From positions 188,001 to 252,000 of IMG/VR virus record IMGVR_UViG_3300012582_000005: DNA of 64,000 bases; one strand, given 5' to 3'. The notes under the pieces are model-generated. The model was not told the origin of the DNA. It saw only the letters and a program-made list of their open reading frames with translations, and ran no database searches. Source of the stretch: a virus. This document shows, piece by piece, positions 1 to 64,000 of this stretch. Numbering within the stretch: position 1 is the first letter of the stretch; every line of letters begins with the position of its first letter. The position numbers and the translations under genes were made by a program.

Positions 1-1167
1 TATGATGATAAACAGAGAGAAATTATTGGATTTAAAGAACTTGATACTACTACTTTAGTACCAGGTGTTGATCCAATGTCAGCAGAAAGAATATGGATAC
101 AATATCCAGAAAGCCCTGAATATAGAACTATATTACTCGATTCTCAGATAATATACATTTCGTATTCAACTGGACTAGAGTATTCGGAAACTTCATATGT
201 TGAAAATTTGATAAGACCTTATAATCAATTAAAACTTCTTGAACAAACAAGAATCATGTTTAATATTGTGAATGCTATGTCATATAAACAATTTACTATA
301 CCAGTTGGTGGATTATCTAAACAAATGGCAGAAGAACAAATTGCTAAACTTATAGCTAACTATAAAGATGAAATTACATGGGATGACCAAATGGGTACTG
401 TCCAAATTAATGGATCACCACATATACCATATTCAAAAGAATATTGGTTTCCTGAAGGAGAAGGTGGAACACCAAAAGTAGAAATAGTAAAACAAGAGGG
501 ACATAATCTTAATGAAAATGATATGTTAACTTGGTTTTTTAATGCTTTAAAAAGATCTAGTAAAATACCATTCACTCGCTTTGATAAAAATAATGGTGGT
601 GGAAATGTATTTTCCGATCAAAATGATGTATCAAGAGATGAAGTGTCTTTCTATAATTTTGTATCGAGATTGAGAGCTATCTTTAAAGAAATATTATTAA
701 AGCCTTGGAAAATAAAAATGATTCTTGATTTTCCTGAATTAAAAGATGATGAGAATTTTTTAAATTCTATAAATGCCGAATTTAATGGTGTAAACTTATT
801 TCATGAGTGGAAAAAATTAACAAACCTTTCTAAACGTTCTGAAATTTTAGGTAGTTTATCGTCAAGTATTCTAGATTCGGAAGGTAAACCATATTTCCAT
901 ATAGAATGGCTTGTTAGAGAAATTCTTAAACTTGATGAAGAAACCATTGAAGAAAACGATAGATGGAAGAAAGCATCAGCATCGGGTACAGCTATCCCTC
1001 CAGAAGGTGGTGGAGTTGGACCTGGACCATCAGAATTTGGTGGTGGTGCAAATGAATTTAGTCCTGCTCCAGAAGCATCACCAATTGAAACTCCTGCTCC
1101 AGCAGAGACTCCAACTACACCAGAAGCACCTGCACCAGAAGGCGGTGAAACTAATTTTGATTTTTAA
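1..1167 (+). CDS. 20: Portal vertex protein, T4 gp20-like (C-terminal part; cut by window start)
   Basis: The frame is open from base 1, so the gene starts before the window; the ATG at 76 is probably internal. The visible 388 codons match the C-terminal half of T4 gp20: a segment around WFFNALKRSSKIPFTRF, then SRDEVSFYNFVSRLR and LKPWKIKMILDF, which correspond to the gp20 clip and stem region. The dodecameric portal sits at one capsid vertex, is the channel for DNA packaging, and nucleates prohead assembly. The last 55 residues are a low-complexity tail rich in Gly, Pro, Ala and Glu that T4 gp20 lacks as far as I know. A bidirectional terminator follows, and the protease and capsid genes lie downstream, as in T4 (20-21-22-23). 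The family call is firm; the start is not visible. Confidence 0.88.
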   Translation, partial: YDDKQREIIGFKELDTTTLVPGVDPMSAERIWIQYPESPEYRTILLDSQIIYISYSTGLEYSETSYVENLIRPYNQLKLLEQTRIMFNIVNAMSYKQFTIPVGGLSKQMAEEQIAKLIANYKDEITWDDQMGTVQINGSPHIPYSKEYWFPEGEGGTPKVEIVKQEGHNLNENDMLTWFFNALKRSSKIPFTRFDKNNGGGNVFSDQNDVSRDEVSFYNFVSRLRAIFKEILLKPWKIKMILDFPELKDDENFLNSINAEFNGVNLFHEWKKLTNLSKRSEILGSLSSSILDSEGKPYFHIEWLVREILKLDEETIEENDRWKKASASGTAIPPEGGGVGPGPSEFGGGANEFSPAPEASPIETPAPAETPTTPEAPAPEGGETNFDF

Positions 1168-1170
1168 AAT

Positions 1171-1199
1171 AAAAAAGGGAGTTTTTAACTCCCTTTTTT
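1171..1199. terminator. Bidirectional intrinsic terminator
   Basis: GGGAGTT (1177-1183) pairs with AACTCCC (1187-1193), flanked by an A-run on the left and a T-run on the right, so it can terminate transcription on both strands. It separates the portal gene from the convergent homing endonuclease gene, whose stop codon lies inside the hairpin. The same hairpin sequence recurs at 62145-62167. Confidence 0.85.
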
Positions 1200-2861
1200 A
1201 TTCCATATGTATATTTTACTACCCGAATCATATACTCTAAATATTTTTCTATCTAACATAATTTGGTGTTCTGTTTTAGATTTGTCGAATCCTTCTTTAA
1301 CTAATTTATGTTTTTGAAATAGAAATCTATTCTGCCTCATACCATCTATAATATAATAATAATTTTCTTTGGTATTATGCAAAAAGTTAAAACCTATTTT
1401 ATCGTATAAATCACCATTACTCCAACTTCTATCGGCACAACTTAATATCTCTAATGGATCATACGTTTTTACAAAATATGTAAATAATTTAGATGCTGCG
1501 CCAATTACGGAAGTATTTATTTTATTACAAAATCTTGTCAATTCATAAGAATTAGCTTTCTTTTTATGATTTAAATTTTTTCGATATGAGCCAAAAGACA
1601 TTAAAGAAACTAATTCATTATTATAAAATAATCCGACATTATATTTAGATGCCATTATATTTCCTTGAATATGATTTAGTGAATAAAAAATATTAGCATC
1701 TTTATTATTTATATTCATTATAATGCATTTTCTAGCCCATATTCTATTGGATTTATTTAGTAAATTTAAAATTCTAGATTTAACTATATCTTTTCTATAA
1801 ATCCAATCATCCCCCCATATATGTATTAGTTTAATTCCTTTTTTTAAGCAATTGTTTGTTTTTTCCATATGATACTTATTATTGTAATATTTTTCACAGT
1901 GCCAATACAAACCATTATGCTCAAATGCTAAATTTAGTTCTGGTAAATAAATATCCAATTCTTTACCATCCAAGATAGATTTATTTAACCTTATAATAGT
2001 ACCATTATAATTTTCTTTAATAAATTCATATATTGCTGTTTCTGGAGTAGATTTAAAGCTATTTAATGGGGTACATATTAAACACTGTTCAACATTATTA
2101 GATTTTCTATTTGATATGGTTTTGGTTCTAGTATCAAAACTATGATTACATTTATTACTAATTACTGATATAATGTCTGTTTCATCATCGTAATTTATTA
2201 AAGATAAATTGCAAGATTCTAATAATTTAATTCTATTTAATTTGTGATATGTGGATTTTCTAACTTTATTTTTAAGTTTTTTATCTATCCAATTTTTTTT
2301 AGTTTTATTGCTAATTTTATCTTTTATTATTTTAGATTGTGATACATTAAACTGACCATATTTAATCAGACAAGTATCCTCTCTCTTTTTATTAATGTCG
2401 TCTTGATTTAATTTACTTTTACTTACTTCAATCTTTTCTTTAATAATATTACATTTGGATGGATTATCAACACCTAATGTTTCTATTAATGTTTTTTTTA
2501 TTTTTTCTTGTATTTCTTTTGATTGAAATGGGTTTTTTACACCGTATTTAGCTAAATTAGTTTTCTCAACTTTGTCCCTCCACTCTTTATCGTTTGATTT
2601 ACATTTATTAGAACAATATTTTCTATATCCTCTAAATATGGATTCGTATGTAGGTTTATTGTTACAATAGTCCTTAGAACATTTAATAGGTTCTAATTTG
2701 TTTATATAATGATAGAACACCTCACCGAAAGAATATCCATCGAAGTTATATTTTTTTTTATATACCATTAATGAATCATAAATTTCTGTTTTCTTTATGA
2801 AATTTTCATTCATTTTTCTACTCGTATCACTTAATATTTCTTTTATTAAATCTTCAATCAT
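1185..2861 (-). CDS. Homing endonuclease-like protein with Vsr/PD-(D/E)XK-type domain (copy 1)
   Basis: 558 residues from the ATG at 2861. The frame extends upstream to 3023, but that extension runs antisense through the protease start and looks non-coding. N-terminal cysteines (CSKDYCNNK, then YCSNKCKS) suggest a zinc-binding finger. Next come repeated short motifs of the KYGVKNPFQSKEI type, typical of DNA-binding repeats in phage mobile endonucleases. A Vsr-like nuclease core follows: an ETAIYEF helix, ELDIYLPELNLAFEHNG and LIHIWGDDW. The C-terminal third (GLFYNNELVSLMSFG, TRFCN, IGAASKLF) resembles an acetyltransferase-like fold. It is a clear paralog of the protein at 24847-26688. It lies antisense between portal and protease genes, as expected for a free-standing homing endonuclease. 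The domain assignment is by motif. Confidence 0.75.
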   Translation of the reverse strand: MIEDLIKEILSDTSRKMNENFIKKTEIYDSLMVYKKKYNFDGYSFGEVFYHYINKLEPIKCSKDYCNNKPTYESIFRGYRKYCSNKCKSNDKEWRDKVEKTNLAKYGVKNPFQSKEIQEKIKKTLIETLGVDNPSKCNIIKEKIEVSKSKLNQDDINKKREDTCLIKYGQFNVSQSKIIKDKISNKTKKNWIDKKLKNKVRKSTYHKLNRIKLLESCNLSLINYDDETDIISVISNKCNHSFDTRTKTISNRKSNNVEQCLICTPLNSFKSTPETAIYEFIKENYNGTIIRLNKSILDGKELDIYLPELNLAFEHNGLYWHCEKYYNNKYHMEKTNNCLKKGIKLIHIWGDDWIYRKDIVKSRILNLLNKSNRIWARKCIIMNINNKDANIFYSLNHIQGNIMASKYNVGLFYNNELVSLMSFGSYRKNLNHKKKANSYELTRFCNKINTSVIGAASKLFTYFVKTYDPLEILSCADRSWSNGDLYDKIGFNFLHNTKENYYYIIDGMRQNRFLFQKHKLVKEGFDKSKTEHQIMLDRKIFRVYDSGSKIYIWNKKGS

Positions 2862-2927
2862 TTTATTTATAGATATTTTATACAAAAAGTTTAAAAAATG
2901 GAAAAAAGACATATATCTAAATAAATA

Positions 2928-2935
2928 TATAAATA
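2928..2935 (+). promoter_or_regulatory. T4-late-promoter-like element TATAAATA upstream of the protease gene
   Basis: An exact TATAAATA, the T4 late promoter -10 consensus, begins 25 bases before the protease ATG. ATATATAA-type elements recur 24-28 bases upstream of several other virion genes (see findings). Chance occurrence is a real risk at this base composition. Confidence 0.4.
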
Positions 2936-2952
2936 AAATAAAAAAACATTCA

Positions 2953-5091
2953 ATGAAGCCAGTTTTAATTATTGAGAATTCAAATGAAAGGTTAAAGGTA
3001 AATGAAAGTGCTACAGTATCCACAGGACATAGTAGAGTAGTGTTAGAAGGTATTTTTACTGAATTTGATATTAAGAATAGAAATGAAAGAATTTATACTT
3101 CTACCGAATTTGTACCACATGTACACGAAATGATGGAGAGAAAAAATTGGGGTGTTATATACGGCGAATTTGACCATCCCGATGTGTTTGATATTTCAAT
3201 GAAATATGTCTCACATACGATAGAAAGCGCATCTTTTAATAAAGATAAAAATAGAATTGATGGTGAAATTAGATTACTAAATACTCAATGGGGTAAAGAA
3301 GCTAAAGCAATCATCGATGATGGATGCCCACTTTTCGTAAGTTCAAGAGCTGCTGGAGTTACTGAATCTAACGGTCTAGTGAAATTAAAAAAATTATTTA
3401 CATATGACATAGTTGCTGATCCAGGATTCGTATCAGCAAAAATGAGCATTAAAAGCTTAAACGAAAGTTGTGGCTTTACAAATGATACAAATTTCAAAAT
3501 TTATGAAGCTGATAAAGATTCTATCGGTAAGTTAACCGATAAATTCGACAAAGCTTCTAATACTAAGATTTTTGATTTAAGTGATACCGAAAAAACAAAT
3601 GAACTATTTAATATGAATAAAAAAGATTTTGTAACCAAAAAACAATTAGCTGATTACTCAAACTATCTAACAAGTGAAATTAGCAAAATAGAAACTATAA
3701 TTACATCTCAAATTAAAGAGAGTAAGAGTGTTGAAAACAAAGGCGATATTGAAAAATTAGCTAACTATTTAGAAGAAGTACATAAGCAACAATCAAGTGT
3801 TATTAAATATCTTGATTATTTAGCTGAGAAAGTTTCTGTTTCTATTAACAAAGGCGAAAAACTTGAAGAGAAAACTAATAAGATTGTTGAATATTCTAAT
3901 TATTTGGCAGAAAGTTTAGATAAATCAATTGATTACTCAAATTACATCGCAGAACAATTAGATAAGTCTATCGAATACTCTGAATATGTTGCAGAAAGTT
4001 TAGATAAATCAATTGATTATTCTAATTATTTAGCTGAAAGTTTAGATAAGAATATTGCTTACTCTGAATATATCGCTGAGAATTTAGATAAGAATATTGC
4101 GTATTCAGAATACATTGCAGAAGCGTTGGATAAAAACATAGCATACTCAGAATACATTGCTGAACATCTTGATGCTAACATCGGATATACTGAATATTTA
4201 GCAGAAAATTTAGATGCTAACATCGGATATGGTGAGTATTTAGCAGAAAGTATAGACAGTGCAATTAACTATTCCGAATATGTTGCTGAATGTGCAGATA
4301 AAACAATGTCATATGCTAACATGATTGCTGAGAAATTTAATTCTGCAAGTGGTTCAATTCTTACGGAATCAATTCTTACAGCAAAAGAATTTTTAGTTTC
4401 TGAAAAAAATGTTGAGCCTCTTAAAAAACTTAATGAAAGTTTAGTAGATGCACCAACAAGTCAAACTGATGTAGCAGAAGATGGTACTGAGGATGAAGAA
4501 AATGCTATGTCTAAAACTACTGAAGAGGATGAAGAAGAAGAAAAATCTGAAATTAAAAATGAAAAATATACCGAAGGGGAAATAACATCTAAGATAGATA
4601 TATTAATCGAAGAAGCTAAGAAAAGAGAAGCTTCTAAGGATAAGAAACCAGCGTTTTTCGCATTTCTTACTCCGCAAGACATAGAGACATTTGAGTCTCT
4701 ATCTGATGAAGATCAGGAAAAATCAAAAGTAGCACTTAACGAGTCTGTTGGATACTACTCAAATCGTGATGTGTTGAACATCATTAAACAAGCGATTGAG
4801 ATTGATAAACCATCAAATGAACAAGTTTTACTTGAGGTAATGCCAGAAGATATTAAGCCTATCTGGGAATCATTAGAAGTTTCTGGTAAGAAATCAATAT
4901 TGGCGCAAGCGAGATATTATGACTTATCAACTGATGATTTAAAAAATTACTTCTGGACAACCAGAAAATTCAACAAGTCTTTGAATGAAAACAAAGCAAA
5001 TTTAATCGAAACTTCTAATCCTTTGGAATCAACTGAAAGATTAAGCGAAGAACAGATAAATTTCTTTACAAATAGATTTAAAGGCATTTAA
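2953..5091 (+). CDS. 21: Prohead core protease (T4 gp21-like) fused to a repeat-rich scaffold-like domain
   Basis: 712 residues from ATG 2953; an upstream in-frame ATG at 2797 is unlikely. Residues of about 25-190 match the gp21/U35 prohead protease fold: RNERIYTSTEF, the catalytic His in GEFDHP, the nucleophile Ser in FVSSRAAG, then YDIVADPGF. This serine protease cleaves capsid and core proteins after [LIV]-x-E during head maturation. T4 gp21 is only about 210 residues. Here about 500 extra residues follow, including eleven 14-residue coiled-coil-like repeats and an acidic stretch (EEDEEEEKSE). No separate gp22 scaffold gene lies between protease and capsid genes, so the extension probably supplies the scaffold (inference). 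A consequence would be protease and core made in equal amounts unless processed. Confidence 0.87.
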   Translation: MKPVLIIENSNERLKVNESATVSTGHSRVVLEGIFTEFDIKNRNERIYTSTEFVPHVHEMMERKNWGVIYGEFDHPDVFDISMKYVSHTIESASFNKDKNRIDGEIRLLNTQWGKEAKAIIDDGCPLFVSSRAAGVTESNGLVKLKKLFTYDIVADPGFVSAKMSIKSLNESCGFTNDTNFKIYEADKDSIGKLTDKFDKASNTKIFDLSDTEKTNELFNMNKKDFVTKKQLADYSNYLTSEISKIETIITSQIKESKSVENKGDIEKLANYLEEVHKQQSSVIKYLDYLAEKVSVSINKGEKLEEKTNKIVEYSNYLAESLDKSIDYSNYIAEQLDKSIEYSEYVAESLDKSIDYSNYLAESLDKNIAYSEYIAENLDKNIAYSEYIAEALDKNIAYSEYIAEHLDANIGYTEYLAENLDANIGYGEYLAESIDSAINYSEYVAECADKTMSYANMIAEKFNSASGSILTESILTAKEFLVSEKNVEPLKKLNESLVDAPTSQTDVAEDGTEDEENAMSKTTEEDEEEEKSEIKNEKYTEGEITSKIDILIEEAKKREASKDKKPAFFAFLTPQDIETFESLSDEDQEKSKVALNESVGYYSNRDVLNIIKQAIEIDKPSNEQVLLEVMPEDIKPIWESLEVSGKKSILAQARYYDLSTDDLKNYFWTTRKFNKSLNENKANLIETSNPLESTERLSEEQINFFTNRFKGI
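3892..4353 (+). repeat. Eleven tandem 42-bp (14-residue) repeats inside the protease gene
   Basis: Consensus Y-S-[NE]-Y-[LIV]-A-E-x-L-D-K-[SN]-I-x, eleven in-phase copies of 42 bases. The last two or three copies have diverged (AECADKTMS, AEKFNSASG). A 14-residue period equals two heptads with regularly spaced Tyr, Ile/Leu and Ala, consistent with a long coiled coil. The central copies are close to identical at DNA level (around LDKNIAYSEYIAE), which suggests recent expansion by slippage or recombination. Confidence 0.93.
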
Positions 5092-5095
5092 TTAG

Positions 5096-5117
5096 AAAGT
5101 GGAAAAAAGCCACTTTT
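5096..5117 (+). terminator. Weak hairpin after the protease gene
   Basis: AAAGTGG (5096-5102) pairs with CCACTTT (5110-5116) around a 7-base loop. Only four T residues follow, then an A-run, so termination would be weak on this strand. It may lower read-through into the capsid gene or protect the mRNA end. Confidence 0.4.
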
Positions 5118-5153
5118 CAAAAAAAATATATAAAAAAAATAAGAAAAATAACT

Positions 5154-6845
5154 ATGATTAATATCAATAAAAAGAAAGTTATGGATAAATGGTCTCCAAT
5201 TTTGGAGAAAATGAATATCCAAGATCCTACAAGAAGAGAGTGGATGTCTGAGTACGCTGAGTACCACCAAATCCATGAAAACGTAGGTTATGTAAACAAT
5301 GGTTTACTTAATGGTATGGGTCCTGTAACAACTCCAGGAAATCCAGGAACACCAGGTGTTCCAAGTGCGGGTGGTTCAGGAGATTTGGGTCAAGCATTGT
5401 TGCCTGTAGCTATGAAAGTAGCTGGTCAGACAATCGGTTTGGACTTAGTTGCTGTAAAACCTACACCAGGTCCAGTAATCGACTTAATGTATGTTGATTA
5501 CAAATATGATGATGTAAATACTGACGAAGCTAACCCAGTTATATTCAAAGTTAATGCTACTCAAGTTGCAGCTTTGTCTGCTGAAATTAGAGCATTCTTT
5601 GCATCAGCAGGTGTTAAAGAAACTCAAGGTGGTTTAACTAAAAGATTGTTCTTTAACTTACCAGTAAACAGCTCACCATCAAGAGCAGCAGGTAACAGAA
5701 CTGACGTAGTAACTGTTCCACTTCCTTCTGATTCTAAAGAAGGTGTTGTTGAATTCTTAGGTTTCTCAAGAATTGACGGACTTCCAATGTTCGCAGCTTA
5801 CAGACAAGCTAACCAAATTGGAGCAATGAACTCTTGGTCATTCAAAAATACTAAGAATACATTTGCTGAATTAGAAACAGTTGTTGCAGCGTTCAGTTTA
5901 GCTAACGGTACATCAGGTGGTGTTTACATCAATGCTAACTTCCAAATCGGAGATTTGTCAGGTGTAACTATTTCATTAGTATCTGCGCTTGAAGATCATA
6001 TCCCAGGATTTGTTGCTAACGGTAACAAAGGTGCTATGACAAGACAAGAAGACGAAGCATTCTATCCAGGAATTATCGCTCCAAATGTTACTACTAAAAG
6101 AGTACAAGTTGGTACAATTGAAGTATCATCAGCTTTGAAAAGAACTGAGATTGAAGATATTAAAGCTCAAACAGGTATTGACATCGTTCAAAAACTTGAA
6201 GCAGTTTTAGTAAATGAATTGTCTCAAACAATTTCAAAAGAAATCGTTTATAGAGTATTCTCAATGGGTGATTTGAACAGACAAGCTGCTCCTGGTTATT
6301 CATCAGGTACAACTATCTTTGACTTTGACGTAGCCGCACACTTAGCAGCTTTCGGTGCTAACGCAGGTAGTGGTGAAACTACTCAATCTTTACAAAGAAA
6401 GCTTATCACTAAAGTGAAAAACGCTTCTGGATTTATTTCAACAGAAGGTAGAATTGGGCCCGCTACATATCTTGTAACTAACCACACTTTAGCTGCTGTA
6501 TTAACAGAAGGTTCTAATTACAGCTTGAATCCAGTTGATTCTTCTGTCAACGGAAGCGGTCAATTGTACCCAATGGGTAAAGTTGCAGGTATGACTGTAT
6601 ATGTAGATCCATTCATGAAGTATGACGACAAGAGAATCTTGTTGGGTAGAAAAAATAATCCTGATCAACCAGGTATCATTTTCGTACCATACTTAATGGC
6701 GCAATCAATTAGCTTAATTAGTGAAGCTACTTGGGCTCCTAGAATGTTGTTAAGATCTAGATATGCGGTAACTGAGGTAGGTTTCTTCCCTCACAAGCAG
6801 TATATGACTATTAATGTAATAGATGCAAGCAATATGTTGAACTAA
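5154..6845 (+). CDS. 23: Major capsid protein, T4 gp23-like
   Basis: 563 residues. The N-terminus (VMDKWSPILEKMNIQDP) parallels the cleaved delta-domain of T4 gp23 (LLNKWKPLLEGEGLPE). A likely maturation site is IHE near residue 41, matching the [LIV]-x-E rule, followed by a Gly/Pro linker. The C-terminus carries the gp23 signature: MTVYVDPFMKYDDKRILLGRK, GIIFVPYLMAQ, and an RSRYAVTEVGFFPH end. It forms the hexameric lattice of the shell. Codon choice is less AT-biased than in neighbouring genes (many GGT, GCT, AAC, TTC codons), as expected for the most highly expressed virion protein. An ATATATAA element lies 27 bases before the start, and a strong terminator follows. Confidence 0.92.
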   Translation: MININKKKVMDKWSPILEKMNIQDPTRREWMSEYAEYHQIHENVGYVNNGLLNGMGPVTTPGNPGTPGVPSAGGSGDLGQALLPVAMKVAGQTIGLDLVAVKPTPGPVIDLMYVDYKYDDVNTDEANPVIFKVNATQVAALSAEIRAFFASAGVKETQGGLTKRLFFNLPVNSSPSRAAGNRTDVVTVPLPSDSKEGVVEFLGFSRIDGLPMFAAYRQANQIGAMNSWSFKNTKNTFAELETVVAAFSLANGTSGGVYINANFQIGDLSGVTISLVSALEDHIPGFVANGNKGAMTRQEDEAFYPGIIAPNVTTKRVQVGTIEVSSALKRTEIEDIKAQTGIDIVQKLEAVLVNELSQTISKEIVYRVFSMGDLNRQAAPGYSSGTTIFDFDVAAHLAAFGANAGSGETTQSLQRKLITKVKNASGFISTEGRIGPATYLVTNHTLAAVLTEGSNYSLNPVDSSVNGSGQLYPMGKVAGMTVYVDPFMKYDDKRILLGRKNNPDQPGIIFVPYLMAQSISLISEATWAPRMLLRSRYAVTEVGFFPHKQYMTINVIDASNMLN

Positions 6846-6867
6846 TCTATACATAAATTAATAAATA

Positions 6868-6894
6868 AAAAAACCTCTTTATTGAGGTTTTTTT
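6868..6894. terminator. Intrinsic terminator after the major capsid gene
   Basis: AACCTC/GAGGTT stem with an A-run before and a T7 run after; it can work in both directions. It closes the portal-protease-capsid block, facing the minus-strand gene that ends at 6915. Confidence 0.88.
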
Positions 6895-6914
6895 ATTTTA
6901 TAAACTTTTCAATA

Positions 6915-7142
6915 TTAATTATTCTTTTTATATTTTATTTTGCAGTTATTTCGATATAGTTCTTTAAGATTAGATATTCTTTTATCAAGCATCACAATTT
7001 CAACACGACATCTTCTTGCTCTTGCTTTATCAAGAAAATCTAATTTATATTTACGCATTATTTTAGAATGTAATATATACCATTCATTTTTTGTTTCTAC
7101 TAATAGACTTATCTTATTAATAATACTATCGTCTCTTTTCAT
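6915..7142 (-). CDS. Small basic protein, unknown
   Basis: 75 residues from the ATG at 7142. The frame runs on to 7181, but that adds a hydrophobic, AT-derived stretch that is probably not translated. The protein is rich in Lys and Arg (DKARARRCRVEIVMLDKR) and predicted helical. It lies 40 bases downstream of the gp46 gene, probably in one minus-strand transcript. No family recognised. Confidence 0.55.
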   Translation of the reverse strand: MKRDDSIINKISLLVETKNEWYILHSKIMRKYKLDFLDKARARRCRVEIVMLDKRISNLKELYRNNCKIKYKKNN

Positions 7143-7182
7143 ATAAAGAATAAATATAATAAAATTTATAAATAAAAACAAA

Positions 7183-8850
7183 TTATTCTTCTATTATCTG
7201 ACTTGTAATATTTTTTTCTATTTTTAGTACTCTATCGAAGCAACTTTTCTCTAAAAGAGCGTGATGAATAAGAAATGTATTAATATTAAATTCTCTTGCA
7301 AATTCTTTCAAAAGCTTTAAAATATCATAAATCCCTTGAATATCAATAGAACTGAATACCTCATCTAAAAATAGAAGATTTATGTGTTTTTTCATTCTTA
7401 TTAGTTTTAAATATGCTAACATAATAGCAATATTTACTTTCTTAGTTTCACCAGTTGATAAAGTATCTGGATCAATTTCTTGTCCCAAAATCTTTATTTC
7501 AGCAGAGAATTGATCGTCTAATTGTACAGAAAAATTCATACCCATAGTTTCAAGGTTTTCTTTAATGAAATGATTTATGGGCTTAACTATTTTTGAAATT
7601 ATTGATTTCTTAATCCCATCTTCTGAAAACATTTTATCTAATTGATTTAATAAATCTGATGTATGTTTCATTTTAACTAAATTATCTTCACTATTTTCTT
7701 TTCTTTTTTCTATTTTTTCAATAGTATTGATCATCTCATTTATAGACGCTGTTTCTTCTGCATTATCTTCTTGTAGTGAAGATAATTTAGTTTTTAGTTG
7801 TGAAAGATATGCTTTTAATTCACCAAATGTTTGATTAGTATTTCTAATGATAGTTACCAATGTAGATTTCTTTGTTTCTAAACTAACATACTCTTTAGAT
7901 AGTTCATCTCTAACTTCTTTTAATTTAGATATTGATTCAACAGTTTCGTGTTTAAAAGAAAGATGTATATCAGTAGATAAATCTGATTCACAAGTGTGAC
8001 ATTTACCAGCACTAATAAGTTTTACTTTTTCTTGTTTAGTTCTTATTTGATAGTCTAATTCATTAATCTTTTGAGAAATTTCTCTTATTTTAACACTAAT
8101 TTCAACTTCTTTTTGTGTGCCTTTATCCAATCTATCTTTTAAAGTATCAAACTCTGTTTTTTTATCAAACATTTGATTCTTTATTTCTTCTCTTTCTTTA
8201 TCAATATTTACCTTAGAAGCCTCTTTAATTTTATTAACACCTTCTTTAAAAGAATCTAAATTAGATTGATATGTAGAAATCTCTCTCAGAAATATCTCTT
8301 CTTCATGTTTAGTTTGTTTCTTTTTTTCTTTAAGAATTTTACTTAATTCATTTATCATTTCAAGATTAAATAATTTATCAAGTAGCATGCGTTTTTCATC
8401 AGGTGAAAGAACCATGAAATTTTTAAAATCATTAATAGACATTGATATAAATGACTTAAATGTTTCAATATCTACGCCTACTATTTCTTCAATTTTTTGT
8501 TGAATATTTGCTTTACCTGCTCTATCGTATTTTTGGCCATCGATATATAATTCTAATTTAGAACTTGAACGGATAATTTTTATATTACTTGATGAAATAT
8601 CGAATTCTATTTCGACCAACATATCACCATTATAACGATTAGGTAAACAATCACTAGTGACATATTTTTTCTTTTTACCTCTCACTTTACCATATAATGC
8701 GAAATCAATAGATTCTAAAGTGCTAGACTTACCCCCCCCATTAATTCCGTGTAATAGTATCAATTCACCTTTAGTAGGGTTCAATACTATTTCATTGATA
8801 TTATTACCAAAGCTTTTGAAATTCTTTATTTTTATATTCTTAACTATCAT
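7183..8850 (-). CDS. 46: Recombination nuclease ATPase subunit, T4 gp46 / SbcC / Rad50-like
   Basis: 555 residues, close to T4 gp46 (about 560). An SMC-type ABC ATPase: Walker A HGINGGGKSS (residues 34-43), then two coiled-coil arms around a zinc hook, GKCHTCESDL, near residue 283. The signature LSTGETKK lies near 461 and Walker B LLFLDEVFSS near 495. With the Mre11-like gp47 it processes DNA ends for recombination-dependent replication and helps degrade host DNA. Its partner gp47 (44627-45751) is encoded 36 kb away in this window, whereas in T4 the two genes are close neighbours. Family call is firm. Confidence 0.93.
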   Translation of the reverse strand: MIVKNIKIKNFKSFGNNINEIVLNPTKGELILLHGINGGGKSSTLESIDFALYGKVRGKKKKYVTSDCLPNRYNGDMLVEIEFDISSSNIKIIRSSSKLELYIDGQKYDRAGKANIQQKIEEIVGVDIETFKSFISMSINDFKNFMVLSPDEKRMLLDKLFNLEMINELSKILKEKKKQTKHEEEIFLREISTYQSNLDSFKEGVNKIKEASKVNIDKEREEIKNQMFDKKTEFDTLKDRLDKGTQKEVEISVKIREISQKINELDYQIRTKQEKVKLISAGKCHTCESDLSTDIHLSFKHETVESISKLKEVRDELSKEYVSLETKKSTLVTIIRNTNQTFGELKAYLSQLKTKLSSLQEDNAEETASINEMINTIEKIEKRKENSEDNLVKMKHTSDLLNQLDKMFSEDGIKKSIISKIVKPINHFIKENLETMGMNFSVQLDDQFSAEIKILGQEIDPDTLSTGETKKVNIAIMLAYLKLIRMKKHINLLFLDEVFSSIDIQGIYDILKLLKEFAREFNINTFLIHHALLEKSCFDRVLKIEKNITSQIIEE

Positions 8851-8900
8851 GTATATAGAGTTACATCAATTTACTATTATAGATGAAACTAATAACTAGT

Positions 8901-9065
8901 TTAAGACATATTAAAAATTTTTATAAGTCTATTTCTTCTTTTTATAACATCTTCTTTTTGTGATTTAAACATAGCATCACTAAATCCAGGATTCGCCACA
9001 AAATCGTAGACAAAAGGAGTCCATGTTACTCGTAATTTTCTTACTGTATTATTTTTAGTTTCCAT
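8901..9065 (-). CDS. Small protein, unknown (54 residues)
   Basis: METKNNTVRKLRVTWTPFVY starts a 54-residue frame. Its ATG overlaps the last codons of the upstream gene (shared ATGGAAACTAA), the usual sign of translational coupling. Basic C-terminal half (IKRRNRLIKIF). It lies between the 95-residue gene and the gp46 gene on the same strand, so it is probably co-transcribed with gp46. No homolog recognised. Confidence 0.6.
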   Translation of the reverse strand: METKNNTVRKLRVTWTPFVYDFVANPGFSDAMFKSQKEDVIKRRNRLIKIFNMS

Positions 9066-9342
9066 TTAAAAAAGTTTCAAATATTTCTTCTTTACTAGCT
9101 AATATAGAATCTATATCAACAATTAATTCATTTATAAATGGTAAATCGTTCGAATCGCTTATTCCAAACAATTTTAAAAAATTGTCATCTGTTTCTAATA
9201 AATATTTACCATCAGGGTGTATCCAATAAATAGATTCAAAACTAAAATCATCTTCAACAGTTAGACTTATAGCTATAGATACACCACCATTTAATTCTCC
9301 GATATAATCAATTAATGAAGTTTTTATAGTTATCTCTCCCAT
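9055..9342 (-). CDS. Acidic protein, unknown (95 residues)
   Basis: Starts MGEITIKTSLIDYIGELNGG; acidic and predicted mixed alpha/beta. It is the first gene of a minus-strand run leading into gp46 and overlaps the next gene by 11 bases. The start is divergent from the plus-strand gene at 9395, leaving about 50 bases for two promoters. No family recognised. Confidence 0.6.
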   Translation of the reverse strand: MGEITIKTSLIDYIGELNGGVSIAISLTVEDDFSFESIYWIHPDGKYLLETDDNFLKLFGISDSNDLPFINELIVDIDSILASKEEIFETFLNGN

Positions 9343-9394
9343 AAATTATTATATGGAATAAAACATTTTAGTTTTGAAATTATATAATAGTTAT

Positions 9395-9748
9395 ATGGAA
9401 ATAGTAGTCAGAAAAATATCTTACAAGAAGATTGTGTTGAAATATCATGTTAATATAACATCCAATGATGGTACATTAACAATAAAAAAAGATTATAATT
9501 TAAAAATAACTTGTGAATACAAAGATAATTGTTTCTCTGCTTGTAATTTACAAAGATTAAATAATCCTATAAGAACTTTAAGTAGAGTATATGCAATAAA
9601 AATGATAGATATTAATTTTTTATGGAAAAAAGTAGAAATTATTATACCTGAATTTGGAAAACAGTCTATTAATATTCCGACAAATATTGTTTTTAAACTT
9701 CCAAAGTCTAAAATTAGGGATGAAAAAATAAAAATATTATTAGATTAG
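9395..9748 (+). CDS. Unknown protein (117 residues)
   Basis: The ATG at 9395 (MEIVVRKISYKKIVLKYHVN) is preferred over an in-frame TTG at 9374. Basic, beta-rich appearance. A 14-bp inverted repeat follows before the methylase gene. No family recognised. Confidence 0.55.
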   Translation: MEIVVRKISYKKIVLKYHVNITSNDGTLTIKKDYNLKITCEYKDNCFSACNLQRLNNPIRTLSRVYAIKMIDINFLWKKVEIIIPEFGKQSINIPTNIVFKLPKSKIRDEKIKILLD

Positions 9749-9761
9749 CAATAAGAATGTA

Positions 9762-9794
9762 TTTATAGGGAAACTATTTTTCCTTATAAATAGA
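9762..9794 (+). repeat. Inverted repeat directly upstream of the Dam-like gene
   Basis: TATTTATAGGGAAA pairs with TTTCCTTATAAATA (one G-T pair), giving a 14-bp stem that ends two bases before the ATG at 9797. It could end transcription of the upstream gene, or fold over the methylase ribosome-binding region and delay translation. The sequence alone does not decide. Confidence 0.6.
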
Positions 9795-9796
9795 AC

Positions 9797-10603
9797 ATGT
9801 ATCTTAAAAGTGCTTTTAATTATACAGGAGCTAAATATCCTATTTTAGAACAAATATTTACACATTTTCCTAATGATGTTGAAATTTTCTATGATGTTTT
9901 TTGTGGTGGTGGATCAGTATTTATTAACTCTAACTATCAAAATATAGTAGCAAATGATGTTATAAAGCCTCTAATTGATTTTTATAAAGAGTTGAAGGTA
10001 AATGATTGGGAAACTATTTTAACTAATCTAAAGCCTTTTATATTAGATAAATCTGATAAAGAGGCGTATTCTAAAAGTAGGAGTTTATTTAATGCTAATC
10101 AAACACCATATCACTTTTTTTCACTTATTCAATCCTGCACAAATAATATGATGCGATTTAATAAAAAATTTGAATTTAATCAAACATGGGGTAATAGAGG
10201 CTTCGGTAAGAAAACAGAAGAGAAACTTTTTGCTTACTGGGAAAAGCTTAAAGATAAAAATGTAGAGTTTTATAACATTAATTATATAGATTTACTGCCT
10301 ATAATATTAGAAGATAAAAGAAAAAGCTTTGTGTATCTAGATCCTCCTTATTTTGGTACTCTTTCTGGATATAATACATACTGGAGTAAAGAATTAGAAG
10401 AAAAAATATATTATTTTTTAGATATACTAAATAAAAATAATATAAAGTTTGCATTAAGCGGTGTTTCTATACATAAAGATAAAAAAAATCCATTTTTTGA
10501 TAGATTGACGGATTATAAAATTATAAATATAGAACATGATTATGATAAAGTATCTAAAAAGCAAATTGGAATTACCCAAGAAATTTTAGTTATTAATTAT
10601 TAA
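9797..10603 (+). CDS. dam: DNA adenine N6-methyltransferase, Dam/DpnM (D12) family
   Basis: 268 residues. AdoMet-binding motif YDVFCGGGSVF at about 32-42 and catalytic DPPY at 182-185; a FNYTGAKYPIL start is typical of D12 class enzymes. It methylates adenine in a short site, often GATC, and in phages usually protects against host restriction. No cognate endonuclease gene is adjacent, so it looks like an orphan methylase. The target site cannot be read from the sequence. Confidence 0.88.
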   Translation: MYLKSAFNYTGAKYPILEQIFTHFPNDVEIFYDVFCGGGSVFINSNYQNIVANDVIKPLIDFYKELKVNDWETILTNLKPFILDKSDKEAYSKSRSLFNANQTPYHFFSLIQSCTNNMMRFNKKFEFNQTWGNRGFGKKTEEKLFAYWEKLKDKNVEFYNINYIDLLPIILEDKRKSFVYLDPPYFGTLSGYNTYWSKELEEKIYYFLDILNKNNIKFALSGVSIHKDKKNPFFDRLTDYKIINIEHDYDKVSKKQIGITQEILVINY

Positions 10604-10612
10604 TACAAATTA

Positions 10613-11185
10613 TTACAAATTTTTAAGAAAAGATAATCTATGAAACTCAGTTATTCCATTAGATTCAATAGCCTTATAATGTTCTTTAGTACCATATCCT
10701 TTGTTAGAACTCCAATTATATTGCGGAAACTTAATATGTAAATTTAACATTAATTCATCTCTGTACACTTTAGCTAATACAGAAGCTGCTGCTATACAAG
10801 CCCATTTTCCATCACCCTTTACTATAGTATCAAATGGTATGTGATATTCTTTATAAAATTTATTACCGTCTATTAATAAATATTGTGGATTAATAAGTTT
10901 TTTAACACTTAAATCCATAGCCATTATTCTAGCCCATAAAATATTAATTTTATCAATTGTATGAATATCAACCTCTGTTATTGAATATTCTATTGCATTT
11001 TTTATAATATCGTTATAAACAATATCACGTTTTTTAGTTGTCATTTTTTTACTATCATTTAAATCTTTATTATAGTAATCTTTTGGTAATATTACAGCAG
11101 ATGCAATGACGGGACCAGCCAAGCAACCAACGCCAGACTCATCTGTTCCACATAAAAAATCTATTCCTTCCATTTCTCTGAGCAT
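10613..11185 (-). CDS. rnhB: Ribonuclease HII
   Basis: 190 residues, a usual length for the family. The N-terminal active site GTDESGVGCLAGPV carries D15 and E16. Other family motifs are NDSKKMT, LLIDGNKF (D106), KGDGKWACIAAASVLAKV and the final Asp in YRDEL (143). The canonical DEAGRGPL motif is altered (Arg to Val, Pro to Cys), so activity should be tested. It cleaves RNA in RNA-DNA hybrids, removing replication primers; T4 does this with an unrelated RNase H. Its ATG overlaps the stop of the upstream gene. Confidence 0.9.
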   Translation of the reverse strand: MLREMEGIDFLCGTDESGVGCLAGPVIASAVILPKDYYNKDLNDSKKMTTKKRDIVYNDIIKNAIEYSITEVDIHTIDKINILWARIMAMDLSVKKLINPQYLLIDGNKFYKEYHIPFDTIVKGDGKWACIAAASVLAKVYRDELMLNLHIKFPQYNWSSNKGYGTKEHYKAIESNGITEFHRLSFLKNL

Positions 11186-11532
11186 TATATAAGATTTTTT
11201 ATTTTTTCTTGTCTATTTAAATAGATTCTTTTATATTCAACAGTTTTCTTAGAATCAATTTTTTTCTGTATTACATCAACTCTATTTTTTTCTGAATTTA
11301 AAATAAAAATATTTGCTTTATTTTCGGTTGAAAATGATACTATTTCTGTATATTTAGTTGTTGAAGAATATCCAACTGTTTTTGTTTCGTAAAAAAATAT
11401 CCATATACCATATTTTTTATATTGTGGAAAATATTTACTATCCAATTTAGAATGCTCTATTTTGATTCTATAGATTGGTATTGATAAACTTTTAAATAAG
11501 TTGATGATTATTTGATAGTATTTAAGAAACAT
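11185..11532 (-). CDS. Unknown basic protein upstream of RNase HII
   Basis: 115 residues, MFLKYYQIIINLFKSLSIPI. Lys/Ile/Tyr rich, probably cytoplasmic. Its stop codon overlaps the RNase HII start by one base, implying translational coupling, so a role near replication is possible but unproven. Confidence 0.6.
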   Translation of the reverse strand: MFLKYYQIIINLFKSLSIPIYRIKIEHSKLDSKYFPQYKKYGIWIFFYETKTVGYSSTTKYTEIVSFSTENKANIFILNSEKNRVDVIQKKIDSKKTVEYKRIYLNRQEKIKNLI

Positions 11533-11587
11533 TGTTTTATACGTTTCGAATTATAGTAAAAATATAAACTATTGTTTTGAAAATAAA

Positions 11588-12142
11588 TTAAAATAATTTG
11601 AATGTCATGTACATTTTATTAATTGTGGTATCATATGATACCGATACATTATTATTTCCCCAAAAGCCACCTTTTGGTAATATACCATTCATATCAGTAC
11701 TTTCATATTTTACAGCCAATAAATATGCAACGTTCTTATTTGTATTTTCTGGTAATTCTATTTTAATATAGCCATTAAAATCACCGCTTATAAATGGGGC
11801 TTGATCAATAACTAAATCTATCCATGGACTTTGAGTTGCGAATGCACCTGATTGATATTGAAGAGTTTCATTCCATATTTTTTTACCTGAGCCAGCAGTT
11901 CCATCAACACCAATCTTAACATTAATATCATTGTGTACTGCATAAGTAGGTTCAAACGATGTTGTCGCTTCTATACCAGATGTTAAAATACCCTGAGTAT
12001 TGAGACTAACCATTTTTATAATATTTTCATCCTTAGATAGCTGTATATCTATAAAGGCTTCTAATTCGTCCATTTTAGTATTTAAATAACTACCACTATT
12101 TAATCCAGCAAGCTTATTTATTAGTTCATCTCTTCTTAACAT
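11588..12142 (-). CDS. Unknown protein, possibly a virion component
   Basis: 184 residues. N-terminal helix (MLRRDELINKLAGLNSG), then a Gly/Thr/Asn-rich beta-type region (GVDGTAGSGKKIW, GGFWGNNNVSVSYDTT) that reads like a phage tail or decoration beta-domain. No family recognised. It is divergent from the plus-strand gene at 12244, with about 100 bases of AT-rich promoter region between. Confidence 0.55.
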   Translation of the reverse strand: MLRRDELINKLAGLNSGSYLNTKMDELEAFIDIQLSKDENIIKMVSLNTQGILTSGIEATTSFEPTYAVHNDINVKIGVDGTAGSGKKIWNETLQYQSGAFATQSPWIDLVIDQAPFISGDFNGYIKIELPENTNKNVAYLLAVKYESTDMNGILPKGGFWGNNNVSVSYDTTINKMYMTFKLF

Positions 12143-12243
12143 ACCCTATATATTGTTATATAAAATATTTTTTTAATTTTTATTGGAATTCTGTAACATT
12201 TTAATTATATTTGATGAAATTGAAGATATAACTTAATATAGAC

Positions 12244-13908
12244 ATGCCTTTAAGAGACGAAATTTCACCTGTACATGAAGAAAGAATAAAACATTTTAAG
12301 GTTTCACGTTTTCTTGATATGGAAGTTCCACCAAAAAATGATAAGATTGTAGAGGGTAAGTGGCAACTCACGGAAGAAGAAAAAATGCAAGCTATAAATA
12401 ATTATTATGGCTTAAAATTTAATGAATCAAAAGCTTTAATGGCAAAATTCAAACCATCTGAACAATTTTTAAATACACTTAGATTAGCATTCATCAATGC
12501 AGAAGAATATCAATTGAATATACAAAATCCTAGTTTATTGGATTTAACATATCTTTATGGTAAAAATAATTTTAAAACTATTGGTGGTGAAACAAAAGAA
12601 GCTACTAAAGTTTTAAAAGACGAGGAAGGAAAACCTGTTTTAGGTGAAGATGGTAAAATTACTCGTGTTGAAAAACCAATTGGTGAATTAGTATGGACTA
12701 ATAATAAAGGAAATATAAACGACTTCATCAACACATATAATATTGCATATCCAGAAGAAAACATATATAATCCATTTGCACATGCACCATTTTCTTCAAT
12801 TCCTTCAATGACAGGAACTTTTAATATTGATTTGTTTGCTAAAAATCATATGTATCTCTACATATCTGGTAGACCCATGGATATTATGAATCAATCTATG
12901 ACAGGATTTTTCAATTCATGTCAAACAATTTATCGTGAAGATTTTCGTCCAATACTAGCTAATGCTATGGATAAAAATACAAAAATTGCATATTTAATGT
13001 TTGATGTGCCTTGGGTTGATGTTAAGAAAAAGGAATACCCATTTACAGCATTTTCAAGAATGTTTGTTAGAGTTGCTGGTGGTCAAATATTCTTTGATAA
13101 TGTTTATCCTGATAGAGTACGAACGTTCTTACATAAAATAATAGAGAATAGAACGGGTATGAAAAATGAATATAAAGGAAATACTTATCATTATACTACA
13201 CCCGATGGATATGCAATCCACTCATATATGGATATTCTTAAACCTCAATGGAAAAGGGAAGTTTCACTCGAAGAATTACTTAAAGATTTACGATTAAAAA
13301 ATCTCGCAGAACATTTCAAAATTGATCCTATGTCTATTGATAAGATAGAGGATAAAGTTTATGAAACTGAAAAAGGTAAATATATTATTTATACCGATGA
13401 AGAAGTTTATAATGATACTGTAGAATCTATCAAAACTATGGTGTATAAACAAGATGTCTATTCTAAATATTTGAAAATTGATGATTTTTTTGCAAGTAAG
13501 GATAAAGATGCTGTTACCTTTCTAAAAGGATATGAGAGTGATAAAAATTTCGAATCTTTGGTATTATGGTCAGAAAAAAATAAAATTAAAAAACATGATT
13601 TATATAGACAATTAAAAGCATATTTAGTTCCTGAATTTTGGAATGAGCGATTAAATGAAGATAAAGTTAAATTAAAAATAAAAGCTCTTTCTACAGAAGA
13701 ACCTTTAGAAATAGGTGATAATTTCAAAGCATATAAACCCGCTATTGAAGAAAAGAAAACAGCACAACCACAATATAAACAAGCTTATGTTGAACCTGTT
13801 AAAGAAGTTAAGAAGAAAATAAAACCATTACTAATTGATGCAAAAGTATTTAGAATTCAAATTCTAAATGATAAAGGTGTTGTTATAGCAGCTTTGAAAA
13901 AGAAGTGA
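12244..13908 (+). CDS. Member A of a phage paralog family (SCQ-motif protein), function unknown
   Basis: 554 residues. Shares a plan with the proteins at 13953 and 30851: an LRDE start (MPLRDEISPVHEERIKHFK), a DMEVPPKNDKIVEGKWQL motif, and a central block MNQSMTGFFNSCQTIYRED, KIAYLMFDVPW, FSRMFVRV, GGQIFFDNVYP. Then TGMKNE and a YMDIL motif. The invariant Ser-Cys-Gln, Arg and Asp/Tyr positions could be an active site, but I cannot name a family. The C-terminus adds a Lys-rich segment. Adjacent tandem paralog 44 bases downstream suggests gene duplication. Cytoplasmic by sequence; no signal peptide. Confidence 0.7.
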   Translation: MPLRDEISPVHEERIKHFKVSRFLDMEVPPKNDKIVEGKWQLTEEEKMQAINNYYGLKFNESKALMAKFKPSEQFLNTLRLAFINAEEYQLNIQNPSLLDLTYLYGKNNFKTIGGETKEATKVLKDEEGKPVLGEDGKITRVEKPIGELVWTNNKGNINDFINTYNIAYPEENIYNPFAHAPFSSIPSMTGTFNIDLFAKNHMYLYISGRPMDIMNQSMTGFFNSCQTIYREDFRPILANAMDKNTKIAYLMFDVPWVDVKKKEYPFTAFSRMFVRVAGGQIFFDNVYPDRVRTFLHKIIENRTGMKNEYKGNTYHYTTPDGYAIHSYMDILKPQWKREVSLEELLKDLRLKNLAEHFKIDPMSIDKIEDKVYETEKGKYIIYTDEEVYNDTVESIKTMVYKQDVYSKYLKIDDFFASKDKDAVTFLKGYESDKNFESLVLWSEKNKIKKHDLYRQLKAYLVPEFWNERLNEDKVKLKIKALSTEEPLEIGDNFKAYKPAIEEKKTAQPQYKQAYVEPVKEVKKKIKPLLIDAKVFRIQILNDKGVVIAALKKK

Positions 13909-13952
13909 ATTTATTTAGTAAAAACATTTAAAAAATCAAAAATCAAAGAATA

Positions 13953-15581
13953 ATGGCACTAAGAGACGAAGTATCACAACATCAAATTGATAGAATCAAG
14001 CACTATAAAGCAGAACACCTTTTAGATTTTAATGTACCTAAAAAGACAGAATTAATCACGGAAGGTAAATGGACATTAACACCCGAAGATAAAGATGAGG
14101 CATTGAAAGTTTTCTTTGGTTTCGCATATGAAAATGCTGCTATTGAAATGTCTAAATTTGATGTGGATGAACATTTTATTAACATAATAAATGAAGCTTA
14201 TTTAAAAAGTAATGAACACAAATTGATTAATGTTAAGAAACCATCATTATTAGATATAAAATATTTCTATGAAAAAGATACATTTAGAATAATTAGTGTT
14301 GGTGAGACAAAAGATAATAAAATAATTCTAAAAAATGAAGCAGGAATACCATTAAGAAATGGTGATGCTACTATGAAAACTGAACATAAAGAATCAGGTA
14401 AAATAGTGTGGAGTTCTAATAAGGGAAACATAAATGATTTCATTACGGCATATAAAAGTGCGTTTAACAAAAACTTTTATAATCCATATGCAGGAAATGG
14501 TATTATACCAAGTCTTCCATCAAGATTAACAAAAGAACATTTTGATATTAATTTATTTAATAATTTTGATTTGCATCTATACATTACATGTAAACCAGAA
14601 GACATGTTAAATCAATCGATGTCTAAATTTTATCAATCATGTCAAACTCTTTATAGAGAAGAAAAAGGATTTAGTGATATAAAACCATTAATGGCAAATT
14701 TATTCGATAAGAATACTAAAATTTGCTATTTAATATTTGACACACCTTGGACGGATCATCACGGTAAGATGTATCCATTTACAGCATTTTCAAGAATGTT
14801 TATAAGATTACATAAAGGAAAGATTTTTTTTGATTGTGTGTATCCAAATAATTTGAAAAATTTTCTGCATAAAATGGCTGAAAAATATACAACAATGAAA
14901 AATGAGCCTACTGTTCATAGAGAAACTTATAATTATACTACATCTGATGCATATGCTCAACATTCATATATGGACATTTTAGCTCCTTCTTGGAAAAAAG
15001 AAGTTCTATCATCAGAACTCATTAAAGATACTAAATTAAAAACTTTATCAGAATATCTAAAAATAGAACCCACTGATATCGAAAATCATCAAAAAAATGT
15101 GTATCAAACTCAAAATTCAGTATATACAATTTTTACAGAAGAGGAAGATGCTAATAGATTAGCTAAAGATGAAAAAGAATATAATGAAAGAGTGAATAAA
15201 TTTAATAAACAAGTAAACGACGATACAATTAAAAATATAAAAGATATGGTTTATAAACAAGATATTTATAAGAATCATATTGATATGAATGAATTCGGAA
15301 CTAAGGAAAAAGATAAATTCTTAAAGGATTATAATGGTGATATGATTTTTGGTAGTATATCTAAATGGGCAGAAGAAAATAAAATATCTAAGCACAACAT
15401 TTATAGAGTATTTAAACCTTATTTAACAGAAGATTTTTGGAAAACCAAGCTTTCTGATAATATTGTTGATAAGAAGAAAGCTAAATACATAGAAGAAAAT
15501 CAAGATAAAATACCCAAAATCAACAATAAAAAAATGGGTGAAAAACTTGATATTGGTGATGGTTTAATAGCCTACAAATAA
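13953..15581 (+). CDS. Member B of the SCQ-motif paralog family, function unknown
   Basis: 542 residues. Starts MALRDEVSQHQIDRIKHYKA and shows the same landmarks as member A: NVPKKTELITEGKWTL, MLNQSMSKFYQSCQTLYREE, KICYLIFDTPW, FSRMFIRL, KGKIFFDCVYP, TTMKNE and SYMDIL. A tandem duplicate of the preceding gene that has diverged substantially but kept the motif block, so both copies are probably under selection. Function not recognised. Confidence 0.7.
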   Translation: MALRDEVSQHQIDRIKHYKAEHLLDFNVPKKTELITEGKWTLTPEDKDEALKVFFGFAYENAAIEMSKFDVDEHFINIINEAYLKSNEHKLINVKKPSLLDIKYFYEKDTFRIISVGETKDNKIILKNEAGIPLRNGDATMKTEHKESGKIVWSSNKGNINDFITAYKSAFNKNFYNPYAGNGIIPSLPSRLTKEHFDINLFNNFDLHLYITCKPEDMLNQSMSKFYQSCQTLYREEKGFSDIKPLMANLFDKNTKICYLIFDTPWTDHHGKMYPFTAFSRMFIRLHKGKIFFDCVYPNNLKNFLHKMAEKYTTMKNEPTVHRETYNYTTSDAYAQHSYMDILAPSWKKEVLSSELIKDTKLKTLSEYLKIEPTDIENHQKNVYQTQNSVYTIFTEEEDANRLAKDEKEYNERVNKFNKQVNDDTIKNIKDMVYKQDIYKNHIDMNEFGTKEKDKFLKDYNGDMIFGSISKWAEENKISKHNIYRVFKPYLTEDFWKTKLSDNIVDKKKAKYIEENQDKIPKINNKKMGEKLDIGDGLIAYK

Positions 15582-15671
15582 TTTTAGAAATATGATTAAA
15601 AATAATTATTTTTTGTAGAAACCAAACTTTTCTATTTTAATACATAATAATAAATAATTTAAAACATTAAA

Positions 15672-16106
15672 ATGGAAATATCAGCAGGACTACTTATAAT
15701 ATTTGGTAATAAGGTTTTATTGGCAAAACCAACTAAAGGCACTAAAGCTATGTGGGGAATTCCAAAAGGTAAAGTGGAAGAGGGTGAATTATTAATTGAT
15801 GCAGCTATTAGAGAAACTAAAGAAGAAATTGGTATTGATGTCCCAATAGATAAAATAATCAAAGATGCTTATACTATAATTTATAGAAATAAAAAAACTA
15901 ATAAGAATTACAAAAAGGTAATTTATTATGTTTGTGAAGTTGCAAATTTATCTGAATTGGGATTAGAAAGTGAAAAAATACCAAAAGAACAATTGCAACC
16001 AAGAGAAATCTCTAAAGCAAGATTTTTCACAGTAAACGAAGCGGAAGATAAAATTTTTTGGAGACAAAAAGAAATATTAAATTTCATCGTAAAGGAAACT
16101 GAATGA
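15672..16106 (+). CDS. NUDIX hydrolase
   Basis: 144 residues. A perfect Nudix box (G-x5-E-x7-RE-U-x-EE-x-G-U) is read as GKVEEGE, seven residues, then RETKEEIGI, at about residues 36-58. Nudix enzymes hydrolyse nucleoside diphosphates linked to another group, such as oxidised dNTPs, Ap4A or ADP-ribose. The GIPKGKVEEGE context resembles Ap4A/MutT-like members. It overlaps the next gene by four bases (ATGA), so the two are translationally coupled. Confidence 0.85.
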   Translation: MEISAGLLIIFGNKVLLAKPTKGTKAMWGIPKGKVEEGELLIDAAIRETKEEIGIDVPIDKIIKDAYTIIYRNKKTNKNYKKVIYYVCEVANLSELGLESEKIPKEQLQPREISKARFFTVNEAEDKIFWRQKEILNFIVKETE

Positions 16107-16366
16107 AAGGATTATTTACTATATTTTTACATGACAAAAATAATCAATATGATGAAATAATACGTTCTTATATCACTAGTATAAAATATTATAATGTAAG
16201 AACTATTATTGAACCAAATATGATTAAAATATATTGTAATGATTACAGAGCATCCCAACATTTGGTTTGTACTATTACAGATGAAAAAATATTCATAAAT
16301 AATAAATTTACAGGATTAAATGGAATTTTCAGACAAATGAAAATAGAAGAATTGAATGGTGAATAA
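16103..16366 (+). CDS. Unknown protein coupled to the NUDIX gene
   Basis: 87 residues, MKGLFTIFLHDKNNQYDEII. Overlaps the Nudix gene by four bases and the next HNH gene by eleven, so all three form one operon. No family recognised. Confidence 0.6.
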   Translation: MKGLFTIFLHDKNNQYDEIIRSYITSIKYYNVRTIIEPNMIKIYCNDYRASQHLVCTITDEKIFINNKFTGLNGIFRQMKIEELNGE

Positions 16367-16637
16367 AAATATTAACGTATGTGAATTGTGTGAAAGAGAG
16401 AGAAATTTATCATTCCATCATCTAATACCTAAAACTTTACATAATAATAAATGGTTCTTAAAAAATTTCAAAAAGTGTGATATGAGAACAAATGGTTTGA
16501 TGCTTTGTAAAGATTGTCATTCTAATATACATCGTTTTATAGACGAAAAAGAATTAGGAAAATATTATAATACTAAAGAACTTCTTTTATCAAATGAACT
16601 AATAAATAACTTTGTAGAGTGGATTAAAAAAAGATAA
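16356..16637 (+). CDS. Small HNH-type nuclease domain protein
   Basis: 93 residues. A CELCERE zinc pair, LSFHHLIP (the first His of HNH), an Asn in MRTNGLMLC and CKDCHSNIHR (second Cys pair and final His) give a complete HNH fold of the phage McrA-like type. It may be a small homing nuclease or a repair or packaging-associated HNH. It overlaps the preceding gene and converges with the terminase block. Confidence 0.75.
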   Translation: MVNKNINVCELCERERNLSFHHLIPKTLHNNKWFLKNFKKCDMRTNGLMLCKDCHSNIHRFIDEKELGKYYNTKELLLSNELINNFVEWIKKR

Positions 16638-16640
16638 GGA

Positions 16641-17273
16641 TTATTTATTTTCATCATCCTCAGCGTCTAATTTCTTTTTCTCCATCATTCTTCTTATAGT
16701 TTCATTCAAGCTTTTAGCATCCGTTATATTACCGTTATTTCCTGTACCATTACTACCGTCTGTTGAAACAGTAGGTTGAGTAGTAATACCCAAATCTTCT
16801 TTTAATTGTTTATAAAAAGTTTCTTGTAAATTTTGTGTTGATGTAGATTGTTTAACTATGTCTCTAATCTCTTTTAAACCTGTATAGAACGTCTCAAAGT
16901 TTCTATGTGAAGTATCACCCATATCCATCTGTTTTAATTGAATTATCAAAGCTCTCATAGCCATTTTCTTTAAAAATAACATGTCTGCTTGGTTGATTGC
17001 ATCGTGTTCTTTCTTCTTCTTAATATAAGGATGGTTTAATACATCTGGTGTAGTTCCTAAATAAAGATTCGCCATGTTTTCTATAACTTGGTTTCCTTCT
17101 TGTTTAGACTCCTTTATATCCTTATCGTAATCATATAATTCTATTTCAGGTAATTTCTGTGCTAAATTAGATAACTCATTTACAACCTGAGCTTCAGGTA
17201 CACTACTATTCAAAGCTTCTTGATAAAGACTTTCTAATTCGCTAATCTTATTTTTTCTATCTTGATTACTCAT
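16641..17273 (-). CDS. Possible small terminase subunit or terminase-linked protein
   Basis: 210 residues, mostly helical. N-terminal helices (KISELESLYQEALNSS), a middle region with NLYLGTTPDVLNHPYIKK, and a disordered Gly/Asn/Thr linker before a basic end. It follows directly after the large terminase on the same strand (15 bases). Position and helical character fit a gp16-like small terminase that recognises DNA and stimulates gp17, but I see no diagnostic motif. Confidence 0.45.
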   Translation of the reverse strand: MSNQDRKNKISELESLYQEALNSSVPEAQVVNELSNLAQKLPEIELYDYDKDIKESKQEGNQVIENMANLYLGTTPDVLNHPYIKKKKEHDAINQADMLFLKKMAMRALIIQLKQMDMGDTSHRNFETFYTGLKEIRDIVKQSTSTQNLQETFYKQLKEDLGITTQPTVSTDGSNGTGNNGNITDAKSLNETIRRMMEKKKLDAEDDENK

Positions 17274-17288
17274 AAAAGTATATATTTG

Positions 17289-19595
17289 TTATTTGTTACT
17301 CCATGGATTAGAGCCTGTTCCTAAATTAAAATCGTCATTATTCCAATTCGTCTTCCATGGATTATTTGATGTTCCTATATTATTAGAGCGTTGTTGCGCT
17401 TTAAATAATACTGAATAATCAGCACCATTTATATTAGGATTTTCTCCTATTTTCTTTTCCATAGCATTTTTAATACTTTCGCTTAAACCATTCATATAGT
17501 TTGACATTAATTCATGTAATAAAGTATTGTCAAATGTTGTTGCTGTTGCGACAATAGTCATTACAGAATCATCGTGTCCACCTGCATCAGCCTCAAACAC
17601 TATATTACCAGATCTAGTTTCTTTCTTAACGAAAGTGGTCATTTCTTTTAAAGTACCTTCCTCATGTATTATAATATCACCAGTTTTAATTCTCTTTTGA
17701 TAATTTCTAACAAAAATATTTTTATTTGTTCTAATTTTCAATCCAATATCTTTCTTAATTGCATCTTCTCTATGTTTATATCTAAAAAATATATGATTGC
17801 TAAATTCATTTCTACCATTCCATAATTCTCTCATATTTGAAATTAATTCACCACCAAATGCATTAACTTCTAATACAACTCCAATATTATTGGAATTAAA
17901 AACTTCAAAAGAGAGTAAATAAAGAATTTCAGCAATTTCACTCACACTCATTATATTACTTTTGAATATTCCAACTTGCTCTAATTTAAACATGTCATAT
18001 AAACATTCAACACTTTTAGGCCACTCATCCATAGGTTTATTCATTATTCTAAAAATATTAATTACAGAAAAATCTTGTCCTAAACCTTCAGATAAATCAA
18101 CAGCCAATACCATATGATAATTACGTACTTGACTCAAATCAAAAATATCTGGCATATCTTTTATCCATGTCAAATCTTCATATTTTAAAAAAGTTCTTCT
18201 GTCTATTTTATCTATTTGTTGATAAACAAATGGAACTTTATCATTTGTTAATTTATCTAATGTCTGAGAGTCAAAAAGTACTTTATTACCATTTGCAAAT
18301 TGAAGATCAAATTCTTGATTAAAATTATCCTCACCACCAATATCTTTTATAGCATCTTCTTTCCAAGATGAAATATCGGCAAAATCTTTTATTCTATATT
18401 TATTATCATCAACTTCATAAATTAAACTTCTAAAATAATTAGAAAGAATATCGTCAGTTTCTTTACCCTTCATTTCTTCTTTTATATATTCTGGTAAGAA
18501 TTCTTTTTTATTTTGTATGTGTATTTCATACTTCATATCTTGTTTAGAATATATCAATTCCGTTTTAAATCCCATATCAGAAATCCATTTATGGAATATA
18601 GTATTATCAATTTTAAATTTTTCACACAAGAATGTATCTAAACGAATATATGTAACATATCTACCAGGTACTTGCCACCAATACACTCTTAATGCATTAT
18701 AATTATTTTTTTCTTTGTCACCCACAGGTTTTTCGGCAGAAGTTAAAATTTTATAAAATAGATTATAACCATTCGGTGTTGATGTAATAATAATCTTTGA
18801 ATTTTTAATTGCTGCAATAGTTGGAAATACAGATCTGTAATAATCCTCTATTATATTTGCTTGTATATGTGCCATCTCGTCAAGAAATATTAGGTCACAA
18901 CTAAAACCGATCGCTGCTGATTTTGTAGCGGCTGCTGTTCTAATTCTACAACCAGTATCAAAAGTTATTTGTGATTGAGTCCAATTTGATACACCTGGTT
19001 TTATAAACCACGGTAATAAATAATAAATAGCTTTAATTTTGTCAACAATTTCAACAACAGTATCAAGTTTATTAGCAACAATCATAATTGTCTTATCGTT
19101 ATTAAAAATAATATAATGAAGAATTGTAATTGCTGCTGAAACAGTTTTTCCAGATTGTCTAGAAGACATAAGGATACTGAATCTATTATTATCATAAAGA
19201 TTTAAAATATCTTTCTGATAATCTCTTAATTTCATTTGACCAATTGATCCATCTTCTCTTTTAATTTTACAATATTTTTCCGAAAAGTATAGTAACCCTG
19301 ACATTTCTGGATTTTTATTACTATCAGTATGTAATGTTCCGCTAAGTACTAATAATATACCATCAGTTGTATAGGTATTAATATACTCGACATTATTAAT
19401 ACCCATCATACATTTCATGTACTCTTCAATTTCTACATCAGTACGCTCAAAAATAATATTCTCTTTTTTTACAAGCTGTAAATTATTAAGCCAATATTTC
19501 TCATGTCTGGGTGTTTTAAATCCTAAGTCTGCTTTATTTTTTATCTCATCTATTGTTTTAGTATTAAATACAAATTTATTTTGATTATCTGCCAT
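17289..19595 (-). CDS. 17: Terminase large subunit, T4 gp17-like
   Basis: 768 residues against about 610 in T4. ATPase: Walker A MSSRQSGKT near 143-151 and Walker B DLIFLDEMAH near 230. RNase H-fold nuclease: VLAVDLSEGLGQDFSVI near 495 (first Asp) and GGHDDSVM near 670. It forms the packaging motor at the portal, cuts concatemers and pumps DNA with ATP. The extra length is an insertion between the ATPase and nuclease parts (about residues 290-440) plus an Asn/Trp-rich tail with two NPWK/NPWS repeats. The gene starts one base inside the preceding endonuclease stop. Confidence 0.93.
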   Translation of the reverse strand: MADNQNKFVFNTKTIDEIKNKADLGFKTPRHEKYWLNNLQLVKKENIIFERTDVEIEEYMKCMMGINNVEYINTYTTDGILLVLSGTLHTDSNKNPEMSGLLYFSEKYCKIKREDGSIGQMKLRDYQKDILNLYDNNRFSILMSSRQSGKTVSAAITILHYIIFNNDKTIMIVANKLDTVVEIVDKIKAIYYLLPWFIKPGVSNWTQSQITFDTGCRIRTAAATKSAAIGFSCDLIFLDEMAHIQANIIEDYYRSVFPTIAAIKNSKIIITSTPNGYNLFYKILTSAEKPVGDKEKNNYNALRVYWWQVPGRYVTYIRLDTFLCEKFKIDNTIFHKWISDMGFKTELIYSKQDMKYEIHIQNKKEFLPEYIKEEMKGKETDDILSNYFRSLIYEVDDNKYRIKDFADISSWKEDAIKDIGGEDNFNQEFDLQFANGNKVLFDSQTLDKLTNDKVPFVYQQIDKIDRRTFLKYEDLTWIKDMPDIFDLSQVRNYHMVLAVDLSEGLGQDFSVINIFRIMNKPMDEWPKSVECLYDMFKLEQVGIFKSNIMSVSEIAEILYLLSFEVFNSNNIGVVLEVNAFGGELISNMRELWNGRNEFSNHIFFRYKHREDAIKKDIGLKIRTNKNIFVRNYQKRIKTGDIIIHEEGTLKEMTTFVKKETRSGNIVFEADAGGHDDSVMTIVATATTFDNTLLHELMSNYMNGLSESIKNAMEKKIGENPNINGADYSVLFKAQQRSNNIGTSNNPWKTNWNNDDFNLGTGSNPWSNK

Positions 19596-20065
19596 TAAAT
19601 TAAATTATTTTTTATAATGGTTTCTACATTAGCCATATCTTTATATGGAATATTAATTAATTTTATATTATTTTTCTTACAAAATTCTACTTTTATAGCA
19701 TCTCTTATTTTAATTATCTTTAAATTATCTTCTCCACCAAATATTTTAATGGGTTTATAATGTTGAAGTCCATTAAATTCAATACATATATTATAATCAG
19801 GTAAATAAAAATCAAACATTAACATTTTTTTATGCACACATTTTTCAAATTTCATTTGTTTTATAAAATTTATTTTTTCCATTATTAATATCTTTTCTAC
19901 TAATAATTCACCTTTTGATAATAAGCAATTTGGACAATTATTCAAAACCTTATCAGTACTTTTAATATATTCAGTTTTATTGTAGCCGTACAAACCATTA
20001 TGGATTATTAAAGATCTTTCTATAAAATTTTTAGTATCATTTTTCTTCATCTTATTATATATCAA
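19595..20065 (-). CDS. Small Vsr-like (PD-(D/E)XK) endonuclease
   Basis: 156 residues. The nuclease core reads GELLVEKILIMEKINFI, MLMFDFYLPDYNICIEFNG, then QHYKPIK and IKLINIPYKD: the E...D...ExN arrangement of Vsr/DUF559-like nucleases. A CPNCLLSKGE zinc-like pair precedes it. Its stop shares one base with the terminase ATG, so it is inserted directly upstream of and coupled to gp17. Probably a small mobile endonuclease. Confidence 0.7.
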   Translation of the reverse strand: MIYNKMKKNDTKNFIERSLIIHNGLYGYNKTEYIKSTDKVLNNCPNCLLSKGELLVEKILIMEKINFIKQMKFEKCVHKKMLMFDFYLPDYNICIEFNGLQHYKPIKIFGGEDNLKIIKIRDAIKVEFCKKNNIKLINIPYKDMANVETIIKNNLI

Positions 20066-20069
20066 AAAA

Positions 20070-20891
20070 TTATAGACTATCTATCAATTCCATTATTTCT
20101 TCATCAGTTAAATTTTCTGATAAATCCTTTCCTCTTTTTACTTTTATCCCTTCTATAAGAGTGGTCATATTATCATCACGATTATTTACATTAGTTCTAT
20201 TTTTGATTTCATTTTTAATATCATGTGATGTTGCAACTATTAAAAAGCCTTTTCTACTTTCTCTTGATATTGGGTGAAGTATAATATAATCGGAATAAAG
20301 TGGGCTATATAAAATATACATGGTATCCCTATTATAATTTACACTATTTGATGTATAAGTACTTTCATTTATTTGAGTAAATGATGTTGGATTTTGTTTA
20401 ATGTACCTTAGTGTGTAGGATGAGTTACTTATACTACTATAGGCTGACCAAAATGATATAGTAGATTCTATATAAAAATGAACATCACTATCATCTAAAT
20501 TAAAATTCATTAAATTTGTTCTAACTCTATTATTTAGACTAAATTTATGTGAATTTGTTTTTGATTTAGTAATATTGTATTCGATTAGAAGATTATTCAG
20601 TGTGTCTTCACTAATATACGAATAGTCGGGATATCTATTTTTAAAATACATAAAATCAGCTAAGACTTTCTTTTTAATATCTTTTTGTTTTTCCCAAATT
20701 TCCAAAGTAACTAACTCAGAAACATATAAACCAAGTTTTCTTAAATCTTTCAATTCATTTATCTTCTCGCTATTATAAGGTGCAAATTCCTTCAACTTTA
20801 GAAAATCTTCTTTAATTATACTATTCATTTTTGTATTTTTTATGAACAGTTTAAATTGTTTTATACTTTTTATTTTAAAAAAATTTCTCAT
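20070..20891 (-). CDS. Unknown protein upstream of terminase block
   Basis: 273 residues; the start could also be the internal Met 22 (MNSIIKEDFLKLKEF). A helical N-terminal half, then a Ser/Tyr/Thr-rich middle (SFWSAYSSISNSSYTLRYIK) and an acidic end (LSENLTDEEIMELIDSL). Divergent from the tail sheath gene, with 130 bases of AT-rich DNA between. No family recognised. Confidence 0.6.
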   Translation of the reverse strand: MRNFFKIKSIKQFKLFIKNTKMNSIIKEDFLKLKEFAPYNSEKINELKDLRKLGLYVSELVTLEIWEKQKDIKKKVLADFMYFKNRYPDYSYISEDTLNNLLIEYNITKSKTNSHKFSLNNRVRTNLMNFNLDDSDVHFYIESTISFWSAYSSISNSSYTLRYIKQNPTSFTQINESTYTSNSVNYNRDTMYILYSPLYSDYIILHPISRESRKGFLIVATSHDIKNEIKNRTNVNNRDDNMTTLIEGIKVKRGKDLSENLTDEEIMELIDSL

Positions 20892-20993
20892 ATATCTATT
20901 ATTTTACACAGTATTATACTACGCATTAAGGATAAGTTTGAATAAGTACCCTATTAAAAATGATTATATTGATATTTTTGGCATATAGATTTT

Positions 20994-21004
20994 AATATAT
21001 AAAC
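20994..21004 (+). promoter_or_regulatory. AT-rich late-promoter-like element before the sheath gene
   Basis: AATATATAAAC lies about 28 bases upstream of the sheath ATG, the same spacing as in front of protease, capsid, tube and the gene at 28227. Weak alone; the fixed spacing is the argument. Confidence 0.35.
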
Positions 21005-21023
21005 AAAATAAAGTATCATTATA

Positions 21024-24000
21024 ATGGCTAACATTAATATTGCAGATTTTAAAAGACCTGGTATTTATATCAGGGAAATTGATGCCTCAGTTAGACAGAT
21101 TCCTGCGCAAACTACATTAATAAATCTTGTTCCTGGCTTTTCTAGAAAAGGACCTGTAAATAGACCTATTTTCATAGAAAATCCACAACAGTTGATTGAA
21201 ATTTTTGGAGACATTGATAGATTTTTAGAGAAAAAAGGCTGTTTTTTCCATAGAACTATTCTTAACATTTTAGGTAATGGTCCAGTGTGGGCATTAAACT
21301 TATTAAAAACAGATGACGATTTAGATTTATTAGAATGGAAGACTGTTTCTGTTGCATCAAATGTTGCTAATGATATTGTTAAAAAATCTGCTTATTCAAA
21401 ATTTTTCAATAAATCTGATTTCTGGTATAGAGACACTGATTCTTTCTTGTCAGTAGCAAAAGAGAATATAACTGATAATAGACATATCTTTCATATTACA
21501 AATATGAGTGATAGAAAAGTTTCTGTTTTCTTATTTAAATCTACTGCAAGAGGTTATGATGAAACATTAGAAGTTTGGTATGGTGGAAAATCAAAAGTTC
21601 CGCCTTATTTACATCCATCGGATTTAGCATCGGATTACGTTGTTTCTATGCTTGTCGTTTCGGGTGATTGGTCAGATTATAAAACATTATCAGTAGATAC
21701 TAAATGGTCAAGATATTTTAATCCAAATGGTTTGAGAAAAGATCAAATAGCTAATTTCTATAATGATCCATCAGTAAATGTATTAAAAATATATTCAGAT
21801 TTATCAATAATACCTTATTTCAAAGCAGAAGCTAACAATGCTAATAGTAGAGATATTTTCATTGAAACTGTAGTTAATAGAGATACTGATACTACTGGTG
21901 TTTTTGTAGCATATGATATTGATGCTGTAGAAGGATCTGATTATTCAAAAGGTTTATTGGACTTAATTGGTTCTAATTTAGTTGATGAAGATACTGAAAC
22001 AATTGAATATTTATCTTATAAAGAATCTATTAGTGAAAATTTAACATTTACCGAACAAGTTCTTGATAGAGCTGGAAATGCATTTGGACACGAAGGCGTT
22101 AATCATGAAGGTAAAATATTAAGTTCTTTAGCTTTTACAGATTTTCTAATTACTACAGGAGTTAATTCTTCTGAAATTAATTTAATTCCAACATCTCTTA
22201 ATTATATATTAAGTGGTGTTAAAGTCAACGCTTTAAATAATAGTATTTTAGTTAATGATGTTGTAATTGGAAAAATTAGAAAAGATACTTTATACTTTGA
22301 TGCTAATGGTAATTTAGGTGTTGAGCATGGATTCGAGGTGTCTAATCAAACACAATGGGATGATGTGCCATTAAAACCACTTGCATCAGGTGTTCTACCT
22401 GTAGCAATAGTTTATATAGGTAGCCAAGGTTCTAGTGGTACATTAAGTATTACCGCGCCAATACAAGTATTAGGTGCAATTGATTTCGAAGTATCAAATG
22501 GTACAAACTCTGCTGATATATTGATAAGTTATGGTATTAATAACGCATCTTCTAATGTAATAGAATTTGTATTTACAGGTACTAAAAATTCTGATAGTGA
22601 TTTTAACTATAGAAAAACTAGATTATTAGCAATATTCAATCAATTACAATCTAAATTAAAAGCAGGTATTTCTATAATTAAAAATGTATCTAATCAAAAG
22701 ATAATTCTTACTGATATTACATTTGGAACAGATGGTTCTGATAATAAAAGTGTAACAATTGTTGTTGCACCATCAATTAATATTAACACAAGCACTTCAG
22801 GTACACCTGAGATTTTCTTTGTGGACGATGAATTAACATTTAGATCTAGCACTGGTGATCCAGCTGGTACTAAAACTGAGCCTACATCATCATCTTCTGG
22901 ATATGGTGTTGTTTCTTCTAATTCATCTCTATATAAATCATATAAAGATGGTATGATTAATTCTGGTGATTATTTCTTCCCTAACTTATATTTCCATGAG
23001 TTCCCCGACGTTGAGTTCAAAAGAGTGAGTGGTAATGATATAATTACATTATATTATAATGATGCTGATAGCATTGTTCATGGATTAATGTCTGGAAAAA
23101 TAAGATTATTCGGTTCAGTTGGTAATGATCAAATATTCACTGTTCTTAACATGACATTAACAGATACTAATACTTCATCACAACCATTATATAATTTTAA
23201 CGGAAGAACATACAACTTAAAATTAGACATTATTGTAAATGAATTAATAAAAACTGAAGCAGTATTAAATGGTAATGTTACTATTCATGGTGCTAATGAT
23301 TCCGATATAACATATTTGAAAATGTATTTTATTGGGAGTAATTTAACAGTACAATATTCTGATAAATTATTTAATCCTGTTACTATATCAGACACATTCA
23401 ATCTCGAATCAATAAAAATATTCTCTAAGAGAAATAATTTTAAAGAAAGTTTAGAAATAGAAGCTGTATTAGCAACTAATAAAGTTTTAATCAATAGCGC
23501 TAGATATAATGGTGTTAAAATTGGCGATTATTTACAAGCATTTGTTAATGATGATTTATTACAAACAGGTGAAATTGGTAAAAAGCTCACAAGAATAGTA
23601 GGTAAAAAACTTTATGCTGCTGATCCAACATTAGTTGAAATTACAACTGATGCTCAAATTGATGTATTATCATTTGGTGCTGATTTGCAAACATTCAGAT
23701 TTACAGCTATGGAATCTTATGTAAATACATATAATGCTATAGTTTTAGGTGGATTTAAAATGAGGGCTGATTCAATGCCTGATAATTCCGAGAAAAGACA
23801 AAGTGATATTCTTGATGTTCTTGCACCAGGAACTCCTTTATCAAAAGGATTAATTAATAGAAATAAAATTACTTGGAGATATTTAGTAGATCCATGGAGC
23901 AATGGTTTAACATCAAATTCAAAACAACAATTAGTTGATCTTTGTGGTGATAAATTAACATGTTTTGGTATATTAAATATGCCATCTGCTAAAGCATTTA

Positions 24001-24770
24001 AAAATAGTACATCTACTATATTTATAAATTCTGATAAAACTTTAAATACTGAATTCATAAGATTAGGTGGTGATCCTGAGTCGAGTCCATCATTCTTATA
24101 TGAATTCGGACAAGGTAAAGGTCAATCAAACGTAGGTTATTTCTTCCCGCACGTTTCACTTGATGATAATGGTAGACCAATAGATGTACCACCATCTTCA
24201 TTTGTTGCTAATACATTTATGAGAAAACATATAATAAGATTAGCATCTGTTAAACCTTGGACTGTTGCAGCGGGTTTAACAAATGGATTCTTAACGGGTT
24301 TCGGAAATGTTGAAATGGACTTAACTCCAGATGACATTGAAAATTTAAACTTAATGAATGCTAACCCTATTGTTTATAAAATGAACAGAGGATTTTGTAT
24401 AGAAACTGATAATACTGCACAAGTTTCTCCACGTTCAGCATTATCTTACATTCACGTGAGAGAAGTGTTAGTAGAACTTGAAGAAGAATTATACCAAATG
24501 TTATTAACTTATCAATGGAGATTTAACACTAAAGATGTTAGAGAAGAAATTAAAGCTAAAGCTGATGCTATCTGTCAAAGATATGTTAGAGATAATGGTT
24601 TATACGATTTCTTCAACGTAATAGACGAAACAAACAATACTCCTGATATTATAGATGCACAAATTGGCGTGCTTGATACTTTTGTAGAACCAGTAAAAAG
24701 TATGGGAATTATTGTTAACAACATCACAATATTAAAAACTGGTGATATTGCAGCGGGTGGTTTTAGATAA
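21024..24770 (+). CDS. 18: Tail sheath protein, T4 gp18-like, enlarged
   Basis: 1248 residues, nearly twice T4 gp18 (about 660). The N-terminal sheath domain shows FKRPGIYIREIDASVRQIP and NLVPGFSRKGPVN. The conserved C-terminal contractile core is present: KITWRYLVDP, VKPWTVAAGLTNG, an ELYQMLLTYQWRFNTKDVR helix and NNITILKTGDIAAGGF. The extra mass lies between about residues 280 and 860 and is Ser/Thr/Asn/Asp-rich, consistent with added beta-domains on the outer face of the sheath (inference). It contracts to drive the tube through the envelope. A terminator follows immediately. Confidence 0.9.
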   Translation: MANINIADFKRPGIYIREIDASVRQIPAQTTLINLVPGFSRKGPVNRPIFIENPQQLIEIFGDIDRFLEKKGCFFHRTILNILGNGPVWALNLLKTDDDLDLLEWKTVSVASNVANDIVKKSAYSKFFNKSDFWYRDTDSFLSVAKENITDNRHIFHITNMSDRKVSVFLFKSTARGYDETLEVWYGGKSKVPPYLHPSDLASDYVVSMLVVSGDWSDYKTLSVDTKWSRYFNPNGLRKDQIANFYNDPSVNVLKIYSDLSIIPYFKAEANNANSRDIFIETVVNRDTDTTGVFVAYDIDAVEGSDYSKGLLDLIGSNLVDEDTETIEYLSYKESISENLTFTEQVLDRAGNAFGHEGVNHEGKILSSLAFTDFLITTGVNSSEINLIPTSLNYILSGVKVNALNNSILVNDVVIGKIRKDTLYFDANGNLGVEHGFEVSNQTQWDDVPLKPLASGVLPVAIVYIGSQGSSGTLSITAPIQVLGAIDFEVSNGTNSADILISYGINNASSNVIEFVFTGTKNSDSDFNYRKTRLLAIFNQLQSKLKAGISIIKNVSNQKIILTDITFGTDGSDNKSVTIVVAPSININTSTSGTPEIFFVDDELTFRSSTGDPAGTKTEPTSSSSGYGVVSSNSSLYKSYKDGMINSGDYFFPNLYFHEFPDVEFKRVSGNDIITLYYNDADSIVHGLMSGKIRLFGSVGNDQIFTVLNMTLTDTNTSSQPLYNFNGRTYNLKLDIIVNELIKTEAVLNGNVTIHGANDSDITYLKMYFIGSNLTVQYSDKLFNPVTISDTFNLESIKIFSKRNNFKESLEIEAVLATNKVLINSARYNGVKIGDYLQAFVNDDLLQTGEIGKKLTRIVGKKLYAADPTLVEITTDAQIDVLSFGADLQTFRFTAMESYVNTYNAIVLGGFKMRADSMPDNSEKRQSDILDVLAPGTPLSKGLINRNKITWRYLVDPWSNGLTSNSKQQLVDLCGDKLTCFGILNMPSAKAFKNSTSTIFINSDKTLNTEFIRLGGDPESSPSFLYEFGQGKGQSNVGYFFPHVSLDDNGRPIDVPPSSFVANTFMRKHIIRLASVKPWTVAAGLTNGFLTGFGNVEMDLTPDDIENLNLMNANPIVYKMNRGFCIETDNTAQVSPRSALSYIHVREVLVELEEELYQMLLTYQWRFNTKDVREEIKAKADAICQRYVRDNGLYDFFNVIDETNNTPDIIDAQIGVLDTFVEPVKSMGIIVNNITILKTGDIAAGGFR

Positions 24771-24778
24771 ATTCAAAT

Positions 24779-24810
24779 AAAGGGGAATAATTTATATTCC
24801 CCTTTATTTT
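24779..24810. terminator. Intrinsic terminator after tail sheath
   Basis: AAAGGGGAATA pairs with TATTCCCCTTT around a 5-base loop, followed by a T-rich tract. An 11-bp stem makes this one of the strongest terminators in the window. Confidence 0.88.
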
Positions 24811-24846
24811 TAAAACTTTTTATTAATAACATAATATAATATTATT

Positions 24847-26688
24847 ATGACTACAAAAGAATTTTTAGATCAACCTGATAACAATGGTAAACTATCAAAA
24901 GAAAAATGGATTTTAACCAATAATAAAGATGCTTATGATGAAATCATAAATTATACAAAAATCTATGATTTGTATGAAATTCCATTTAAAGAGCGAGTTT
25001 ATCTGTATATACACGATTTAAAAACTGTAGGAGTTTGTAATAATTCTAAATGCAACAATAAAACAAATTTCAAAAATAAAACTTTAGGATATTTAAGGTA
25101 TTGTTCTAATAAATGTCAAAGTTCTTCTGATGAAATAATGAATAAGAGGAAAAATACCAATATTGAAAAATATGGTGTTGAATATGCGATTTTTAATGAA
25201 GATAAGATGATGATGTTTAAATCTAAATTAGAAAATAGAACACAGGATGAACAAACTGAAATAAATGAAAAAAGAAAATCTACAAATTTAATTAATTTTG
25301 GATATGATAATCCTAGTAAAAATCCAGATTTTGTAGAAAAAAGAATAAATTCTTTTAAATTAAATATTGATAGTTGGAAAGAATCTTATAAAAATACTAG
25401 TAATGAAAAGTACGGTGTTGAACATCCCTGGTCAAACAAAAATATTTACGAAAAATGTAAGATAACCAGTAAAAAATTATATGGTGTTGAATATCCCATG
25501 TTGAATGATGGGATAAAGAAAAAATCTATTATTAATAGAGCTAAAAGTGTTGAAAATTTTAGAATAAACTTTAGAAACACTTTTAATTTAAAATTAATAG
25601 AAAAAATGAAAACTGTCTATAATATAGACATATCAAATATAAATAGAGGTATTTATAATAGTAATAATTATAGTATTTTTTTCGACATTACTAATAATAG
25701 TAGATGTGAACATAAATCTTTCAGAATTTCATTAGGATTATTTTTAAATAGATTTAAAGATATGCATGCATTATGTACAGTGTGTAATAATCCTAAAAGT
25801 TCTTCAGATTTTGAATTAAAAGTATTGGAATATGTCAAATCAATTTACAATGGTGAAATTATATCAAGTAATAGGAGTATTATAAAACCTAAAGAATTGG
25901 ACATTTATATACCTGAATTAAATATTGCCATTGAATGTAATGGTATGTATTACCACAATGAGGATTTTAAAAGTACGCAATATCATATAAATAAATTTAA
26001 ACATTGTAGAGAACTTGGTATTAAATTAATACAAATATGGCAAGATGAGTGGAATAATAAAAAAGATATTATAATGTCTAGATTACATAATTTATTATGT
26101 AAAAGTAATGAAAAAATTTGGGCAAGAAAAACAATAATTAGAGAACTTAATAATAATCAATATAGAAAATTTCTAGAGGAAAATCATATTCAAGGATATG
26201 CGCATAGTAAATATAAATATGGATTATTTTATAATGATGAACTTGTGTCAATTATGTCATTTTGTGGTTTAAGAAAATTTATGAATCATGAAAGAGTGGA
26301 GGGTAATTTTGAATTAATAAGATTTTGTAATAAAAAATACACAACCGTAGTTGGTGGAGCATCCAAGTTATTTAAACATTTTTTAAATGCGGTAGAAGTT
26401 AAGCGTATAATATCATACTCTGATAATAATTGGGGAGTTGGTTTTTATGCAAATTTAGGTTTTGATGACAATGGTGTTACAAAACCTGGTTATTATTATA
26501 TAGATGCATATATGAAAAGGCATCATAGATTTAATTTTTTTAAAGGTAAATTAATTAAAATGGGATTTGATCCGAAATTAACAGAAGAGCAAATTATGTC
26601 TGATATTAGTATGTATAGGTATTGGAATTCTGGAAATATTAAATGGGTGTGGGAAAGAGATGAAATTATTATACAACCGAGTGCATAA
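24847..26688 (+). CDS. Homing endonuclease-like protein with Vsr/PD-(D/E)XK-type domain (copy 2)
   Basis: 613 residues, same architecture as 1185-2861. N-terminal cysteines (VCNNSKCNNK, YCSNKCQSS) are followed by four KYGVE-type repeats (EKYGVEYAIFNED, NFGYDNPSKN, KYGVEHPWSNKN, LYGVEYPMLND). The nuclease core is SDFELKVLEYVK, ELDIYIPELNIAIECNG and KLIQIWQDEW. The acetyltransferase-like C-terminus has GLFYNDELVSIMSFCG and VVGGASKLFKHF. It is inserted between sheath and tube genes after the sheath terminator. Probably an active mobile element since the frame is intact. Confidence 0.77.
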   Translation: MTTKEFLDQPDNNGKLSKEKWILTNNKDAYDEIINYTKIYDLYEIPFKERVYLYIHDLKTVGVCNNSKCNNKTNFKNKTLGYLRYCSNKCQSSSDEIMNKRKNTNIEKYGVEYAIFNEDKMMMFKSKLENRTQDEQTEINEKRKSTNLINFGYDNPSKNPDFVEKRINSFKLNIDSWKESYKNTSNEKYGVEHPWSNKNIYEKCKITSKKLYGVEYPMLNDGIKKKSIINRAKSVENFRINFRNTFNLKLIEKMKTVYNIDISNINRGIYNSNNYSIFFDITNNSRCEHKSFRISLGLFLNRFKDMHALCTVCNNPKSSSDFELKVLEYVKSIYNGEIISSNRSIIKPKELDIYIPELNIAIECNGMYYHNEDFKSTQYHINKFKHCRELGIKLIQIWQDEWNNKKDIIMSRLHNLLCKSNEKIWARKTIIRELNNNQYRKFLEENHIQGYAHSKYKYGLFYNDELVSIMSFCGLRKFMNHERVEGNFELIRFCNKKYTTVVGGASKLFKHFLNAVEVKRIISYSDNNWGVGFYANLGFDDNGVTKPGYYYIDAYMKRHHRFNFFKGKLIKMGFDPKLTEEQIMSDISMYRYWNSGNIKWVWERDEIIIQPSA

Positions 26689-26718
26689 TAGACTTTTGTT
26701 ATTTTCTATATTATTCGT

Positions 26719-27267
26719 TCACATTAATAATGAGAAAATCTTAAAATTTCTATCAAGTGATAATATTTCCGACACAATTTCTTTATCAATATTTCTATAA
26801 CTATTATTCTTTATTTTTTTAATCCTCTCATTATTTATTTGTTCCCATGATGAATGACAATTAAAAGTATTGATATAATTAAATATGTGCATTTGTATAT
26901 CAAATTCAATCATTTTAAATAAATCATAGAATTCTTTATTGATATAATTGTCTAACATGTTATCTAAATCTTCGTATCTAATAGAAAATTCATCTTTGTT
27001 TAAATGGAACTTAGTAAAATTTCTAACTAAATAAAATTCGATATTCAATTTTTTAAAAATAGGTATTATAAGCTTTATTGCTTTTTTATGTATTATAGAA
27101 AAATCTAAATAAACTACATTCTCTGTTATTCTAGCTAATGGTAGTAATGCTATATTACTAATGTATAACATATTTTTATTTGTATGATATTTTTTAAATG
27201 TAAAACTACCATTTGGATTTTCTAACCAAAATATAATAAAATCTTCAAAGCTATAAAACTCCTTCAT
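26719..27267 (-). CDS. Unknown protein (182 residues)
   Basis: Starts MKEFYSFEDFIIFWLENPNG. Acidic and aromatic-rich, no clear motif. Overlaps the upstream 89-residue gene by 17 bases on the same strand. The pair is antisense to the surrounding tail genes and may belong to an inserted accessory cassette with the adjacent endonuclease. Confidence 0.6.
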   Translation of the reverse strand: MKEFYSFEDFIIFWLENPNGSFTFKKYHTNKNMLYISNIALLPLARITENVVYLDFSIIHKKAIKLIIPIFKKLNIEFYLVRNFTKFHLNKDEFSIRYEDLDNMLDNYINKEFYDLFKMIEFDIQMHIFNYINTFNCHSSWEQINNERIKKIKNNSYRNIDKEIVSEILSLDRNFKIFSLLM

Positions 27268-27520
27268 ATTTTAATGTGTTAATAAATTCTTGTTTATGTG
27301 ATGTTCTATAATACTTATTATCCCACCTCCACTTATTTTTATACTTAGAAACAGTTGTTTTATATAAGTGATGCGTTGGTGTTCCTATTAAATTATACCA
27401 TTTTATAGTATGTACACAGAAGTGTGGGTAATAGACATAAAACTGATAAATTCTTGAGTTTTTGAGTCTTTTAAGCACTTTTTTATCTTCTGTATGTCTT
27501 CTCCAACATCTATCTCGCAT
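27251..27520 (-). CDS. Small basic Trp/Tyr/His-rich protein, unknown
   Basis: 89 residues, very basic, with many aromatic residues and histidines (RDRCWRRHTEDKKVLKRL, YYPHFCVHTIKWYN, NKWRWDNKYYR). Possibly nucleic-acid binding. Overlaps the next gene by 17 bases. No family recognised. Confidence 0.55.
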   Translation of the reverse strand: MRDRCWRRHTEDKKVLKRLKNSRIYQFYVYYPHFCVHTIKWYNLIGTPTHHLYKTTVSKYKNKWRWDNKYYRTSHKQEFINTLKYEGVL

Positions 27521-27578
27521 CCTTTCTTTTTTCCGATTTCGATACTTTATATATAATTAAAATTAAAATGTTTTAAAT

Positions 27579-28142
27579 ATGTTGCCACATTTTACAAGCC
27601 AGACACCAACAGGAACAGATTTACACGAGCCTTTATATGGTAATTTGTTTGAAGTTACTTTCACATTTCCAACTATTTTAGGCCTGACACAGGATGATTT
27701 CAGAATAATGATGCTCAATGCTTTGAATATTACATTGGATTTAACACCAGATATTTCTACAGGTACACAAAAGTTTAAATTTAGTGATAGAGTTTATTTG
27801 AAACAACCTGAAAAAACTTCATTTAGTTTTGACATAAACTTCAACATTAACGTAGATAATCAATTTTCAATCAGAACTTGGAACTATATGAAGAAGTGGT
27901 ATGACTTAGCACATAATACACAAACAGGTGAACTTCACTACAAAAGAGATATGATAGGTTCTATTGTAGCGCATATTCATGATAGAGAAGGTGTAGTTGT
28001 TAGAAGAACTGAATTCAAAAACGTTCAATTGACAGGATTAAATGGTATGTCATTTAACTGGACAAACAATGAATTTATTAGTGGTACAGCTAAATTCGTT
28101 GCAGATTATGCGGTTGACCAATATTACGATATTAAACAATAA
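27579..28142 (+). CDS. 19: Tail tube protein, T4 gp19-like
   Basis: 187 residues (T4 gp19 is 163). Typical tube subunit pattern: EPLYGNLFEVTFTFP start, YLKQPEKTSFSFDINFNI, then RTWNYMKKWYDLAHN and GLNGMSFNWTNNEFISGTAKF. The last is the beta-sandwich C-terminal strand region shared by gp19 and Hcp-type tubes. Hexamers stack to form the inner tube. A TATATATAA stretch lies about 28 bases upstream; a terminator follows. In T4 it directly follows gp18; here an endonuclease and two small genes intervene. Confidence 0.9.
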   Translation: MLPHFTSQTPTGTDLHEPLYGNLFEVTFTFPTILGLTQDDFRIMMLNALNITLDLTPDISTGTQKFKFSDRVYLKQPEKTSFSFDINFNINVDNQFSIRTWNYMKKWYDLAHNTQTGELHYKRDMIGSIVAHIHDREGVVVRRTEFKNVQLTGLNGMSFNWTNNEFISGTAKFVADYAVDQYYDIKQ

Positions 28143-28152
28143 TTAAAATAAT

Positions 28153-28179
28153 AAAAACCTCTTTTTAAGAGGTTTTTTT
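28153..28179. terminator. Intrinsic terminator after tail tube
   Basis: AACCTCTT/AAGAGGTT stem with an A-run before and T7 after; works in either direction. Confidence 0.87.
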
Positions 28180-28226
28180 ATGGAGACCACATAAACCAAA
28201 TATATAACTAAAAATCTCTTTTACCG

Positions 28227-29234
28227 ATGTCAAGTAAAAAAGAAGACTCATATAAAGATTATTTGGATAATTTATTATCTCAACCAAATAATAATGCTAC
28301 ACCGCCACCATCATTACCTAATACACAACCTAAAGAGTCCGTAGTATCTCCTTTTATTCCTAAAGCAGAAAAACCAAGGGTTATACCAAAACCAAGCGTG
28401 ATAGCTAATAATGCGAAATCTATAATGTTTGAAGATGTTATATTATCAGATTTGCCTATGGGTGATTTTTATTATACTGGTACAAGAATTCAATTTAGAG
28501 ATTTAAAAGTAAAAGAAATCGAACATTTTGCCACATTGGATGAATCAAGCATTTTAGATTTTAAAGATAAAATAAATGACATTTTAGAAAATTGCATTTT
28601 ATTTAATCATCCAGATGGAACACCAGGTGATTACACAAATTTATTCAATGGTGATAGATTGTGGATGATTTACATGATTAGAGAAAAAACATTTCCAAAA
28701 GGTAAAGTTCTTACTGTAAATGTAGAATATAAAGAAGATGAAAATATTAAAAATGTTGATATTGAATTAGTTAGAGCTAATATGGATATTTATAGAAATG
28801 AGGATATAATGGGATGGTTTTCTAAAGAAAAGAAAGCATTTGTCTTTGAAACTGAATTAAAAGAGGATTCTTACGTTATAGCACCTCCTACAATAGGTAT
28901 TCAAAGGTGTTTTGATGTTTATGCAAAATCTAAAATTGAGAATGGTGAAAGTATAAATAAAGAATTCTTTAGAATATGTCCATATTTACAACCACACGTT
29001 TCTTATATGTCTTATGAAGAGCTTGATGAATTTTATCATTGGTTTGAGAATCATATAACACCCGATGAGTTCTCCTTTCTTCACGACTTAATAACAAATC
29101 ATCTAAAAATAGGAATTAGAGGACTAAAAAAAAATGTGGGTAAGCGAACAATTACCACCAATAAAATATACCCCATCAGACTCAAAAATCTTTTCATGCT
29201 TCCAAATGCCTTTGATGTACTTATTAAGAAATAA
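28227..29234 (+). CDS. Tail/baseplate-associated protein, possibly gp26-like or a tail assembly chaperone
   Basis: 335 residues. A Pro-rich disordered N-terminus (to about 65) is followed by a domain starting MFEDVILSDLPMGDFYYTGT and FRDLKVKEIEHFATLDE. That pattern resembles the T4 baseplate-protein family that includes gp26, though I cannot verify it. After GLKK near residue 303 the reading crosses a run of nine A residues and becomes basic and unlike the rest; an overlapping frame (29134) carries the more natural continuation. The gene follows the tail tube, where many phages encode frameshifted tail assembly chaperones. Confidence 0.6.
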   Translation: MSSKKEDSYKDYLDNLLSQPNNNATPPPSLPNTQPKESVVSPFIPKAEKPRVIPKPSVIANNAKSIMFEDVILSDLPMGDFYYTGTRIQFRDLKVKEIEHFATLDESSILDFKDKINDILENCILFNHPDGTPGDYTNLFNGDRLWMIYMIREKTFPKGKVLTVNVEYKEDENIKNVDIELVRANMDIYRNEDIMGWFSKEKKAFVFETELKEDSYVIAPPTIGIQRCFDVYAKSKIENGESINKEFFRICPYLQPHVSYMSYEELDEFYHWFENHITPDEFSFLHDLITNHLKIGIRGLKKNVGKRTITTNKIYPIRLKNLFMLPNAFDVLIKK

Positions 29235-29391
29235 GAAGGTGTTATACCAATATCCTTATAATTTATCAGATGATACAATAGATAATTGGCAAATGTGGAA
29301 ATTTCAAACTTTTATTGATATGATAAATGATGAAGGTAAGGATGCTCTAAATACAATAAATCCAACATCTACAGAAAATAATTTAAAATAA
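29134..29391 (+). CDS. Overlapping frame, candidate frameshift extension of the 28227 gene
   Basis: 85 residues from ATG 29134 (MWVSEQLPPIKYTPSDSK). It overlaps the previous gene by about 100 bases in the +1 (or -2) frame and begins exactly at the end of the A9 run. In this frame a TAA lies at the front of the A-run, so it is reached either by its own ATG or by a shift on the A-run that joins GLKK to MWVSEQLP. The composition (PPIKYTPSDSK, NWQMWKFQTFID) looks more like real protein than the tail of the first frame. Confidence 0.6.
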   Translation: MWVSEQLPPIKYTPSDSKIFSCFQMPLMYLLRNKKVLYQYPYNLSDDTIDNWQMWKFQTFIDMINDEGKDALNTINPTSTENNLK

Positions 29392-29468
29392 TGTGATTTT
29401 TAAGCAATTATTTTCAAAAATTAATCACATAAAGCAAAACTCTACTGTCATTTTTATATATAACCTTA

Positions 29469-29987
29469 GTGAAAAGATCAGTTAAAAATAAATACGATGA
29501 ACTTGAGGCTATTGTTTGGCGTTACGCTAAACGCTACAAAGTCAGTATATTAAATGACCGTTTCACAACATCCGTTGGAAGAGCTTGGGTAGATAGCAAA
29601 GAGATTAAAATACCCGTTATTGATTCAATTGAAGATTTTTTAGTTTGTTTACATGAAATTGGACATATTGTAACTGGTCAAAAAATAGATGATAGTTCAC
29701 CTGATTACATGTTTGAATATTTAGCCGATAAGTGGGCTATAGATACAGCTAAAAAGCATGGAATATACAACTTCAAATATGAAATGAGGGCGAAATGGTA
29801 TGTTCTACAATTTATTGCAGAATATCATAATAAAAATAATGACTATATTATACCAAATAAGGTATTAAAATTTGTAGGTGAAGATATTTATTCTTGGAAG
29901 GGATATAACGTATCTGTTTTTTTCACAACTAGTGAAGTAGTAATTACTAAAAAATTAAAATCCTTTTCTCCCAAAATTTTCAAATAA
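29469..29987 (+). CDS. Zinc metalloprotease-like protein, HEIGH motif (ImmA/IrrE type)
   Basis: 172 residues from a GTG start; no earlier ATG exists in frame. The zinc motif CLHEIGHIVTGQ is followed by a downstream Glu in EYLADKWAID, the HExxH...E arrangement of ImmA/IrrE-like proteases. Such enzymes cleave repressors or act in phage-host control; the target here is unknown. The C-terminus overlaps the convergent HAD gene by 33 bases. Confidence 0.75.
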   Translation: MKRSVKNKYDELEAIVWRYAKRYKVSILNDRFTTSVGRAWVDSKEIKIPVIDSIEDFLVCLHEIGHIVTGQKIDDSSPDYMFEYLADKWAIDTAKKHGIYNFKYEMRAKWYVLQFIAEYHNKNNDYIIPNKVLKFVGEDIYSWKGYNVSVFFTTSEVVITKKLKSFSPKIFK

Positions 29988-30818
29988 ATCAACAGTTGAA
30001 TCATAAGGATAAATTAAAGAATTAGTATTAATTATAAATGGATTCAAGTCATTATTTGTAACTAAATTTGTTTCCCATTCTAATTTAGAATATTTAAGTC
30101 TTTGCATTATTTGAGATTTTAATGATTTATCTGTATTATTTAAACATATCTCAAGCAATGTTTGTAAATTTTTAACTGCCTCAATATTTTTATCATCACT
30201 ATCATAAAATTTAACTTTATCGTATTCACTTTGTTTTAAATCTATAAAACGATTGCTTTTTATTTTATATCCAATAAGATGTTCTAATATTATTTTAGAT
30301 TTTCTCGATGCTATCAAATCTGAATTTGTTTGAGATTCTATATCATTAATAAAGTATTCTTTTATAACAGGTAATCTAAGCTTTGTGTATATTTCATCTT
30401 TAATTTTATTAATGAATTTATCATGATTTTCTTTAGAACCTCTTGCTGTTAAAAGAACTACTGGTATTCCACTATCTTTTAAATTCTGTAAATTGTAAAG
30501 TAAGAATTCTAATCCTTTTGATTGTTTTTCTAAAATTTCTTTATCTGACCATTCTCTATAACTAATACCTATTCTTTTAGATGTAATACCATTAACTTTC
30601 CTTTTTATTGATTTGAGTAAATCAGGACTTAACCAAAAAGTTTTACCATTATATTCTATCATAATGTCAAATTTTTTCCACACTGATGTTAAAAGTGGTA
30701 TATCAGAACTACTAATTCTCATTATTACCTCACCTGGATTTTCTTTATCAATAATAGATAATTTTGATTCGGGTATAATTAAAGTATAATCAATATCAAA
30801 GAAAATTATTTCGTCCAT
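29955..30818 (-). CDS. HAD-superfamily hydrolase (copy 1)
   Basis: 287 residues. Motif I IIFFDIDYTLI (D8, D10) at the N-terminus, motif II VVLLTARGS, and motif IV KFYDSDDKN near residue 200. These are the catalytic aspartates and metal ligands of HAD phosphatases. The cap and C-terminal part are not recognisable. Many T4-like phages encode a HAD polynucleotide 3'-phosphatase; the substrate here is unknown. It is divergent from the paralog C gene at 30851. Confidence 0.72.
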   Translation of the reverse strand: MDEIIFFDIDYTLIIPESKLSIIDKENPGEVIMRISSSDIPLLTSVWKKFDIMIEYNGKTFWLSPDLLKSIKRKVNGITSKRIGISYREWSDKEILEKQSKGLEFLLYNLQNLKDSGIPVVLLTARGSKENHDKFINKIKDEIYTKLRLPVIKEYFINDIESQTNSDLIASRKSKIILEHLIGYKIKSNRFIDLKQSEYDKVKFYDSDDKNIEAVKNLQTLLEICLNNTDKSLKSQIMQRLKYSKLEWETNLVTNNDLNPFIINTNSLIYPYDSTVDLFENFGRKGF

Positions 30819-30850
30819 ATTATGTATATATTATTTAAATATATAGTATT

Positions 30851-32419
30851 ATGAGTATTTTAAAATTCTATCAATTTTTATTAGAAAGAGAAGCTTTAAG
30901 AGATGAATTACCTAAACATCATATAAATGCTTTAGAATACATTTATGGTGAAGATTCTAAAAAATTCTTAGATATGGATGTACCTTCTAAAACAGAAAAT
31001 ATTAAAGAAGGAAAATGGGTGTTATCTAAAGAAGAAAAGGATGCTATCATTGGATTAATATTCGATGACATCGATATAAAAAATGTTTTTAGAGTATTTA
31101 AATCATGTTTATCGCAAATGAATACACAATTCATAAATGCTTTTAATGCATCTAAAACAGATAATAGTATATCATTTGTTTTACCTAAGAATGCAATAGA
31201 TGTAGCTGTAATGCTGGATAAATTTTATAGTAATAACTTTTATACAATAAATGTTAAAGAAACAAAATCATCTGAAAAAATTTTAAGAGATAGTAATGGT
31301 GTTCCAATTACTAAAGATGGTGAAATACAAAAAGTTTCTAAAAAACCTAATGAAATAGTTTTTAATAAAAACAAATCCTCGTTCAATACATTCATTGATG
31401 TGTATGATGAAATTTTCACATCTGCGAATATTCCAAATCCTTTAGATGATTATACTGTTAATAATTTTTATTCAGTATCTAAAGAAATTTTAGATATGGA
31501 TATGTTTAAAAATTTCGATATGGAATTATACATAACATCTAAACCATCTGATATTTTAAATATGTCTATTTCTCGTTTCTATGATTCTTGTCAAAATTTG
31601 TATAATGGTGAATACAATAGCCGATTATTATCAAATGTATTTGATAATAATATGAAAGTTGCATATTTAATTTTCAATACACCATTTACAGACAAAGAAG
31701 GTAATATAAATCCTATAACATCAGTATCAAGATGTATAATTAGAAATATTAAAGGTAAAATATTCTTTGATCAGATATATCCATATTTGGATAATAATTG
31801 GACTAAATTACAAAAAATGTTTTACGGAATTATAACTAAATATACTGGTATGAAATCTAATTATAGCGGAATTGATTATTATTTTAATATTCCTGATGAA
31901 TTGGATTACCCATATTTAGATAGCTTAAATAGTGTAAAAAATCCAAATAATGAAGAGGTTAAAGCCTTATTATCACTATACAAATTTGATATTGAAGATA
32001 TTGAAGAATGTGGCGATGGTGTTTATCGTGCAAATACAAAAAATGATAGACTATTTTATATCACTAAAAATACAGACAATTTTGTTGAAAAATGTATTAA
32101 TGGTGATTTTTATTTTAAAAAACCATTATCTAAAAAAATAATAAAATCTATCGAATCAAATATTTTAAATTACTTTGATTTCAAAAAATTTGGAAAAGAT
32201 GATGGGATAAAAGGTAATGAGACTGTAATTAAACGTAAGGTTAATGAAATAATAAAAGATTATTACGAAAATAGTGTTATAGATTTTATTAGAGAAAATC
32301 AAGATTGCTTAATAGTTAAAAAAATGATAGGTGATAACCACCCATACTTCTTGACATTTTATACTAAAGATAGAAAATATCATATTGTAGGTGATTATAA
32401 AATATATGAATTAGTATAA
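30851..32419 (+). CDS. Member C of the SCQ-motif paralog family, with capsid-targeting-like N-terminus
   Basis: 522 residues. It has an extra N-terminal peptide, MSILKFYQFLLER, before the family start EALRDELPKHHINALEYIYG. That peptide ends in LLE, matching the gp21-type [LIV]-x-E cleavage rule. The family landmarks follow: MDVPSKTENIKEGKWVLS, ILNMSISRFYDSCQNLYNG, KVAYLIFNTPF, VSRCIIRN, KGKIFFDQIYP and TGMKSN. The family function is unknown. The pre-peptide suggests this copy may be packaged in the head. Confidence 0.7.
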   Translation: MSILKFYQFLLEREALRDELPKHHINALEYIYGEDSKKFLDMDVPSKTENIKEGKWVLSKEEKDAIIGLIFDDIDIKNVFRVFKSCLSQMNTQFINAFNASKTDNSISFVLPKNAIDVAVMLDKFYSNNFYTINVKETKSSEKILRDSNGVPITKDGEIQKVSKKPNEIVFNKNKSSFNTFIDVYDEIFTSANIPNPLDDYTVNNFYSVSKEILDMDMFKNFDMELYITSKPSDILNMSISRFYDSCQNLYNGEYNSRLLSNVFDNNMKVAYLIFNTPFTDKEGNINPITSVSRCIIRNIKGKIFFDQIYPYLDNNWTKLQKMFYGIITKYTGMKSNYSGIDYYFNIPDELDYPYLDSLNSVKNPNNEEVKALLSLYKFDIEDIEECGDGVYRANTKNDRLFYITKNTDNFVEKCINGDFYFKKPLSKKIIKSIESNILNYFDFKKFGKDDGIKGNETVIKRKVNEIIKDYYENSVIDFIRENQDCLIVKKMIGDNHPYFLTFYTKDRKYHIVGDYKIYELV

Positions 32420-32420
32420 T

Positions 32421-33236
32421 ATGTTGAAAAATTTTGCTGAATATATTTTAGAAAGATGGGGTAATCAAAAACATTATATCCAAGATATGGATGATTACAA
32501 TGTTGCTATGTCTAAAACAATTGATGATAAAATATTTTTCTTGAATTATGTTACTCCTGATGTCATTGTTGATTTTGGTTGTGCTGATGGTTCTACATTA
32601 AAAGAAATTCAAAATGTAAATCCTAACATTAAACTTATTGGTTATGATTTAAATGCAAATATGTTAGATAAAGCTAAACAAAAAGTTCCAAATGGATATT
32701 TTACTACTAAATGGGAAGATATATTATCTATCATTAGTCAATATAATTCACCTCTATTACTTCTATCTAGTGTTATACACGAAGTATACTCATATAGTAA
32801 TAGTGCTGATATTTCTTTATTTTGGAATAGAGTATTTAAATCTAATTTTAAATATATTGCTATCAGAGATATGATACCATCATCAAAACTTGAAAGAATG
32901 CCCGTTTCTGATAGTGACTATGAAAAAATAAAATCTAATATTTCTAACAAAGATATTATTACAACATTTGAAAATTATTGGGGGCCAATAAATTCCAATA
33001 GAAGAAATTTCATTCACTTTTTATTAAAGTATCGCTATTATGACAATTGGGATAGAGAACTTATAGAAAATTATGTTCCTATAACAAGAGAAACATTAGA
33101 AAGAAAAATTCCTGCTAGTTGGACTAAATTATATTATGAATCATTTACTCTACCATTTTTAAAAAGACAAGTAGAGAATGATTTTAATATTGAGTTAAAG
33201 GATGAAACACACATAAAATTATTACTTAGTCGATAA
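32421..33236 (+). CDS. Class I SAM-dependent methyltransferase with capsid-targeting-like N-terminus
   Basis: 271 residues. Motif I VDFGCADGSTLKEI, then the acidic end of strand 2 in LIGYDLNANMLDKAKQ; LLLLSSVIHEVYSY follows the fourth strand. The fold is that of small-molecule, RNA or protein methyltransferases; no DNA-methylase catalytic motif is seen. The N-terminus MLKNFAEYILERWG ends in ILE and resembles T4 internal-protein targeting peptides. Separated by a single base from the preceding gene's stop codon. Confidence 0.78.
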   Translation: MLKNFAEYILERWGNQKHYIQDMDDYNVAMSKTIDDKIFFLNYVTPDVIVDFGCADGSTLKEIQNVNPNIKLIGYDLNANMLDKAKQKVPNGYFTTKWEDILSIISQYNSPLLLLSSVIHEVYSYSNSADISLFWNRVFKSNFKYIAIRDMIPSSKLERMPVSDSDYEKIKSNISNKDIITTFENYWGPINSNRRNFIHFLLKYRYYDNWDRELIENYVPITRETLERKIPASWTKLYYESFTLPFLKRQVENDFNIELKDETHIKLLLSR

Positions 33237-33957
33237 TTAATTTTTCGTGTTTCTTTTCGGATGTGTCAAATATAGCGAGTTCTATATGTGGATACTTAAC
33301 TTTAAGTTCTTTAAAGTATTCAGTTATTTTAATAACATTGTGTTTATCATCGTCTGAAAATCCGATACTAATAGTAGAATCAAATTGAGTGCTATGTTTT
33401 AAATAAAAATCGAAACTTCTTTCTACTGCAATTCTTTTATAACTTTCTGTATTGTCTTCTATATCACTTGATATAGTTTTTAAAAACTCAGGCGAATAAA
33501 CTCCTACATAAATGCAAGTATCTAAATATTCTTCTATGGTATTTATGTTTATTTGTTTAAGATTTTCTAACATATCTTCAATATTTGCTTTTGATAGACA
33601 ATGCGAAATTATGTATTCAATACCACTTCTAATTGTTTTAGAATCATGTCCCCTAGCTGAAATTATAGATAATATATTACCACTTATTAGAGATTTAATA
33701 AGTGAATCGAAACTTGGGCCAAAAGCCTTCGCTTTAATAGCCTTCTTAACGTCATTTAAGAACTCAGGACCATTACCATGACAATTTCTATATCCATTTT
33801 CTGTGGGGCGATATAAAGGACTTTTTCTTGCTATTCTATAATGTGAAGATGTGATAGCAATCTCCTTCCATACACCATTATCATTAAATTCAACAAAGAT
33901 TTCGGTATCCATATGTAACAAATTATCATCCCAGTCATATATTAGATAGTTTTTCAT
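33226..33957 (-). CDS. HAD-superfamily-like protein (copy 2)
   Basis: 243 residues. YLIYDWDDNLLHM gives the two motif I aspartates (D8, D10), ILSIISARGHDS fits motif II and SIGFSDDDKHN fits motif IV. The same motif spacing as the HAD at 29955 but little other similarity, so they are distant relatives. Convergent overlap of 11 bases with the methyltransferase. Substrate unknown. Confidence 0.68.
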   Translation of the reverse strand: MKNYLIYDWDDNLLHMDTEIFVEFNDNGVWKEIAITSSHYRIARKSPLYRPTENGYRNCHGNGPEFLNDVKKAIKAKAFGPSFDSLIKSLISGNILSIISARGHDSKTIRSGIEYIISHCLSKANIEDMLENLKQININTIEEYLDTCIYVGVYSPEFLKTISSDIEDNTESYKRIAVERSFDFYLKHSTQFDSTISIGFSDDDKHNVIKITEYFKELKVKYPHIELAIFDTSEKKHEKLIID

Positions 33958-33995
33958 GGTTTTTAAATATGTTTGAAACTATTATATGGGAAATA

Positions 33996-34026
33996 TTGTA
34001 TTTGTTTCATTTTTTCATTATATTTG
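33996..34026 (+). promoter_or_regulatory. Bacteroidetes-type promoter
   Basis: TTG (33996) and TATATTTG (34019-34026), spaced 20 bases, fit the Bacteroidetes primary-sigma form TTG-N19-21-TAnnTTTG. The gene at 34062 starts 35 bases downstream of the -7 element. Confidence 0.6.
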
Positions 34027-34061
34027 TGGTATATACATAAAAACATGTATATTTATGAAAT

Positions 34062-34415
34062 ATGATAGAAAACTTATTAAGAATTTCTGGATATACTCAA
34101 AAATTATTGAACGAAGAGGATGCGGATATACGATTAATTCCAATTTCAGATTTAGAATACTATAAAACTGTCTGTGGGGAAGAGGATAAACTTCATTTTA
34201 CTAACAATGCTATTGATTTCTTGAAAAATCTTGACATATTAGAAGTAGCTATTATTTATTGTGATGGTCAAAATTATAGGTATGTAATGGAAATTCTTCT
34301 TAAAATTGATAGAGAAAATGCTAAAAAATTCTGTACTATAGTTAATGATAATGGTGGGGCATTAATAGTTAACAAAACTGATGGTGATATGATACTATTA
34401 TCAAGTTATGAATAA
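34062..34415 (+). CDS. Unknown acidic protein (117 residues)
   Basis: MIENLLRISGYTQKLLNEED is the start; the LNE near residue 18 again fits the gp21-type cleavage rule, less convincingly than other cases because of its distance from the start. Acidic, mixed alpha/beta, no recognised family. It has its own host-type promoter, so it may be expressed early. Confidence 0.6.
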   Translation: MIENLLRISGYTQKLLNEEDADIRLIPISDLEYYKTVCGEEDKLHFTNNAIDFLKNLDILEVAIIYCDGQNYRYVMEILLKIDRENAKKFCTIVNDNGGALIVNKTDGDMILLSSYE

Positions 34416-34416
34416 A

Positions 34417-35817
34417 TTAATTTATAAGTTTTACTTCTTCTATATTAAATGTGAATTTTAACATTAAATTACCAGTAATCGAATTATTAACAATTCGTTG
34501 TACATATACAATATGTTCATGTTTTATATCTTTAATAAAATTATAATACACAATATTTACTATTTCACCTTGCATTTTTTTACCATTATCAAAAAATTCT
34601 AATTTTAAATAGACACTATCGTCGAAAGTTGAATTATAAAATGATACATGAATATTATTAACTCTATTATCAATTTTTTTAATATACTCTGTTAGTTTAG
34701 GTACATCAACATACATCGTTTTACCAATACTATTAAATATTTGATAAATATCATCCTCTTCTTCTTCTTCTTCTTCATCTTCATGAAAAGATTCAAAAGT
34801 TTTTAGATATTTAAACTTAGATATATTTTCATTTAAATAATCATCTTCATCATCCCATGGATCACTATCATATTCGTCCATAGGTGTTGTGTAAAATCCA
34901 TCGGTACTTTCCCATATTTCTGTAATGCTATCATAAGATCCGTCGTTTGTTAATATACCTTCGTGTGGAACATAGTATTTGAGTGTATCCATGAAAGGTC
35001 TATCTTCACCAGTTTCTAAATCACTAATTTCAACTTTAAATTTTCTAACTTTACCTATTCTACCATTAGTGATTCCTGTTCCTGCTCCTGAATCTTGTTG
35101 TTCTTTCCACCACCAATTATTTTCTTTAGCATAATTCTTAAACAATTCTTCCATATATGTTTTATAACAATATATTCTATCCATAAAAATGAATGTATTT
35201 GTAACATCTCCATCCAATGGTTCACATTTAGTCCATACTAAAGCTCTTCCTACAAGTTTTTGAGTAGTATTATCTAAAAGTATTAATAGTTTGATTGATG
35301 GTGTTCTTTCATACACTTTAAAGTATGTTTGACATGAATCATATCTCATACAGCTATTCCATAATGTATGTGATTCTTCGAAATTTCCATGATAGTTATC
35401 TTGTAGATACCATTTAGGAATTTCATTACCACTAACTAATTTAAAAGTGTATTGATTATTATTTTTTCTCTGTATTGCTAAATACTTATTTACGAATAAA
35501 TCAATTTGATAATCTGTATATTTGATATTTTCTTTTTCTAATACTGCTCTAACGAATCTTCCAATTTTAACTTTTTGTCTGCCTTTACTCCATTTTTCAT
35601 CATCAGATAAACCTTTTTCTCTATTAGATGGTAAATATGATACCATACCATCATCTGCTATGTCAATAAAACTATAAGCCATATCCGATTTACCTTGCAA
35701 TTCTATTAAATGATTTGCAATAACATCATTCATATCTTTAAGAAGCGAAAGGAGGTTATCACTTAAAATAATTTCTTTTTCTTGTAACAATCCATATAAA
35801 AATGATAAAATATTCAT
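34417..35817 (-). CDS. Distant member D of the SCQ-motif family with capsid-targeting-like N-terminus
   Basis: 466 residues. The N-terminus MNILSFLYGLLQEKE resembles the other pre-peptides (LQE). The middle retains the family block in diverged form: LWNSCMRYDSCQTYFKVYE, IKLLILLDNTTQKLVGRALVW, TFIFMDRIYCY. Then a DEDDYLNEN-type acidic linker (about residues 310-355, with a run of six or more Glu) and a separate beta-rich C-terminal domain. The order of SCQ, beta-strand, Arg and Asp-x-x-Tyr positions matches members A-C, so I treat it as a remote paralog. Confidence 0.65.
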   Translation of the reverse strand: MNILSFLYGLLQEKEIILSDNLLSLLKDMNDVIANHLIELQGKSDMAYSFIDIADDGMVSYLPSNREKGLSDDEKWSKGRQKVKIGRFVRAVLEKENIKYTDYQIDLFVNKYLAIQRKNNNQYTFKLVSGNEIPKWYLQDNYHGNFEESHTLWNSCMRYDSCQTYFKVYERTPSIKLLILLDNTTQKLVGRALVWTKCEPLDGDVTNTFIFMDRIYCYKTYMEELFKNYAKENNWWWKEQQDSGAGTGITNGRIGKVRKFKVEISDLETGEDRPFMDTLKYYVPHEGILTNDGSYDSITEIWESTDGFYTTPMDEYDSDPWDDEDDYLNENISKFKYLKTFESFHEDEEEEEEEDDIYQIFNSIGKTMYVDVPKLTEYIKKIDNRVNNIHVSFYNSTFDDSVYLKLEFFDNGKKMQGEIVNIVYYNFIKDIKHEHIVYVQRIVNNSITGNLMLKFTFNIEEVKLIN

Positions 35818-35959
35818 AATAGTATATATAATTTAATATATTTTAAAAAATAACTTATATAGTTATAAAACTTTTTTTATTATATTTTTTTAAAACTAAT
35901 ATTAAATTTTGTGTAGAAGTCATAATTAAAACAATTTTCAATTATTAAAAATTAAGCAA

Positions 35960-36640
35960 ATGAAAAAAACTAAAAGCACAAATCGATTAAAATTCAATTC
36001 TATTATCAAAAGAATCATGGATAACAGAAGAATGAAAAATGTTAACAATTTTTTAAATGAGGTTGCAACAGCAAGAACCATCACTCAACTTCCATTGGAT
36101 GCTCAAACAAGAATCAACAATGATGCAAAAAGAATGAATGATGATCCAAGTGCAATTTTCCGTGAAATGAAAAAAAGCGAAAGACTTGCTCGCAATTATG
36201 CTAAAAGCACAACAAAACAAAATCATGCTGAAAAGTATCAAATTAGCATTATTGAAAGACAACTAAAATCTACAACTGATTTTGAAAAATTGTCAGGTAA
36301 CATTTATGTGGAAAATGGTTCTATTAAAACTGTAAGAGCTAGAAAAGAAAGTACTTCTGTCGATACAGCATATACATACAAAGGTGTTAATGTATATAGC
36401 ACTCTAAAATTCACTACTGGTCAAGGTGGTGGACAAGATAGACAATTTGGAAATGTTTTGAACTTCCTAACAGAAGGCTCTAAATCAAGAAGCAATAATA
36501 ATTTATTTGTAGCTGTACTTGATGGAACATATTATACTCCACGAGTAATTGCAGATTTGAAAGAAAGGTTCTCTAATAAAACTAACATCGTTATTACAGA
36601 TTCTTATAGCTTCAAAGCTGATATTGATAAAGCATTGTAA
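35960..36640 (+). CDS. Putative restriction endonuclease-like protein
   Basis: 226 residues, or 202 if translation starts at the internal ATG 36032 (MKNVNNFLNEVA), whose peptide fits the [LIV]-x-E targeting pattern. The region VNVYSTLKFTTGQGGGQDRQ followed by a hydrophobic FVAVLDG strand resembles the PD-(D/E)XK core of type II restriction enzymes (Lys then Gly-Gln-Gly-Gly), though no canonical D-x-E-x-K is clear. The next gene on the same strand is an adenine methyltransferase, which supports a restriction-modification pair. Codon use is a little less AT-rich at the start. Tentative. Confidence 0.45.
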   Translation: MKKTKSTNRLKFNSIIKRIMDNRRMKNVNNFLNEVATARTITQLPLDAQTRINNDAKRMNDDPSAIFREMKKSERLARNYAKSTTKQNHAEKYQISIIERQLKSTTDFEKLSGNIYVENGSIKTVRARKESTSVDTAYTYKGVNVYSTLKFTTGQGGGQDRQFGNVLNFLTEGSKSRSNNNLFVAVLDGTYYTPRVIADLKERFSNKTNIVITDSYSFKADIDKAL

Positions 36641-36658
36641 TAAATGCTTACATTTATG

Positions 36659-36688
36659 AAAAAGGCTAAAGTAATTTAGCCTTTTTTT
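36659..36688. terminator. Intrinsic terminator
   Basis: AGGCTAAA/TTTAGCCT stem, 4-base loop, T7 after. It lies between the putative endonuclease and the methyltransferase gene, so the two are not simply co-transcribed. Confidence 0.88.
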
Positions 36689-36739
36689 ATTTAAAACTAA
36701 TTATACATTTTCTATATAATTAGAAAATATTGTTAATTA

Positions 36740-37747
36740 ATGTCTAATTTAAAAAAGCAATATGGTCAATTCTATACTACAAATAGCCATTATATAATAA
36801 ACACTCTAATAAATGATGTCCCCTCAGATACTATGCTTATTGAGCCTTTTGTTGGTGCTGGAGATTTAGTAAAATTGTTTCCTACACACTTCTTTGATAT
36901 ATATGATATTGAACCTAAAATTGAAGGCACTATTCAAAGAGATACATTAAATAATCCATTAGATTATACAGATAAATGGGTTATAACAAACCCACCGTAT
37001 CTTGCAAAAAATAAGAATAAAGATAAATCATTATACGAAAAATGGAATGTCTCGGACTTATACAAAGCTTCTCTTAAATCATTTATTAGTTGTGATGGTG
37101 GTATTGTAATTATACCAATAAATTTCTTCTCTGATGAAGATAATGAATTTAGAAAAGAATTTCTATCTAAATATAAAGTAATTAATCTCAATATATTTGA
37201 AGAAACTGTATTTGACGATACTACATATACGGTATGTTCATTTTCTTTTAAAAAAGAAGATAATATTGAACAAAATATAACAGCTACATTATACCCTAAA
37301 ATGAGTAATATTTCTATCACTATTAAATATGATGAAGGGTATAGATTTGGTAATGAATTTTATGAAATATTAAATGCTTATAAAGAACATAACATAAATA
37401 GATTACAAAAAGAAGGTAAGCACAATAAACCAAATAGCAATATTAAATTAAGAGCTATTGATACTGGTTCTAATGATGGGAGAATAAAACTTTTTATGGA
37501 TTCTAATCACTTATACGCTAAGAATACAGAAAGGACACATGCTACCATCATTCTTCCAAGAGAGTACTCTATAGTTGAGCAAAATAAGATTTGTGATATG
37601 TTTAATGACACATTAGAACACTATAGAAATAAATATAATTCTTTATTTCTAACAAATTTTAGAAATTCTACTGAACATTATTCAAGGAAAAGAATTTCAT
37701 TTGATGTTGCGTATTATTTAATAAATTATTGTTTAGATAAGTTATAA
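36740..37747 (+). CDS. DNA adenine N6-methyltransferase (NPPY type)
   Basis: 335 residues. KKQYGQFYTT start typical of type I/II gamma-class adenine methylases, AdoMet motif LIEPFVGAGDLV near 33, and catalytic NPPYLAKNK near 80. The C-terminal half would hold target recognition. It is either the M partner of the preceding endonuclease-like gene or an orphan protective methylase. A strong bidirectional terminator follows. Confidence 0.83.
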   Translation: MSNLKKQYGQFYTTNSHYIINTLINDVPSDTMLIEPFVGAGDLVKLFPTHFFDIYDIEPKIEGTIQRDTLNNPLDYTDKWVITNPPYLAKNKNKDKSLYEKWNVSDLYKASLKSFISCDGGIVIIPINFFSDEDNEFRKEFLSKYKVINLNIFEETVFDDTTYTVCSFSFKKEDNIEQNITATLYPKMSNISITIKYDEGYRFGNEFYEILNAYKEHNINRLQKEGKHNKPNSNIKLRAIDTGSNDGRIKLFMDSNHLYAKNTERTHATIILPREYSIVEQNKICDMFNDTLEHYRNKYNSLFLTNFRNSTEHYSRKRISFDVAYYLINYCLDKL

Positions 37748-37773
37748 AAAATGCCCTTTTTAAGGGCATTTTC
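37747..37773. terminator. Bidirectional intrinsic terminator
   Basis: ATGCCCTT/AAGGGCAT stem with flanking A- and T-runs between two convergent genes. Confidence 0.86.
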
Positions 37774-37775
37774 AT

Positions 37776-38231
37776 TTATAATATTTCTTTGCTTAATGCA
37801 AATTCATAGAAAGAATCTAAGTTTAAATGCTTTTTAAAATGCTTTCTAATATCTGATAATTTAGTTTTCTTACTTGCTTCAAATATTTTATTTTCAAACT
37901 TTTTCAATATTTCTGGTAAAACTTCAACCCATCCTTTATTTAACTCTGGACTCTTCCAGAATACATCACCACCACTTAACCAATAAATAGAATTAATAGG
38001 ATTAATAATAATATTGGAATCAAATTTATAATCCCATATTTTCAATTTATCCCATTTAGGATTTCTCATTAAAACTGCTACAGCCTCTAATAAGTCATGT
38101 GTGAATAATTCACCAATTTCGAAACAAAAACCTTCGATGTCTTTATAAACAGTAATAACATCATCTTTATAAATAACTGCGGGTGATGCAGTTTTTTTCA
38201 ATACAACAGATTTTCTATTATTTGCATTCAT
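37776..38231 (-). CDS. Unknown protein (151 residues)
   Basis: Basic N-terminus (MNANNRKSVVLKKTASP), then a mixed alpha/beta region (VITVYKDIEGFCFEIGEL, IYWLSGGDVFWKSPELNKGW) and a Lys-rich helical end. No recognised family. Ten bases downstream of the repeat-protein gene on the same strand. Confidence 0.6.
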   Translation of the reverse strand: MNANNRKSVVLKKTASPAVIYKDDVITVYKDIEGFCFEIGELFTHDLLEAVAVLMRNPKWDKLKIWDYKFDSNIIINPINSIYWLSGGDVFWKSPELNKGWVEVLPEILKKFENKIFEASKKTKLSDIRKHFKKHLNLDSFYEFALSKEIL

Positions 38232-38241
38232 TTTAATAAAC

Positions 38242-38637
38242 TTATTTTTTAAAATATTCAGAAAATTTTAATACATCATCGTTTTTTATTTCACCTTTCA
38301 TAATTCCTTTCCTAAACTCACCTTTTAAGAATTCACCACTCTCGAAATTACCATTCATCCATATACCACTAAACGTGCCGTTTTTAAATAGCCCATTGTG
38401 CCACACACCAATAAAATTACCATATTTAAATATACCATCTATCCATATACCATATCCGAAGTCACCGTAATACCATACACCGCTGTACCAATACAATTTA
38501 TCATCTTTAATTTCGATAATAACATTTTCAATTTCAGCTTTATTAAGCCAATTGAAGCCGTGTTTGTACAAGTAATTTTCAATTAATACTTGATCAGTAT
38601 AAGATTTACCTTTATAAATTAATTCTTTAATACGCAT
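38242..38637 (-). CDS. Trp/Gly/Phe repeat protein
   Basis: 131 residues. After an ordinary N-terminal region, residues of about 54-115 are short repeats of the W-x-x-G-x-F-x-x-G type (SGVWYYGDFGYGIW, GVWHNGLFKNGTFSGIW, NGNFESGEFLKGEFRKG). Each unit is about 10-11 residues. This predicts a small beta-solenoid or MORN-like ladder, perhaps for binding; role unknown. Probably co-transcribed with the next gene. Confidence 0.65.
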   Translation of the reverse strand: MRIKELIYKGKSYTDQVLIENYLYKHGFNWLNKAEIENVIIEIKDDKLYWYSGVWYYGDFGYGIWIDGIFKYGNFIGVWHNGLFKNGTFSGIWMNGNFESGEFLKGEFRKGIMKGEIKNDDVLKFSEYFKK

Positions 38638-38734
38638 GTTTGCTTATAAAAATTTATACCTTATATATTTTTTATTGGATGTGAATGTTTAGAAAAAATG
38701 AAAAAATGAAAAATATTTTTAAGATATATACTTA

Positions 38735-39249
38735 TTATAATTTTAGTAATAACATAGTATCAGTGATATACCTAATATAAAATTCATAAATTTCATGCTC
38801 AACAATATAAAGGAAGTAGTGGCTATTTAAAATATCCTTTAATATACTTGATTGTTTACCTACTAAATATCCATCCTTAGAATTTTTTAAAATCATATTG
38901 TCGTTATTCTTTAGTGCTATAATGATAGCAGAACGGAATTTATCATTTTCTTCTTCTGTTTTATATGGAGTGTATTTTTTGCTACGTTATGTGCATCAAG
39001 CTCCCCAGTAATTCCTATCTTGCCTAATAGGATGATATATTCAACCAATTGTCCATTTTTAGTAAATATAGTGAAATAATCATACCCTTTGTGTATTAGA
39101 TTTTCATTAAACTCTATTTCAGACATTTGTGCATCACAAAGATATTTACCATCCTTACGAAACATAATCCCTTTAGACGAAAGGGCATAGTTCAGAACTT
39201 CATTAAATTCTTTTTGGATATCCATTAAATTAATGTAAATATTGTCCAT
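38735..39249 (-). pseudogene. Unknown gene interrupted by a frame change at an A6 run
   Basis: The first frame (39249 down to 38917) codes MDNIYINLMDIQKEFNEVLN and onward to DAHNVAK, then degenerates. From the A6 run near 38983 the -1 frame continues as good protein (YTPYKTEEENDKFRSA, NMILKNSKDGYLVGKQSS) to a stop at 38735, giving about 170 residues. One missing A explains this as a mutation or base-call error. The site A-AAA-AAT is also a classical -1 slippery heptamer, so programmed frameshifting cannot be excluded. No family recognised. Confidence 0.65.
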
Positions 39250-39341
39250 TAAAAAAATGCACTTATTAAAAATACTCCTTTAAAAATAAATAGTAAATCT
39301 ACAATGTATTTTATATTATTCCCTTTTGTATTTTTACTTAA

Positions 39342-40398
39342 TTATTTTAATCTCTTTCTGAGTTTTTTTATTTTTTTAATAATATTACCCAAATATAATA
39401 ATTTACTTTCTGTACTAGAATTATATTGCCATACTTTTCTTGCACTATTTGGGTTAATTTCAGATGGTAAAATATCATTTTTTGTATAGTCCCAAAATAA
39501 TGTTATTTCAGGATAAGCATCTATCAACGAATTACCCTTTTTTGGAATGGTTTGGTTGTAATCTGTAATTTTTCTATGACATTTATTACATCCGATATGA
39601 GCACTTATATTTCTTTTGAAAATTTCACACTGCCATTCAAATTTACAATATGTACATATCCACCAAACCTTTGTTCTACTATTTGGATAGAAATATTGTG
39701 GTTTAATATTGGAATTTTTTATATAATTCCATTCAGATGATAGTAATGGATTAACATTTAGTAATGAATTTTCTATTTCTATATTTTTGTAATTATCTAA
39801 TATTTCTATTCTATGTATATTTAAATTAATATCAATTTTTTTATTCAATGTAAATTTCTCATTAATATATAATATTATATTTTTAATTACATTTTCTAAA
39901 GATACATCAGTATCATTTTCTCTAAAAAATACAGTCTGTATCCATTATATCGGGTAAATTATATTCCCTAATTCGCAATAGATTTGTTTCTTCTTTTAAT
40001 ATTTTTGATTTTAATATATCTTTTTCTACTTTATTTTTGTGATAATTTTCACCATCGTATTCTATAGATAAATTAATTTCAGGAATGTGTATATCTACTT
40101 CGATATTACCAATACCAATTTTTTTACGATTTTCACAATTAAAAATTTTTAACATGTAAAAAAATATTGCTTGTTCGGGGAATGATGTTCTAATTGCTTT
40201 GCTACATTCTGGACAATTCCAACCCTCAGTTCTAACATTAACTCTTGTTTTCCATACATGTTCTCTCCAACATTTCCACCACACCATTATATGTGAACCT
40301 TTCGTCACATCTAATGGTGTTAATGTTCCATTTTTTGTAATATCCCATTCTTTAATTAAATGTGGATGTGTGATTGTTATAGGTGGTGTTTTTTTCAT
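39342..40398 (-). pseudogene. Zinc-ribbon endonuclease-like gene broken by a frameshift
   Basis: The upstream part (40398-39922) has a zinc-ribbon repeat (VWWKCWREHVWKTRVN, CPECSKA) and a Vsr-like nuclease core (FPEQAIFFYMLKIF, EVDIHIPEINLSIEYDG, LLRIREYNLPDI). It stops at 39922. Dropping one T from a T6 run at about 39935 joins it to a second frame (FRENDTDVSLENVIKNI) that continues to 39342 with two more zinc-ribbon-like repeats (KVWWICTYCKFEW, CNKCHRK). The last repeat (KVWQYNSSTES) has lost its cysteines. Likely a decaying mobile endonuclease, or a base-call error. Confidence 0.72.
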
Positions 40399-40408
40399 AT
40401 AATGAAAA

Positions 40409-41086
40409 TCAATTAAAATAATCTATTTTATTACCTTTATTATTTTTTTCAAACACCCAGAACCAACTGCTATATTTTCTGGCGTGAAATTGGTTAGCAT
40501 GTTTACCGCTAATCATTCTATTTTTAGCTAACAATACAAACAAATCTTTAGGATAAAAACCAATCTTAACTGCAATATTCATAATATATGAATGTGAGAA
40601 ATATTGTTTTGAACTACTGACAGTATCTTGACATTTGAATATAAAAACGCCATTTTCATTTAAAACTCTATATCCTTCTTCTAAAGAAGCTTTATAGAAA
40701 TCCCATAATTTCTTAGGCGATTCAAATGATGAAAATCGTTGATGTATTAAATTACTTTTTCCATCAATTTTTTTAGAAGCATCTGTTTGTTTCAGAGATG
40801 GCCCAACAGAAATCAAAAAAGGCGGGTCGAATAGGAGGCTATTTATAGAATTATTCTCTAACGGTAATTTATCTGCGCTTGCTTGCTCAACTCCTTCTGC
40901 TTGTGGTACAATATCAAATTTATATTTGGGGGCTTCTATACCAGTTTTTTTATAAAAATTTCCAATACTGTATGTAGGATCACAGTCAATAACACCTGAT
41001 GGAATGTGTAATTTTATTATGTTTTTAATTATCTCTTCTTGATCATATGATGTAGATTTAATAACATCTATTTGTTTCATTCCCAT
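40409..41086 (-). CDS. DNA methyltransferase-like protein (DPPF motif)
   Basis: 225 residues. SADKLPLENNSINSLLFDPPF has the catalytic DPPF of amino-group DNA methylases, with FIFKCQD as the following strand and YSSWFWVFEK at the end. There is no clear FxGxG, so it may be a circularly permuted or reduced member (beta-class, N4 or N6). It is the third DNA methylase in the window. Confidence 0.72.
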   Translation of the reverse strand: MGMKQIDVIKSTSYDQEEIIKNIIKLHIPSGVIDCDPTYSIGNFYKKTGIEAPKYKFDIVPQAEGVEQASADKLPLENNSINSLLFDPPFLISVGPSLKQTDASKKIDGKSNLIHQRFSSFESPKKLWDFYKASLEEGYRVLNENGVFIFKCQDTVSSSKQYFSHSYIMNIAVKIGFYPKDLFVLLAKNRMISGKHANQFHARKYSSWFWVFEKNNKGNKIDYFN

Positions 41087-41137
41087 TTTAATAAATTCAT
41101 TTTGAAATTATATTCAAAATGATATAAAAGTTGAGTA

Positions 41138-41554
41138 TTATTTTAATAAATCATCAATTCTTTTTCCTCTTGTTAATTTTCTCCACTCTTCTATTGATAT
41201 ATCAGCAGAATATTTAGTCAAATCCAAGTTCTCTTTTATTATTATTTCAGATACTAAATCTATTAATGCTTCATACGCAGAACTGTAATCATCAATAGTA
41301 TTCTCTAATTCATCTACATATTTCTTATTTCTTAGAATATAGTGGTTTATTTTACTCAATTCATCGTATATTGCATCATCATCATTTTTATGATGTTCTT
41401 TAGCATATTTTAAATTAATAAGTATCTTTTCAAGATTACCTTTTAAATCATCCAATGTTGTTCCTGGATAATCAGGTTTTCTATCTAAATTAAAAAAATC
41501 ATCGAACCTAGTTCTCTTATTTTGTAAGATAATCTCCAATATATTCTTCTTCAT
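41138..41554 (-). CDS. Unknown helical protein (138 residues)
   Basis: Acidic and helical (TLDDLKGNLEKILINLKYAK, YVDELENTIDDYSSAYEAL) with a basic start and end. No recognised family. Part of a minus-strand run from gp47 down to here. Confidence 0.6.
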   Translation of the reverse strand: MKKNILEIILQNKRTRFDDFFNLDRKPDYPGTTLDDLKGNLEKILINLKYAKEHHKNDDDAIYDELSKINHYILRNKKYVDELENTIDDYSSAYEALIDLVSEIIIKENLDLTKYSADISIEEWRKLTRGKRIDDLLK

Positions 41555-41578
41555 ATAAGTATATATTAGAAATGTAGT

Positions 41579-41956
41579 CTATTTACTTTTCAATATATCA
41601 TAAACCTTAGTTAGTCTATCTAAAGTCTTCTCTGTAACATGTTCACCAATACTTAAACGTTTATCAATTTCTTCTTTTAATTGTGGGTATAATAATTTTA
41701 TACCTTGATTTTCATCTACAGGTGTAGTTACAATAAAATTGTGTATTTTATACCCACGTATTTTTTTCTCTACTATACGCATTGAATCATTCAAGTTATT
41801 TTGATATATGGCAATTTTTTCTACTGCCATTGCTTTAGATAAACCTTCTACTGATATGCTATGTACTAGTAAAATTATTTCTTCCTTTTTTAATTTACCT
41901 TTTTTAGAAAATTTAATAGGAGTTGAACTAACATTATATTTCTTTTTGTGTTTCAT
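41579..41956 (-). CDS. Unknown basic protein (125 residues)
   Basis: Lys-rich N-terminus (MKHKKKYNVSSTPIKFSKKG) followed by helices. Its start overlaps the stop of the IMPDH-like gene by one base, so it is translationally coupled. No recognised family. Confidence 0.6.
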   Translation of the reverse strand: MKHKKKYNVSSTPIKFSKKGKLKKEEIILLVHSISVEGLSKAMAVEKIAIYQNNLNDSMRIVEKKIRGYKIHNFIVTTPVDENQGIKLLYPQLKEEIDKRLSIGEHVTEKTLDRLTKVYDILKSK

Positions 41957-43758
41957 TATTTTGCAAATCTTTTTCTAGCATTTTCTGTGATGTGAATATA
42001 TTCAACTTGACCTTTATATTCTGTAAGATTTCTTTTACCACAATAAGACATATTTGATTTTAAGTAGTCTATGAAATTTTCAGTCCACCCTGCTAATGTA
42101 TATTCAACTTTATTATATTTTGAAATTCCTTCGGCGGTTTTTAATGTTGTTCTACCCCATTTAGCTTGAACTTCTTTAGTTGACATACCTCGATAATATT
42201 TAAATGTTTCAACATCCTCTTCAAAAAATTTATTAGCTTCATCAATAGTAATTTTTTTATATTCTGTTTCACCAATTTTAACATAATTATCACCACAAGA
42301 TTCTAATGTTTTGTTTAATATACCACCTAACATAACAGAATGTGCGCCTATAGCGATTGCTTTTATAATTTCATCATAGTTTCTAAATCCACCATCTGCT
42401 ATAATTTTTGGTGGATTTTCGTAATGACATGATATATCATAACATTCTTCTATCAAAGACGCCATAGGATAATGAATTCCTGTATTAGACGATGTTGTAC
42501 AAACACTTCCTCCGCCAATTCCACATCTAACCCAATCAACGCCAATTTCACAATATAATCTATACGTTTCAGGGTTAGCAATATTACCAACCATCAATTC
42601 AATATGTTTTTGTTCTTTTTTAATTCTCTTAGCAATTAAAAAAAGTTTTAACATATTTCCATTTGCAACATCAATTAAAACTTTTTTAGGTAATTTTATA
42701 TTGGAATCTAATAATAAAACTATTTCATCTATTCCAAATGAGTGAAATACCTTATCATAAAATTCCTCTTGTATTTTTTCGCCTCTAGGCATACAGATTT
42801 CTAATCCTATATTTAAAAACTTAGATATATTACTACTATCTATCAGAGTGTCCATTGGCGCACAAACGATAGGAATATACTCCAAATCAATATCTGTTCT
42901 ACTATCAATATCGCTCATTTTAATAGGAACTATTGCTATATCATTAAAATCATATTTCATTTTTTTCATTTTTTTATTTTTTGTTCTATCATTTATATAT
43001 TTAATAATTTCATCTTTAATTGTATGTGTAAAACATTCATATCTACCACCAAATTTTGTATGTGGTATAACTTGATATTCCTTAAATTTATTCATAATTT
43101 CTTTTTCTAAAATATAGCAAAACGATGGAACATTTTCTAATGTAAATAATATTTTCTTGCTATAAAAATTTGTTATTTGTGCCATTCTTTTTTTAACATT
43201 TGTATTAGTTATTCCACACTTAATGAATTTTTCATTGAGCGATTCCATTTCTATTATGTAAAAAAATCCTTTTCCCTTACCACTTATGCACCACCCTTCT
43301 AATGACCAACGTTCTTTTTTTTCATTAAAACACTTTCTACATATTTTACCTTCTAATAAACTTCTAGGTATTACTGAGTAATCTCCATGTTTTTTACAAG
43401 TTACAATAACTTTAGTGTTTTTATTAATATATTCAGTTTTACTGAAGTCCAAATTTGAATTAACTTTTTCACAACTTTTTATAAAAGTATTACATCTATT
43501 TTTATTATTTTTAATACTTCCTTTAAGAATAAAAGTTGTTAGACTTTTTTCGTCTTTACATTTTGGACATCCACTTCCATAATGGATTTTAGGCTTTTGT
43601 AAAAATTCTCCATGTTTTTTACATATTATAATAGATTTTTCATTGTATCCATTATAAATAAATTTAGAATAATCATATATATGTTGATGTATTTTTATAA
43701 ATTTATTTATAACATCCTCTTGTTTTAATTTCATATATTTTATTTCATAAAATTTCAT
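41956..43758 (-). CDS. In-frame fusion: zinc-finger/GIY-YIG-like endonuclease + IMP dehydrogenase/GMP reductase
   Basis: 600 residues. Residues 1-150 hold two CxxHG-type zinc-finger units (IICKKHGEF, CPKC; VTCKKHGDYSVIP, CRKC). Residues of about 163-255 match a GIY-YIG-like fold (GFFYIIEM, KCGITN, KKRM). From Met 267 (base 42960) a separate domain begins: MKYDFNDIAIVPIKMSDIDSR, VDWVRCGIGGGSVCTTS (catalytic Cys near 418), IIADGGFRNYDEI, AHSVMLGG, FKYYRGMSTKE and MSYCGKRNL. That is the IMPDH/GuaC barrel without CBS domains; the FYRGMS-type segment favours GMP reductase. Met 264 or 267 may be the original start, so an endonuclease has probably inserted upstream in frame. It would tune purine nucleotide pools. 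Confidence 0.8.
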   Translation of the reverse strand: MKFYEIKYMKLKQEDVINKFIKIHQHIYDYSKFIYNGYNEKSIIICKKHGEFLQKPKIHYGSGCPKCKDEKSLTTFILKGSIKNNKNRCNTFIKSCEKVNSNLDFSKTEYINKNTKVIVTCKKHGDYSVIPRSLLEGKICRKCFNEKKERWSLEGWCISGKGKGFFYIIEMESLNEKFIKCGITNTNVKKRMAQITNFYSKKILFTLENVPSFCYILEKEIMNKFKEYQVIPHTKFGGRYECFTHTIKDEIIKYINDRTKNKKMKKMKYDFNDIAIVPIKMSDIDSRTDIDLEYIPIVCAPMDTLIDSSNISKFLNIGLEICMPRGEKIQEEFYDKVFHSFGIDEIVLLLDSNIKLPKKVLIDVANGNMLKLFLIAKRIKKEQKHIELMVGNIANPETYRLYCEIGVDWVRCGIGGGSVCTTSSNTGIHYPMASLIEECYDISCHYENPPKIIADGGFRNYDEIIKAIAIGAHSVMLGGILNKTLESCGDNYVKIGETEYKKITIDEANKFFEEDVETFKYYRGMSTKEVQAKWGRTTLKTAEGISKYNKVEYTLAGWTENFIDYLKSNMSYCGKRNLTEYKGQVEYIHITENARKRFAK

Positions 43759-44299
43759 CTATACATCCTAATTCTTTAGCTTCAATAGAAGTTAAAAACC
43801 AATCTTGTTTCATATGATAAACTTCTTTTATTTTCTTCTTAGAAATTTTAGTTTTTTTCATTGTAACACTTTCTAAAATTTTCTGTAATCTTTTACTCTC
43901 TTCTACACTTTCTTCAATAGCTTTTAAAGTATCCCATTTAGAAGAAGATATTTGATGATACATCAATGTTGAATGTTCATAACAAAATCTTTTATGTCCT
44001 GAAATAGCTATCATAAATCCAGCACTCATAGCAGTCCCAGTTACTACTGTATGTACTGGTGTTTCACTTGCATCTATTATAGAAATTAATCCTAAACATT
44101 GGTATACTGCACCACCATAAGAATCAATATAAATCTTAATAGGCTTTGGTTTATATTCAGCGTCATAAAAATTTTTAAGATAACTTTTAATTTTTTTATC
44201 ATGTTCATTAATTTCAACAATCTTAGAAACAACTTCTTTTATTGAAGTTTGATCTACTTGTTGGGCAAGAAAAATGTCTCTATACTTCGGTGCATCCAT
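43745..44299 (-). CDS. clpP: ClpP-like serine protease
   Basis: 184 residues. IKIYIDSYGGAVYQCLGL, the nucleophile Ser 92 in GTAMSAGFMIA and His 115 in LMYHQISS follow the ClpP fold. The family Asp should lie near residues 160-170. Phage ClpP homologs often act as head maturation proteases, but a gp21-type protease is already present here. This one may instead be a regulatory protease with a host Clp ATPase. It overlaps both neighbours (14 and 20 bases), so it is part of one operon. Confidence 0.82.
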   Translation of the reverse strand: MDAPKYRDIFLAQQVDQTSIKEVVSKIVEINEHDKKIKSYLKNFYDAEYKPKPIKIYIDSYGGAVYQCLGLISIIDASETPVHTVVTGTAMSAGFMIAISGHKRFCYEHSTLMYHQISSSKWDTLKAIEESVEESKRLQKILESVTMKKTKISKKKIKEVYHMKQDWFLTSIEAKELGCIDEIL

Positions 44300-44627
44300 C
44301 GTCTATATGTTTAATTTTTAATATTCTGTTGTATAACATTGTTTTCGCTTGAACATCTTTAAATGAAATTTTTTCAGAATTACTATTTAAAAATTTAATA
44401 GCATTATCAAGTATAATATATCTTTTTTGAGATACATCCATTAATTCATTAATAAATTGACTAAATTCATCTAATTTATTTTCCTCTTTAATATTTAATA
44501 TTTCTAAAAATGAAATTATGTCTTGATTGATTTCATTTAAATATCTATTATAATTAATAGACTGTTTAAATTCTTCTGTCAAATATTTTTTATATTTTTC
44601 AATTTGTTCTTCTCTTGTTTTATTCAT
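44280..44627 (-). CDS. Unknown helical protein between gp47 and ClpP
   Basis: 115 residues, helical and acidic (TREEQIEKYKKYLTEEFKQS, LEILNIKEENKLDEFSQFI). Start overlaps the gp47 stop by one base; end overlaps ClpP by 20 bases. No recognised family. Confidence 0.6.
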   Translation of the reverse strand: MNKTREEQIEKYKKYLTEEFKQSINYNRYLNEINQDIISFLEILNIKEENKLDEFSQFINELMDVSQKRYIILDNAIKFLNSNSEKISFKDVQAKTMLYNRILKIKHIDDGCTEV

Positions 44628-45751
44628 TATTCCATAATTTGTGCTCTATCATCAGAAGCAGTTTGAATTACTTCCTCAAGAATTCCTATTATTTTCTCTT
44701 TTACTATTTCATCTTTGAAATCCTGTTTCTTAACATAATCTCTTACCATATCAGGTATGGATAAAGATACACCAATTTCTTCAAGTGAAATATCTTCAAC
44801 TGTATCTTTTATTTCAAAATCATCAATTTGTTTTATGGTTGTTAAAGATTTCTTTTTTGAGAAATCCATAAGCTTTCTAACAAGTTCTGGTTTTTCCATA
44901 ATCAAAGAATTATTTACAGTTACATCATACCAATCATCCATTGGTTTATCCGCTAATACTCTTTCTATAGAAATAATTCTATCTAACTTTTCGACATCTT
45001 CAATAGTTACAATTTCTATATTTTTATATTCAGGTGATCTATCATTGGGAATAAACTTCTCTTTTCCTGTTTCTATATCAACAATATAAATACCTTTTTT
45101 ATCACCTTTATCATTTCTATCAAGATGATATGGACAACCAATAAATGTAAAATTTTGTAATTTCTGATGTAAGTGAATATGACTGGCGTACACTTGTGGG
45201 AACGTTACAAAATCCGCAACTGATGGTCCATGTGTAAGAGGTCCTGAATTGATATTATTCTTAGCGCCAGCTAAATCAGAATGACAAAATAGATAATTTA
45301 CTTTACCTTGATACTTTTTAAGTTCTTCTTTTTGTTCATCTACATCATTAAAATATGGCATCATTAATGCTTTCTTAGTACCGATATTTACTACAGTAGG
45401 TACTGAATGTATCGTTACATTTCTATGTCTACTCAAAATTTTTAATGAGTTAAATTCTGATGAAGATGAATTATAAAGATCATGATTTCCTAAAATAATA
45501 TCAATTTGTATATCATTTTCTTCAAGCCAATCAAAAATATCTAAAGCATATGAAATAACTTTTAAATTCAAATGACTTCTATTATCAAACACATCACCTA
45601 AAATAAATAATCTATCTCCTTTTTTATAATGTTCTTTTAATATGGGGAAATAAAAATTAAAGAAATAATCCTTAGATATATCTAAATAAATGTCAAGTTT
45701 TAATTGATGTATACCTAAATGAATATCGCCCAATAAGAATAATTTAGACAT
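44627..45751 (-). CDS. 47: Recombination nuclease, T4 gp47 / SbcD / Mre11-like
   Basis: 374 residues (T4 gp47 is about 340). Metallophosphoesterase motifs in order: LLGDIHLG, ILGDVFDNRS, ILGNHDLY, YLFCHSDLAG and YASHIHLHQK. These bind two Mn ions for exo- and endonuclease activity. It works with the Rad50-like gp46 encoded at 7183-8850. It is the first gene of a minus-strand operon reaching to about 41.1 kb. Confidence 0.92.
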   Translation of the reverse strand: MSKLFLLGDIHLGIHQLKLDIYLDISKDYFFNFYFPILKEHYKKGDRLFILGDVFDNRSHLNLKVISYALDIFDWLEENDIQIDIILGNHDLYNSSSSEFNSLKILSRHRNVTIHSVPTVVNIGTKKALMMPYFNDVDEQKEELKKYQGKVNYLFCHSDLAGAKNNINSGPLTHGPSVADFVTFPQVYASHIHLHQKLQNFTFIGCPYHLDRNDKGDKKGIYIVDIETGKEKFIPNDRSPEYKNIEIVTIEDVEKLDRIISIERVLADKPMDDWYDVTVNNSLIMEKPELVRKLMDFSKKKSLTTIKQIDDFEIKDTVEDISLEEIGVSLSIPDMVRDYVKKQDFKDEIVKEKIIGILEEVIQTASDDRAQIME

Positions 45752-45861
45752 GCATACTTTTTCTTTTAATCATTTTACCACATTTTTAATAAAAGTTTAA
45801 TTATATTATTCGAAATATTCTAATTTAAATATTATATAATGTTAAACATGTGTAATTATGA

Positions 45862-45870
45862 TATATAAAG
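45862..45870 (+). promoter_or_regulatory. TATATAAAG late-promoter-like element
   Basis: TATATAAAG begins 24 bases before the ATG at 45886, the same geometry as before the virion genes. Low confidence alone. Confidence 0.3.
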
Positions 45871-45885
45871 AAAATTTATAATAAC

Positions 45886-46503
45886 ATGGCTAAAAGAAAG
45901 AAAAAGCCCATTATTCATAAAGTTAATCCTGTTATAATCAGAGAAGTTAATGAAGTAGATGATATAGTAAAGAATCACTATATCCCTATGATTGAAGAAA
46001 ATATTTCAAAAAGTGAACCCGATACTGAACCTATGGAAATTGAACCTACTGAAGAAGTATCTATTATAGAAGAACTTGTTATTGAAATCCCAACAGAAAT
46101 AATAACAGATACACAATCTGTAGAAACAGAAGCAATAGAAAAACTTAAAAAACCGAAAAAATCCAAGCCAAAAAAATCTGAAGAAAGGGTAGTAATATCT
46201 GAACAAACAACAGAATTAATACAAGATCATGATATAATATACTATAATATTAATGATTATTTTAATACTTTAGATAATTTAGAAGAAATTGAAGACTCGA
46301 AAGTTGTTATTAACCCTAATATAGATTTATCAATTGTTCATAGATTTATTGAAATATCAAGGAGTCCATTTGAACTTAGGTATAAAACTACTAAAATATA
46401 TGATTCGAGAACAAGTGTATGTGATATAACTTTTAATGAAAACCATGTTGCGGTTGATGGTAAGAAATATCCATATTCAAATTTGAGAATTATTAATAAA
46501 TAA
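45886..46503 (+). CDS. Unknown, charged low-complexity protein
   Basis: 205 residues. Lys-rich start (MAKRKKKPIIHKVNP), long Glu/Ile/Thr-rich disordered middle (residues 30-100), a Lys/Pro segment (KLKKPKKSKPKKSEE), then a folded C-terminal part ending with KYPYSNLRIINK. No recognised family. First gene of a long plus-strand block. Confidence 0.6.
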   Translation: MAKRKKKPIIHKVNPVIIREVNEVDDIVKNHYIPMIEENISKSEPDTEPMEIEPTEEVSIIEELVIEIPTEIITDTQSVETEAIEKLKKPKKSKPKKSEERVVISEQTTELIQDHDIIYYNINDYFNTLDNLEEIEDSKVVINPNIDLSIVHRFIEISRSPFELRYKTTKIYDSRTSVCDITFNENHVAVDGKKYPYSNLRIINK

Positions 46504-46522
46504 ATTATTAATATATAGAAAT

Positions 46523-48013
46523 ATGAAATATTTAAAATCATTTAGGCTATTTGAAGCAAGTAATTCGGGTGGTTGGTCTATAAAAGACTCATCTACAGCT
46601 AAAATTTTTAGTACGATATTTGGAAGTTTAGGATTTGGAATAAAATCCAGAAAATTGAAAAATATAGCTAAAGAATATGATGAATATTTACAAGTAGTAT
46701 ATGATGAATATTTAAAAGAAAGAAAAGCACCTGTAAATAAGAATAATTTAACAGATAAACCTGATACAATTATTAATGTACCAAAGATTAAACCAGAATT
46801 TGATTACAATTATGTGCCTGAAATTGAACCAAAATCAAATTCTAATCCAGATAACGAAAGATTTAAAAAAGAACAGCAGGAATTTGTGGATTTGGGATTA
46901 GATGTTCATGAATTAGAAGGTTTATTACATTATTCTAAAACACCAGAAGAAGTTGAAAAGCATTTAAATGAATTAAAATCTTTATTAACACAAACACAGA
47001 AAGATATGGATGATATAATGAATAAAATATCAAATGGTGAAGATGATGAAAATCATACTTTAGCTAATTCATACGATAAAAAGAAATCAAAAGTAGATAA
47101 AATAAATACTATTCTTAAAAAAGTAAAAGTAAAACCTAATAATTCTTCATCAGGTTATGTTAATTATTTTGAGTCTATAGATTGGATGGCTGGTGCTATA
47201 CAAGCACCTACTGATTGGAGTGAAGAAGATAAGAAAAATATTACTGCTAAGGTTAACCCATATAAAATAGAAGAATTTTCTTTAAGAAAAAGAAGTATAG
47301 TTGATTCGGAAGAGGATCAAAAGAAAGCTAAAAAATTAGAACATGCTTGGGCGTTATTAATAAATGATATACATAAAAAGTGGTTCTATGTTTTTGAAAT
47401 AACAAAACTTGATGATAAATATAAATCTACTACAAAAAAAGAAAGTCCCGCAGCAGTAAAAAGTGCAAAAACTTTAGAAGTATTAAAGACATCATTTAAT
47501 GAAAATTCACAATTAATATACTCAGCGAGTCAAATAGGATTTAATAAGTCTTATTATGTTTTATCTAATTTCAATAACGATTTGATTTTATTGTATAAAA
47601 TAGAAGGTTCTAATAAATTATTTAAAGTTATTGGTAATATGGGTATTTCGGAAAATAAATCTAAAATAGACTACTTTGATTCTGATAAAAGTTCATTTGC
47701 TTGGAATGTGAATACAAATAAGTATAGAAATTTTGCTAAAGATACATTTATTATGTCGGATGATATTAATGGTTTTAAATATAAATTACGTATGAGTACT
47801 GCTTTAGGTAAAGACTATCCTTGTATAGAAATGGTAGATGAAGCAGGATATTTAAATATTGTATCTTATTACAAAGAAGGGGATGAAATTAAGAAAAGTA
47901 TTGTAACTATAAGACAAGTACCATTTTCATTATATAATGTGAAAGAAACACAACATATTGATGTAAAAGAACCAATTTCTGAAATAAGTACTGAATTAAA
48001 AAAATCTATCTAA
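46523..48013 (+). CDS. Unknown protein with capsid-targeting-like N-terminus
   Basis: 496 residues. N-terminus MKYLKSFRLFEASNSG: a basic amphipathic start ending in LFE-A, very like the T4 internal-protein targeting peptide (MKTYQEFIAEA). Then a Pro/Asp linker, a helical middle (residues 115-210) and a beta-rich C-terminal half. First of three consecutive genes with such peptides, so it may be a packaged, cleaved head-core protein (inference). No enzyme motif seen. Confidence 0.62.
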   Translation: MKYLKSFRLFEASNSGGWSIKDSSTAKIFSTIFGSLGFGIKSRKLKNIAKEYDEYLQVVYDEYLKERKAPVNKNNLTDKPDTIINVPKIKPEFDYNYVPEIEPKSNSNPDNERFKKEQQEFVDLGLDVHELEGLLHYSKTPEEVEKHLNELKSLLTQTQKDMDDIMNKISNGEDDENHTLANSYDKKKSKVDKINTILKKVKVKPNNSSSGYVNYFESIDWMAGAIQAPTDWSEEDKKNITAKVNPYKIEEFSLRKRSIVDSEEDQKKAKKLEHAWALLINDIHKKWFYVFEITKLDDKYKSTTKKESPAAVKSAKTLEVLKTSFNENSQLIYSASQIGFNKSYYVLSNFNNDLILLYKIEGSNKLFKVIGNMGISENKSKIDYFDSDKSSFAWNVNTNKYRNFAKDTFIMSDDINGFKYKLRMSTALGKDYPCIEMVDEAGYLNIVSYYKEGDEIKKSIVTIRQVPFSLYNVKETQHIDVKEPISEISTELKKSI

Positions 48014-48017
48014 TTAA

Positions 48018-48302
48018 ATGAAAGGTATCAAAAAATTTACACAGGTTTTTGAAGCAGAAGACCAAATCACAGTTCTTAATACTAAAATGGCTGAATATAA
48101 TGCGAATAAATCAAGATTAACATCATTTTTAGGAAAAACTGATCAAGATCAACAATTTACTAATTTATTGGCTTCCCTGAAATATAAAGACAATGATTTA
48201 TTAAGATTTGAATGGGCTTATCAAAAAGCTGCTGCTGATATGAAGAAATATAAAGAATTAATAGATAATACTATAAAAGAATATAACACAAAGAAAATTT
48301 AA
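48018..48302 (+). CDS. Small helical protein with capsid-targeting-like N-terminus
   Basis: 94 residues. MKGIKKFTQVFEAEDQ ends in VFE-A, matching the targeting pattern. The remainder is a basic helical protein (about residues 20-94), similar in size and charge to T4 internal proteins. Four bases after the previous stop codon and four before the next gene. Confidence 0.62.
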   Translation: MKGIKKFTQVFEAEDQITVLNTKMAEYNANKSRLTSFLGKTDQDQQFTNLLASLKYKDNDLLRFEWAYQKAAADMKKYKELIDNTIKEYNTKKI

Positions 48303-48306
48303 TAAT

Positions 48307-48771
48307 ATGAAGTATATAAAACCTTTTATATTTGAAGCTAAAGGCGATATATTAGATTTAGCTAAATTGCAAACTGATGTTGAAATTTTTAGAAAAAGAC
48401 TTGAACATGATTGGGATTGGAATGATGATAAAACATGTCTTAAAGGACATTGTGGTATGGTATCAGAAGAATTAGAAAAATTCCTTCAAAAATTAGGTTA
48501 TAATGTAGTTAGAGTTAGGGGTTATTATTTAGATGCTGAAGATGAATTTGAACCAGATACCCACAATTGGGAATTTAATGATATAGAAAATTATAATAAA
48601 AAATGGGAAAGAAATGGTGAAAGTGCGAAAGGTTTAAAATTTCCGCATTGGTGGATAGAAGTTGGTAGTTATATTGTTGATGTAACAGAAGATCAATTCC
48701 ATCCATCAGAAGCAGATGTATATAGAATAGGAATTCATAAAAAACCTGTATCATATTATAAAAAAGGATAA
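48307..48771 (+). CDS. Cysteine-protease/transglutaminase-like protein with capsid-targeting-like N-terminus
   Basis: 154 residues. MKYIKPFIFEAKGD ends in IFE-A. The rest has a Cys-His-Asp order typical of papain-like or transglutaminase folds: C49 in KGHCGMVSEELEKFL, H114 in FPHWWIEVG and D125 in YIVDVTEDQFHP. If active it would cleave or cross-link host protein after injection (inference). Assignment rests on motif order only. Confidence 0.55.
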   Translation: MKYIKPFIFEAKGDILDLAKLQTDVEIFRKRLEHDWDWNDDKTCLKGHCGMVSEELEKFLQKLGYNVVRVRGYYLDAEDEFEPDTHNWEFNDIENYNKKWERNGESAKGLKFPHWWIEVGSYIVDVTEDQFHPSEADVYRIGIHKKPVSYYKKG

Positions 48772-48776
48772 TGTAA

Positions 48777-50258
48777 ATGGAAGATATTAATAAAAATATT
48801 GAAAATTTAATTGATAATGTAGATTATTTGATTGAATTTTTAGAAAGAACAAATAGAGAGAAGTCTGATGAAACAGACTTCTCTTCTTTAGAACTTAATC
48901 AAAATATTAAGGGGTTCGAGAAGTATCTAAAATCAATCCAAGAAAATACATCTCATATAAAAGAAATTAAGGATAATTTAAATGCTTATTTTCAAAATAT
49001 TGAACCCCTTCAACCTAAAGTGGAAGAAGCAGTAAATAAACCTTTAAATACAGATTTAGAACAATCACACTTTATTGAAATTCAAAACGAAATTCAATTA
49101 CTTACTGATAAAATAGGGGATTTAGCTAATACTTTAAATCAAGCTGGTATTAAACTCGATTTGAATGTTGATTCTGCCAATTTAGAACAAATTAAACAAC
49201 AATTAGAAGAACTTAAACTTGCACCTCAAATTAATTTTGATGCTGTTATTACTCAATTAGAAGAGGTTAGGAAGAACTTTGAGTCTCTACAGAACTTAGA
49301 CTTTAATAATGTTGATTTCGAAGTCTTAAACGTTGATAAAATTGATTCTATACTTAAAAAAGTAAGTGAGTTTAAAAATATATCAATAGGATTCAATAAA
49401 GAAGATATGGCTAATTTAGACAAATTAGAACAATCATTACAATCTATTAAAGGAATTGATTTCAAAAACTTAGAGTCTTTAAAAGAGCTTGATAATTTAC
49501 AATTACTAAAAGAAATTGATTTTGGTAAGATATCAAAAGATATTTCTAATATTGATTTAAGTTCTAAATTTAAGGATTTGGAAAATCTTAATATTGATCC
49601 TATTATTGAAAAAATTAATACATTAAAAGATATTAAGCTTGATAATTTAGCTCTTGATATAGATGTTAAAGAAGATATTATTAAAAAGGTGGATAATATT
49701 AATACTAAAATATCTGAATTAAAAGATAATTTATCTAACATAGATTTCACTTCTGATTTATTTGTAAATGTTGATACTGAAAAAGTTAAAGATAATATTA
49801 GAGAAGATTTAAAGAATGTGGATGTTAATATAAAACCAACAATAGATTTAACGGAAATAGAGTCTATTGAAAGAAAAGAGTATAAAATAAAAATTAAAAC
49901 AGAAGTTGATGATTCTAACTTAGATTTCAAAAATGTTTCTATAAAACCTATACAAAATCAGAAAGAATATAACGACAATAATACTAAAATATTAGAACAA
50001 CTTACAGTTAATAACGAAATAATGAGAAATATAGCAACACATTTAGCTACAACATCTCAACAATCTATAGAAAATAATGTTACTAATATATCATCAATTG
50101 GTGAAAATAAAAATATAACAGAAGTAAAACCAGTTGAAAATATTATAGATACTAATACTGCTTTATTACAAGCAACCTTAGCATTACTTGAAAAAACAAA
50201 TGCTATACATTTAGAACTTATGAAGTCTAATTTTGATAATAGTTCACCACTTGGTTAA
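48777..50258 (+). CDS. Long coiled-coil protein, unknown
   Basis: 493 residues, almost entirely helical with heptads and Ile/Leu/Asn/Asp-rich repeats (NIDLSSKFKDLENLNIDPI, LDNLALDIDVKEDI). No transmembrane segment. Candidates are a tail or head structural rod, or a scaffold; too short for the tape measure of such a phage. Starts six bases after the previous gene. Confidence 0.6.
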   Translation: MEDINKNIENLIDNVDYLIEFLERTNREKSDETDFSSLELNQNIKGFEKYLKSIQENTSHIKEIKDNLNAYFQNIEPLQPKVEEAVNKPLNTDLEQSHFIEIQNEIQLLTDKIGDLANTLNQAGIKLDLNVDSANLEQIKQQLEELKLAPQINFDAVITQLEEVRKNFESLQNLDFNNVDFEVLNVDKIDSILKKVSEFKNISIGFNKEDMANLDKLEQSLQSIKGIDFKNLESLKELDNLQLLKEIDFGKISKDISNIDLSSKFKDLENLNIDPIIEKINTLKDIKLDNLALDIDVKEDIIKKVDNINTKISELKDNLSNIDFTSDLFVNVDTEKVKDNIREDLKNVDVNIKPTIDLTEIESIERKEYKIKIKTEVDDSNLDFKNVSIKPIQNQKEYNDNNTKILEQLTVNNEIMRNIATHLATTSQQSIENNVTNISSIGENKNITEVKPVENIIDTNTALLQATLALLEKTNAIHLELMKSNFDNSSPLG

Positions 50259-50314
50259 TCTTATTTTTTTTTTTAAAGAATGTCAACTTTTTTAGAAATA
50301 ACTATATAATAGTA

Positions 50315-50554
50315 ATGAGCGATAAATATGAATTATGGTTAGATACACTTGTTAATAATTTAATGGTAGGTGCGCCAGTTACACCAAATCCACAATTATT
50401 AAAATGTTTGAATGATTTTTTTAAACTAAAAGAACAAGAAGATAGAGTAAACAAAAGAAATAATATTATTGATTATTATACACAAGATGATAAAATAGAA
50501 ATCTTGGAGAAAAGAATATCAGAATTAGAAGAGATTATAAAAAATAAAAAGTAA
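50315..50554 (+). CDS. Small helical protein, unknown
   Basis: 79 residues (MSDKYELWLDTLVNNLMVGA), C-terminal coiled coil (KIEILEKRISELEEIIKNKK). Two bases before the next gene. No recognised family. Confidence 0.6.
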   Translation: MSDKYELWLDTLVNNLMVGAPVTPNPQLLKCLNDFFKLKEQEDRVNKRNNIIDYYTQDDKIEILEKRISELEEIIKNKK

Positions 50555-50556
50555 TT

Positions 50557-50973
50557 ATGTTTAAAGCGATTAAAAATTATCTATTTTATAGAAAGATAAT
50601 AAATAAACTAAAACCAACACTATTAACTAATTTTGGAGTTAAAGTTGATATGCTTAGTAGGTTATATACGGTATTTACTATACCAGAAAGAGAATATAAA
50701 GAACTCGTATCACAGTATCAAGAACATAGTGATAAATTAATTGAAATTGAATTCAAAGGATATAAGAAGAAATTAGATACTTATCTAATGAAGCAAGGAT
50801 TAACTGAAATGTATGGAATCTATTTGGAAGAGAGAGCTAACGAAAGACAGTTTATGTTAGCTATAACATATAAACATTTAGATGTTTTGTTTTGGGGTAA
50901 TATTTCCAGATTAATTTTAATTTCTCTATTGGTTGGTATGGGTATTGGTGGTATAATATTATTATTCATATGA
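50557..50973 (+). CDS. Tail-anchored membrane protein, unknown
   Basis: 138 residues. Basic N-terminus, long helical region, then one C-terminal transmembrane segment (LILISLLVGMGIGGIILLFI). Its topology would put the bulk in the cytoplasm. Holin-like function is possible but holins are usually smaller with earlier membrane segments. Overlaps the next gene by four bases. Confidence 0.6.
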   Translation: MFKAIKNYLFYRKIINKLKPTLLTNFGVKVDMLSRLYTVFTIPEREYKELVSQYQEHSDKLIEIEFKGYKKKLDTYLMKQGLTEMYGIYLEERANERQFMLAITYKHLDVLFWGNISRLILISLLVGMGIGGIILLFI

Positions 50974-51257
50974 AAATATTAAATATTTATACACTAGATT
51001 ATGATATGATAATTTTTGAATCAATTATAACAGAAGATAAGTTAGATGATTTTATCAATTATTATATTGATAAAAAATTGAATAAAAGTAAACTGAAATT
51101 TGAAGTTATTGAAATTATAAAAAAGGAATGTTTTGTTACTATTCTTGTTAAATATAATTCTTATATAAGAGGTGGTATAGATTTTTCTACTAAACCTTTC
51201 AACATAGGTTTTGAATATCAAATAATAGAATTAGATAAGATTAATAATTTCCAATAA
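50970..51257 (+). CDS. Unknown protein coupled to the membrane protein gene
   Basis: 95 residues, MKILNIYTLDYDMIIFESII. Starts in the ATGA overlap with the previous gene, so it is translationally coupled. Mixed alpha/beta; no recognised family. Confidence 0.58.
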   Translation: MKILNIYTLDYDMIIFESIITEDKLDDFINYYIDKKLNKSKLKFEVIEIIKKECFVTILVKYNSYIRGGIDFSTKPFNIGFEYQIIELDKINNFQ

Positions 51258-51320
51258 AATAACAAACTTTCTTTAAATAAAATGTACAATCATTGTAAAT
51301 AACAAATAAATCAAATATAT

Positions 51321-51773
51321 ATGACAGACAAATTTTATGAACTTCAAGATGAAGTAAAAAGCAAGTTTAATGAAATCGCTAGTTCATTAGCATTTCCTGT
51401 TAAAATATCTTTTAAATTAATAGGAGATGTTAAACAGAAAAAATTAATCGTAGTTAAAAAAGTACCAGATGCTTACGTATATGTATCAGGATTTCAAGTA
51501 TTAGTATCAATAAATGAACCACTATTTGATAAATTATCAGAAGATGAAAAATCTATTGAAGTTCTTTTATTTGATGAATTGAATAATATTAATGTAAATG
51601 TTGAATCAGGTATGGTTAAAATTGGAAAACCTAATTTTGTAACTAATACATCTGTTGCAGACAAATATACATTTGATGAAGTTAAAAGAGTAAAAGAATT
51701 GGAAAGATTAGCAATGGAGCATTCTAAAGATGCGGAAAAAGTAAAAGAAGTAGACGTTAATACTACATACTAA
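51321..51773 (+). CDS. Unknown protein (150 residues)
   Basis: MTDKFYELQDEVKSKFNEIA start; beta-rich middle and Lys/Glu helical end (EVKRVKELERLAMEHSKDAE). Preceded by a TATATATG start context. No recognised family. Confidence 0.6.
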   Translation: MTDKFYELQDEVKSKFNEIASSLAFPVKISFKLIGDVKQKKLIVVKKVPDAYVYVSGFQVLVSINEPLFDKLSEDEKSIEVLLFDELNNINVNVESGMVKIGKPNFVTNTSVADKYTFDEVKRVKELERLAMEHSKDAEKVKEVDVNTTY

Positions 51774-51794
51774 AAAATAAAATATTAATTAATT

Positions 51795-52448
51795 ATGGCA
51801 CCAGATCAAAAAACGCAATTAGAATCAGTAGTTAAAGGATTGTTAGAAGGAGATGTTATACTATCACCTGAGTTTAAAACACCACTTGTAGACACAATTA
51901 CAAAATTAGAAGAATTTATTGTTAAAGTATCATCTTTAGAAAAAGATGTATTAACAGAAGCAGAAAAAGATATTCTATATTCTGAATATAAAGAATTGAT
52001 GAAAACTTTACATGATTCTTTTAAAGTAGCTAAATATAATTTTACTTTAACTAAAAATGAATATAAGTTTTTACATAAACAAATTTGTAGAAAACTAAAA
52101 TATAATAGACAAGATAATGTTATTGCACTAAGAGTGAAAGAAAATTTCTTTAATGTAGCAGATGGAAAAGATGTATATCAAACAACTATCTTAGAAACAT
52201 TCCAAACATCAATTGATGATTTAACTCTAATTAGTCACCTAAATGCTAAAATTGAGTTGGAAGGTATCACGGAAGAAAATAATAGTTTTGCTACTATTAC
52301 TGAAAAAATTGGCGCAATATCGAGAGTTTATGAATATATTGATATGAAAGGAAGTGATATTTCTGAAACTGTAATTAATTGGTTATCAGGATTAGAACCA
52401 GAAGCTAATGCTGTAGCAGTCTCTACAACAGAAGATGTCATAGTATAG
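51795..52448 (+). CDS. Unknown helical protein (217 residues)
   Basis: MAPDQKTQLESVVKGLLEGD start. Acidic and helical; the less AT-biased, Glu/Thr/Ala/Val-rich sequence looks like an abundant protein. Ends before a strong terminator, so it closes the operon that includes 51321. No recognised family. Confidence 0.6.
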   Translation: MAPDQKTQLESVVKGLLEGDVILSPEFKTPLVDTITKLEEFIVKVSSLEKDVLTEAEKDILYSEYKELMKTLHDSFKVAKYNFTLTKNEYKFLHKQICRKLKYNRQDNVIALRVKENFFNVADGKDVYQTTILETFQTSIDDLTLISHLNAKIELEGITEENNSFATITEKIGAISRVYEYIDMKGSDISETVINWLSGLEPEANAVAVSTTEDVIV

Positions 52449-52473
52449 TAATTGTTTGCATGTTTTAATATAC

Positions 52474-52507
52474 AAAAAAGCCGAAAATTAATAATTCGGC
52501 TTTTTTT
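52474..52507. terminator. Intrinsic terminator
   Basis: GCCGAA (52480-52485) pairs with TTCGGC (52495-52500), A6 before and T7 after. Ends the plus-strand block that began near 45.9 kb. Confidence 0.88.
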
Positions 52508-52517
52508 ATGAATTTAC

Positions 52518-52548
52518 TTTGTTTATATTATAAGTTTGTCTATATTTG
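52518..52548 (+). promoter_or_regulatory. Bacteroidetes-type promoter (TTTG-N19-TATATTTG)
   Basis: TTTG at 52518-52521 and TATATTTG at 52541-52548, spacer exactly 19 bases: the consensus -33/-7 arrangement for the Bacteroidetes primary sigma factor. It lies just after a terminator and 28 bases before the ATG at 52576. Confidence 0.75.
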
Positions 52549-52575
52549 TGAAAACTATTAAATGTGTCTTAAATT

Positions 52576-53049
52576 ATGGAAGACGAAAAACAAAATATTG
52601 TATTTAAAAGAAAACCAAGAATAAAACCTGATATTATAGTAGGTAATGGTGGAACAGGTGTTGAAATGGCTAAAAAAATGGCTTTGACTAATGCTCCAAA
52701 TATTATTATACATAAGCATGGTGATTGGGTAAAGTCTGAAATAACAGGCACTCTACTTGAAAGTAAAGTTGGTGCTGATGGTAGAAATCTACACACAGTA
52801 AAACTATTAGGTAGTAATGATATTCGTGTTTTTGAAAAAGTTGAATTTGTAGATATTTCTTTAGAATTTACATTATTGGAATATGATATGAAAGTCATTT
52901 CATGGAAAGATGAAAGAACTTTTTATGGTGCAAAAAATGGTACGTCAAATGTATTTAAAATAGTTGAGGGTCACGATAAACGAGCTTTTCTAAACTTTAA
53001 TTATAAATGTGAAAATTATTCACTTATCGTACCATCGTTTATTAAATAA
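52576..53049 (+). CDS. Unknown protein driven by a host-type promoter
   Basis: 157 residues, MEDEKQNIVFKRKPRIKPDI. Basic and beta-rich; no recognised family. First gene after a host-like promoter, so probably an early gene. Confidence 0.62.
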   Translation: MEDEKQNIVFKRKPRIKPDIIVGNGGTGVEMAKKMALTNAPNIIIHKHGDWVKSEITGTLLESKVGADGRNLHTVKLLGSNDIRVFEKVEFVDISLEFTLLEYDMKVISWKDERTFYGAKNGTSNVFKIVEGHDKRAFLNFNYKCENYSLIVPSFIK

Positions 53050-53066
53050 AAATTGAAAAAATATTC

Positions 53067-53426
53067 ATGAAAAAATCAGTTTGTGTAATTCTATTTAATG
53101 AAAATAAAATTCTTGGAGTATCAAGAAAACATGATCACAACGATTTTGGATTAGTGGGCGGTAAAAAAGAAGAATATGATAATGATGTTGAAGATACAGC
53201 CATTAGAGAAACTAAAGAAGAAACTGGATTAGATATCTATAATTTAGAACTTGTGGATAGCTGTGTGTATGGTGGTTATGATACTTATTGTTTCTATGCT
53301 GACTATAAAGGTGAAATTAATACAGAAGAAAATCATGTTGTTAAATGGTTAGAACCTATAGATTTAACAAAGGGTTCATTTGGTGATTATAATTTAGAAC
53401 GTTTTAAACAGTTAGGAATATTATGA
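53067..53426 (+). CDS. NUDIX hydrolase (second copy)
   Basis: 119 residues. Starts MKKSVCVILFNENKILGVSR; Nudix box GGKKEEYDNDVEDTAIRETKEETGL region at about residues 28-52, read in two pieces: GGKKEEYDNDVEDTAI and RETKEETGL. It has one residue more than canonical between the Gly and the RE part, and the first conserved Glu is not in register. The metal-binding REtkEE is intact. Likely clears or modifies nucleotides. Overlaps the next gene by four bases. Confidence 0.78.
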   Translation: MKKSVCVILFNENKILGVSRKHDHNDFGLVGGKKEEYDNDVEDTAIRETKEETGLDIYNLELVDSCVYGGYDTYCFYADYKGEINTEENHVVKWLEPIDLTKGSFGDYNLERFKQLGIL

Positions 53427-53635
53427 AAAATTTATCTATCTCTGAAAAATTACAAGCTAAGTTTCAAGTTAATTTTAATAAATTGATGGATAAACAAAAT
53501 GTTACTAAGAAAGAAGAAGTATTCAAAGAAGCAGGTAGATTTTTCAAATATTGTGTGAGAAATGTTAGAGATGGTGGTAATTGTCCATTTCCTGAATATC
53601 TTACAGAAGCTTATTTAGAAAAAATAAAAAAATAA
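53423..53635 (+). CDS. Small basic protein coupled to NUDIX gene
   Basis: 70 residues, MKNLSISEKLQAKFQVNFNK. Starts in an ATGA overlap with the Nudix gene. Helical, Lys-rich. No recognised family. Confidence 0.6.
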   Translation: MKNLSISEKLQAKFQVNFNKLMDKQNVTKKEEVFKEAGRFFKYCVRNVRDGGNCPFPEYLTEAYLEKIKK

Positions 53636-53645
53636 TTGAAATTAT

Positions 53646-53676
53646 TTTGATAAATATAAAAACATTTGTATCTTTG
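53646..53676 (+). promoter_or_regulatory. Bacteroidetes-type promoter (TTTG-N19-TATCTTTG)
   Basis: TTTG at 53646-53649 and TATCTTTG at 53669-53676 with a 19-base spacer, again an exact consensus match. It drives the 84-residue gene and probably the first tRNA genes behind it. Confidence 0.8.
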
Positions 53677-53704
53677 TATCGTTAAATAATTAAAATAACA
53701 AAGA

Positions 53705-53959
53705 ATGGAAAAATTTATAATAAAGCACGAAGATTTAGGATACTTAAATAATTCTAATCAACATACATCATTTGTTAATAAATTTGATACCAATATTGAA
53801 TTAGCTAAATTATATGAGAATCCTAATCAAGGAAAAAAAGTAATAGGACATATATTAAAATATGGTTATCCAATTGGTGGACCAACGATGCGTGATGTAC
53901 GTGAAGATGAAAGAAAGTTAATAGTTATACCAGTAGAGGTTAATATAATAGAAAAATAA
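53705..53959 (+). CDS. Unknown protein (84 residues) at head of tRNA cluster
   Basis: MEKFIIKHEDLGYLNNSNQH; ends six bases before the first tRNA. Contains VIGHILKYGYPIGGPTMRDV, with no recognised family. Placed right behind a host-type promoter. Confidence 0.6.
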   Translation: MEKFIIKHEDLGYLNNSNQHTSFVNKFDTNIELAKLYENPNQGKKVIGHILKYGYPIGGPTMRDVREDERKLIVIPVEVNIIEK

Positions 53960-53965
53960 TAATAT

Positions 53966-54040
53966 GGCGTGTTCGTCTAGAGGCTTAGGACGGTTAGCTT
54001 TTCAGCTTTCAAACGTGTGGTTCGAATCCCGCACACGCTA
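53966..54040 (+). tRNA. tRNA, probably Glu (TTC)
   Basis: Acceptor GGCGTGT/ACACGCT (first pair G-T) and D arm GTCTAGAGGCTTAGGAC as in bacterial tRNA-Glu. T-loop TTCGAAT is present. The anticodon arm reads TTAGC-TTTTCA-GCTTTC: TTC after a T, but the loop is 6 (or 8) bases and the stem has only about three good pairs. CCA is not encoded. Nearly identical in plan to the tRNA at 54236, with a weaker anticodon stem, so it may be a decaying copy. Confidence 0.75.
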
Positions 54041-54043
54041 CTC

Positions 54044-54114
54044 GCAGGATGGAGAAGTTGGTATCTCGCAAGGCTCATAACCTTGAGGTCGTTGGTTCGA
54101 GTCCAACTCCTGCT
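54044..54114 (+). tRNA. tRNA with CAT anticodon (Met or Ile2)
   Basis: Acceptor GCAGGA/TCCTGC, anticodon arm CAAGG-CTCATAA-CCTTG with CAT, T arm TTGG-TTCGAGT-CCAA. It lacks clear initiator features (such as three G-C pairs above the loop), so elongator Met or lysidine-modified Ile2. Confidence 0.9.
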
Positions 54115-54122
54115 TCTACAAT

Positions 54123-54222
54123 TGATGTAGTGAATGTTGGAAACAACAGTGGTATAATGAAGTAAAGCCTCTTGTATTCTTTTAGAATATAACGTAACGG
54201 AAGTACCATTTGAGCTACATCA
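54123..54222 (+). ncRNA. Structured RNA of unknown type within the tRNA cluster
   Basis: 100 bases closed by a perfect 8-bp stem, TGATGTAG (54123-54130) with CTACATCA (54215-54222). Inside are a GNRA hairpin TGTTG-GAAA-CAACA, a helix GTGGTA (54149-54154) with TACCAT (54204-54209), and a 9-bp hairpin with a TTT loop (54172-54192). Together these form a three-way junction. There is no T arm or anticodon, so it is not a tRNA. T4 makes two stable RNAs of unknown function (RNA C and D) from its tRNA cluster, which is the closest parallel I know. Confidence 0.7.
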
Positions 54223-54235
54223 CGATATTACAAAT

Positions 54236-54310
54236 GGCCCGTTCGTCTAGAGGCTTAGGACGACTACCTTTTCAGGTAGAAAACGTTAGGTTCGAATCCT
54301 GCACGGGCTA
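54236..54310 (+). tRNA. tRNA, probably Glu (TTC), second copy
   Basis: Acceptor GGCCCGT/ACGGGCT (first pair G-T), same D arm as the tRNA at 53966, anticodon arm CTACC-TTTTCA-GGTAG with a perfect 5-bp stem but a 6-base loop (8 if the inner C-G is open). T-loop TTCGAAT. CCA not encoded. Confidence 0.8.
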
Positions 54311-54315
54311 CTATT

Positions 54316-54759
54316 ATGAAAAATATAGAACAAGAATTTGTGCCATATGTTGAATCTTTAGAATTAAAAAATCTTGGATTTGATGAACAATGTTTTGGTG
54401 TTTATAGTATAACAGAAAATTTTCAATTTATTCAAGAATTTGAAAATCAACAATATATTAATAATAGTAATGAGATTATAGAAAAATGTAAATCTATTAG
54501 TTGTACAGCACCATTATTTCAACAAGCGTTTGAATATTTTAGAAAAAAATATAAATTGGAGGGGCTTATTTTACCACAAGATAAATCTGCGTTATTACCT
54601 CTTCCTTCATATTTTATAGCAGTGATATCTTATAGAAACCAAGAATGGAAAGAATTATTCAATTCAACAAATGAACATACGTTATTACATTATATAACCA
54701 ATGAAGATGCTGAATTAGCTTGTTTAAAGAAATTAATTGAAATTGTTAAAACATTATAA
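54316..54759 (+). CDS. Unknown protein (147 residues) inside the tRNA cluster
   Basis: MKNIEQEFVPYVESLELKNL; starts 6 bases after a tRNA. Acidic, helical, with KLEGLILPQDKSALLPLPSY in the middle. No recognised family. No terminator is visible between it and the upstream tRNA. Confidence 0.6.
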   Translation: MKNIEQEFVPYVESLELKNLGFDEQCFGVYSITENFQFIQEFENQQYINNSNEIIEKCKSISCTAPLFQQAFEYFRKKYKLEGLILPQDKSALLPLPSYFIAVISYRNQEWKELFNSTNEHTLLHYITNEDAELACLKKLIEIVKTL

Positions 54760-54826
54760 AAAATAATTCCTAAAAGAAAGAACAAAAGAAAGATATATAC
54801 GTTATAATATTTAAATAACTAAGACA

Positions 54827-54922
54827 ATGACAACAATTATCAGAAATATGAATAATAATATTAATCGCACGAGAACAACTCTTGGGCTTTCTGATAAAGT
54901 ATTGTCTTTTATGAAAAGATAA
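54827..54922 (+). CDS. Leader peptide with Thr codons (attenuator 1)
   Basis: 31 residues; the N-terminal part is MTTIIRNMNNNINRTRTT and the rest is LGLSDKVLSFMKR. Five Thr codons: ACA ACA at positions 2-3, then ACG-AGA-ACA-ACT at 15-18. Those last codons lie directly before the strand that can pair with the terminator. A strong terminator follows 27 bases after the stop, then tRNA-Thr and threonyl-tRNA synthetase. The match between leader residues and downstream genes is why I call it a leader peptide. The LG...FMK end resembles the N-termini at 59787 and 60896. Confidence 0.65.
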   Translation: MTTIIRNMNNNINRTRTTLGLSDKVLSFMKR

Positions 54923-54976
54923 TTAATTAAAAAACTTTATAATAGAAAGCCCGAAGCGATAAACTTCGGGTTTTTT
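54881..54976 (+). promoter_or_regulatory. Transcription attenuator 1 (antiterminator/terminator) before tRNA-Thr and ThrRS
   Basis: Three segments compete. GGGCTTTC (54884-54891, inside the leader frame) can pair with GAAAGCCC (54945-54952), an 8-bp antiterminator. Alternatively CCCGAAG (54950-54956) pairs with CTTCGGG (54964-54970), followed by T6, giving an intrinsic terminator. The two hairpins share bases 54950-54952 and cannot coexist easily. tRNA-Thr begins ten bases after the T-run. Unlike attenuator 2, the leader stop lies about 30 bases past the first segment, so the exact ribosome-position logic is less clear. Confidence 0.7.
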
Positions 54977-54985
54977 GTTTTATAT

Positions 54986-55056
54986 GCCTTTTTAGTTCAG
55001 TGGTAGAACACATCTTTGGTATGGATGTAACACGGATCCGATTTCCGTAGAAGGCT
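54986..55056 (+). tRNA. tRNA-Thr (GGT)
   Basis: Acceptor GCCTT/AAGGC; D arm with TTCAGTGGTAGAA; anticodon stem CATCT/GGATG around loop TTGGTAT, anticodon GGT. T arm is divergent (CGGATCCGATTTCCG). The gene lies between the attenuator terminator and the ThrRS start codon, which follows two bases later, so tRNA and synthetase share one transcript. Confidence 0.82.
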
Positions 55057-55057
55057 C

Positions 55058-56218
55058 ATGGAAGATCATAGAATAATAGGTAGAAAGATGAATTTATTTC
55101 ACTTTCAAGAAGAAAGTCAAGGCTCTGTGTTTTGGCATCATAACGGATATGTCTTGTATAGATTAATTGAGAATTACATAAGAGAGAAAATATCGGAGCA
55201 AGATTATATTGAAGTAAAAAGTCCACAATTGGTTGATAAGAAATTATGGGAGAAGAGTGGACATTGGAGTAAGTTTAAAGAAAATATGTTTATCGTAAAG
55301 GATGAAGATAAAGAATTAGCAATTAAACCAATGAATTGTCCCTGTCATATAGAAATATTTAAACAAGGAATAGTTTCTTATAAAGAATTACCAATTAGAA
55401 TGAGTGAATTTGGTTCTTGTCATAGAAATGAAAATTCAGGATCATTAAACGGATTATTCAGATTGCGTTCTTTTGTACAAGATGATGCTCATATATTCTG
55501 TATGAAAGAACAAATAGTTGAAGAAGCTGAGAAGTTTTGTAAATTATTAATTGATGTGTATAGTGAATTTGGATTTAAAGAAGTTGAAGTAAAGCTTAGT
55601 GATAGACCAGAAAAAAGAATAGGTAGTGATGAATTGTGGGATTTAGCTGAGAGTAGTTTAAAAGAAGCTTCTAAGAATTTGAAGTGGGAATTGAATAAAG
55701 GTGAAGGTGCATTTTATGGTCCTAAATTAGAATTCATTCTCAAAGATAGTTTAGGTAGAGAATGGCAGTGTGGAACTTTGCAATTGGATTTCAATCTTCC
55801 TGTTAGGCTAGATGCATTCTATGTAAACCAAGAAGGTGAAAAAGAAAATCCTGTAATGATACATAGAGCAATCTTAGGTTCTATGGAAAGATTTATAGGA
55901 ATACTACTTGAGAATAGTGATGGTTGGTTACCATTTTGGTTAGCACCTGAACAAATTGTAATAGCAGGAATAAGTAATGAACAAGATGAATATTGTAAAG
56001 AAATATATGATATTCTTAAAAAGAAATATAGAGTTAAATTAGATATAAGATCAGAAAAAATAAATTCTAAAATTGCTGAATTATATGAAAGAAAAGCTCA
56101 ATATTTAATTGTAATAGGAAAAAGAGAAGTAAATGAAAATAAAGTATCAATTAAAAATTTGAAAGATAATTCACAAATTAGTATTGATAAAAAAGATTTG
56201 ATTGAATTTAAATTTTAA
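55058..56218 (+). CDS. thrS: Threonyl-tRNA synthetase, minimal form
   Basis: 386 residues against about 640 in bacteria. It begins exactly at the class II catalytic domain ([19 protein letters not shown]), so the TGS and editing domains are absent. Motif 1 region [20 protein letters not shown]. Zinc ligands C94 (MNCPCH), H145 (QDDAHIF) and H269 (VMIHR). Motif 2 [19 protein letters not shown]; motif 3 [11 protein letters not shown]. An anticodon-binding domain fills 290-386. It charges tRNA-Thr; without editing it may misload Ser. It is controlled by the Thr-leader attenuator upstream. Confidence 0.95.
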
Positions 56219-56224
56219 TTATAA

Positions 56225-56311
56225 GGGAGGGTTGCTTTAGAGACCGAAAAGTCCAGACTGTTAATCTGGTGAATTAATATTCCATCGTGGGTTTGAATCC
56301 CACCCCTCCCT
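56225..56311 (+). tRNA. tRNA with Asn anticodon (GTT) and a long variable arm
   Basis: Acceptor GGGAGGG/CCCTCCC, anticodon arm CCAGA-CTGTTAA-TCTGG, T arm GTGGG-TTTGAAT-CCCAC, all perfectly paired. The variable region is 17 bases and contains GAAT-TAAT-ATTC, a class II arm normally seen only in Leu, Ser and Tyr tRNAs. D loop lacks the usual GG. Seven bases after the ThrRS stop codon. Confidence 0.85.
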
Positions 56312-56317
56312 CAAAAT

Positions 56318-56404
56318 GCCTGTATCGCATAGATGGCCGATTGCACCTGATTTGTAACCAGGATGGTGATAAACCACACGGGAGTTCGAATCTCTCTACA
56401 GGCT
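56318..56404 (+). tRNA. tRNA with Thr anticodon (TGT) and a long variable arm
   Basis: Acceptor GCCTGTA/TACAGGC, anticodon arm CCTG...CAGG with loop centre TTTGTAA (TGT), T arm GGGAG-TTCGAAT-CTCTC. The 17-base variable region forms TGGT-GATAA-ACCA, again class II. A Tyr reading (GTA) is possible only by shifting the loop and losing stem pairs. It would read ACA/ACG codons, complementing tRNA-Thr(GGT). Confidence 0.83.
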
Positions 56405-56410
56405 CAAACT

Positions 56411-56449
56411 TTTTCTAAATATTTCATATAAATGAAAATGTTTAGAAAA
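56411..56449 (+). repeat. Inverted repeat over the HNH gene start
   Basis: TTTTCTAAATATTTCAT pairs with ATGAAAATGTTTAGAAAA, about 16 bp around a 4-base loop, ending on the A of the ATG at 56449. It could hide the ribosome entry site in long transcripts from upstream, as known for some T4 homing endonuclease mRNAs. Confidence 0.65.
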
Positions 56450-56982
56450 TGAAAAGTTGTAAAAAATGTAATAATTACTATCCTAGTAGAATAAAAATAG
56501 ATGGTAAAGTAAGAAATCTTAAAAATAGATCATATTGTTTAGATTGTTCACCATTTAATAAACATAATACTAAACAGCTTGATGTTTATATTAAAAATGA
56601 TGTTTGTAAAGAATGTAATAATTCTTTAACGTTAGGTAGATGTCATGCTTGTTATAATAGAAAAAGAAGACAAAAAATGTCTAAAAAAGTTTATGATATT
56701 ATAGGTTATAATTGTTGGATGTGTGGATATACAAAAGGTGAAATATCAAGTAAAATTTTAACATTTCATCATATAAATCCACAAGATAAAAAAATGAATT
56801 TAACTATTGATAATATGGCGAGATATGAGTGGTGTGTTGTATGGAATGAAATTAAAAAGTGTGTATCATTATGTCCTACTTGCCATCAAGAATATCATTA
56901 TACTAATTTAGTTACTGATGAAGATATTGAAAGGATTAAAAATGAAAATTGGAATAGAATACATGATGAAATAAAATTGTAA
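56449..56982 (+). CDS. HNH homing endonuclease-like protein
   Basis: 177 residues. Several zinc pairs (KSCKKCNNYY, YCLDCSPF, VCKECNNS, CHACYNRKRR) precede an HNH core: CWMCGYTKGE, ILTFHHINPQDKKMN, CPTCHQEYHYTN. Basic middle RKRRQKMSKK for DNA contact. It is inserted within the tRNA cluster, and its stop codon lies inside the acceptor sequence of the following tRNA. Probably a mobile nuclease. Confidence 0.82.
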   Translation: MKSCKKCNNYYPSRIKIDGKVRNLKNRSYCLDCSPFNKHNTKQLDVYIKNDVCKECNNSLTLGRCHACYNRKRRQKMSKKVYDIIGYNCWMCGYTKGEISSKILTFHHINPQDKKMNLTIDNMARYEWCVVWNEIKKCVSLCPTCHQEYHYTNLVTDEDIERIKNENWNRIHDEIKL

Positions 56983-57120
56983 GGTGATGAAAAGGTAGAC
57001 ATATCTCCCTGTCTCGGAGATGGTGATAATGGGATAAACGCAGAATATTTGGATTGACCACAATTAATTATCTGTTCTGTAGCTAACTACACCGTGTTGG
57101 TTCGAATCCAACTCTTACAG
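56978..57120 (+). tRNA. tRNA-Asp (GTC) with about 70 extra bases in the variable region
   Basis: Acceptor TGTAAGG (56978-56984) pairs with TCTTACA (57113-57119), discriminator G as in tRNA-Asp. Anticodon stem TCTCC/GGAGA with loop CTGTCTC (anticodon GTC, unusual T37). T arm GTTGG-TTCGAAT-CCAAC perfect. Between anticodon and T arms lie 75 bases instead of about 5. They include TGGT...ACCA and a hairpin TGTAG-CTAA-CTACA. Either a giant variable arm, an intron-like insert, or a tRNA-like RNA with another job. Confidence 0.7.
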
Positions 57121-57166
57121 CATGGATTCTTAGATAAGATTGATGATATATTAAATGATTAAAAAT

Positions 57167-57239
57167 ACCTTCTTCGTCTAACGGATTAAGACTTCTGAAT
57201 ACGAATCAGAGAATAGGGGTTCGATTCCCTTAGAAGGTT
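57167..57239 (+). tRNA. tRNA-Arg (ACG)
   Basis: Acceptor ACCTTCT/AGAAGGT, anticodon arm TCTGA-ATACGAA-TCAGA, anticodon ACG (inosine-modified in bacteria, reads CGU/CGC/CGA). T-loop TTCGATT. CCA not encoded. Confidence 0.9.
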
Positions 57240-57303
57240 CAAAAAGTAAAATAATAAAACAATATATAAGTTATATCGTTTAAAGAATAAGACAAATAAT
57301 ATT

Positions 57304-57363
57304 ATGAAAACTATAGCAATGATTATTAGAATGAGAATTATTAGACCAAAAATGCTTGGGTGA
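57304..57363 (+). CDS. Leader peptide with three AGA (Arg) codons (attenuator 2)
   Basis: 19 residues: MKTIAMIIRMRIIRPKMLG. Arg codons 9, 11 and 14 are all AGA, the codon read by the tRNA-Arg(TCT) encoded just downstream. The last codons CTT GGG form the antiterminator strand and the stop TGA follows immediately, so a ribosome that finishes the peptide masks that strand. The DNA around the end (CTTGGG...TGATA...TATTGTCTTTTA) is related to leader 1. Confidence 0.72.
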   Translation: MKTIAMIIRMRIIRPKMLG

Positions 57364-57421
57364 TAGAATATTGTCTTTTAAAAAGAAATTCGAACCCAAG
57401 CAAATAAAGCTTGGGTTTTTT
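57354..57421 (+). promoter_or_regulatory. Transcription attenuator 2 (antiterminator/terminator) before tRNA-Arg(TCT)
   Basis: GCTTGGGT occurs twice (57354-57361 and 57409-57416) and each copy can pair with ACCCAAGC (57394-57401). The second pairing is a terminator with a 7-base loop followed by T6; the first is an antiterminator. A ribosome stalled on the AGA codons leaves the first copy free, favouring read-through; a ribosome at the stop codon covers it, favouring termination. This is the layout of classical amino-acid attenuation. tRNA-Arg(TCT) starts eight bases after the T-run. Confidence 0.78.
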
Positions 57422-57429
57422 GTTTATAT

Positions 57430-57502
57430 GCCCGATTGGTGTAATTGAATAGCACAATCTCCTTCTAAGTGATTAGTCCAAGTTTGAATCTTGGATTGGG
57501 TA
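57430..57502 (+). tRNA. tRNA-Arg (TCT)
   Basis: Acceptor GCCCGAT/ATTGGGT with two G-T pairs, anticodon stem ATCTC/GTGAT (one mismatch) and loop CTTCTAA, anticodon TCT reading AGA/AGG. T arm CCAAG-TTTGAAT-CTTGG. Discriminator A. It lies directly behind attenuator 2. Confidence 0.87.
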
Positions 57503-57510
57503 CATGAGTA

Positions 57511-57687
57511 ATGAAAAAAAATATAGTGGAAAGATTAAAAAGAATATTTACACATTTAGAGATAGTAATAGAAGAACATTATTTTAATGATGATGATTAT
57601 GCTCCACCGATTAATGTTGATTGGTATTATGTAATTGAAGAATTAAAAAAGAATGGATTGGAAATAAGAAATAGTAAAAATAAATAG
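57511..57687 (+). CDS. Small acidic protein, unknown (58 residues)
   Basis: Starts MKKNIVERLKRIFTHLEIVI and includes YAPPINVDWYYVIEELKK. An overlapping 27-residue frame starts at 57504 but looks less protein-like. Its TAG stop overlaps the first bases of the next tRNA. No recognised family. Confidence 0.5.
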   Translation: MKKNIVERLKRIFTHLEIVIEEHYFNDDDYAPPINVDWYYVIEELKKNGLEIRNSKNK

Positions 57688-57757
57688 TCTCGTAATTCAG
57701 TGGTAGAATGCTTCTCTGATAAGGAAGATGTCGTGTGTTCAATTCACACCGAGACTA
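57686..57757 (+). tRNA. tRNA-Ile (GAT)
   Basis: Acceptor AGTCTCG/CGAGACT perfect, anticodon arm CTTCT-CTGATAA-GGAAG, anticodon GAT. T arm GTGTG-TTCAATT-CACAC. Discriminator A. CCA not encoded. Confidence 0.92.
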
Positions 57758-57762
57758 CTAAT

Positions 57763-57836
57763 AGCAATATAGTGTAATTGGCTAACACGCTGCTCTCATA
57801 AGGCAGAGATTATTGGTTCAAGTCCAATTATTGCTA
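57763..57836 (+). tRNA. tRNA with CAT anticodon (Met or Ile2), second copy
   Basis: Acceptor AGCAATA/TATTGCT, anticodon arm CTGCT-CTCATAA-GGCAG with CAT, T arm ATTGG-TTCAAGT-CCAAT. Distinct from the CAT tRNA at 54044, so one may be Met and the other the lysidine-type Ile2. Confidence 0.9.
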
Positions 57837-57851
57837 CAGAAGAAATAGATT

Positions 57852-59033
57852 ATGAAAATTAGCATAAATGATATTAATATAATTCCTAAACAGTTCGGAA
57901 GCGGATTATGTGTTTACGGAAAACCAAAACATGAAATACAGGAGTGGATAAATTTTTGGGGATTTAAAACCGAAGAAAGCAAAGGTTTTACAAATATTTG
58001 CCTACCTTCTAATTTAGAAGATTTTTTTATTTCCACTCCGTATTTTAAATATTTAGATGGCTACAGCCCAAATTTAAATAAATATTGCCATATTGGACAT
58101 CTCTCGAATCTTGTTATAGCTAAAGCTATTCAAAACTTTGGGTATGCTGAACAAACTATCGCTATACTTGGTGATACGTTAGATGGTAAAGTGGAGAAGC
58201 AAGATGCATTCGATAAATATTTATCATATTGTAAAGAATTTAATTATAATGTAGGTGATATTTATTATGCATCAAATCAAGAGTTAGATAATAAAGAATT
58301 ATTACATGATGGTGAAGGTGATTATATTGGAACTAAAATATTTAATGTAGGTGAGAATAAAATAGTTGGAATTAAATCAACAGGTGCTACAACATATTTT
58401 TATCAAGATGTTGCATTAGCATCTAAATTAAATGCTCCGACTATTTACATTACAGGATTAGAACAAGCACCACACTTTTCTATACTTAAAGAAATATTTC
58501 CTGACATAAAGCATATCGGTTTGGGATTAGTACTTGCTAAAAGTAAAGATTCATTTGGTAAAATGAGTTCAAGTCTTGGTAATGTTATATGGATGCAAGA
58601 TGTTATTGATATGCTTATGAAAGAATTTAATAACTTAGAATTAGTTTATAATGTTATTGCTGGTCAATTTTTGAAGTATGCACCTGGTTCGGATAAGAAG
58701 ATTGATTTAGATCAATTTGCTAATGTGAAAACAAGTTATGGTTTATATGTTAGTTATACTTTAGCTAAATTAAAAAGTGCTGGTATGAAAGTGGAATTGA
58801 AAGATGATTTTAATAGTTTCCATATGAAGTTTAAATTTTTAAAAGCGAAAGATAATTTTTCACCTGCTATATTTTTTGATGAATTGATTGATTCGTGTAA
58901 AACTATTAATCAGATGTATTTGAAATTTCATATCAAGGATAATCCTGAGAACCAAGAGATGTATAAACCATTAATGGAGGATTTAGAATTAGGTTTGAAG
59001 AAATTAGGAATGTTTTCTATTGATAAGGTTTAA
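57852..59033 (+). CDS. argS: Arginyl-tRNA synthetase, compact form
   Basis: 393 residues against about 550-590 in bacteria. Class I signature in the ArgRS form: YSPNLNKYCHIGHLSN (HIGH at 80-83) and GKMSSSLGN (KMSSS at 237-241). Between them TYFYQDVALASKL and YITGLEQAPHF match the ArgRS catalytic core. The C-terminal helices (YGLYVSYTLAKLKSAG onward) correspond to a shortened DALR anticodon domain; the N-terminal Add1 domain is reduced. It is preceded by tRNA-Arg(TCT), tRNA-Ile and tRNA-Met behind the Arg-leader attenuator. This suggests coordinated supply of Arg-tRNA for AGA codons, which dominate in this AT-rich genome. Confidence 0.88.
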   Translation: MKISINDINIIPKQFGSGLCVYGKPKHEIQEWINFWGFKTEESKGFTNICLPSNLEDFFISTPYFKYLDGYSPNLNKYCHIGHLSNLVIAKAIQNFGYAEQTIAILGDTLDGKVEKQDAFDKYLSYCKEFNYNVGDIYYASNQELDNKELLHDGEGDYIGTKIFNVGENKIVGIKSTGATTYFYQDVALASKLNAPTIYITGLEQAPHFSILKEIFPDIKHIGLGLVLAKSKDSFGKMSSSLGNVIWMQDVIDMLMKEFNNLELVYNVIAGQFLKYAPGSDKKIDLDQFANVKTSYGLYVSYTLAKLKSAGMKVELKDDFNSFHMKFKFLKAKDNFSPAIFFDELIDSCKTINQMYLKFHIKDNPENQEMYKPLMEDLELGLKKLGMFSIDKV

Positions 59034-59059
59034 TATATACATAAAATAATAATAGATAA

Positions 59060-59722
59060 ATGAAAAATATTAAAAAATTTATAGATTTTATTAATGAAAG
59101 TCTTCGTATAGATAATACTGATAAAAATATATTTTTTTTAAAAGAAGTAGTTAAAAAATGCGGATTTGAACAAACATATCATTTTTTCTTAAAAGAGCCA
59201 TTAAAAATTGGAACATGTCAATATGGAGATTTTTATCTTAATTATTATGATGTTAATGAATATGATGGTAATTTAGCATTTTGGATTATATTTAATCAAC
59301 ATGAAGATAATCTATATGGTAAATCGTGGGATTCTTCTGTTATTTGGGTGGAAGATGGTATATTACAATATTCAGATAAAATTGAAGAATCAGATTTTAA
59401 ACTTGATGATAATTTTATTGCTAAAATTGTACAAACAATAAAATCATATAATTATTTAGATAAATGGTGTGAATTTATAAAAGAAATTGGTATTAAAGGT
59501 AGGAAATATCATAGAATGGCGATACATAATAAAGAATTTACATGGGAGCAACAAATTGATTGGATTAAAAATAAAATAGAAATTAATAAATTATTAAATA
59601 GATACACAGAACCTTACGAACAAAGGACTTTAGATAAAATGATAGATTTAGGTGAAACTGCATATAAAGAGAAAGCAAAGAAAGATAATGATATTATGAT
59701 GAAAATATTAAAGGGTATGTAA
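59060..59722 (+). CDS. Unknown protein with capsid-targeting-like N-terminus
   Basis: 220 residues. MKNIKKFIDFINESLRID ends its first segment in INE-S, fitting the gp21 cleavage pattern. The rest is acidic and aromatic (FWIIFNQHEDNLYGKSW, KLDDNFIAKIVQTIKS) with a Lys-rich end. No recognised enzyme motif. A TATATAC element lies about 25 bases upstream of the start. Confidence 0.62.
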   Translation: MKNIKKFIDFINESLRIDNTDKNIFFLKEVVKKCGFEQTYHFFLKEPLKIGTCQYGDFYLNYYDVNEYDGNLAFWIIFNQHEDNLYGKSWDSSVIWVEDGILQYSDKIEESDFKLDDNFIAKIVQTIKSYNYLDKWCEFIKEIGIKGRKYHRMAIHNKEFTWEQQIDWIKNKIEINKLLNRYTEPYEQRTLDKMIDLGETAYKEKAKKDNDIMMKILKGM

Positions 59723-59786
59723 TTTGACATTCTCTCATTTTTACTATTGTAGTTCAATTTAAAAAAACATTTAAAAAGACTACAAA

Positions 59787-59981
59787 ATGGATAAAAACAC
59801 TTTAGGATTTGGAAGTAAGACATACGATTTTTTAAAACGCTATTATGAGTCAAATGGACAGAGTATTTGCAATATTAAAATTAGTGGTTCTATAAGGATA
59901 AAATCTATTAGTAAAAATAATTTATCAGTTGGTTTAAAAAGAAAATTGATAATAGAAGAATTAACAGAAGAAATAAATTAA
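59787..59981 (+). CDS. Small protein sharing a TLG...FLK N-terminus
   Basis: 64 residues. MDKNTLGFGSKTYDFLKRYY resembles the start of the M42 peptidase at 60896 (TLGLRQESFDFLKQY) and the end of leader peptide 1 (TLGLSDKVLSFMKR). The remainder is basic (GSIRIKSISKNNLSVGLKRK). Function unknown. Overlaps the convergent next gene by four bases. Confidence 0.6.
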   Translation: MDKNTLGFGSKTYDFLKRYYESNGQSICNIKISGSIRIKSISKNNLSVGLKRKLIIEELTEEIN

Positions 59982-60376
59982 ATTATTGTTTTTAACCAAT
60001 GTATTTTAAATCCATAATATTGAAATTCGCCATCTTCTATACCACCTTCAATATCATTAGGTAAGTTATTAAATATATTTTCCCAAGCTTTTTTAGCATA
60101 TCTATTTTTATTAACTGACCATATTTTTTGACCATTTAAATCTCTAACTATGCAAAAGATAGCTAATTTATATAAACCTTTACCTCTCAATTTTTCTATT
60201 ATCTCTGAATCTTTAATAATATAACGGCTATTTTCTTTTTCTAATTTTATTTTACCTATATTAATATCATTTGACATTATATCATAATGAATATTAAAAT
60301 CATCTATGATATGTCGTATTACATAAATATTATTCTTATGTAAATTAAAATTTTCATAATGTTTAATATATTTCAT
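59978..60376 (-). CDS. GNAT-like acetyltransferase domain protein (tentative)
   Basis: 132 residues. EKLRGKGLYKLAIFCIVRDL resembles the acetyl-CoA pyrophosphate loop (R/Q-x-x-G-x-G/A) and following helix of GNAT enzymes; NKNRYAKKAWENIF fits the next helix. The N-terminus MKYIKHYENFNLHK is like the other pre-peptides but has no clear [LIV]-x-E site. Confidence 0.5.
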   Translation of the reverse strand: MKYIKHYENFNLHKNNIYVIRHIIDDFNIHYDIMSNDINIGKIKLEKENSRYIIKDSEIIEKLRGKGLYKLAIFCIVRDLNGQKIWSVNKNRYAKKAWENIFNNLPNDIEGGIEDGEFQYYGFKIHWLKTII

Positions 60377-60402
60377 CTAATTATATTTAATTTCTTTAAA
60401 AA

Positions 60403-60801
60403 TTACAGTGGTGGTAATCCTAAATTTGGATTATTTGATGCAATTATTTTTCCTTTGAAGTGTGATAAATGATAAGATTTTGGTAAATGAACTTCGTTAT
60501 CGTGATAATTTGGACCAACTTCAGATTTATTCACAACTTCTACATTAAATACATTATTATAAGAATCCATATCACCATTTAAATTTGCTGTTGGATATGT
60601 TTTATCCGTAGTTATTTTAATTATAAGCGGATAATATATACCGTTAATAGAACTATTGGAAGATGCTGGTAAATAAGCATAATCACCCGCTTTAACTTTT
60701 TCATTAAAATTAACTAAATAATTATATCCATCTGCATGTATTATTTTATTTGATTTTTTACTTTCATTTAGAAAATCATTAAACTTTTTAATAAAAGACA
60801 T
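60403..60801 (-). CDS. Unknown protein with capsid-targeting-like N-terminus
   Basis: 132 residues. MSFIKKFNDFLNESKKS is one of the clearest targeting-type peptides, ending in LNE-S. The rest is beta-rich with Asn/Tyr/Pro (DYAYLPASSNSSINGIYYP) and ends LPPL. No family recognised. Twenty-six bases upstream of the GNAT-like gene on the same strand. Confidence 0.62.
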   Translation of the reverse strand: MSFIKKFNDFLNESKKSNKIIHADGYNYLVNFNEKVKAGDYAYLPASSNSSINGIYYPLIIKITTDKTYPTANLNGDMDSYNNVFNVEVVNKSEVGPNYHDNEVHLPKSYHLSHFKGKIIASNNPNLGLPPL

Positions 60802-60895
60802 AATATTGCTTATTTTATCTATATATAATTTTTATTTTTAAAGAATTTATGTTATATTTGATTTTATTATATTGTATTAATTAATTTTATAAAAA

Positions 60896-61993
60896 ATGGA
60901 TAAAGCAAAAAGCACGTTGGGATTAAGGCAGGAAAGCTTTGATTTTTTGAAACAGTATTTAAACAACTTCTCGCCTGTTGGGTATGAATCGAGTGGTCAA
61001 CAAATTTGGATGGATTATTTAAAGCCATACGTTAATGAATTTAAAACTGATGCTTATGGTACTGCTGTAGGTATTATTAATCCTGATGCGCCTTATAAGG
61101 TAGTTATTGAGGCTCATGCTGATGAAATTTCATGGAGAGTTAGTTACATTAGCGAGAAAGGTTATCTTTACGTTAAAAAGAATGGTGGTTCTGATTGTAC
61201 TATTGCACCATCTAAGAGAGTGAAAATTTTCACTGAAGAGGGTGATGTTGTAGATGGATTTTTTGGCTGGCCAGCAGTTCACGTAAGAACAGGTGATGAT
61301 AAACCACCTAAGATTGAAAACCTTACTATTGATATTGGTGCTTCATCTAAAAAAGAAGCAGAAGAAATGGGTATCCATATTGGTGCGGTTGTAGTATTCG
61401 ATGAATACATGCAAATTCTTAATGATAAGTTCCTTACAGGTAGAGCTTTGGATAACAGAATTGGTGGTTTCATGATTGCTGAGGTTGCGAGAATGTTGCA
61501 TGAGTCAGGAAATAAACTTCCATTTGGACTTTATATTGTAAATTCTGTTCAGGAAGAAGTTGGTTTGCGTGGTGCTGAAATGATTTCAAGAGCCATTAAG
61601 CCTAATGTTGCTATCGTTACTGATGTTACACATGATACACAATCACCGATGTATAATAAAATTGCTAGTGGTGATTTAGCGTGTGGATTGGGTCCAGTTT
61701 TGAAATACGCACCTGCTGTTCAGAACAATTTGAGAAAACTTATTATTGATACTGCGAGAGCTAATGAAATTCCTTTCCAAAGAGCCGTTGGAGAACGTGC
61801 TACAGGTACGGATACAGATTCATTTGCATACTCAGGTGAAGGTGTTCCATCAGCCCTTATATCGCTTCCATTGAAGTATATGCATACTACAGTTGAAACT
61901 GTTCATAAGGATGATATTCATGCAGTGATTAATCTTATTTACAAATCCATTTTAAATATACAGGATGAGCAAGATTTTAGATATATTAAGTAA
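60896..61993 (+). CDS. M42 family aminopeptidase (glutamyl aminopeptidase/endoglucanase-like)
   Basis: 365 residues, full length for M42. Metal ligands and catalytic residues in order: H74 and D76 in VIEAHADEISW, D186 in GRALDNRIGG, E220/E221 in SVQEEVGLRGA, D243 in IVTDVTHDT and a C-terminal His in KYMHTTVETVH. A dinuclear zinc or cobalt exopeptidase that would form a dodecameric shell. It is rarely seen in phages. The sequence is close to cellular Bacteroidetes enzymes by eye (APYKVVIEAHADEISW), with slightly richer GC codons, suggesting acquisition from a host. Confidence 0.9.
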   Translation: MDKAKSTLGLRQESFDFLKQYLNNFSPVGYESSGQQIWMDYLKPYVNEFKTDAYGTAVGIINPDAPYKVVIEAHADEISWRVSYISEKGYLYVKKNGGSDCTIAPSKRVKIFTEEGDVVDGFFGWPAVHVRTGDDKPPKIENLTIDIGASSKKEAEEMGIHIGAVVVFDEYMQILNDKFLTGRALDNRIGGFMIAEVARMLHESGNKLPFGLYIVNSVQEEVGLRGAEMISRAIKPNVAIVTDVTHDTQSPMYNKIASGDLACGLGPVLKYAPAVQNNLRKLIIDTARANEIPFQRAVGERATGTDTDSFAYSGEGVPSALISLPLKYMHTTVETVHKDDIHAVINLIYKSILNIQDEQDFRYIK

Positions 61994-62159
61994 TTTATTT
62001 GTCAAGAAACAATGTTTCGAGGTTTATTATGTTGATAAACATAATAATGAAGGACGTATAAAAGTATATGTAAAAAATGTTAATGATGTTGATTCATATT
62101 TCAAAAAGAAGTATCCGCATTTAGAATTATATGATATTGGTGAAAAAGGGAGTTTTTAA
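61965..62159 (+). CDS. Small protein, unknown (64 residues)
   Basis: MSKILDILSNLFVKKQCFEV; overlaps the peptidase end by 29 bases in another frame, and its stop lies in the terminator hairpin. Basic, beta-type. The tight packing suggests a real gene; function unknown. Confidence 0.55.
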   Translation: MSKILDILSNLFVKKQCFEVYYVDKHNNEGRIKVYVKNVNDVDSYFKKKYPHLELYDIGEKGSF

Positions 62160-62167
62160 CTCCCTTT
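62145..62167. terminator. Terminator hairpin between convergent genes
   Basis: AAAGGGAGTT pairs with AACTCCCTTT; the core GGGAGTTTTTAACTCCC is identical to the terminator at 1177-1193. The shared sequence may reflect recombination between terminators. Confidence 0.8.
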
Positions 62168-62876
62168 ATCTTTTTGGCTCAATTAATATTTTTATATCTT
62201 TGCTTCTACTTTGAGAAATAAACAAAGTTTTATATTTGTTTATAATTGACATATCCAATACTTCTTCTCTCATTATAAAAGGTTTCAATTCTGTGTATAT
62301 CTGACAGATACTTTCTTTTGAATATAACTCGCTACCAATAAACAAACCTAATGCTTGCCCAAGTTGAAAGCCGATAGTTTTATACACGTCTTGTTTTTCT
62401 GTGTTTTTTGTTCCTAAGTCCGTAATTTTTGTGAAATCTATTTGTTCCAATGCTTCTAATTTATCAATAAAATTGCCTTGAAGGGCTTTTTTTACAATTT
62501 CTCTATATTGAGTACGAGAAATAAATGAAAGAATAATTCTTGCAGAACGAATAATTTTCAAATCAACATCACGATCAACCATTCTAACAATTTGGTTTGG
62601 TAGAAATTGTGGATGATTTTTATAAGTCAGAAACATTGAGTTGTTTACTTCATCGGCTGTTCCTTTGTGAACGTCTGTAATAACACCGCTATTTAAAATT
62701 GCAATGTTTACGTTAATTTTTTTATCAGGAAGTCCAGCATCTTTTAAAATTATAGCAATTTCATTACCATACGTATCACAAAGAATTGATGCTTCTTTGA
62801 CAATTGGTATTGTATCAACAAATACCATTATATCATAATCTTGACTAGTTATAGATCCGAATAGTTGAAATTTCAT
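62166..62876 (-). CDS. Nucleotidyltransferase-like protein (Pol beta superfamily)
   Basis: 236 residues. FGSITSQDYDIMVFVDT gives the G-S...D-x-D motif of Pol beta-type nucleotidyltransferases. A helical C-terminal part follows. Substrate unknown: tRNA, antibiotic or nucleotide second-messenger type enzymes all share this motif. Given the nearby tRNA island that lacks encoded CCA ends, a tRNA-related role is conceivable but unsupported by further motifs. Its promoter-like elements lie almost at the start codon. Confidence 0.65.
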   Translation of the reverse strand: MKFQLFGSITSQDYDIMVFVDTIPIVKEASILCDTYGNEIAIILKDAGLPDKKINVNIAILNSGVITDVHKGTADEVNNSMFLTYKNHPQFLPNQIVRMVDRDVDLKIIRSARIILSFISRTQYREIVKKALQGNFIDKLEALEQIDFTKITDLGTKNTEKQDVYKTIGFQLGQALGLFIGSELYSKESICQIYTELKPFIMREEVLDMSIINKYKTLFISQSRSKDIKILIEPKR

Positions 62877-62880
62877 AATA

Positions 62881-62911
62881 CAAAGATATTATATTTTTAA
62901 TTGAAAACCAA
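62881..62911 (-). promoter_or_regulatory. Bacteroidetes-type promoter for the nucleotidyltransferase gene
   Basis: On the minus strand, TTG (62911-62909) and TATCTTTG (62888-62881) are spaced 20 bases. The -7 element ends only four bases before the ATG (62876), so the mRNA would be leaderless or nearly so. Confidence 0.55.
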
Positions 62912-62978
62912 GTAATTATAAAAATATTATATAACATTTATAGAATATTTACGTTATAATAGTTAAAATTATACGAAA

Positions 62979-63206
62979 ATGGAGTGGATTAAATCTAAAT
63001 TAGAAGGTGATACTAATACATATTTTTTAATGGAGATTAATAAACTTCTAATACATTTGTATTGGCATAAGCATTCAAATGTGTGGTATGCTGAAATGTT
63101 AAATGGTGATTTGAGAGTTAAATTAAATCTTAAACTTGATGAATTAGAGAAAGTTAAAGTGAAATCTCTCGAATATTATTTTAAATTTTTAGAAGTTAAA
63201 ATATAA
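62979..63206 (+). CDS. Small protein, unknown (75 residues)
   Basis: MEWIKSKLEGDTNTYFLMEI; aromatic and Lys/Leu rich. The upstream sequence ACGTTATAATAGTTAAA closely matches that before leader 1 (54800-54816), so both may share a promoter type. No recognised family. Confidence 0.58.
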   Translation: MEWIKSKLEGDTNTYFLMEINKLLIHLYWHKHSNVWYAEMLNGDLRVKLNLKLDELEKVKVKSLEYYFKFLEVKI

Positions 63207-63207
63207 T

Positions 63208-64000
63208 TTACTTTATAAAATTCAAAATGTAGCTACGCATAACTAATTGAGTTTTATTATTACTCAATGTATCAGTACTTTGGAATAACATTTTATCATA
63301 TGATAGATTTTGAAATTTATGTAAATCCGATTTAAGTACTTTTGTAAAATTTTCAGAACATTCTTCTTTAGGTACACCATTCCATATACCATTACAACCT
63401 CTTTTCTCACCAGATGAAGAAAGATATAAATATTTATCGTCTATTGCTGAAATTATACCATAATGACCATATTTAAGAAGTATCCCTTCAATTAGCCATT
63501 CTGGAAGTTTATTAATATCTATATTATTAGCTTTTATATATTGAGCTAATTTAGTCTTAGTATCAGAGTATGATGGTGTGCCCATTTCTCCATCTTTTGA
63601 GTTTCTATTAAATTCTATAAATTCAAATACCCAAAAATTGATAGCATCCCCAACTTTAGCTTGTTCCACGGGGACTATTGTACCTAATTTATATTTATTA
63701 TTTACATATTCTAAACCTCTCATAGTTTCTGGCATTGTTGGTACTTGAAGAGCATCTTTTGCCAATTTATAGGATTCGGTACTTAAAAGTTTATTAATGT
63801 CCTTTTTATAAGCCATTTTAAAGTCATTTACTATAAGTGGATTTAAGTTTGGTATATATTCTTTTATAAAATTATAGACATATTGATAACAAGGCATATG
63901 TTTCCATTCTGGTTTTGTATCATCTATTTTTTTCATTTTTTGGGTAAAAGCAAAGCCATTTTTATTAATTTCGATAGCTGTATTCGCAGTATTTGATAAA
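63208..64000 (-). CDS. C/H-type hydrolase-like protein (NlpC/P60 or CHAP-like), cut by window end
   Basis: The frame stays open from the ATG at 63936 to base 64000 (reading TANTAIEINKNGFAFTQKM), so the gene probably begins outside the window. HMPCYQYVYNFIKEY offers a Cys at a helix start. VEQAKVGDAINFW and KYGHYGIISAIDDKYLYLSSSG offer the His and following strand of papain-like cell-wall hydrolases. That would suit an endolysin or a tail-associated lysin. Assigned by motif order only. Confidence 0.5.
   Translation of the reverse strand, partial: LSNTANTAIEINKNGFAFTQKMKKIDDTKPEWKHMPCYQYVYNFIKEYIPNLNPLIVNDFKMAYKKDINKLLSTESYKLAKDALQVPTMPETMRGLEYVNNKYKLGTIVPVEQAKVGDAINFWVFEFIEFNRNSKDGEMGTPSYSDTKTKLAQYIKANNIDINKLPEWLIEGILLKYGHYGIISAIDDKYLYLSSSGEKRGCNGIWNGVPKEECSENFTKVLKSDLHKFQNLSYDKMLFQSTDTLSNNKTQLVMRSYILNFIK

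Follow-up and report, generated by a model that had tools for sequence, protein, structure and literature searches.

Genes at the locus

The window analysed here is a stretch of 64,000 nucleotides (bases 188001-252000 of a 288,572-base virus record in IMG/VR), and its genes find matches of 100% identity in LR756504.1, an uncultured phage of 636,363 bases that is named among megaphages in PMC9723777. The same window carries genes for the portal, the head maturation protease, the major head protein, the terminase and the tail sheath. A preliminary description of this DNA had placed four open reading frames of one family at 12244, 13953, 30851 and 34417, and all four are present there. We refer to the first three as family A and to 34417 as family B; they and their features are listed below.

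12244..13908, + strand: family A copy of 554 aa, without pre-peptide; SCQ at 12916-12924
13953..15581, + strand: family A copy of 542 aa, without pre-peptide; SCQ at 14637-14645; modelled with AlphaFold2
30851..32419, + strand: family A copy of 522 aa, with T4-like pre-peptide; SCQ at 31586-31594
30851..30892, + strand: predicted capsid-targeting sequence (CTS), the pre-peptide of 30851, from the [LIV]xE/A-[KR][LI][RK]D junction (slash, cut) found across its family relatives
34417..35817, - strand: family B copy of 466 aa, with predicted pre-peptide, probable GNAT-like core and variable C-terminal part
35779..35817, - strand: predicted pre-peptide of 34417; other B copies of the same phage start at the equivalent of KEIILS
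34969..35451, - strand: probable GNAT-like core of 34417 (aa 123-283), from AlphaFold2 (pLDDT mostly 82-98) and Foldseek; element order b1-a1-SC-a2-b2-b3-b4-a3-b5-PFMD
35347..35355, - strand: invariant SCM of 34417 (aa 155-157); S and C in 158/158
35329..35337, - strand: non-conserved SCQ of 34417 (aa 161-163); Cys in 59/158, Gln in 71/158
2797..5091, + strand: head maturation protease (PHROG 207, E 2e-32), candidate cutter of the pre-peptides

Other genes of the window were noted in passing. Two similar proteins of about 612 aa (1185-3023 and 24847-26688) lie beside the structural genes and have by eye the look of homing-type endonucleases, and a single ORF at 41956-43758 appears, also by eye, to join an endonuclease-like N-terminal part to an IMP dehydrogenase/GMP reductase-like part. 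Nine clustered tRNA genes are found at 54043-57837 around genes that look by eye like aminoacyl-tRNA synthetases; several of these tRNAs are unusual in ARAGORN, one having a two-base anticodon call.

Two homologous families and the register of their motifs

The three family A genes are related to one another, as had been described (31-48% identity), and have in common SCQ, an L-x-F-(D/N)-x-P strand, an Arg and F-D-x-x-Y-P. By plain alignment, 34417 has little likeness to them. Comparison of a profile of the A core with a profile of the B core gave an hhalign score of 33.4, against a maximum of 23.3 over 150 column shuffles of A and 13.6 for the reversed profile. Because this score exceeds all shuffled and reversed controls, families A and B are, as judged from their profiles, homologous and form one superfamily, which bears out the earlier view of 34417 as a distant relative. 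The profile alignment places N-V-F-D-x-N...L-I-F...S-R-x-x-I-R...F-D-x-x-Y-P of A against I-Y-x-x-N-P...L-I-L...G-R-A-x-x-W...M-D-R-I-Y of B, both cores end in P-Y-x-D, and the order of motifs in A (S-C-Q, F..P, R, F-D-x-x-Y-P, P-Y-x-D) is the same as in B.

The preliminary description had given all four members an SCQ motif, and this stands for the three A genes but not for 34417. That protein contains SCM at aa 155-157 and, six residues further, SCQ at aa 161-163; it was this second motif that the preliminary description, and a four-sequence alignment like it, had used. It is poorly kept among the B proteins (C162 in 59/158 and Q163 in 71/158), and because its Cys is kept in so few of them it is out of register with the SCQ of A. 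Since Ser155-Cys156 is invariant, two B relatives have SCQ exactly at the position of SCM, and in the models the SCM of B and the SCQ of A each directly precede helix 2 (the second SCQ of 34417 being inside that helix), the SCQ of A is the equivalent of the SCM of B.

We compared 158 B proteins, which are pairwise often merely about 30% identical. Ser155, Cys156 and Arg191 (34417 numbering throughout) are unvarying in 158/158, and Trp195, Asp213, Tyr216, Pro274 and Asp277 are invariant in every member aligned at those positions; together with Y137 and Y169 these make up the core positions of B, and N172, R214, K238 and Y275 are near-invariant. The equivalents in A are S229, C230, R281/R285, D294, Y297, Y339 and D341. 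The S-C pair is also present in every full A protein, so that the description of a multi-copy family with an invariant Cys was correct. No His is invariant among the conserved positions of A or B.

Predicted structure

The AlphaFold2 model of 34417, built from an alignment of 75 sequences, has pLDDT mostly >90 across aa 10-240. Its elements are b123-128, a132-137, the S-C pair at 155-156, a160-171, b175-182, b188-200, b209-217, a221-232 and b236-238, in the order of the core of a GNAT, or GCN5-related N-acetyltransferase (b1-a1-a2-b2-b3-b4-a3-b5). The top Foldseek matches in the PDB are mainly GNATs (SpNatD, 4ua3; Hpa2, 1qsm; AAC(3), 1bo4; AAC(6'); the toxin AtaT), with probability up to 0.99 and a best E-value of 7e-3, none reaching 1e-3, and with low TM-scores, from 0.37 to 0.50 by target length for most best matches. 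Among viral models the matches were uncultured marine phage proteins and then a giant-virus N-myristoyltransferase.

For family A, 13953 was modelled from 24 sequences (pLDDT 76). The order b207-a215-SCQ-a240-b255-b277-b290-a299-b325 is the same as that of the B core; Foldseek of this model against the PDB gave only noise and no GNAT, and the fold assignment of A therefore rests on its homology with B. The structure prediction that the preliminary description had suggested as a check speaks in its favour through the confident, GNAT-like core of 34417 and the shared element order, and not through the empty PDB search with A. On the strength of the models, we consider it quite probable that the core of the superfamily has a GNAT-like fold.

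The resemblance to GNATs lies in the order of strands and helices and does not extend to the cofactor site. The motif A of GNATs, the [QR]-x-x-G-x-[GA] pyrophosphate/CoA loop after strand 4, is found in 0/149 B and 0/29 A proteins, no GNAT-clan profile matched A or B in Pfam, NCBIfam or PHROG scans, and A and B differ from GNATs also by their invariant S-C, D-x-x-Y and P-Y-x-D and their CTS-like N-terminal peptides. That these are ordinary CoA-dependent acyltransferases in which the CoA site has drifted would agree with the N-acetyltransferases among the Foldseek neighbours and with the giant-virus N-myristoyltransferase, but is improbable given that the canonical loop is absent from all 178 proteins checked and that no GNAT model of Pfam is matched.

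A hydrolase or protease with a Cys nucleophile, the kind of enzyme implied by the preliminary description, is highly improbable: an invariant Ser-Cys ahead of the N-terminus of a helix would suit it, but a classical Cys-His nucleophile or protease is unlikely because A and B have no invariant His, and the best structural neighbours are GNATs, with no Cys protease among the matches listed. The idea of a Cys enzyme holds only in a general form.

Two further candidates were rejected. PcfJ (PF14284) is similar by eye, with an order HCV..Y..(strand)..(strand)..Q-R-G-x-x-N, and came up in the viral fold library with an E-value of 0.075, but a profile-profile comparison (hhalign) of 12 collected PcfJ proteins with the family gave a probability of 0.2-0.4%, and PF14284 has no match in the megaphages. 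An ADP-ribosyltransferase was found neither in the Pfam matches nor among the Foldseek matches listed.

No model of Pfam, PHROG or NCBIfam covers A or B, and searches of PDB sequences with them gave nothing credible; the sole solid match in sequence databases is a side match, to a DnaJ-type zinc region in one tail. The tails vary from copy to copy, those of LR756504.1 including DnaJ-type CxxCxGxG zinc repeats and SH3-like segments. By eye, an SH3-like segment stands ahead of the core in some copies of LR756501.1, and most other A proteins have an LRR-like tail.

N-terminal peptides

In T4, CTS peptides of 10-19 residues send the IP proteins to the prohead, where gp21 cuts after Glu (PMC9026906). 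The protein 30851 starts with MSILKFYQFLLEREA followed by LRDE, its predicted pre-peptide being MSILKFYQFLLERE with a cut before ALRDE, and 34417 starts with MNILSFLYGLLQ, with MNILSFLYGLLQE as predicted pre-peptide and a cut before KEIILS. Nearly all A relatives have a start like MKWIKNRNLFLEA followed by KLRD. By contrast, 12244 (M-P-LRDE) and 13953 (M-A-LRDE) start at the predicted mature, cleaved end of their peptide-bearing relatives. In-frame stops lie just upstream of their ATGs, at 12229-12231 (5 codons) and 13929-13931 (8 codons) respectively, so these two genes truly lack a pre-peptide, and the distinction drawn earlier between them and the other two is confirmed. Both forms occur in family B as well (MNILSFLYGLLQE before KEIILS versus MEKRIILS).

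A strict T4-like CTS pattern ([LIV]xE/A type) occurs N-terminally in 102/155 B and 21/30 A proteins, whereas a control stretch within these proteins has it in 3 B and 3 A. From these sequences, the peptide-bearing copies are likely to be packaged in the head, and the pre-peptide would be cleaved by the phage's own head maturation protease. Such CTS-like peptides fit the earlier suggestion that members of the family occur in the virion. The predicted peptides resemble those of T4 IPI-IPIII (PMC9026906), which are short, N-terminal and cut after Glu; the A and B proteins differ in being large and multidomain (330-770 aa), and their packaging is a prediction.

It is unlikely that the peptide is another sorting signal, for example to a phage nucleus-like compartment, rather than a CTS. 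Jumbo phages are able to sort proteins, and many unrelated proteins of LR756504.1 start with similar MKYIK..F..FxxEA peptides, as such a signal might. However, the junction agrees with cleavage of the T4 type, after Glu, the phage has a gene for a head maturation protease, and the peptide-less paralogues start exactly at the predicted mature end.

Further unrelated proteins with MK(Y/N)IK..F...(N)E(A/S)-type starts were seen at 46523-48771 and 59060-60801 of the window; the occurrence of these starts on unrelated proteins suggests that this phage has a considerable number of candidates for head packaging. Within 34417 itself, at aa about 333-350, an internal FKYLKTFESFHEDEEEE resembles a second CTS in the middle of the protein, as if a small CTS-bearing protein had been fused onto its tail.

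Packaging is not universal in the superfamily, since the members from cultured phages (phi38:1 gp037, the Calle phages and TSP4) have no obvious CTS. In the proteomics literature on phi38:1, gp037 is absent from the methylated proteins reported, and we found no statement on a virion location.

Size and distribution of the superfamily

The family is much larger than the four members first described, since LR756504.1 alone has six full A copies (the three described above plus a tandem array of three at 323.7-328.6 kb), a stand-alone protein with only the C-terminal domain of A, and 14 B copies. The stand-alone protein has 398 aa and a CTS-like start and is encoded at about 171.8 kb (703-1899 of its locus); because it carries that part alone, the C-terminal part of A is a separate module. 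Elsewhere, family A is represented by one gene each in LR745206.1 and LR756502.1 and by more genes at 25 IMG/VR loci; a single copy is the usual number in related phages. Family B counts about 15-18 copies in the 735-kb LR756501.1 and 8 in each of LR745206.1 and LR756502.1, and a tandem arrangement of B copies is frequent in the megaphages.

A single pattern search found at least 154 B relatives in IMG/VR; the IMG/VR relatives were recovered with closer alignments as queries, and not with single sequences or over-diverse alignments. Among cultured phages, B is present in Cellulophaga phi38:1 and phi40:1, in Calle_1-3 and in Thermus phage TSP4 (profile score of 102 bits). Using tblastn and profile searches, we could assign the hypothetical proteins phi38:1 gp037 / Calle2_50 and TSP4 QAY18141 to family B; they differ from the megaphage members in being single copies with no evident pre-peptide, and in QAY18141 a G replaces the first Asp of D-R-x-Y.

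Family B was not found in 395 of 396 Bacteroidota genomes, and the lone match, on a small contig of a Chitinophagaceae MAG, has phage copies as its nearest neighbours in the tree. This distribution marks B as a family of phages. In a phylogeny of 71 cores, the 14 copies of LR756504.1 group together as a single clade (support 100/98) whose branches are long, and LR745206.1 and LR756502.1 share several orthologous pairs. These orthologous pairs and the single clade imply old, separately kept paralogues together with a lineage-specific expansion in LR756504.1.

Proposed role

We propose that all four genes belong to one phage superfamily with a common GNAT-like alpha/beta core, which carries an invariant S-C turn ahead of helix 2, an Arg (plus a Trp in B) on strand 3, D-x-x-Y on strand 4 and P-Y-x-D after strand 5. 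Most likely, the invariant residues make up the active site of an enzyme that transfers a group and would not bind acetyl-CoA in the canonical manner; the choice of target may fall to the variable ends (zinc-knuckle, SH3-like, LRR-like and other). Peptide-bearing copies would enter the prohead, be cut by the head protease and be injected with the DNA, so as to act immediately on host (or phage) components, and peptide-less copies would be made in the cell, later, for the same kind of job.

The logic is that of T4, in which Alt, a packaged ADP-ribosyltransferase, is injected and modifies the host RNA polymerase (PMC9026906), Alt being one of three ADP-ribosyltransferases in total (PMC10468400). 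In T4, Alt is packaged, with a peptide that is cleaved off, and ModA/ModB are made in the cell (PMC9026906, PMC10468400); by analogy with Alt and its CTS, we infer that a single effector family exists here in both packaged and cell-made versions. A and B differ from these T4 enzymes in their sequence and fold, which match no ADP-ribosyltransferase, and in their far greater copy number. As a whole, the reading of the superfamily as GNAT-like, probably catalytic effectors in head-packaged and cytoplasmic forms, as T4 Alt versus ModA/ModB, is put forward tentatively. Of its parts, catalysis by the core is somewhat favoured, a role in host takeover is evenly balanced, and group transfer as the chemistry is plausible at slightly less than even odds.

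These may instead be non-catalytic packaged proteins, with a core that acts as a scaffold to bind host factors, DNA or the prohead core, and with invariant residues that keep the fold or a ligand in place. The lack of a CoA loop and of an invariant His agrees with this, T4 IPI is a precedent as a packaged inhibitor of a restriction enzyme (PMC9026906), and large multi-copy expansions would make sense for decoys, or for inhibitors with many different targets. We nevertheless regard a scaffold as somewhat unlikely, because at least eight invariant polar or aromatic positions across strongly diverged paralogues look more like an active site. A more specific and rather speculative form of the proposal is that they are injected GNAT-like transferases that have lost the CoA site in favour of a different donor (for example aminoacyl-tRNA or another activated group), present in 14-18 copies in the largest phages, the tail of each copy directing it to mark a different host component upon infection.

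Head-delivered effector enzymes as such are already known and have a T4 precedent; what is new here is the domain, its lack of a CoA loop and the number of copies that the largest phages carry. The largest known phages devote 8-18 genes each to family B, which no domain library names, and the single members in the cultured phi38:1, the Calle phages and TSP4 make the family open to testing. If the reading as packaged and unpackaged forms is true, megaphages would own an injected toolkit comparable to T4 Alt and built on a catalytic domain of a new type.

Follow-up and report, generated by a model that had tools for sequence, protein, structure and literature searches.

A putative multi-amino-acid leader attenuator before a tRNA and synthetase operon of a huge phage, with counterparts in Mahaphage relatives

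Genes and leader units of the tRNA locus

The window, by which we mean the whole 64,000-nucleotide stretch of viral DNA analyzed here, is part of LR756504.1 (636,363 bp), which it matches at 100% on the minus strand and whose record reads 'uncultured phage' and carries no annotation. By tail-sheath similarity, the kin of this genome are LR756502, LR745206, LR756501/3, LR756500, and the Lak phages, and sequence comparison suggests that it is a Mahaphage relative with Bacteroidetes as the predicted host. Mahaphage is the clade holding the largest huge-phage genomes, also with Bacteroidetes as predicted hosts, and as many as 67 tRNAs and 15 synthetases have been counted in huge phages (PMC7162821).

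Two leader units precede tRNA genes at this locus (Table 1). In the Arg unit, an intrinsic terminator (hairpin plus T6, 57392-57421) lies between the leader ORF and the first gene, and 9 bases separate T6 from the start of tRNA-Arg(UCU). The three AGA codons that a first-pass annotation reported ahead of this tRNA are present (57328, 57334, and 57343), as are two copies of GCTTGGGT that can each pair with the same ACCCAAGC, one pairing giving an antiterminator and the other a T6 terminator. The leader stop codon, described there as directly following copy 1, does adjoin it, but the TGA (57361-57363) actually overlaps copy 1 by one base. The CAU-anticodon tRNA of the cluster, called as tRNA-Met, could be an Ile2 tRNA.

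Table 1. Coordinates of leaders, pairing arms, tRNA genes, and synthetase genes in the two units of the window.
Feature	Position	Strand	Basis
Thr-unit leader ORF (MTTIIRNMNNNINRTRTTLGLSDKVLSFMKR then stop; Thr/Asn/Arg, also Ile/Met)	54827-54922	+	composition P=2e-4
Thr-unit antiterminator 5' arm (GGGCTTTCT region)	54882-54900	+	duplex z -5.1
Thr-unit terminator hairpin and U-tract	54941-54979	+	-19.1 kcal/mol
tRNA-Thr(GGU)	54986-55057	+	ARAGORN
ThrRS	55058-56218	+	TIGR00418 1.4e-142
tRNA-Asn(GUU)	56225-56312	+	ARAGORN, Rfam
tRNA-Thr(UGU)	56318-56405	+	ARAGORN, Rfam
tRNA-Arg(ACG), last of Thr/Asn/Arg section	57167-57240	+	ARAGORN, Rfam
Arg leader ORF (MKTIAMIIRMRIIRPKMLG then stop)	57304-57363	+	19 codons; sequence
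Copy 1 (GCTTGGGT), antiterminator 5' arm	57354-57361	+	sequence; folds; duplex z -5.8
Arm 2 (ACCCAAGC), common to antiterminator and terminator	57394-57401	+	sequence; folds
Arm 3, second GCTTGGGT (57409-57416) and T6 (57416-57421), terminator 3' arm/U-tract	57409-57421	+	
tRNA-Arg(UCU), first controlled gene	57430-57503	+	ARAGORN; Rfam RF00005 50.8 bits
tRNA-Ile(GAU)	57686-57758	+	ARAGORN, Rfam
CAU-anticodon tRNA, called tRNA-Met	57763-57837	+	ARAGORN, Rfam
Divergent class I aaRS, 393 aa, HIGH and KMSSS	57852-59033	+	TIGR00456 E=1.2e-7

The ORF of the synthetase begins at 57852, some 350 bases past tRNA-Arg(UCU), as the first-pass annotation had it. Its proposed identity as ArgRS stands insofar as argS is the best-matching family, but the protein is very divergent and falls far under the TIGR00456 cut-off (30.5 vs 261.65 bits). 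It is best read as an ArgRS from weak but consistent profile matches. First, argS is the top family for 6/6 of its homologs. Second, its profile matches ArgRS chains in the HIGH region. Third, the HIGH and KMSSS motifs occupy conserved positions and give the protein a class I signature. Fold matches of an AlphaFold model of low confidence (pLDDT 54) were mostly to GluRS, with one to ArgRS, and would support assignment to class I only.

The Thr unit lies 2.4 kb upstream of the Arg leader, and the main residues of its leader (Thr, Asn, and Arg) are the amino acids of the tRNAs and ThrRS in its section. Rfam leader families scored below threshold at this unit (Thr_leader RF00506, 28.6 vs 55 bits; His_leader RF00514, 23.7 vs 49 bits).

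Several further elements surround these units. The end of the Thr leader (54887-54919, TTLGLSDKVLSFMKR) resembles the N-termini encoded at 59787-59850 and 60896-60960 (MDKNTLGFGSKTYDFLKRYY and MDKAKSTLGLRQESFDFLKQYL). The N-termini encoded at 59060-59722 (+) and 60403-60801 (-), such as MKNIKKFIDFINES and MSFIKKFNDFLNES, appear to resemble the T4-type capsid-targeting start. An ORF inside the tRNA operon (56449-56982) encodes several CxxC and HH motifs, has no Pfam hit at E<=0.001, and looks like an HNH-type homing endonuclease insertion. At about 57020-57125 there is a tRNA-like tail half (GTGTTGGTTCGAATCCAACTCTTACAGC) that no tool called and that may derive from a decayed or split tRNA gene. 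Finally, tRNA-Glu-like genes at 53966-54040 and 54236-54310, with more copies in L003, L026, and L029, carry either the anticodon stem-loop CTACC-TTTTCA-GGTAG, whose loop has 6 bases, or a variant; they score low in Rfam (32-36 bits), and ARAGORN could assign them no anticodon. They may be tRNAs with changed loops, which have been proposed to evade anticodon nucleases, or else decoys.

Alternative pairings and codon content of the Arg leader

Folds of the Arg unit were computed with ribosome-covered RNA left out. The duplex between copy 1 and arm 2 has an energy of -16.4 kcal/mol, whereas shuffled sequences average -6.3 (z -5.8). A ribosome placed at the stop codon allows the terminator to form (-15.8 kcal/mol). 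If it is stalled instead at the second AGA codon, the entire segment folds best as the antiterminator (-17.7 kcal/mol), and arm 3 can no longer pair with arm 2. In the ribosome-free fold the antiterminator forms first, and the Arg device is therefore open unless its leader is translated to the end. A search for a separate pause or protector hairpin (strand 1:2) in that fold revealed only a weak hairpin within the leader ORF. The exact 8-base three-strand motif with its T tail is present a single time in the part of the 636 kb genome that was examined, against zero times in five Markov-random genomes. A scan for exact 7-mer three-strand matches caught the Arg unit, missed the Thr unit, and was dropped as too strict.

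The core of the Arg leader peptide reads MIIRMRIIR and matches the tRNA-Arg, tRNA-Ile, tRNA-Met, and ArgRS genes downstream. According to the first-pass annotation, the leader senses Arg alone through one codon, a reading that its three AGA codons followed by tRNA-Arg(UCU) favor and in which the Ile and Met codons would be incidental. We consider this very unlikely. First, the leader spells the Met, Ile, and Arg of the entire downstream cluster, and these three amino acids make up 11/18 of the post-start residues, compared with 14.5% in phage proteins (P=7e-6). Second, in a non-redundant set of 31 leaders described below, nearly all downstream amino acids are covered and not the first alone. 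Third, the phage uses AGA for Arg by default. The AGA share to which the annotation drew attention is indeed high (81% of Arg codons in LR756504), so that three AGA codons are unremarkable once Arg is given and the codon adds little beyond the amino acid; three or more AGA codons are nonetheless found in 0.5% of the LR756504 ORFs of 15-25 residues, fewer than a chance origin would suggest. Exact matching of codon to anticodon in non-redundant data was not significant for Arg (p=0.07) or Ile (p=0.30) and is only suggestive. Where homologous leaders exist, they do not lack Arg codons.

Control of tRNA and synthetase genes also brings to mind T-boxes, which control synthetase genes, or another RNA switch that senses tRNA without translation. 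In Firmicutes, T-box riboswitches increase synthetase expression in response to uncharged cognate tRNA, whereas sensing in the phage would go through translation of an ORF. No T-box or aminoacyl-tRNA riboswitch match was found at Rfam gathering or lax thresholds, at which no Rfam leader family matched the Arg unit either, and such a switch would leave the composition of the leader ORF unexplained; we give it almost no weight.

Very probably, then, the Arg unit is a ribosome-mediated transcription attenuator of a phage tRNA/synthetase operon that senses all amino acids of the operon together. The layout and the mutually exclusive pairing, like the leader-operon match and the recurrence documented below, come from sequence and computation, and the leader-peptide attenuation layout proposed at first pass is strongly supported by the folds, the duplex z-scores, and the leader-operon match. 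We infer that the leader is translated, that it responds to shortage, and that the phage benefits. In the proposed switch, RNA polymerase would transcribe the short leader and a host ribosome would translate it. With ample charged Met, Ile, and Arg tRNAs, the ribosome would reach the stop codon and cover copy 1, arm 2 would pair with arm 3, and transcription would end short of the tRNA genes. Scarcity of any one of the listed amino acids or tRNAs would stall the ribosome upstream, copy 1 would pair with arm 2, no terminator would form, and the tRNAs and synthetase would be made. The same device, each time with its own amino-acid list, recurs ahead of most Mahaphage tRNA clusters and several synthetase genes.

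Recurrence, serial arrangement, and leader-operon match in related phages

We scanned five related huge phages and Lak, taking in the regions upstream of tRNA clusters, terminators genome-wide, and synthetase genes. Putative leader attenuators stand ahead of the majority of the tRNA clusters in these phages and of several synthetase genes. The Thr unit, which the first-pass annotation had paired with the Arg unit as independent support, is strongly supported and is joined by about 40 further cases across LR756504 and its relatives. In LR756504, a Glu/Ala/Ile/Val/Gly unit has a leader beginning MKTVNTNIAIVEIAVIGGAEEG, a His/Phe unit contains FWHFHF, and a Leu/Ser/Cys unit contains LSLCLSLSLSL. 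Synthetase genes of LR745206 have leaders containing TIIIIR (IleRS, with IIII), VVVNVSV (ValRS, with VVV), ILLLPLT (LeuRS, with LLL), and INNRNR (AsnRS plus ArgRS, with NNRNR); a poly-Gln leader, MTTTQQIQQQQINQTD, precedes tRNA-Gln/GlnRS, and AspRS also has an attenuator unit. A tRNA-Lys/LysRS leader contains KKKK. Clusters in LR745206 comprise up to 19 tRNA genes, with a leader that includes every amino acid of the cluster, and the LR756500 leader TLSTYPLGQAQTLGTPPITG includes 7/7 of Ala, Leu, Pro, Tyr, Gln, Gly, and Thr. Attenuators are present in Lak-A1 and Lak-C1 too. Coverage is lower in the more distant members (LR756500 and Lak): attenuators cover 31/38 tRNAs in LR756504, 12/26 in LR756500, and 6/29 in Lak-C1. 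The leader of HisRS contains a single His codon, and no attenuator was found for MetRS of LR756504. Likewise, none was found before six stand-alone ArgRS homologs (49-53% identity) in IMG/VR relatives, which rules out a leader for every ArgRS homolog; control therefore belongs to tRNA clusters and some synthetase operons and not to argS in itself.

The pairing logic of the Arg unit recurs as well. In 34/34 curated units, a ribosome that has reached the stop codon permits the terminator to form; when it is in mid-leader, an antiterminator of 9-22 bp exists before arm 3 does. Duplexes between copy 1 and arm 2 are stronger than in dinucleotide shuffles (Fisher X2 280, 68 df), with weak antiterminators (z about -1.2 to -1.7) in, for example, the LeuRS, Gln, and W03 Arg units. 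Among orthologous leaders, the three strands (copy 1, arm 2, and arm 3) vary in concert, and the peptides keep their composition and not their order (for example, THKNFSKSHKWF, SKHSKHFSSSSKWF, and SHKNFSKSSKWF), which argues against a nascent-peptide signal that needs order.

Multiple tests bear on the match between leaders and operons. First, in curated units, downstream amino acids account for 0.38 of leader residues in LR756504 (n=8) and 0.35 in LR745206 (n=13), compared with 0.15 and 0.13 upon permutation (p=5e-5 in each case, the floor of the test). By itself, the W04 set gave p=0.04 (n=4), and W05 plus W06 gave no significant match (n=3). The curated table was picked by eye, and we therefore fixed an automatic rule and let the automatic tests carry the weight. 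This rule took terminators of <= -8, duplexes of <= -9, tRNAs within 4.5 kb, and, as the leader, the longest ATG-initiated ORF that has 8-45 codons and terminates at copy 1. Second, the rule, set beforehand, was run on previously unseen IMG/VR relatives, which single-protein scans with ArgRS, ThrRS, or IleRS had not found and which were obtained instead by alignment of tail sheath proteins. It returned 17 units with a recall of downstream amino acids of 0.983, compared with 0.655 upon permutation (p=5e-5); some are orthologous to LR745206 units, so these represent new genomes and not 17 fully independent inventions. Third, applied to everything with similar leaders dropped, the rule gave a recall of 0.972 compared with 0.629 (n=31, p=2e-5). 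Finally, the scan found zero units in T4 (8 tRNAs) and PAU (6 tRNAs) and two in the scanned pieces of Sinorhizobium phage Phosso (64 tRNA calls), neither matching the downstream amino acids.

The genome-wide terminator scan of the huge phages contained 450 plain terminators, 62 of them with some short ORF close by and a duplex that could form, as might be expected if the short ORFs were non-regulatory, the hairpins ordinary end-of-gene terminators, and the repeats a product of chance. The permutation tests, duplex z-scores, and negative controls make this highly improbable, as does the position of the terminators, most of which lie about 5-20 bases ahead of tRNA genes.

Some attenuators are arranged in series. 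In LR756504 (L026), three successive attenuators precede Asp, then Tyr,Tyr,Gln, and then Lys,Lys,Lys,LysRS,Lys genes; the first leader lists D,Q,Y,K, the second Q,Y,K, and the third K alone. Similarly, Pro,Asp and Gln sections of LR745206 and LR756502 have leaders listing P,D,Q and then Q. Over eight serial steps, the upstream leaders hold 45 residues of amino acids used only downstream (about 27 expected), and the next leaders hold 8 residues of amino acids used only upstream (18.6 expected); these expectations derive from background composition, and the counts are therefore support and not proof. The pattern is absent from a Glu/Tyr step. The general tendency is for an upstream leader to list the amino acids of the sections after its own as well. 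Internal leaders lie directly behind a tRNA gene and have none of the promoter-like motifs of first leaders, which together with the serial lists fits a single transcript running through several gates. As to these motifs, ATATATACGTTATAATAA is common to first leaders of LR756504, about 30-40 bases upstream (for example, at 54795-54810 of the window), and TATATTTG, which resembles the Bacteroidetes promoter box, occurs ahead of LR745206 leaders.

One unit of the same layout precedes a different kind of gene. Upstream of an EF-G gene of LR756504 (L012:15765-17891, minus strand; TIGR00484, 8e-290) there is a leader plus terminator, and the leader, MKTVLKFIIKTIIVSRYDRVYID, has no amino-acid bias; it is perhaps a general sensor of translation speed. 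All of the leaders might, by extension, sense translation in general (initiation rate, ribosome supply, slowdown, or host shut-off) and not particular amino acids, with copy 1 left free in the absence of a ribosome and the operon on by default. Such a role agrees with an antiterminator that forms without a ribosome, with the lack of an evident separate protector hairpin, and with enrichment of rare codons (for example, CGC, TCG, CCG, and GGC) in the leaders of LR756504 and LR745206, both at listed amino acids (35 observed, 13.4 expected) and elsewhere (37 vs 20.9). It gives no reason for the correspondence between the amino acids of a leader and the genes that come after it, and we judge it very unlikely.

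Known attenuators and implications for phage tRNAs

Attenuators of bacterial synthetase operons include those of pheST in gamma-proteobacteria and of trpS and leuS in Streptomyces (PMC1262725). Like the bacterial trp, his, thr, ilv, and pheST attenuators, the phage units combine a short ORF rich in cognate codons with mutually exclusive antiterminator and terminator structures, and the stop codon is sited so that a finishing ribosome favors the terminator. Unlike these attenuators, the Mahaphage units are viral, act on tRNA arrays, have leaders that each list up to seven or more amino acids, form chains whose lists shrink downstream, number in the dozens across one viral clade, and use a three-strand layout with no evident separate protector hairpin. 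Multivalent attenuators of the ilvGMEDA type also sense several amino acids in one leader, the products of one pathway; the phage list instead follows the downstream tRNA and synthetase genes. We found no report of attenuation of a phage tRNA operon in the openly licensed PMC literature. Attenuation of tRNA genes is not mentioned in PMC7162821, PMC11555353, or PMC10264068, and 'attenuat' and 'leader' are absent from the first of these. Bacterial operons already provide the mechanism; what appears to be new is its viral use, its application to tRNA arrays, leaders that list an operon, and its repeated and serial deployment.

The tRNA arrays of T4, T5, and huge phages, together with phage synthetases, have been linked to translation support or to evasion of tRNA-cleaving defenses (PMC7162821; PMC11555353; PMC10264068), and phage tRNAs protect phages against tRNA-cleaving systems (PMC11555353; PMC10264068). 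This protection makes a link to defense attractive, as tRNA cleavage would stall leaders; for the attenuators, the link is only a hypothesis. Tentatively, and with more doubt than conviction, we suggest that Mahaphages may operate a genome-wide codon-sensing network of tRNA supply, in which each tRNA/synthetase section would be guarded by a leader naming its own amino acids and those of everything later on the transcript, any shortage, including tRNA cleavage by host defense nucleases, would open exactly the sections that are needed, and phage tRNAs would be an inducible counter-defense and not a constitutive codon supplement.

The purpose of phage tRNAs has been debated for decades, as codon compensation or as evasion of tRNA-cleaving defense, mostly from gene content. 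The leaders would offer a readable record of the supply that the phage monitors, for each tRNA it can make. They would explain how tRNA clusters are grouped, with an ORF of 20-40 codons predicting the tRNAs that follow, and reporters can address why phages carry tRNAs and when these are used. Leader-peptide attenuation would thereby reach viruses and tRNA arrays and take on a serial logic of several amino acids.
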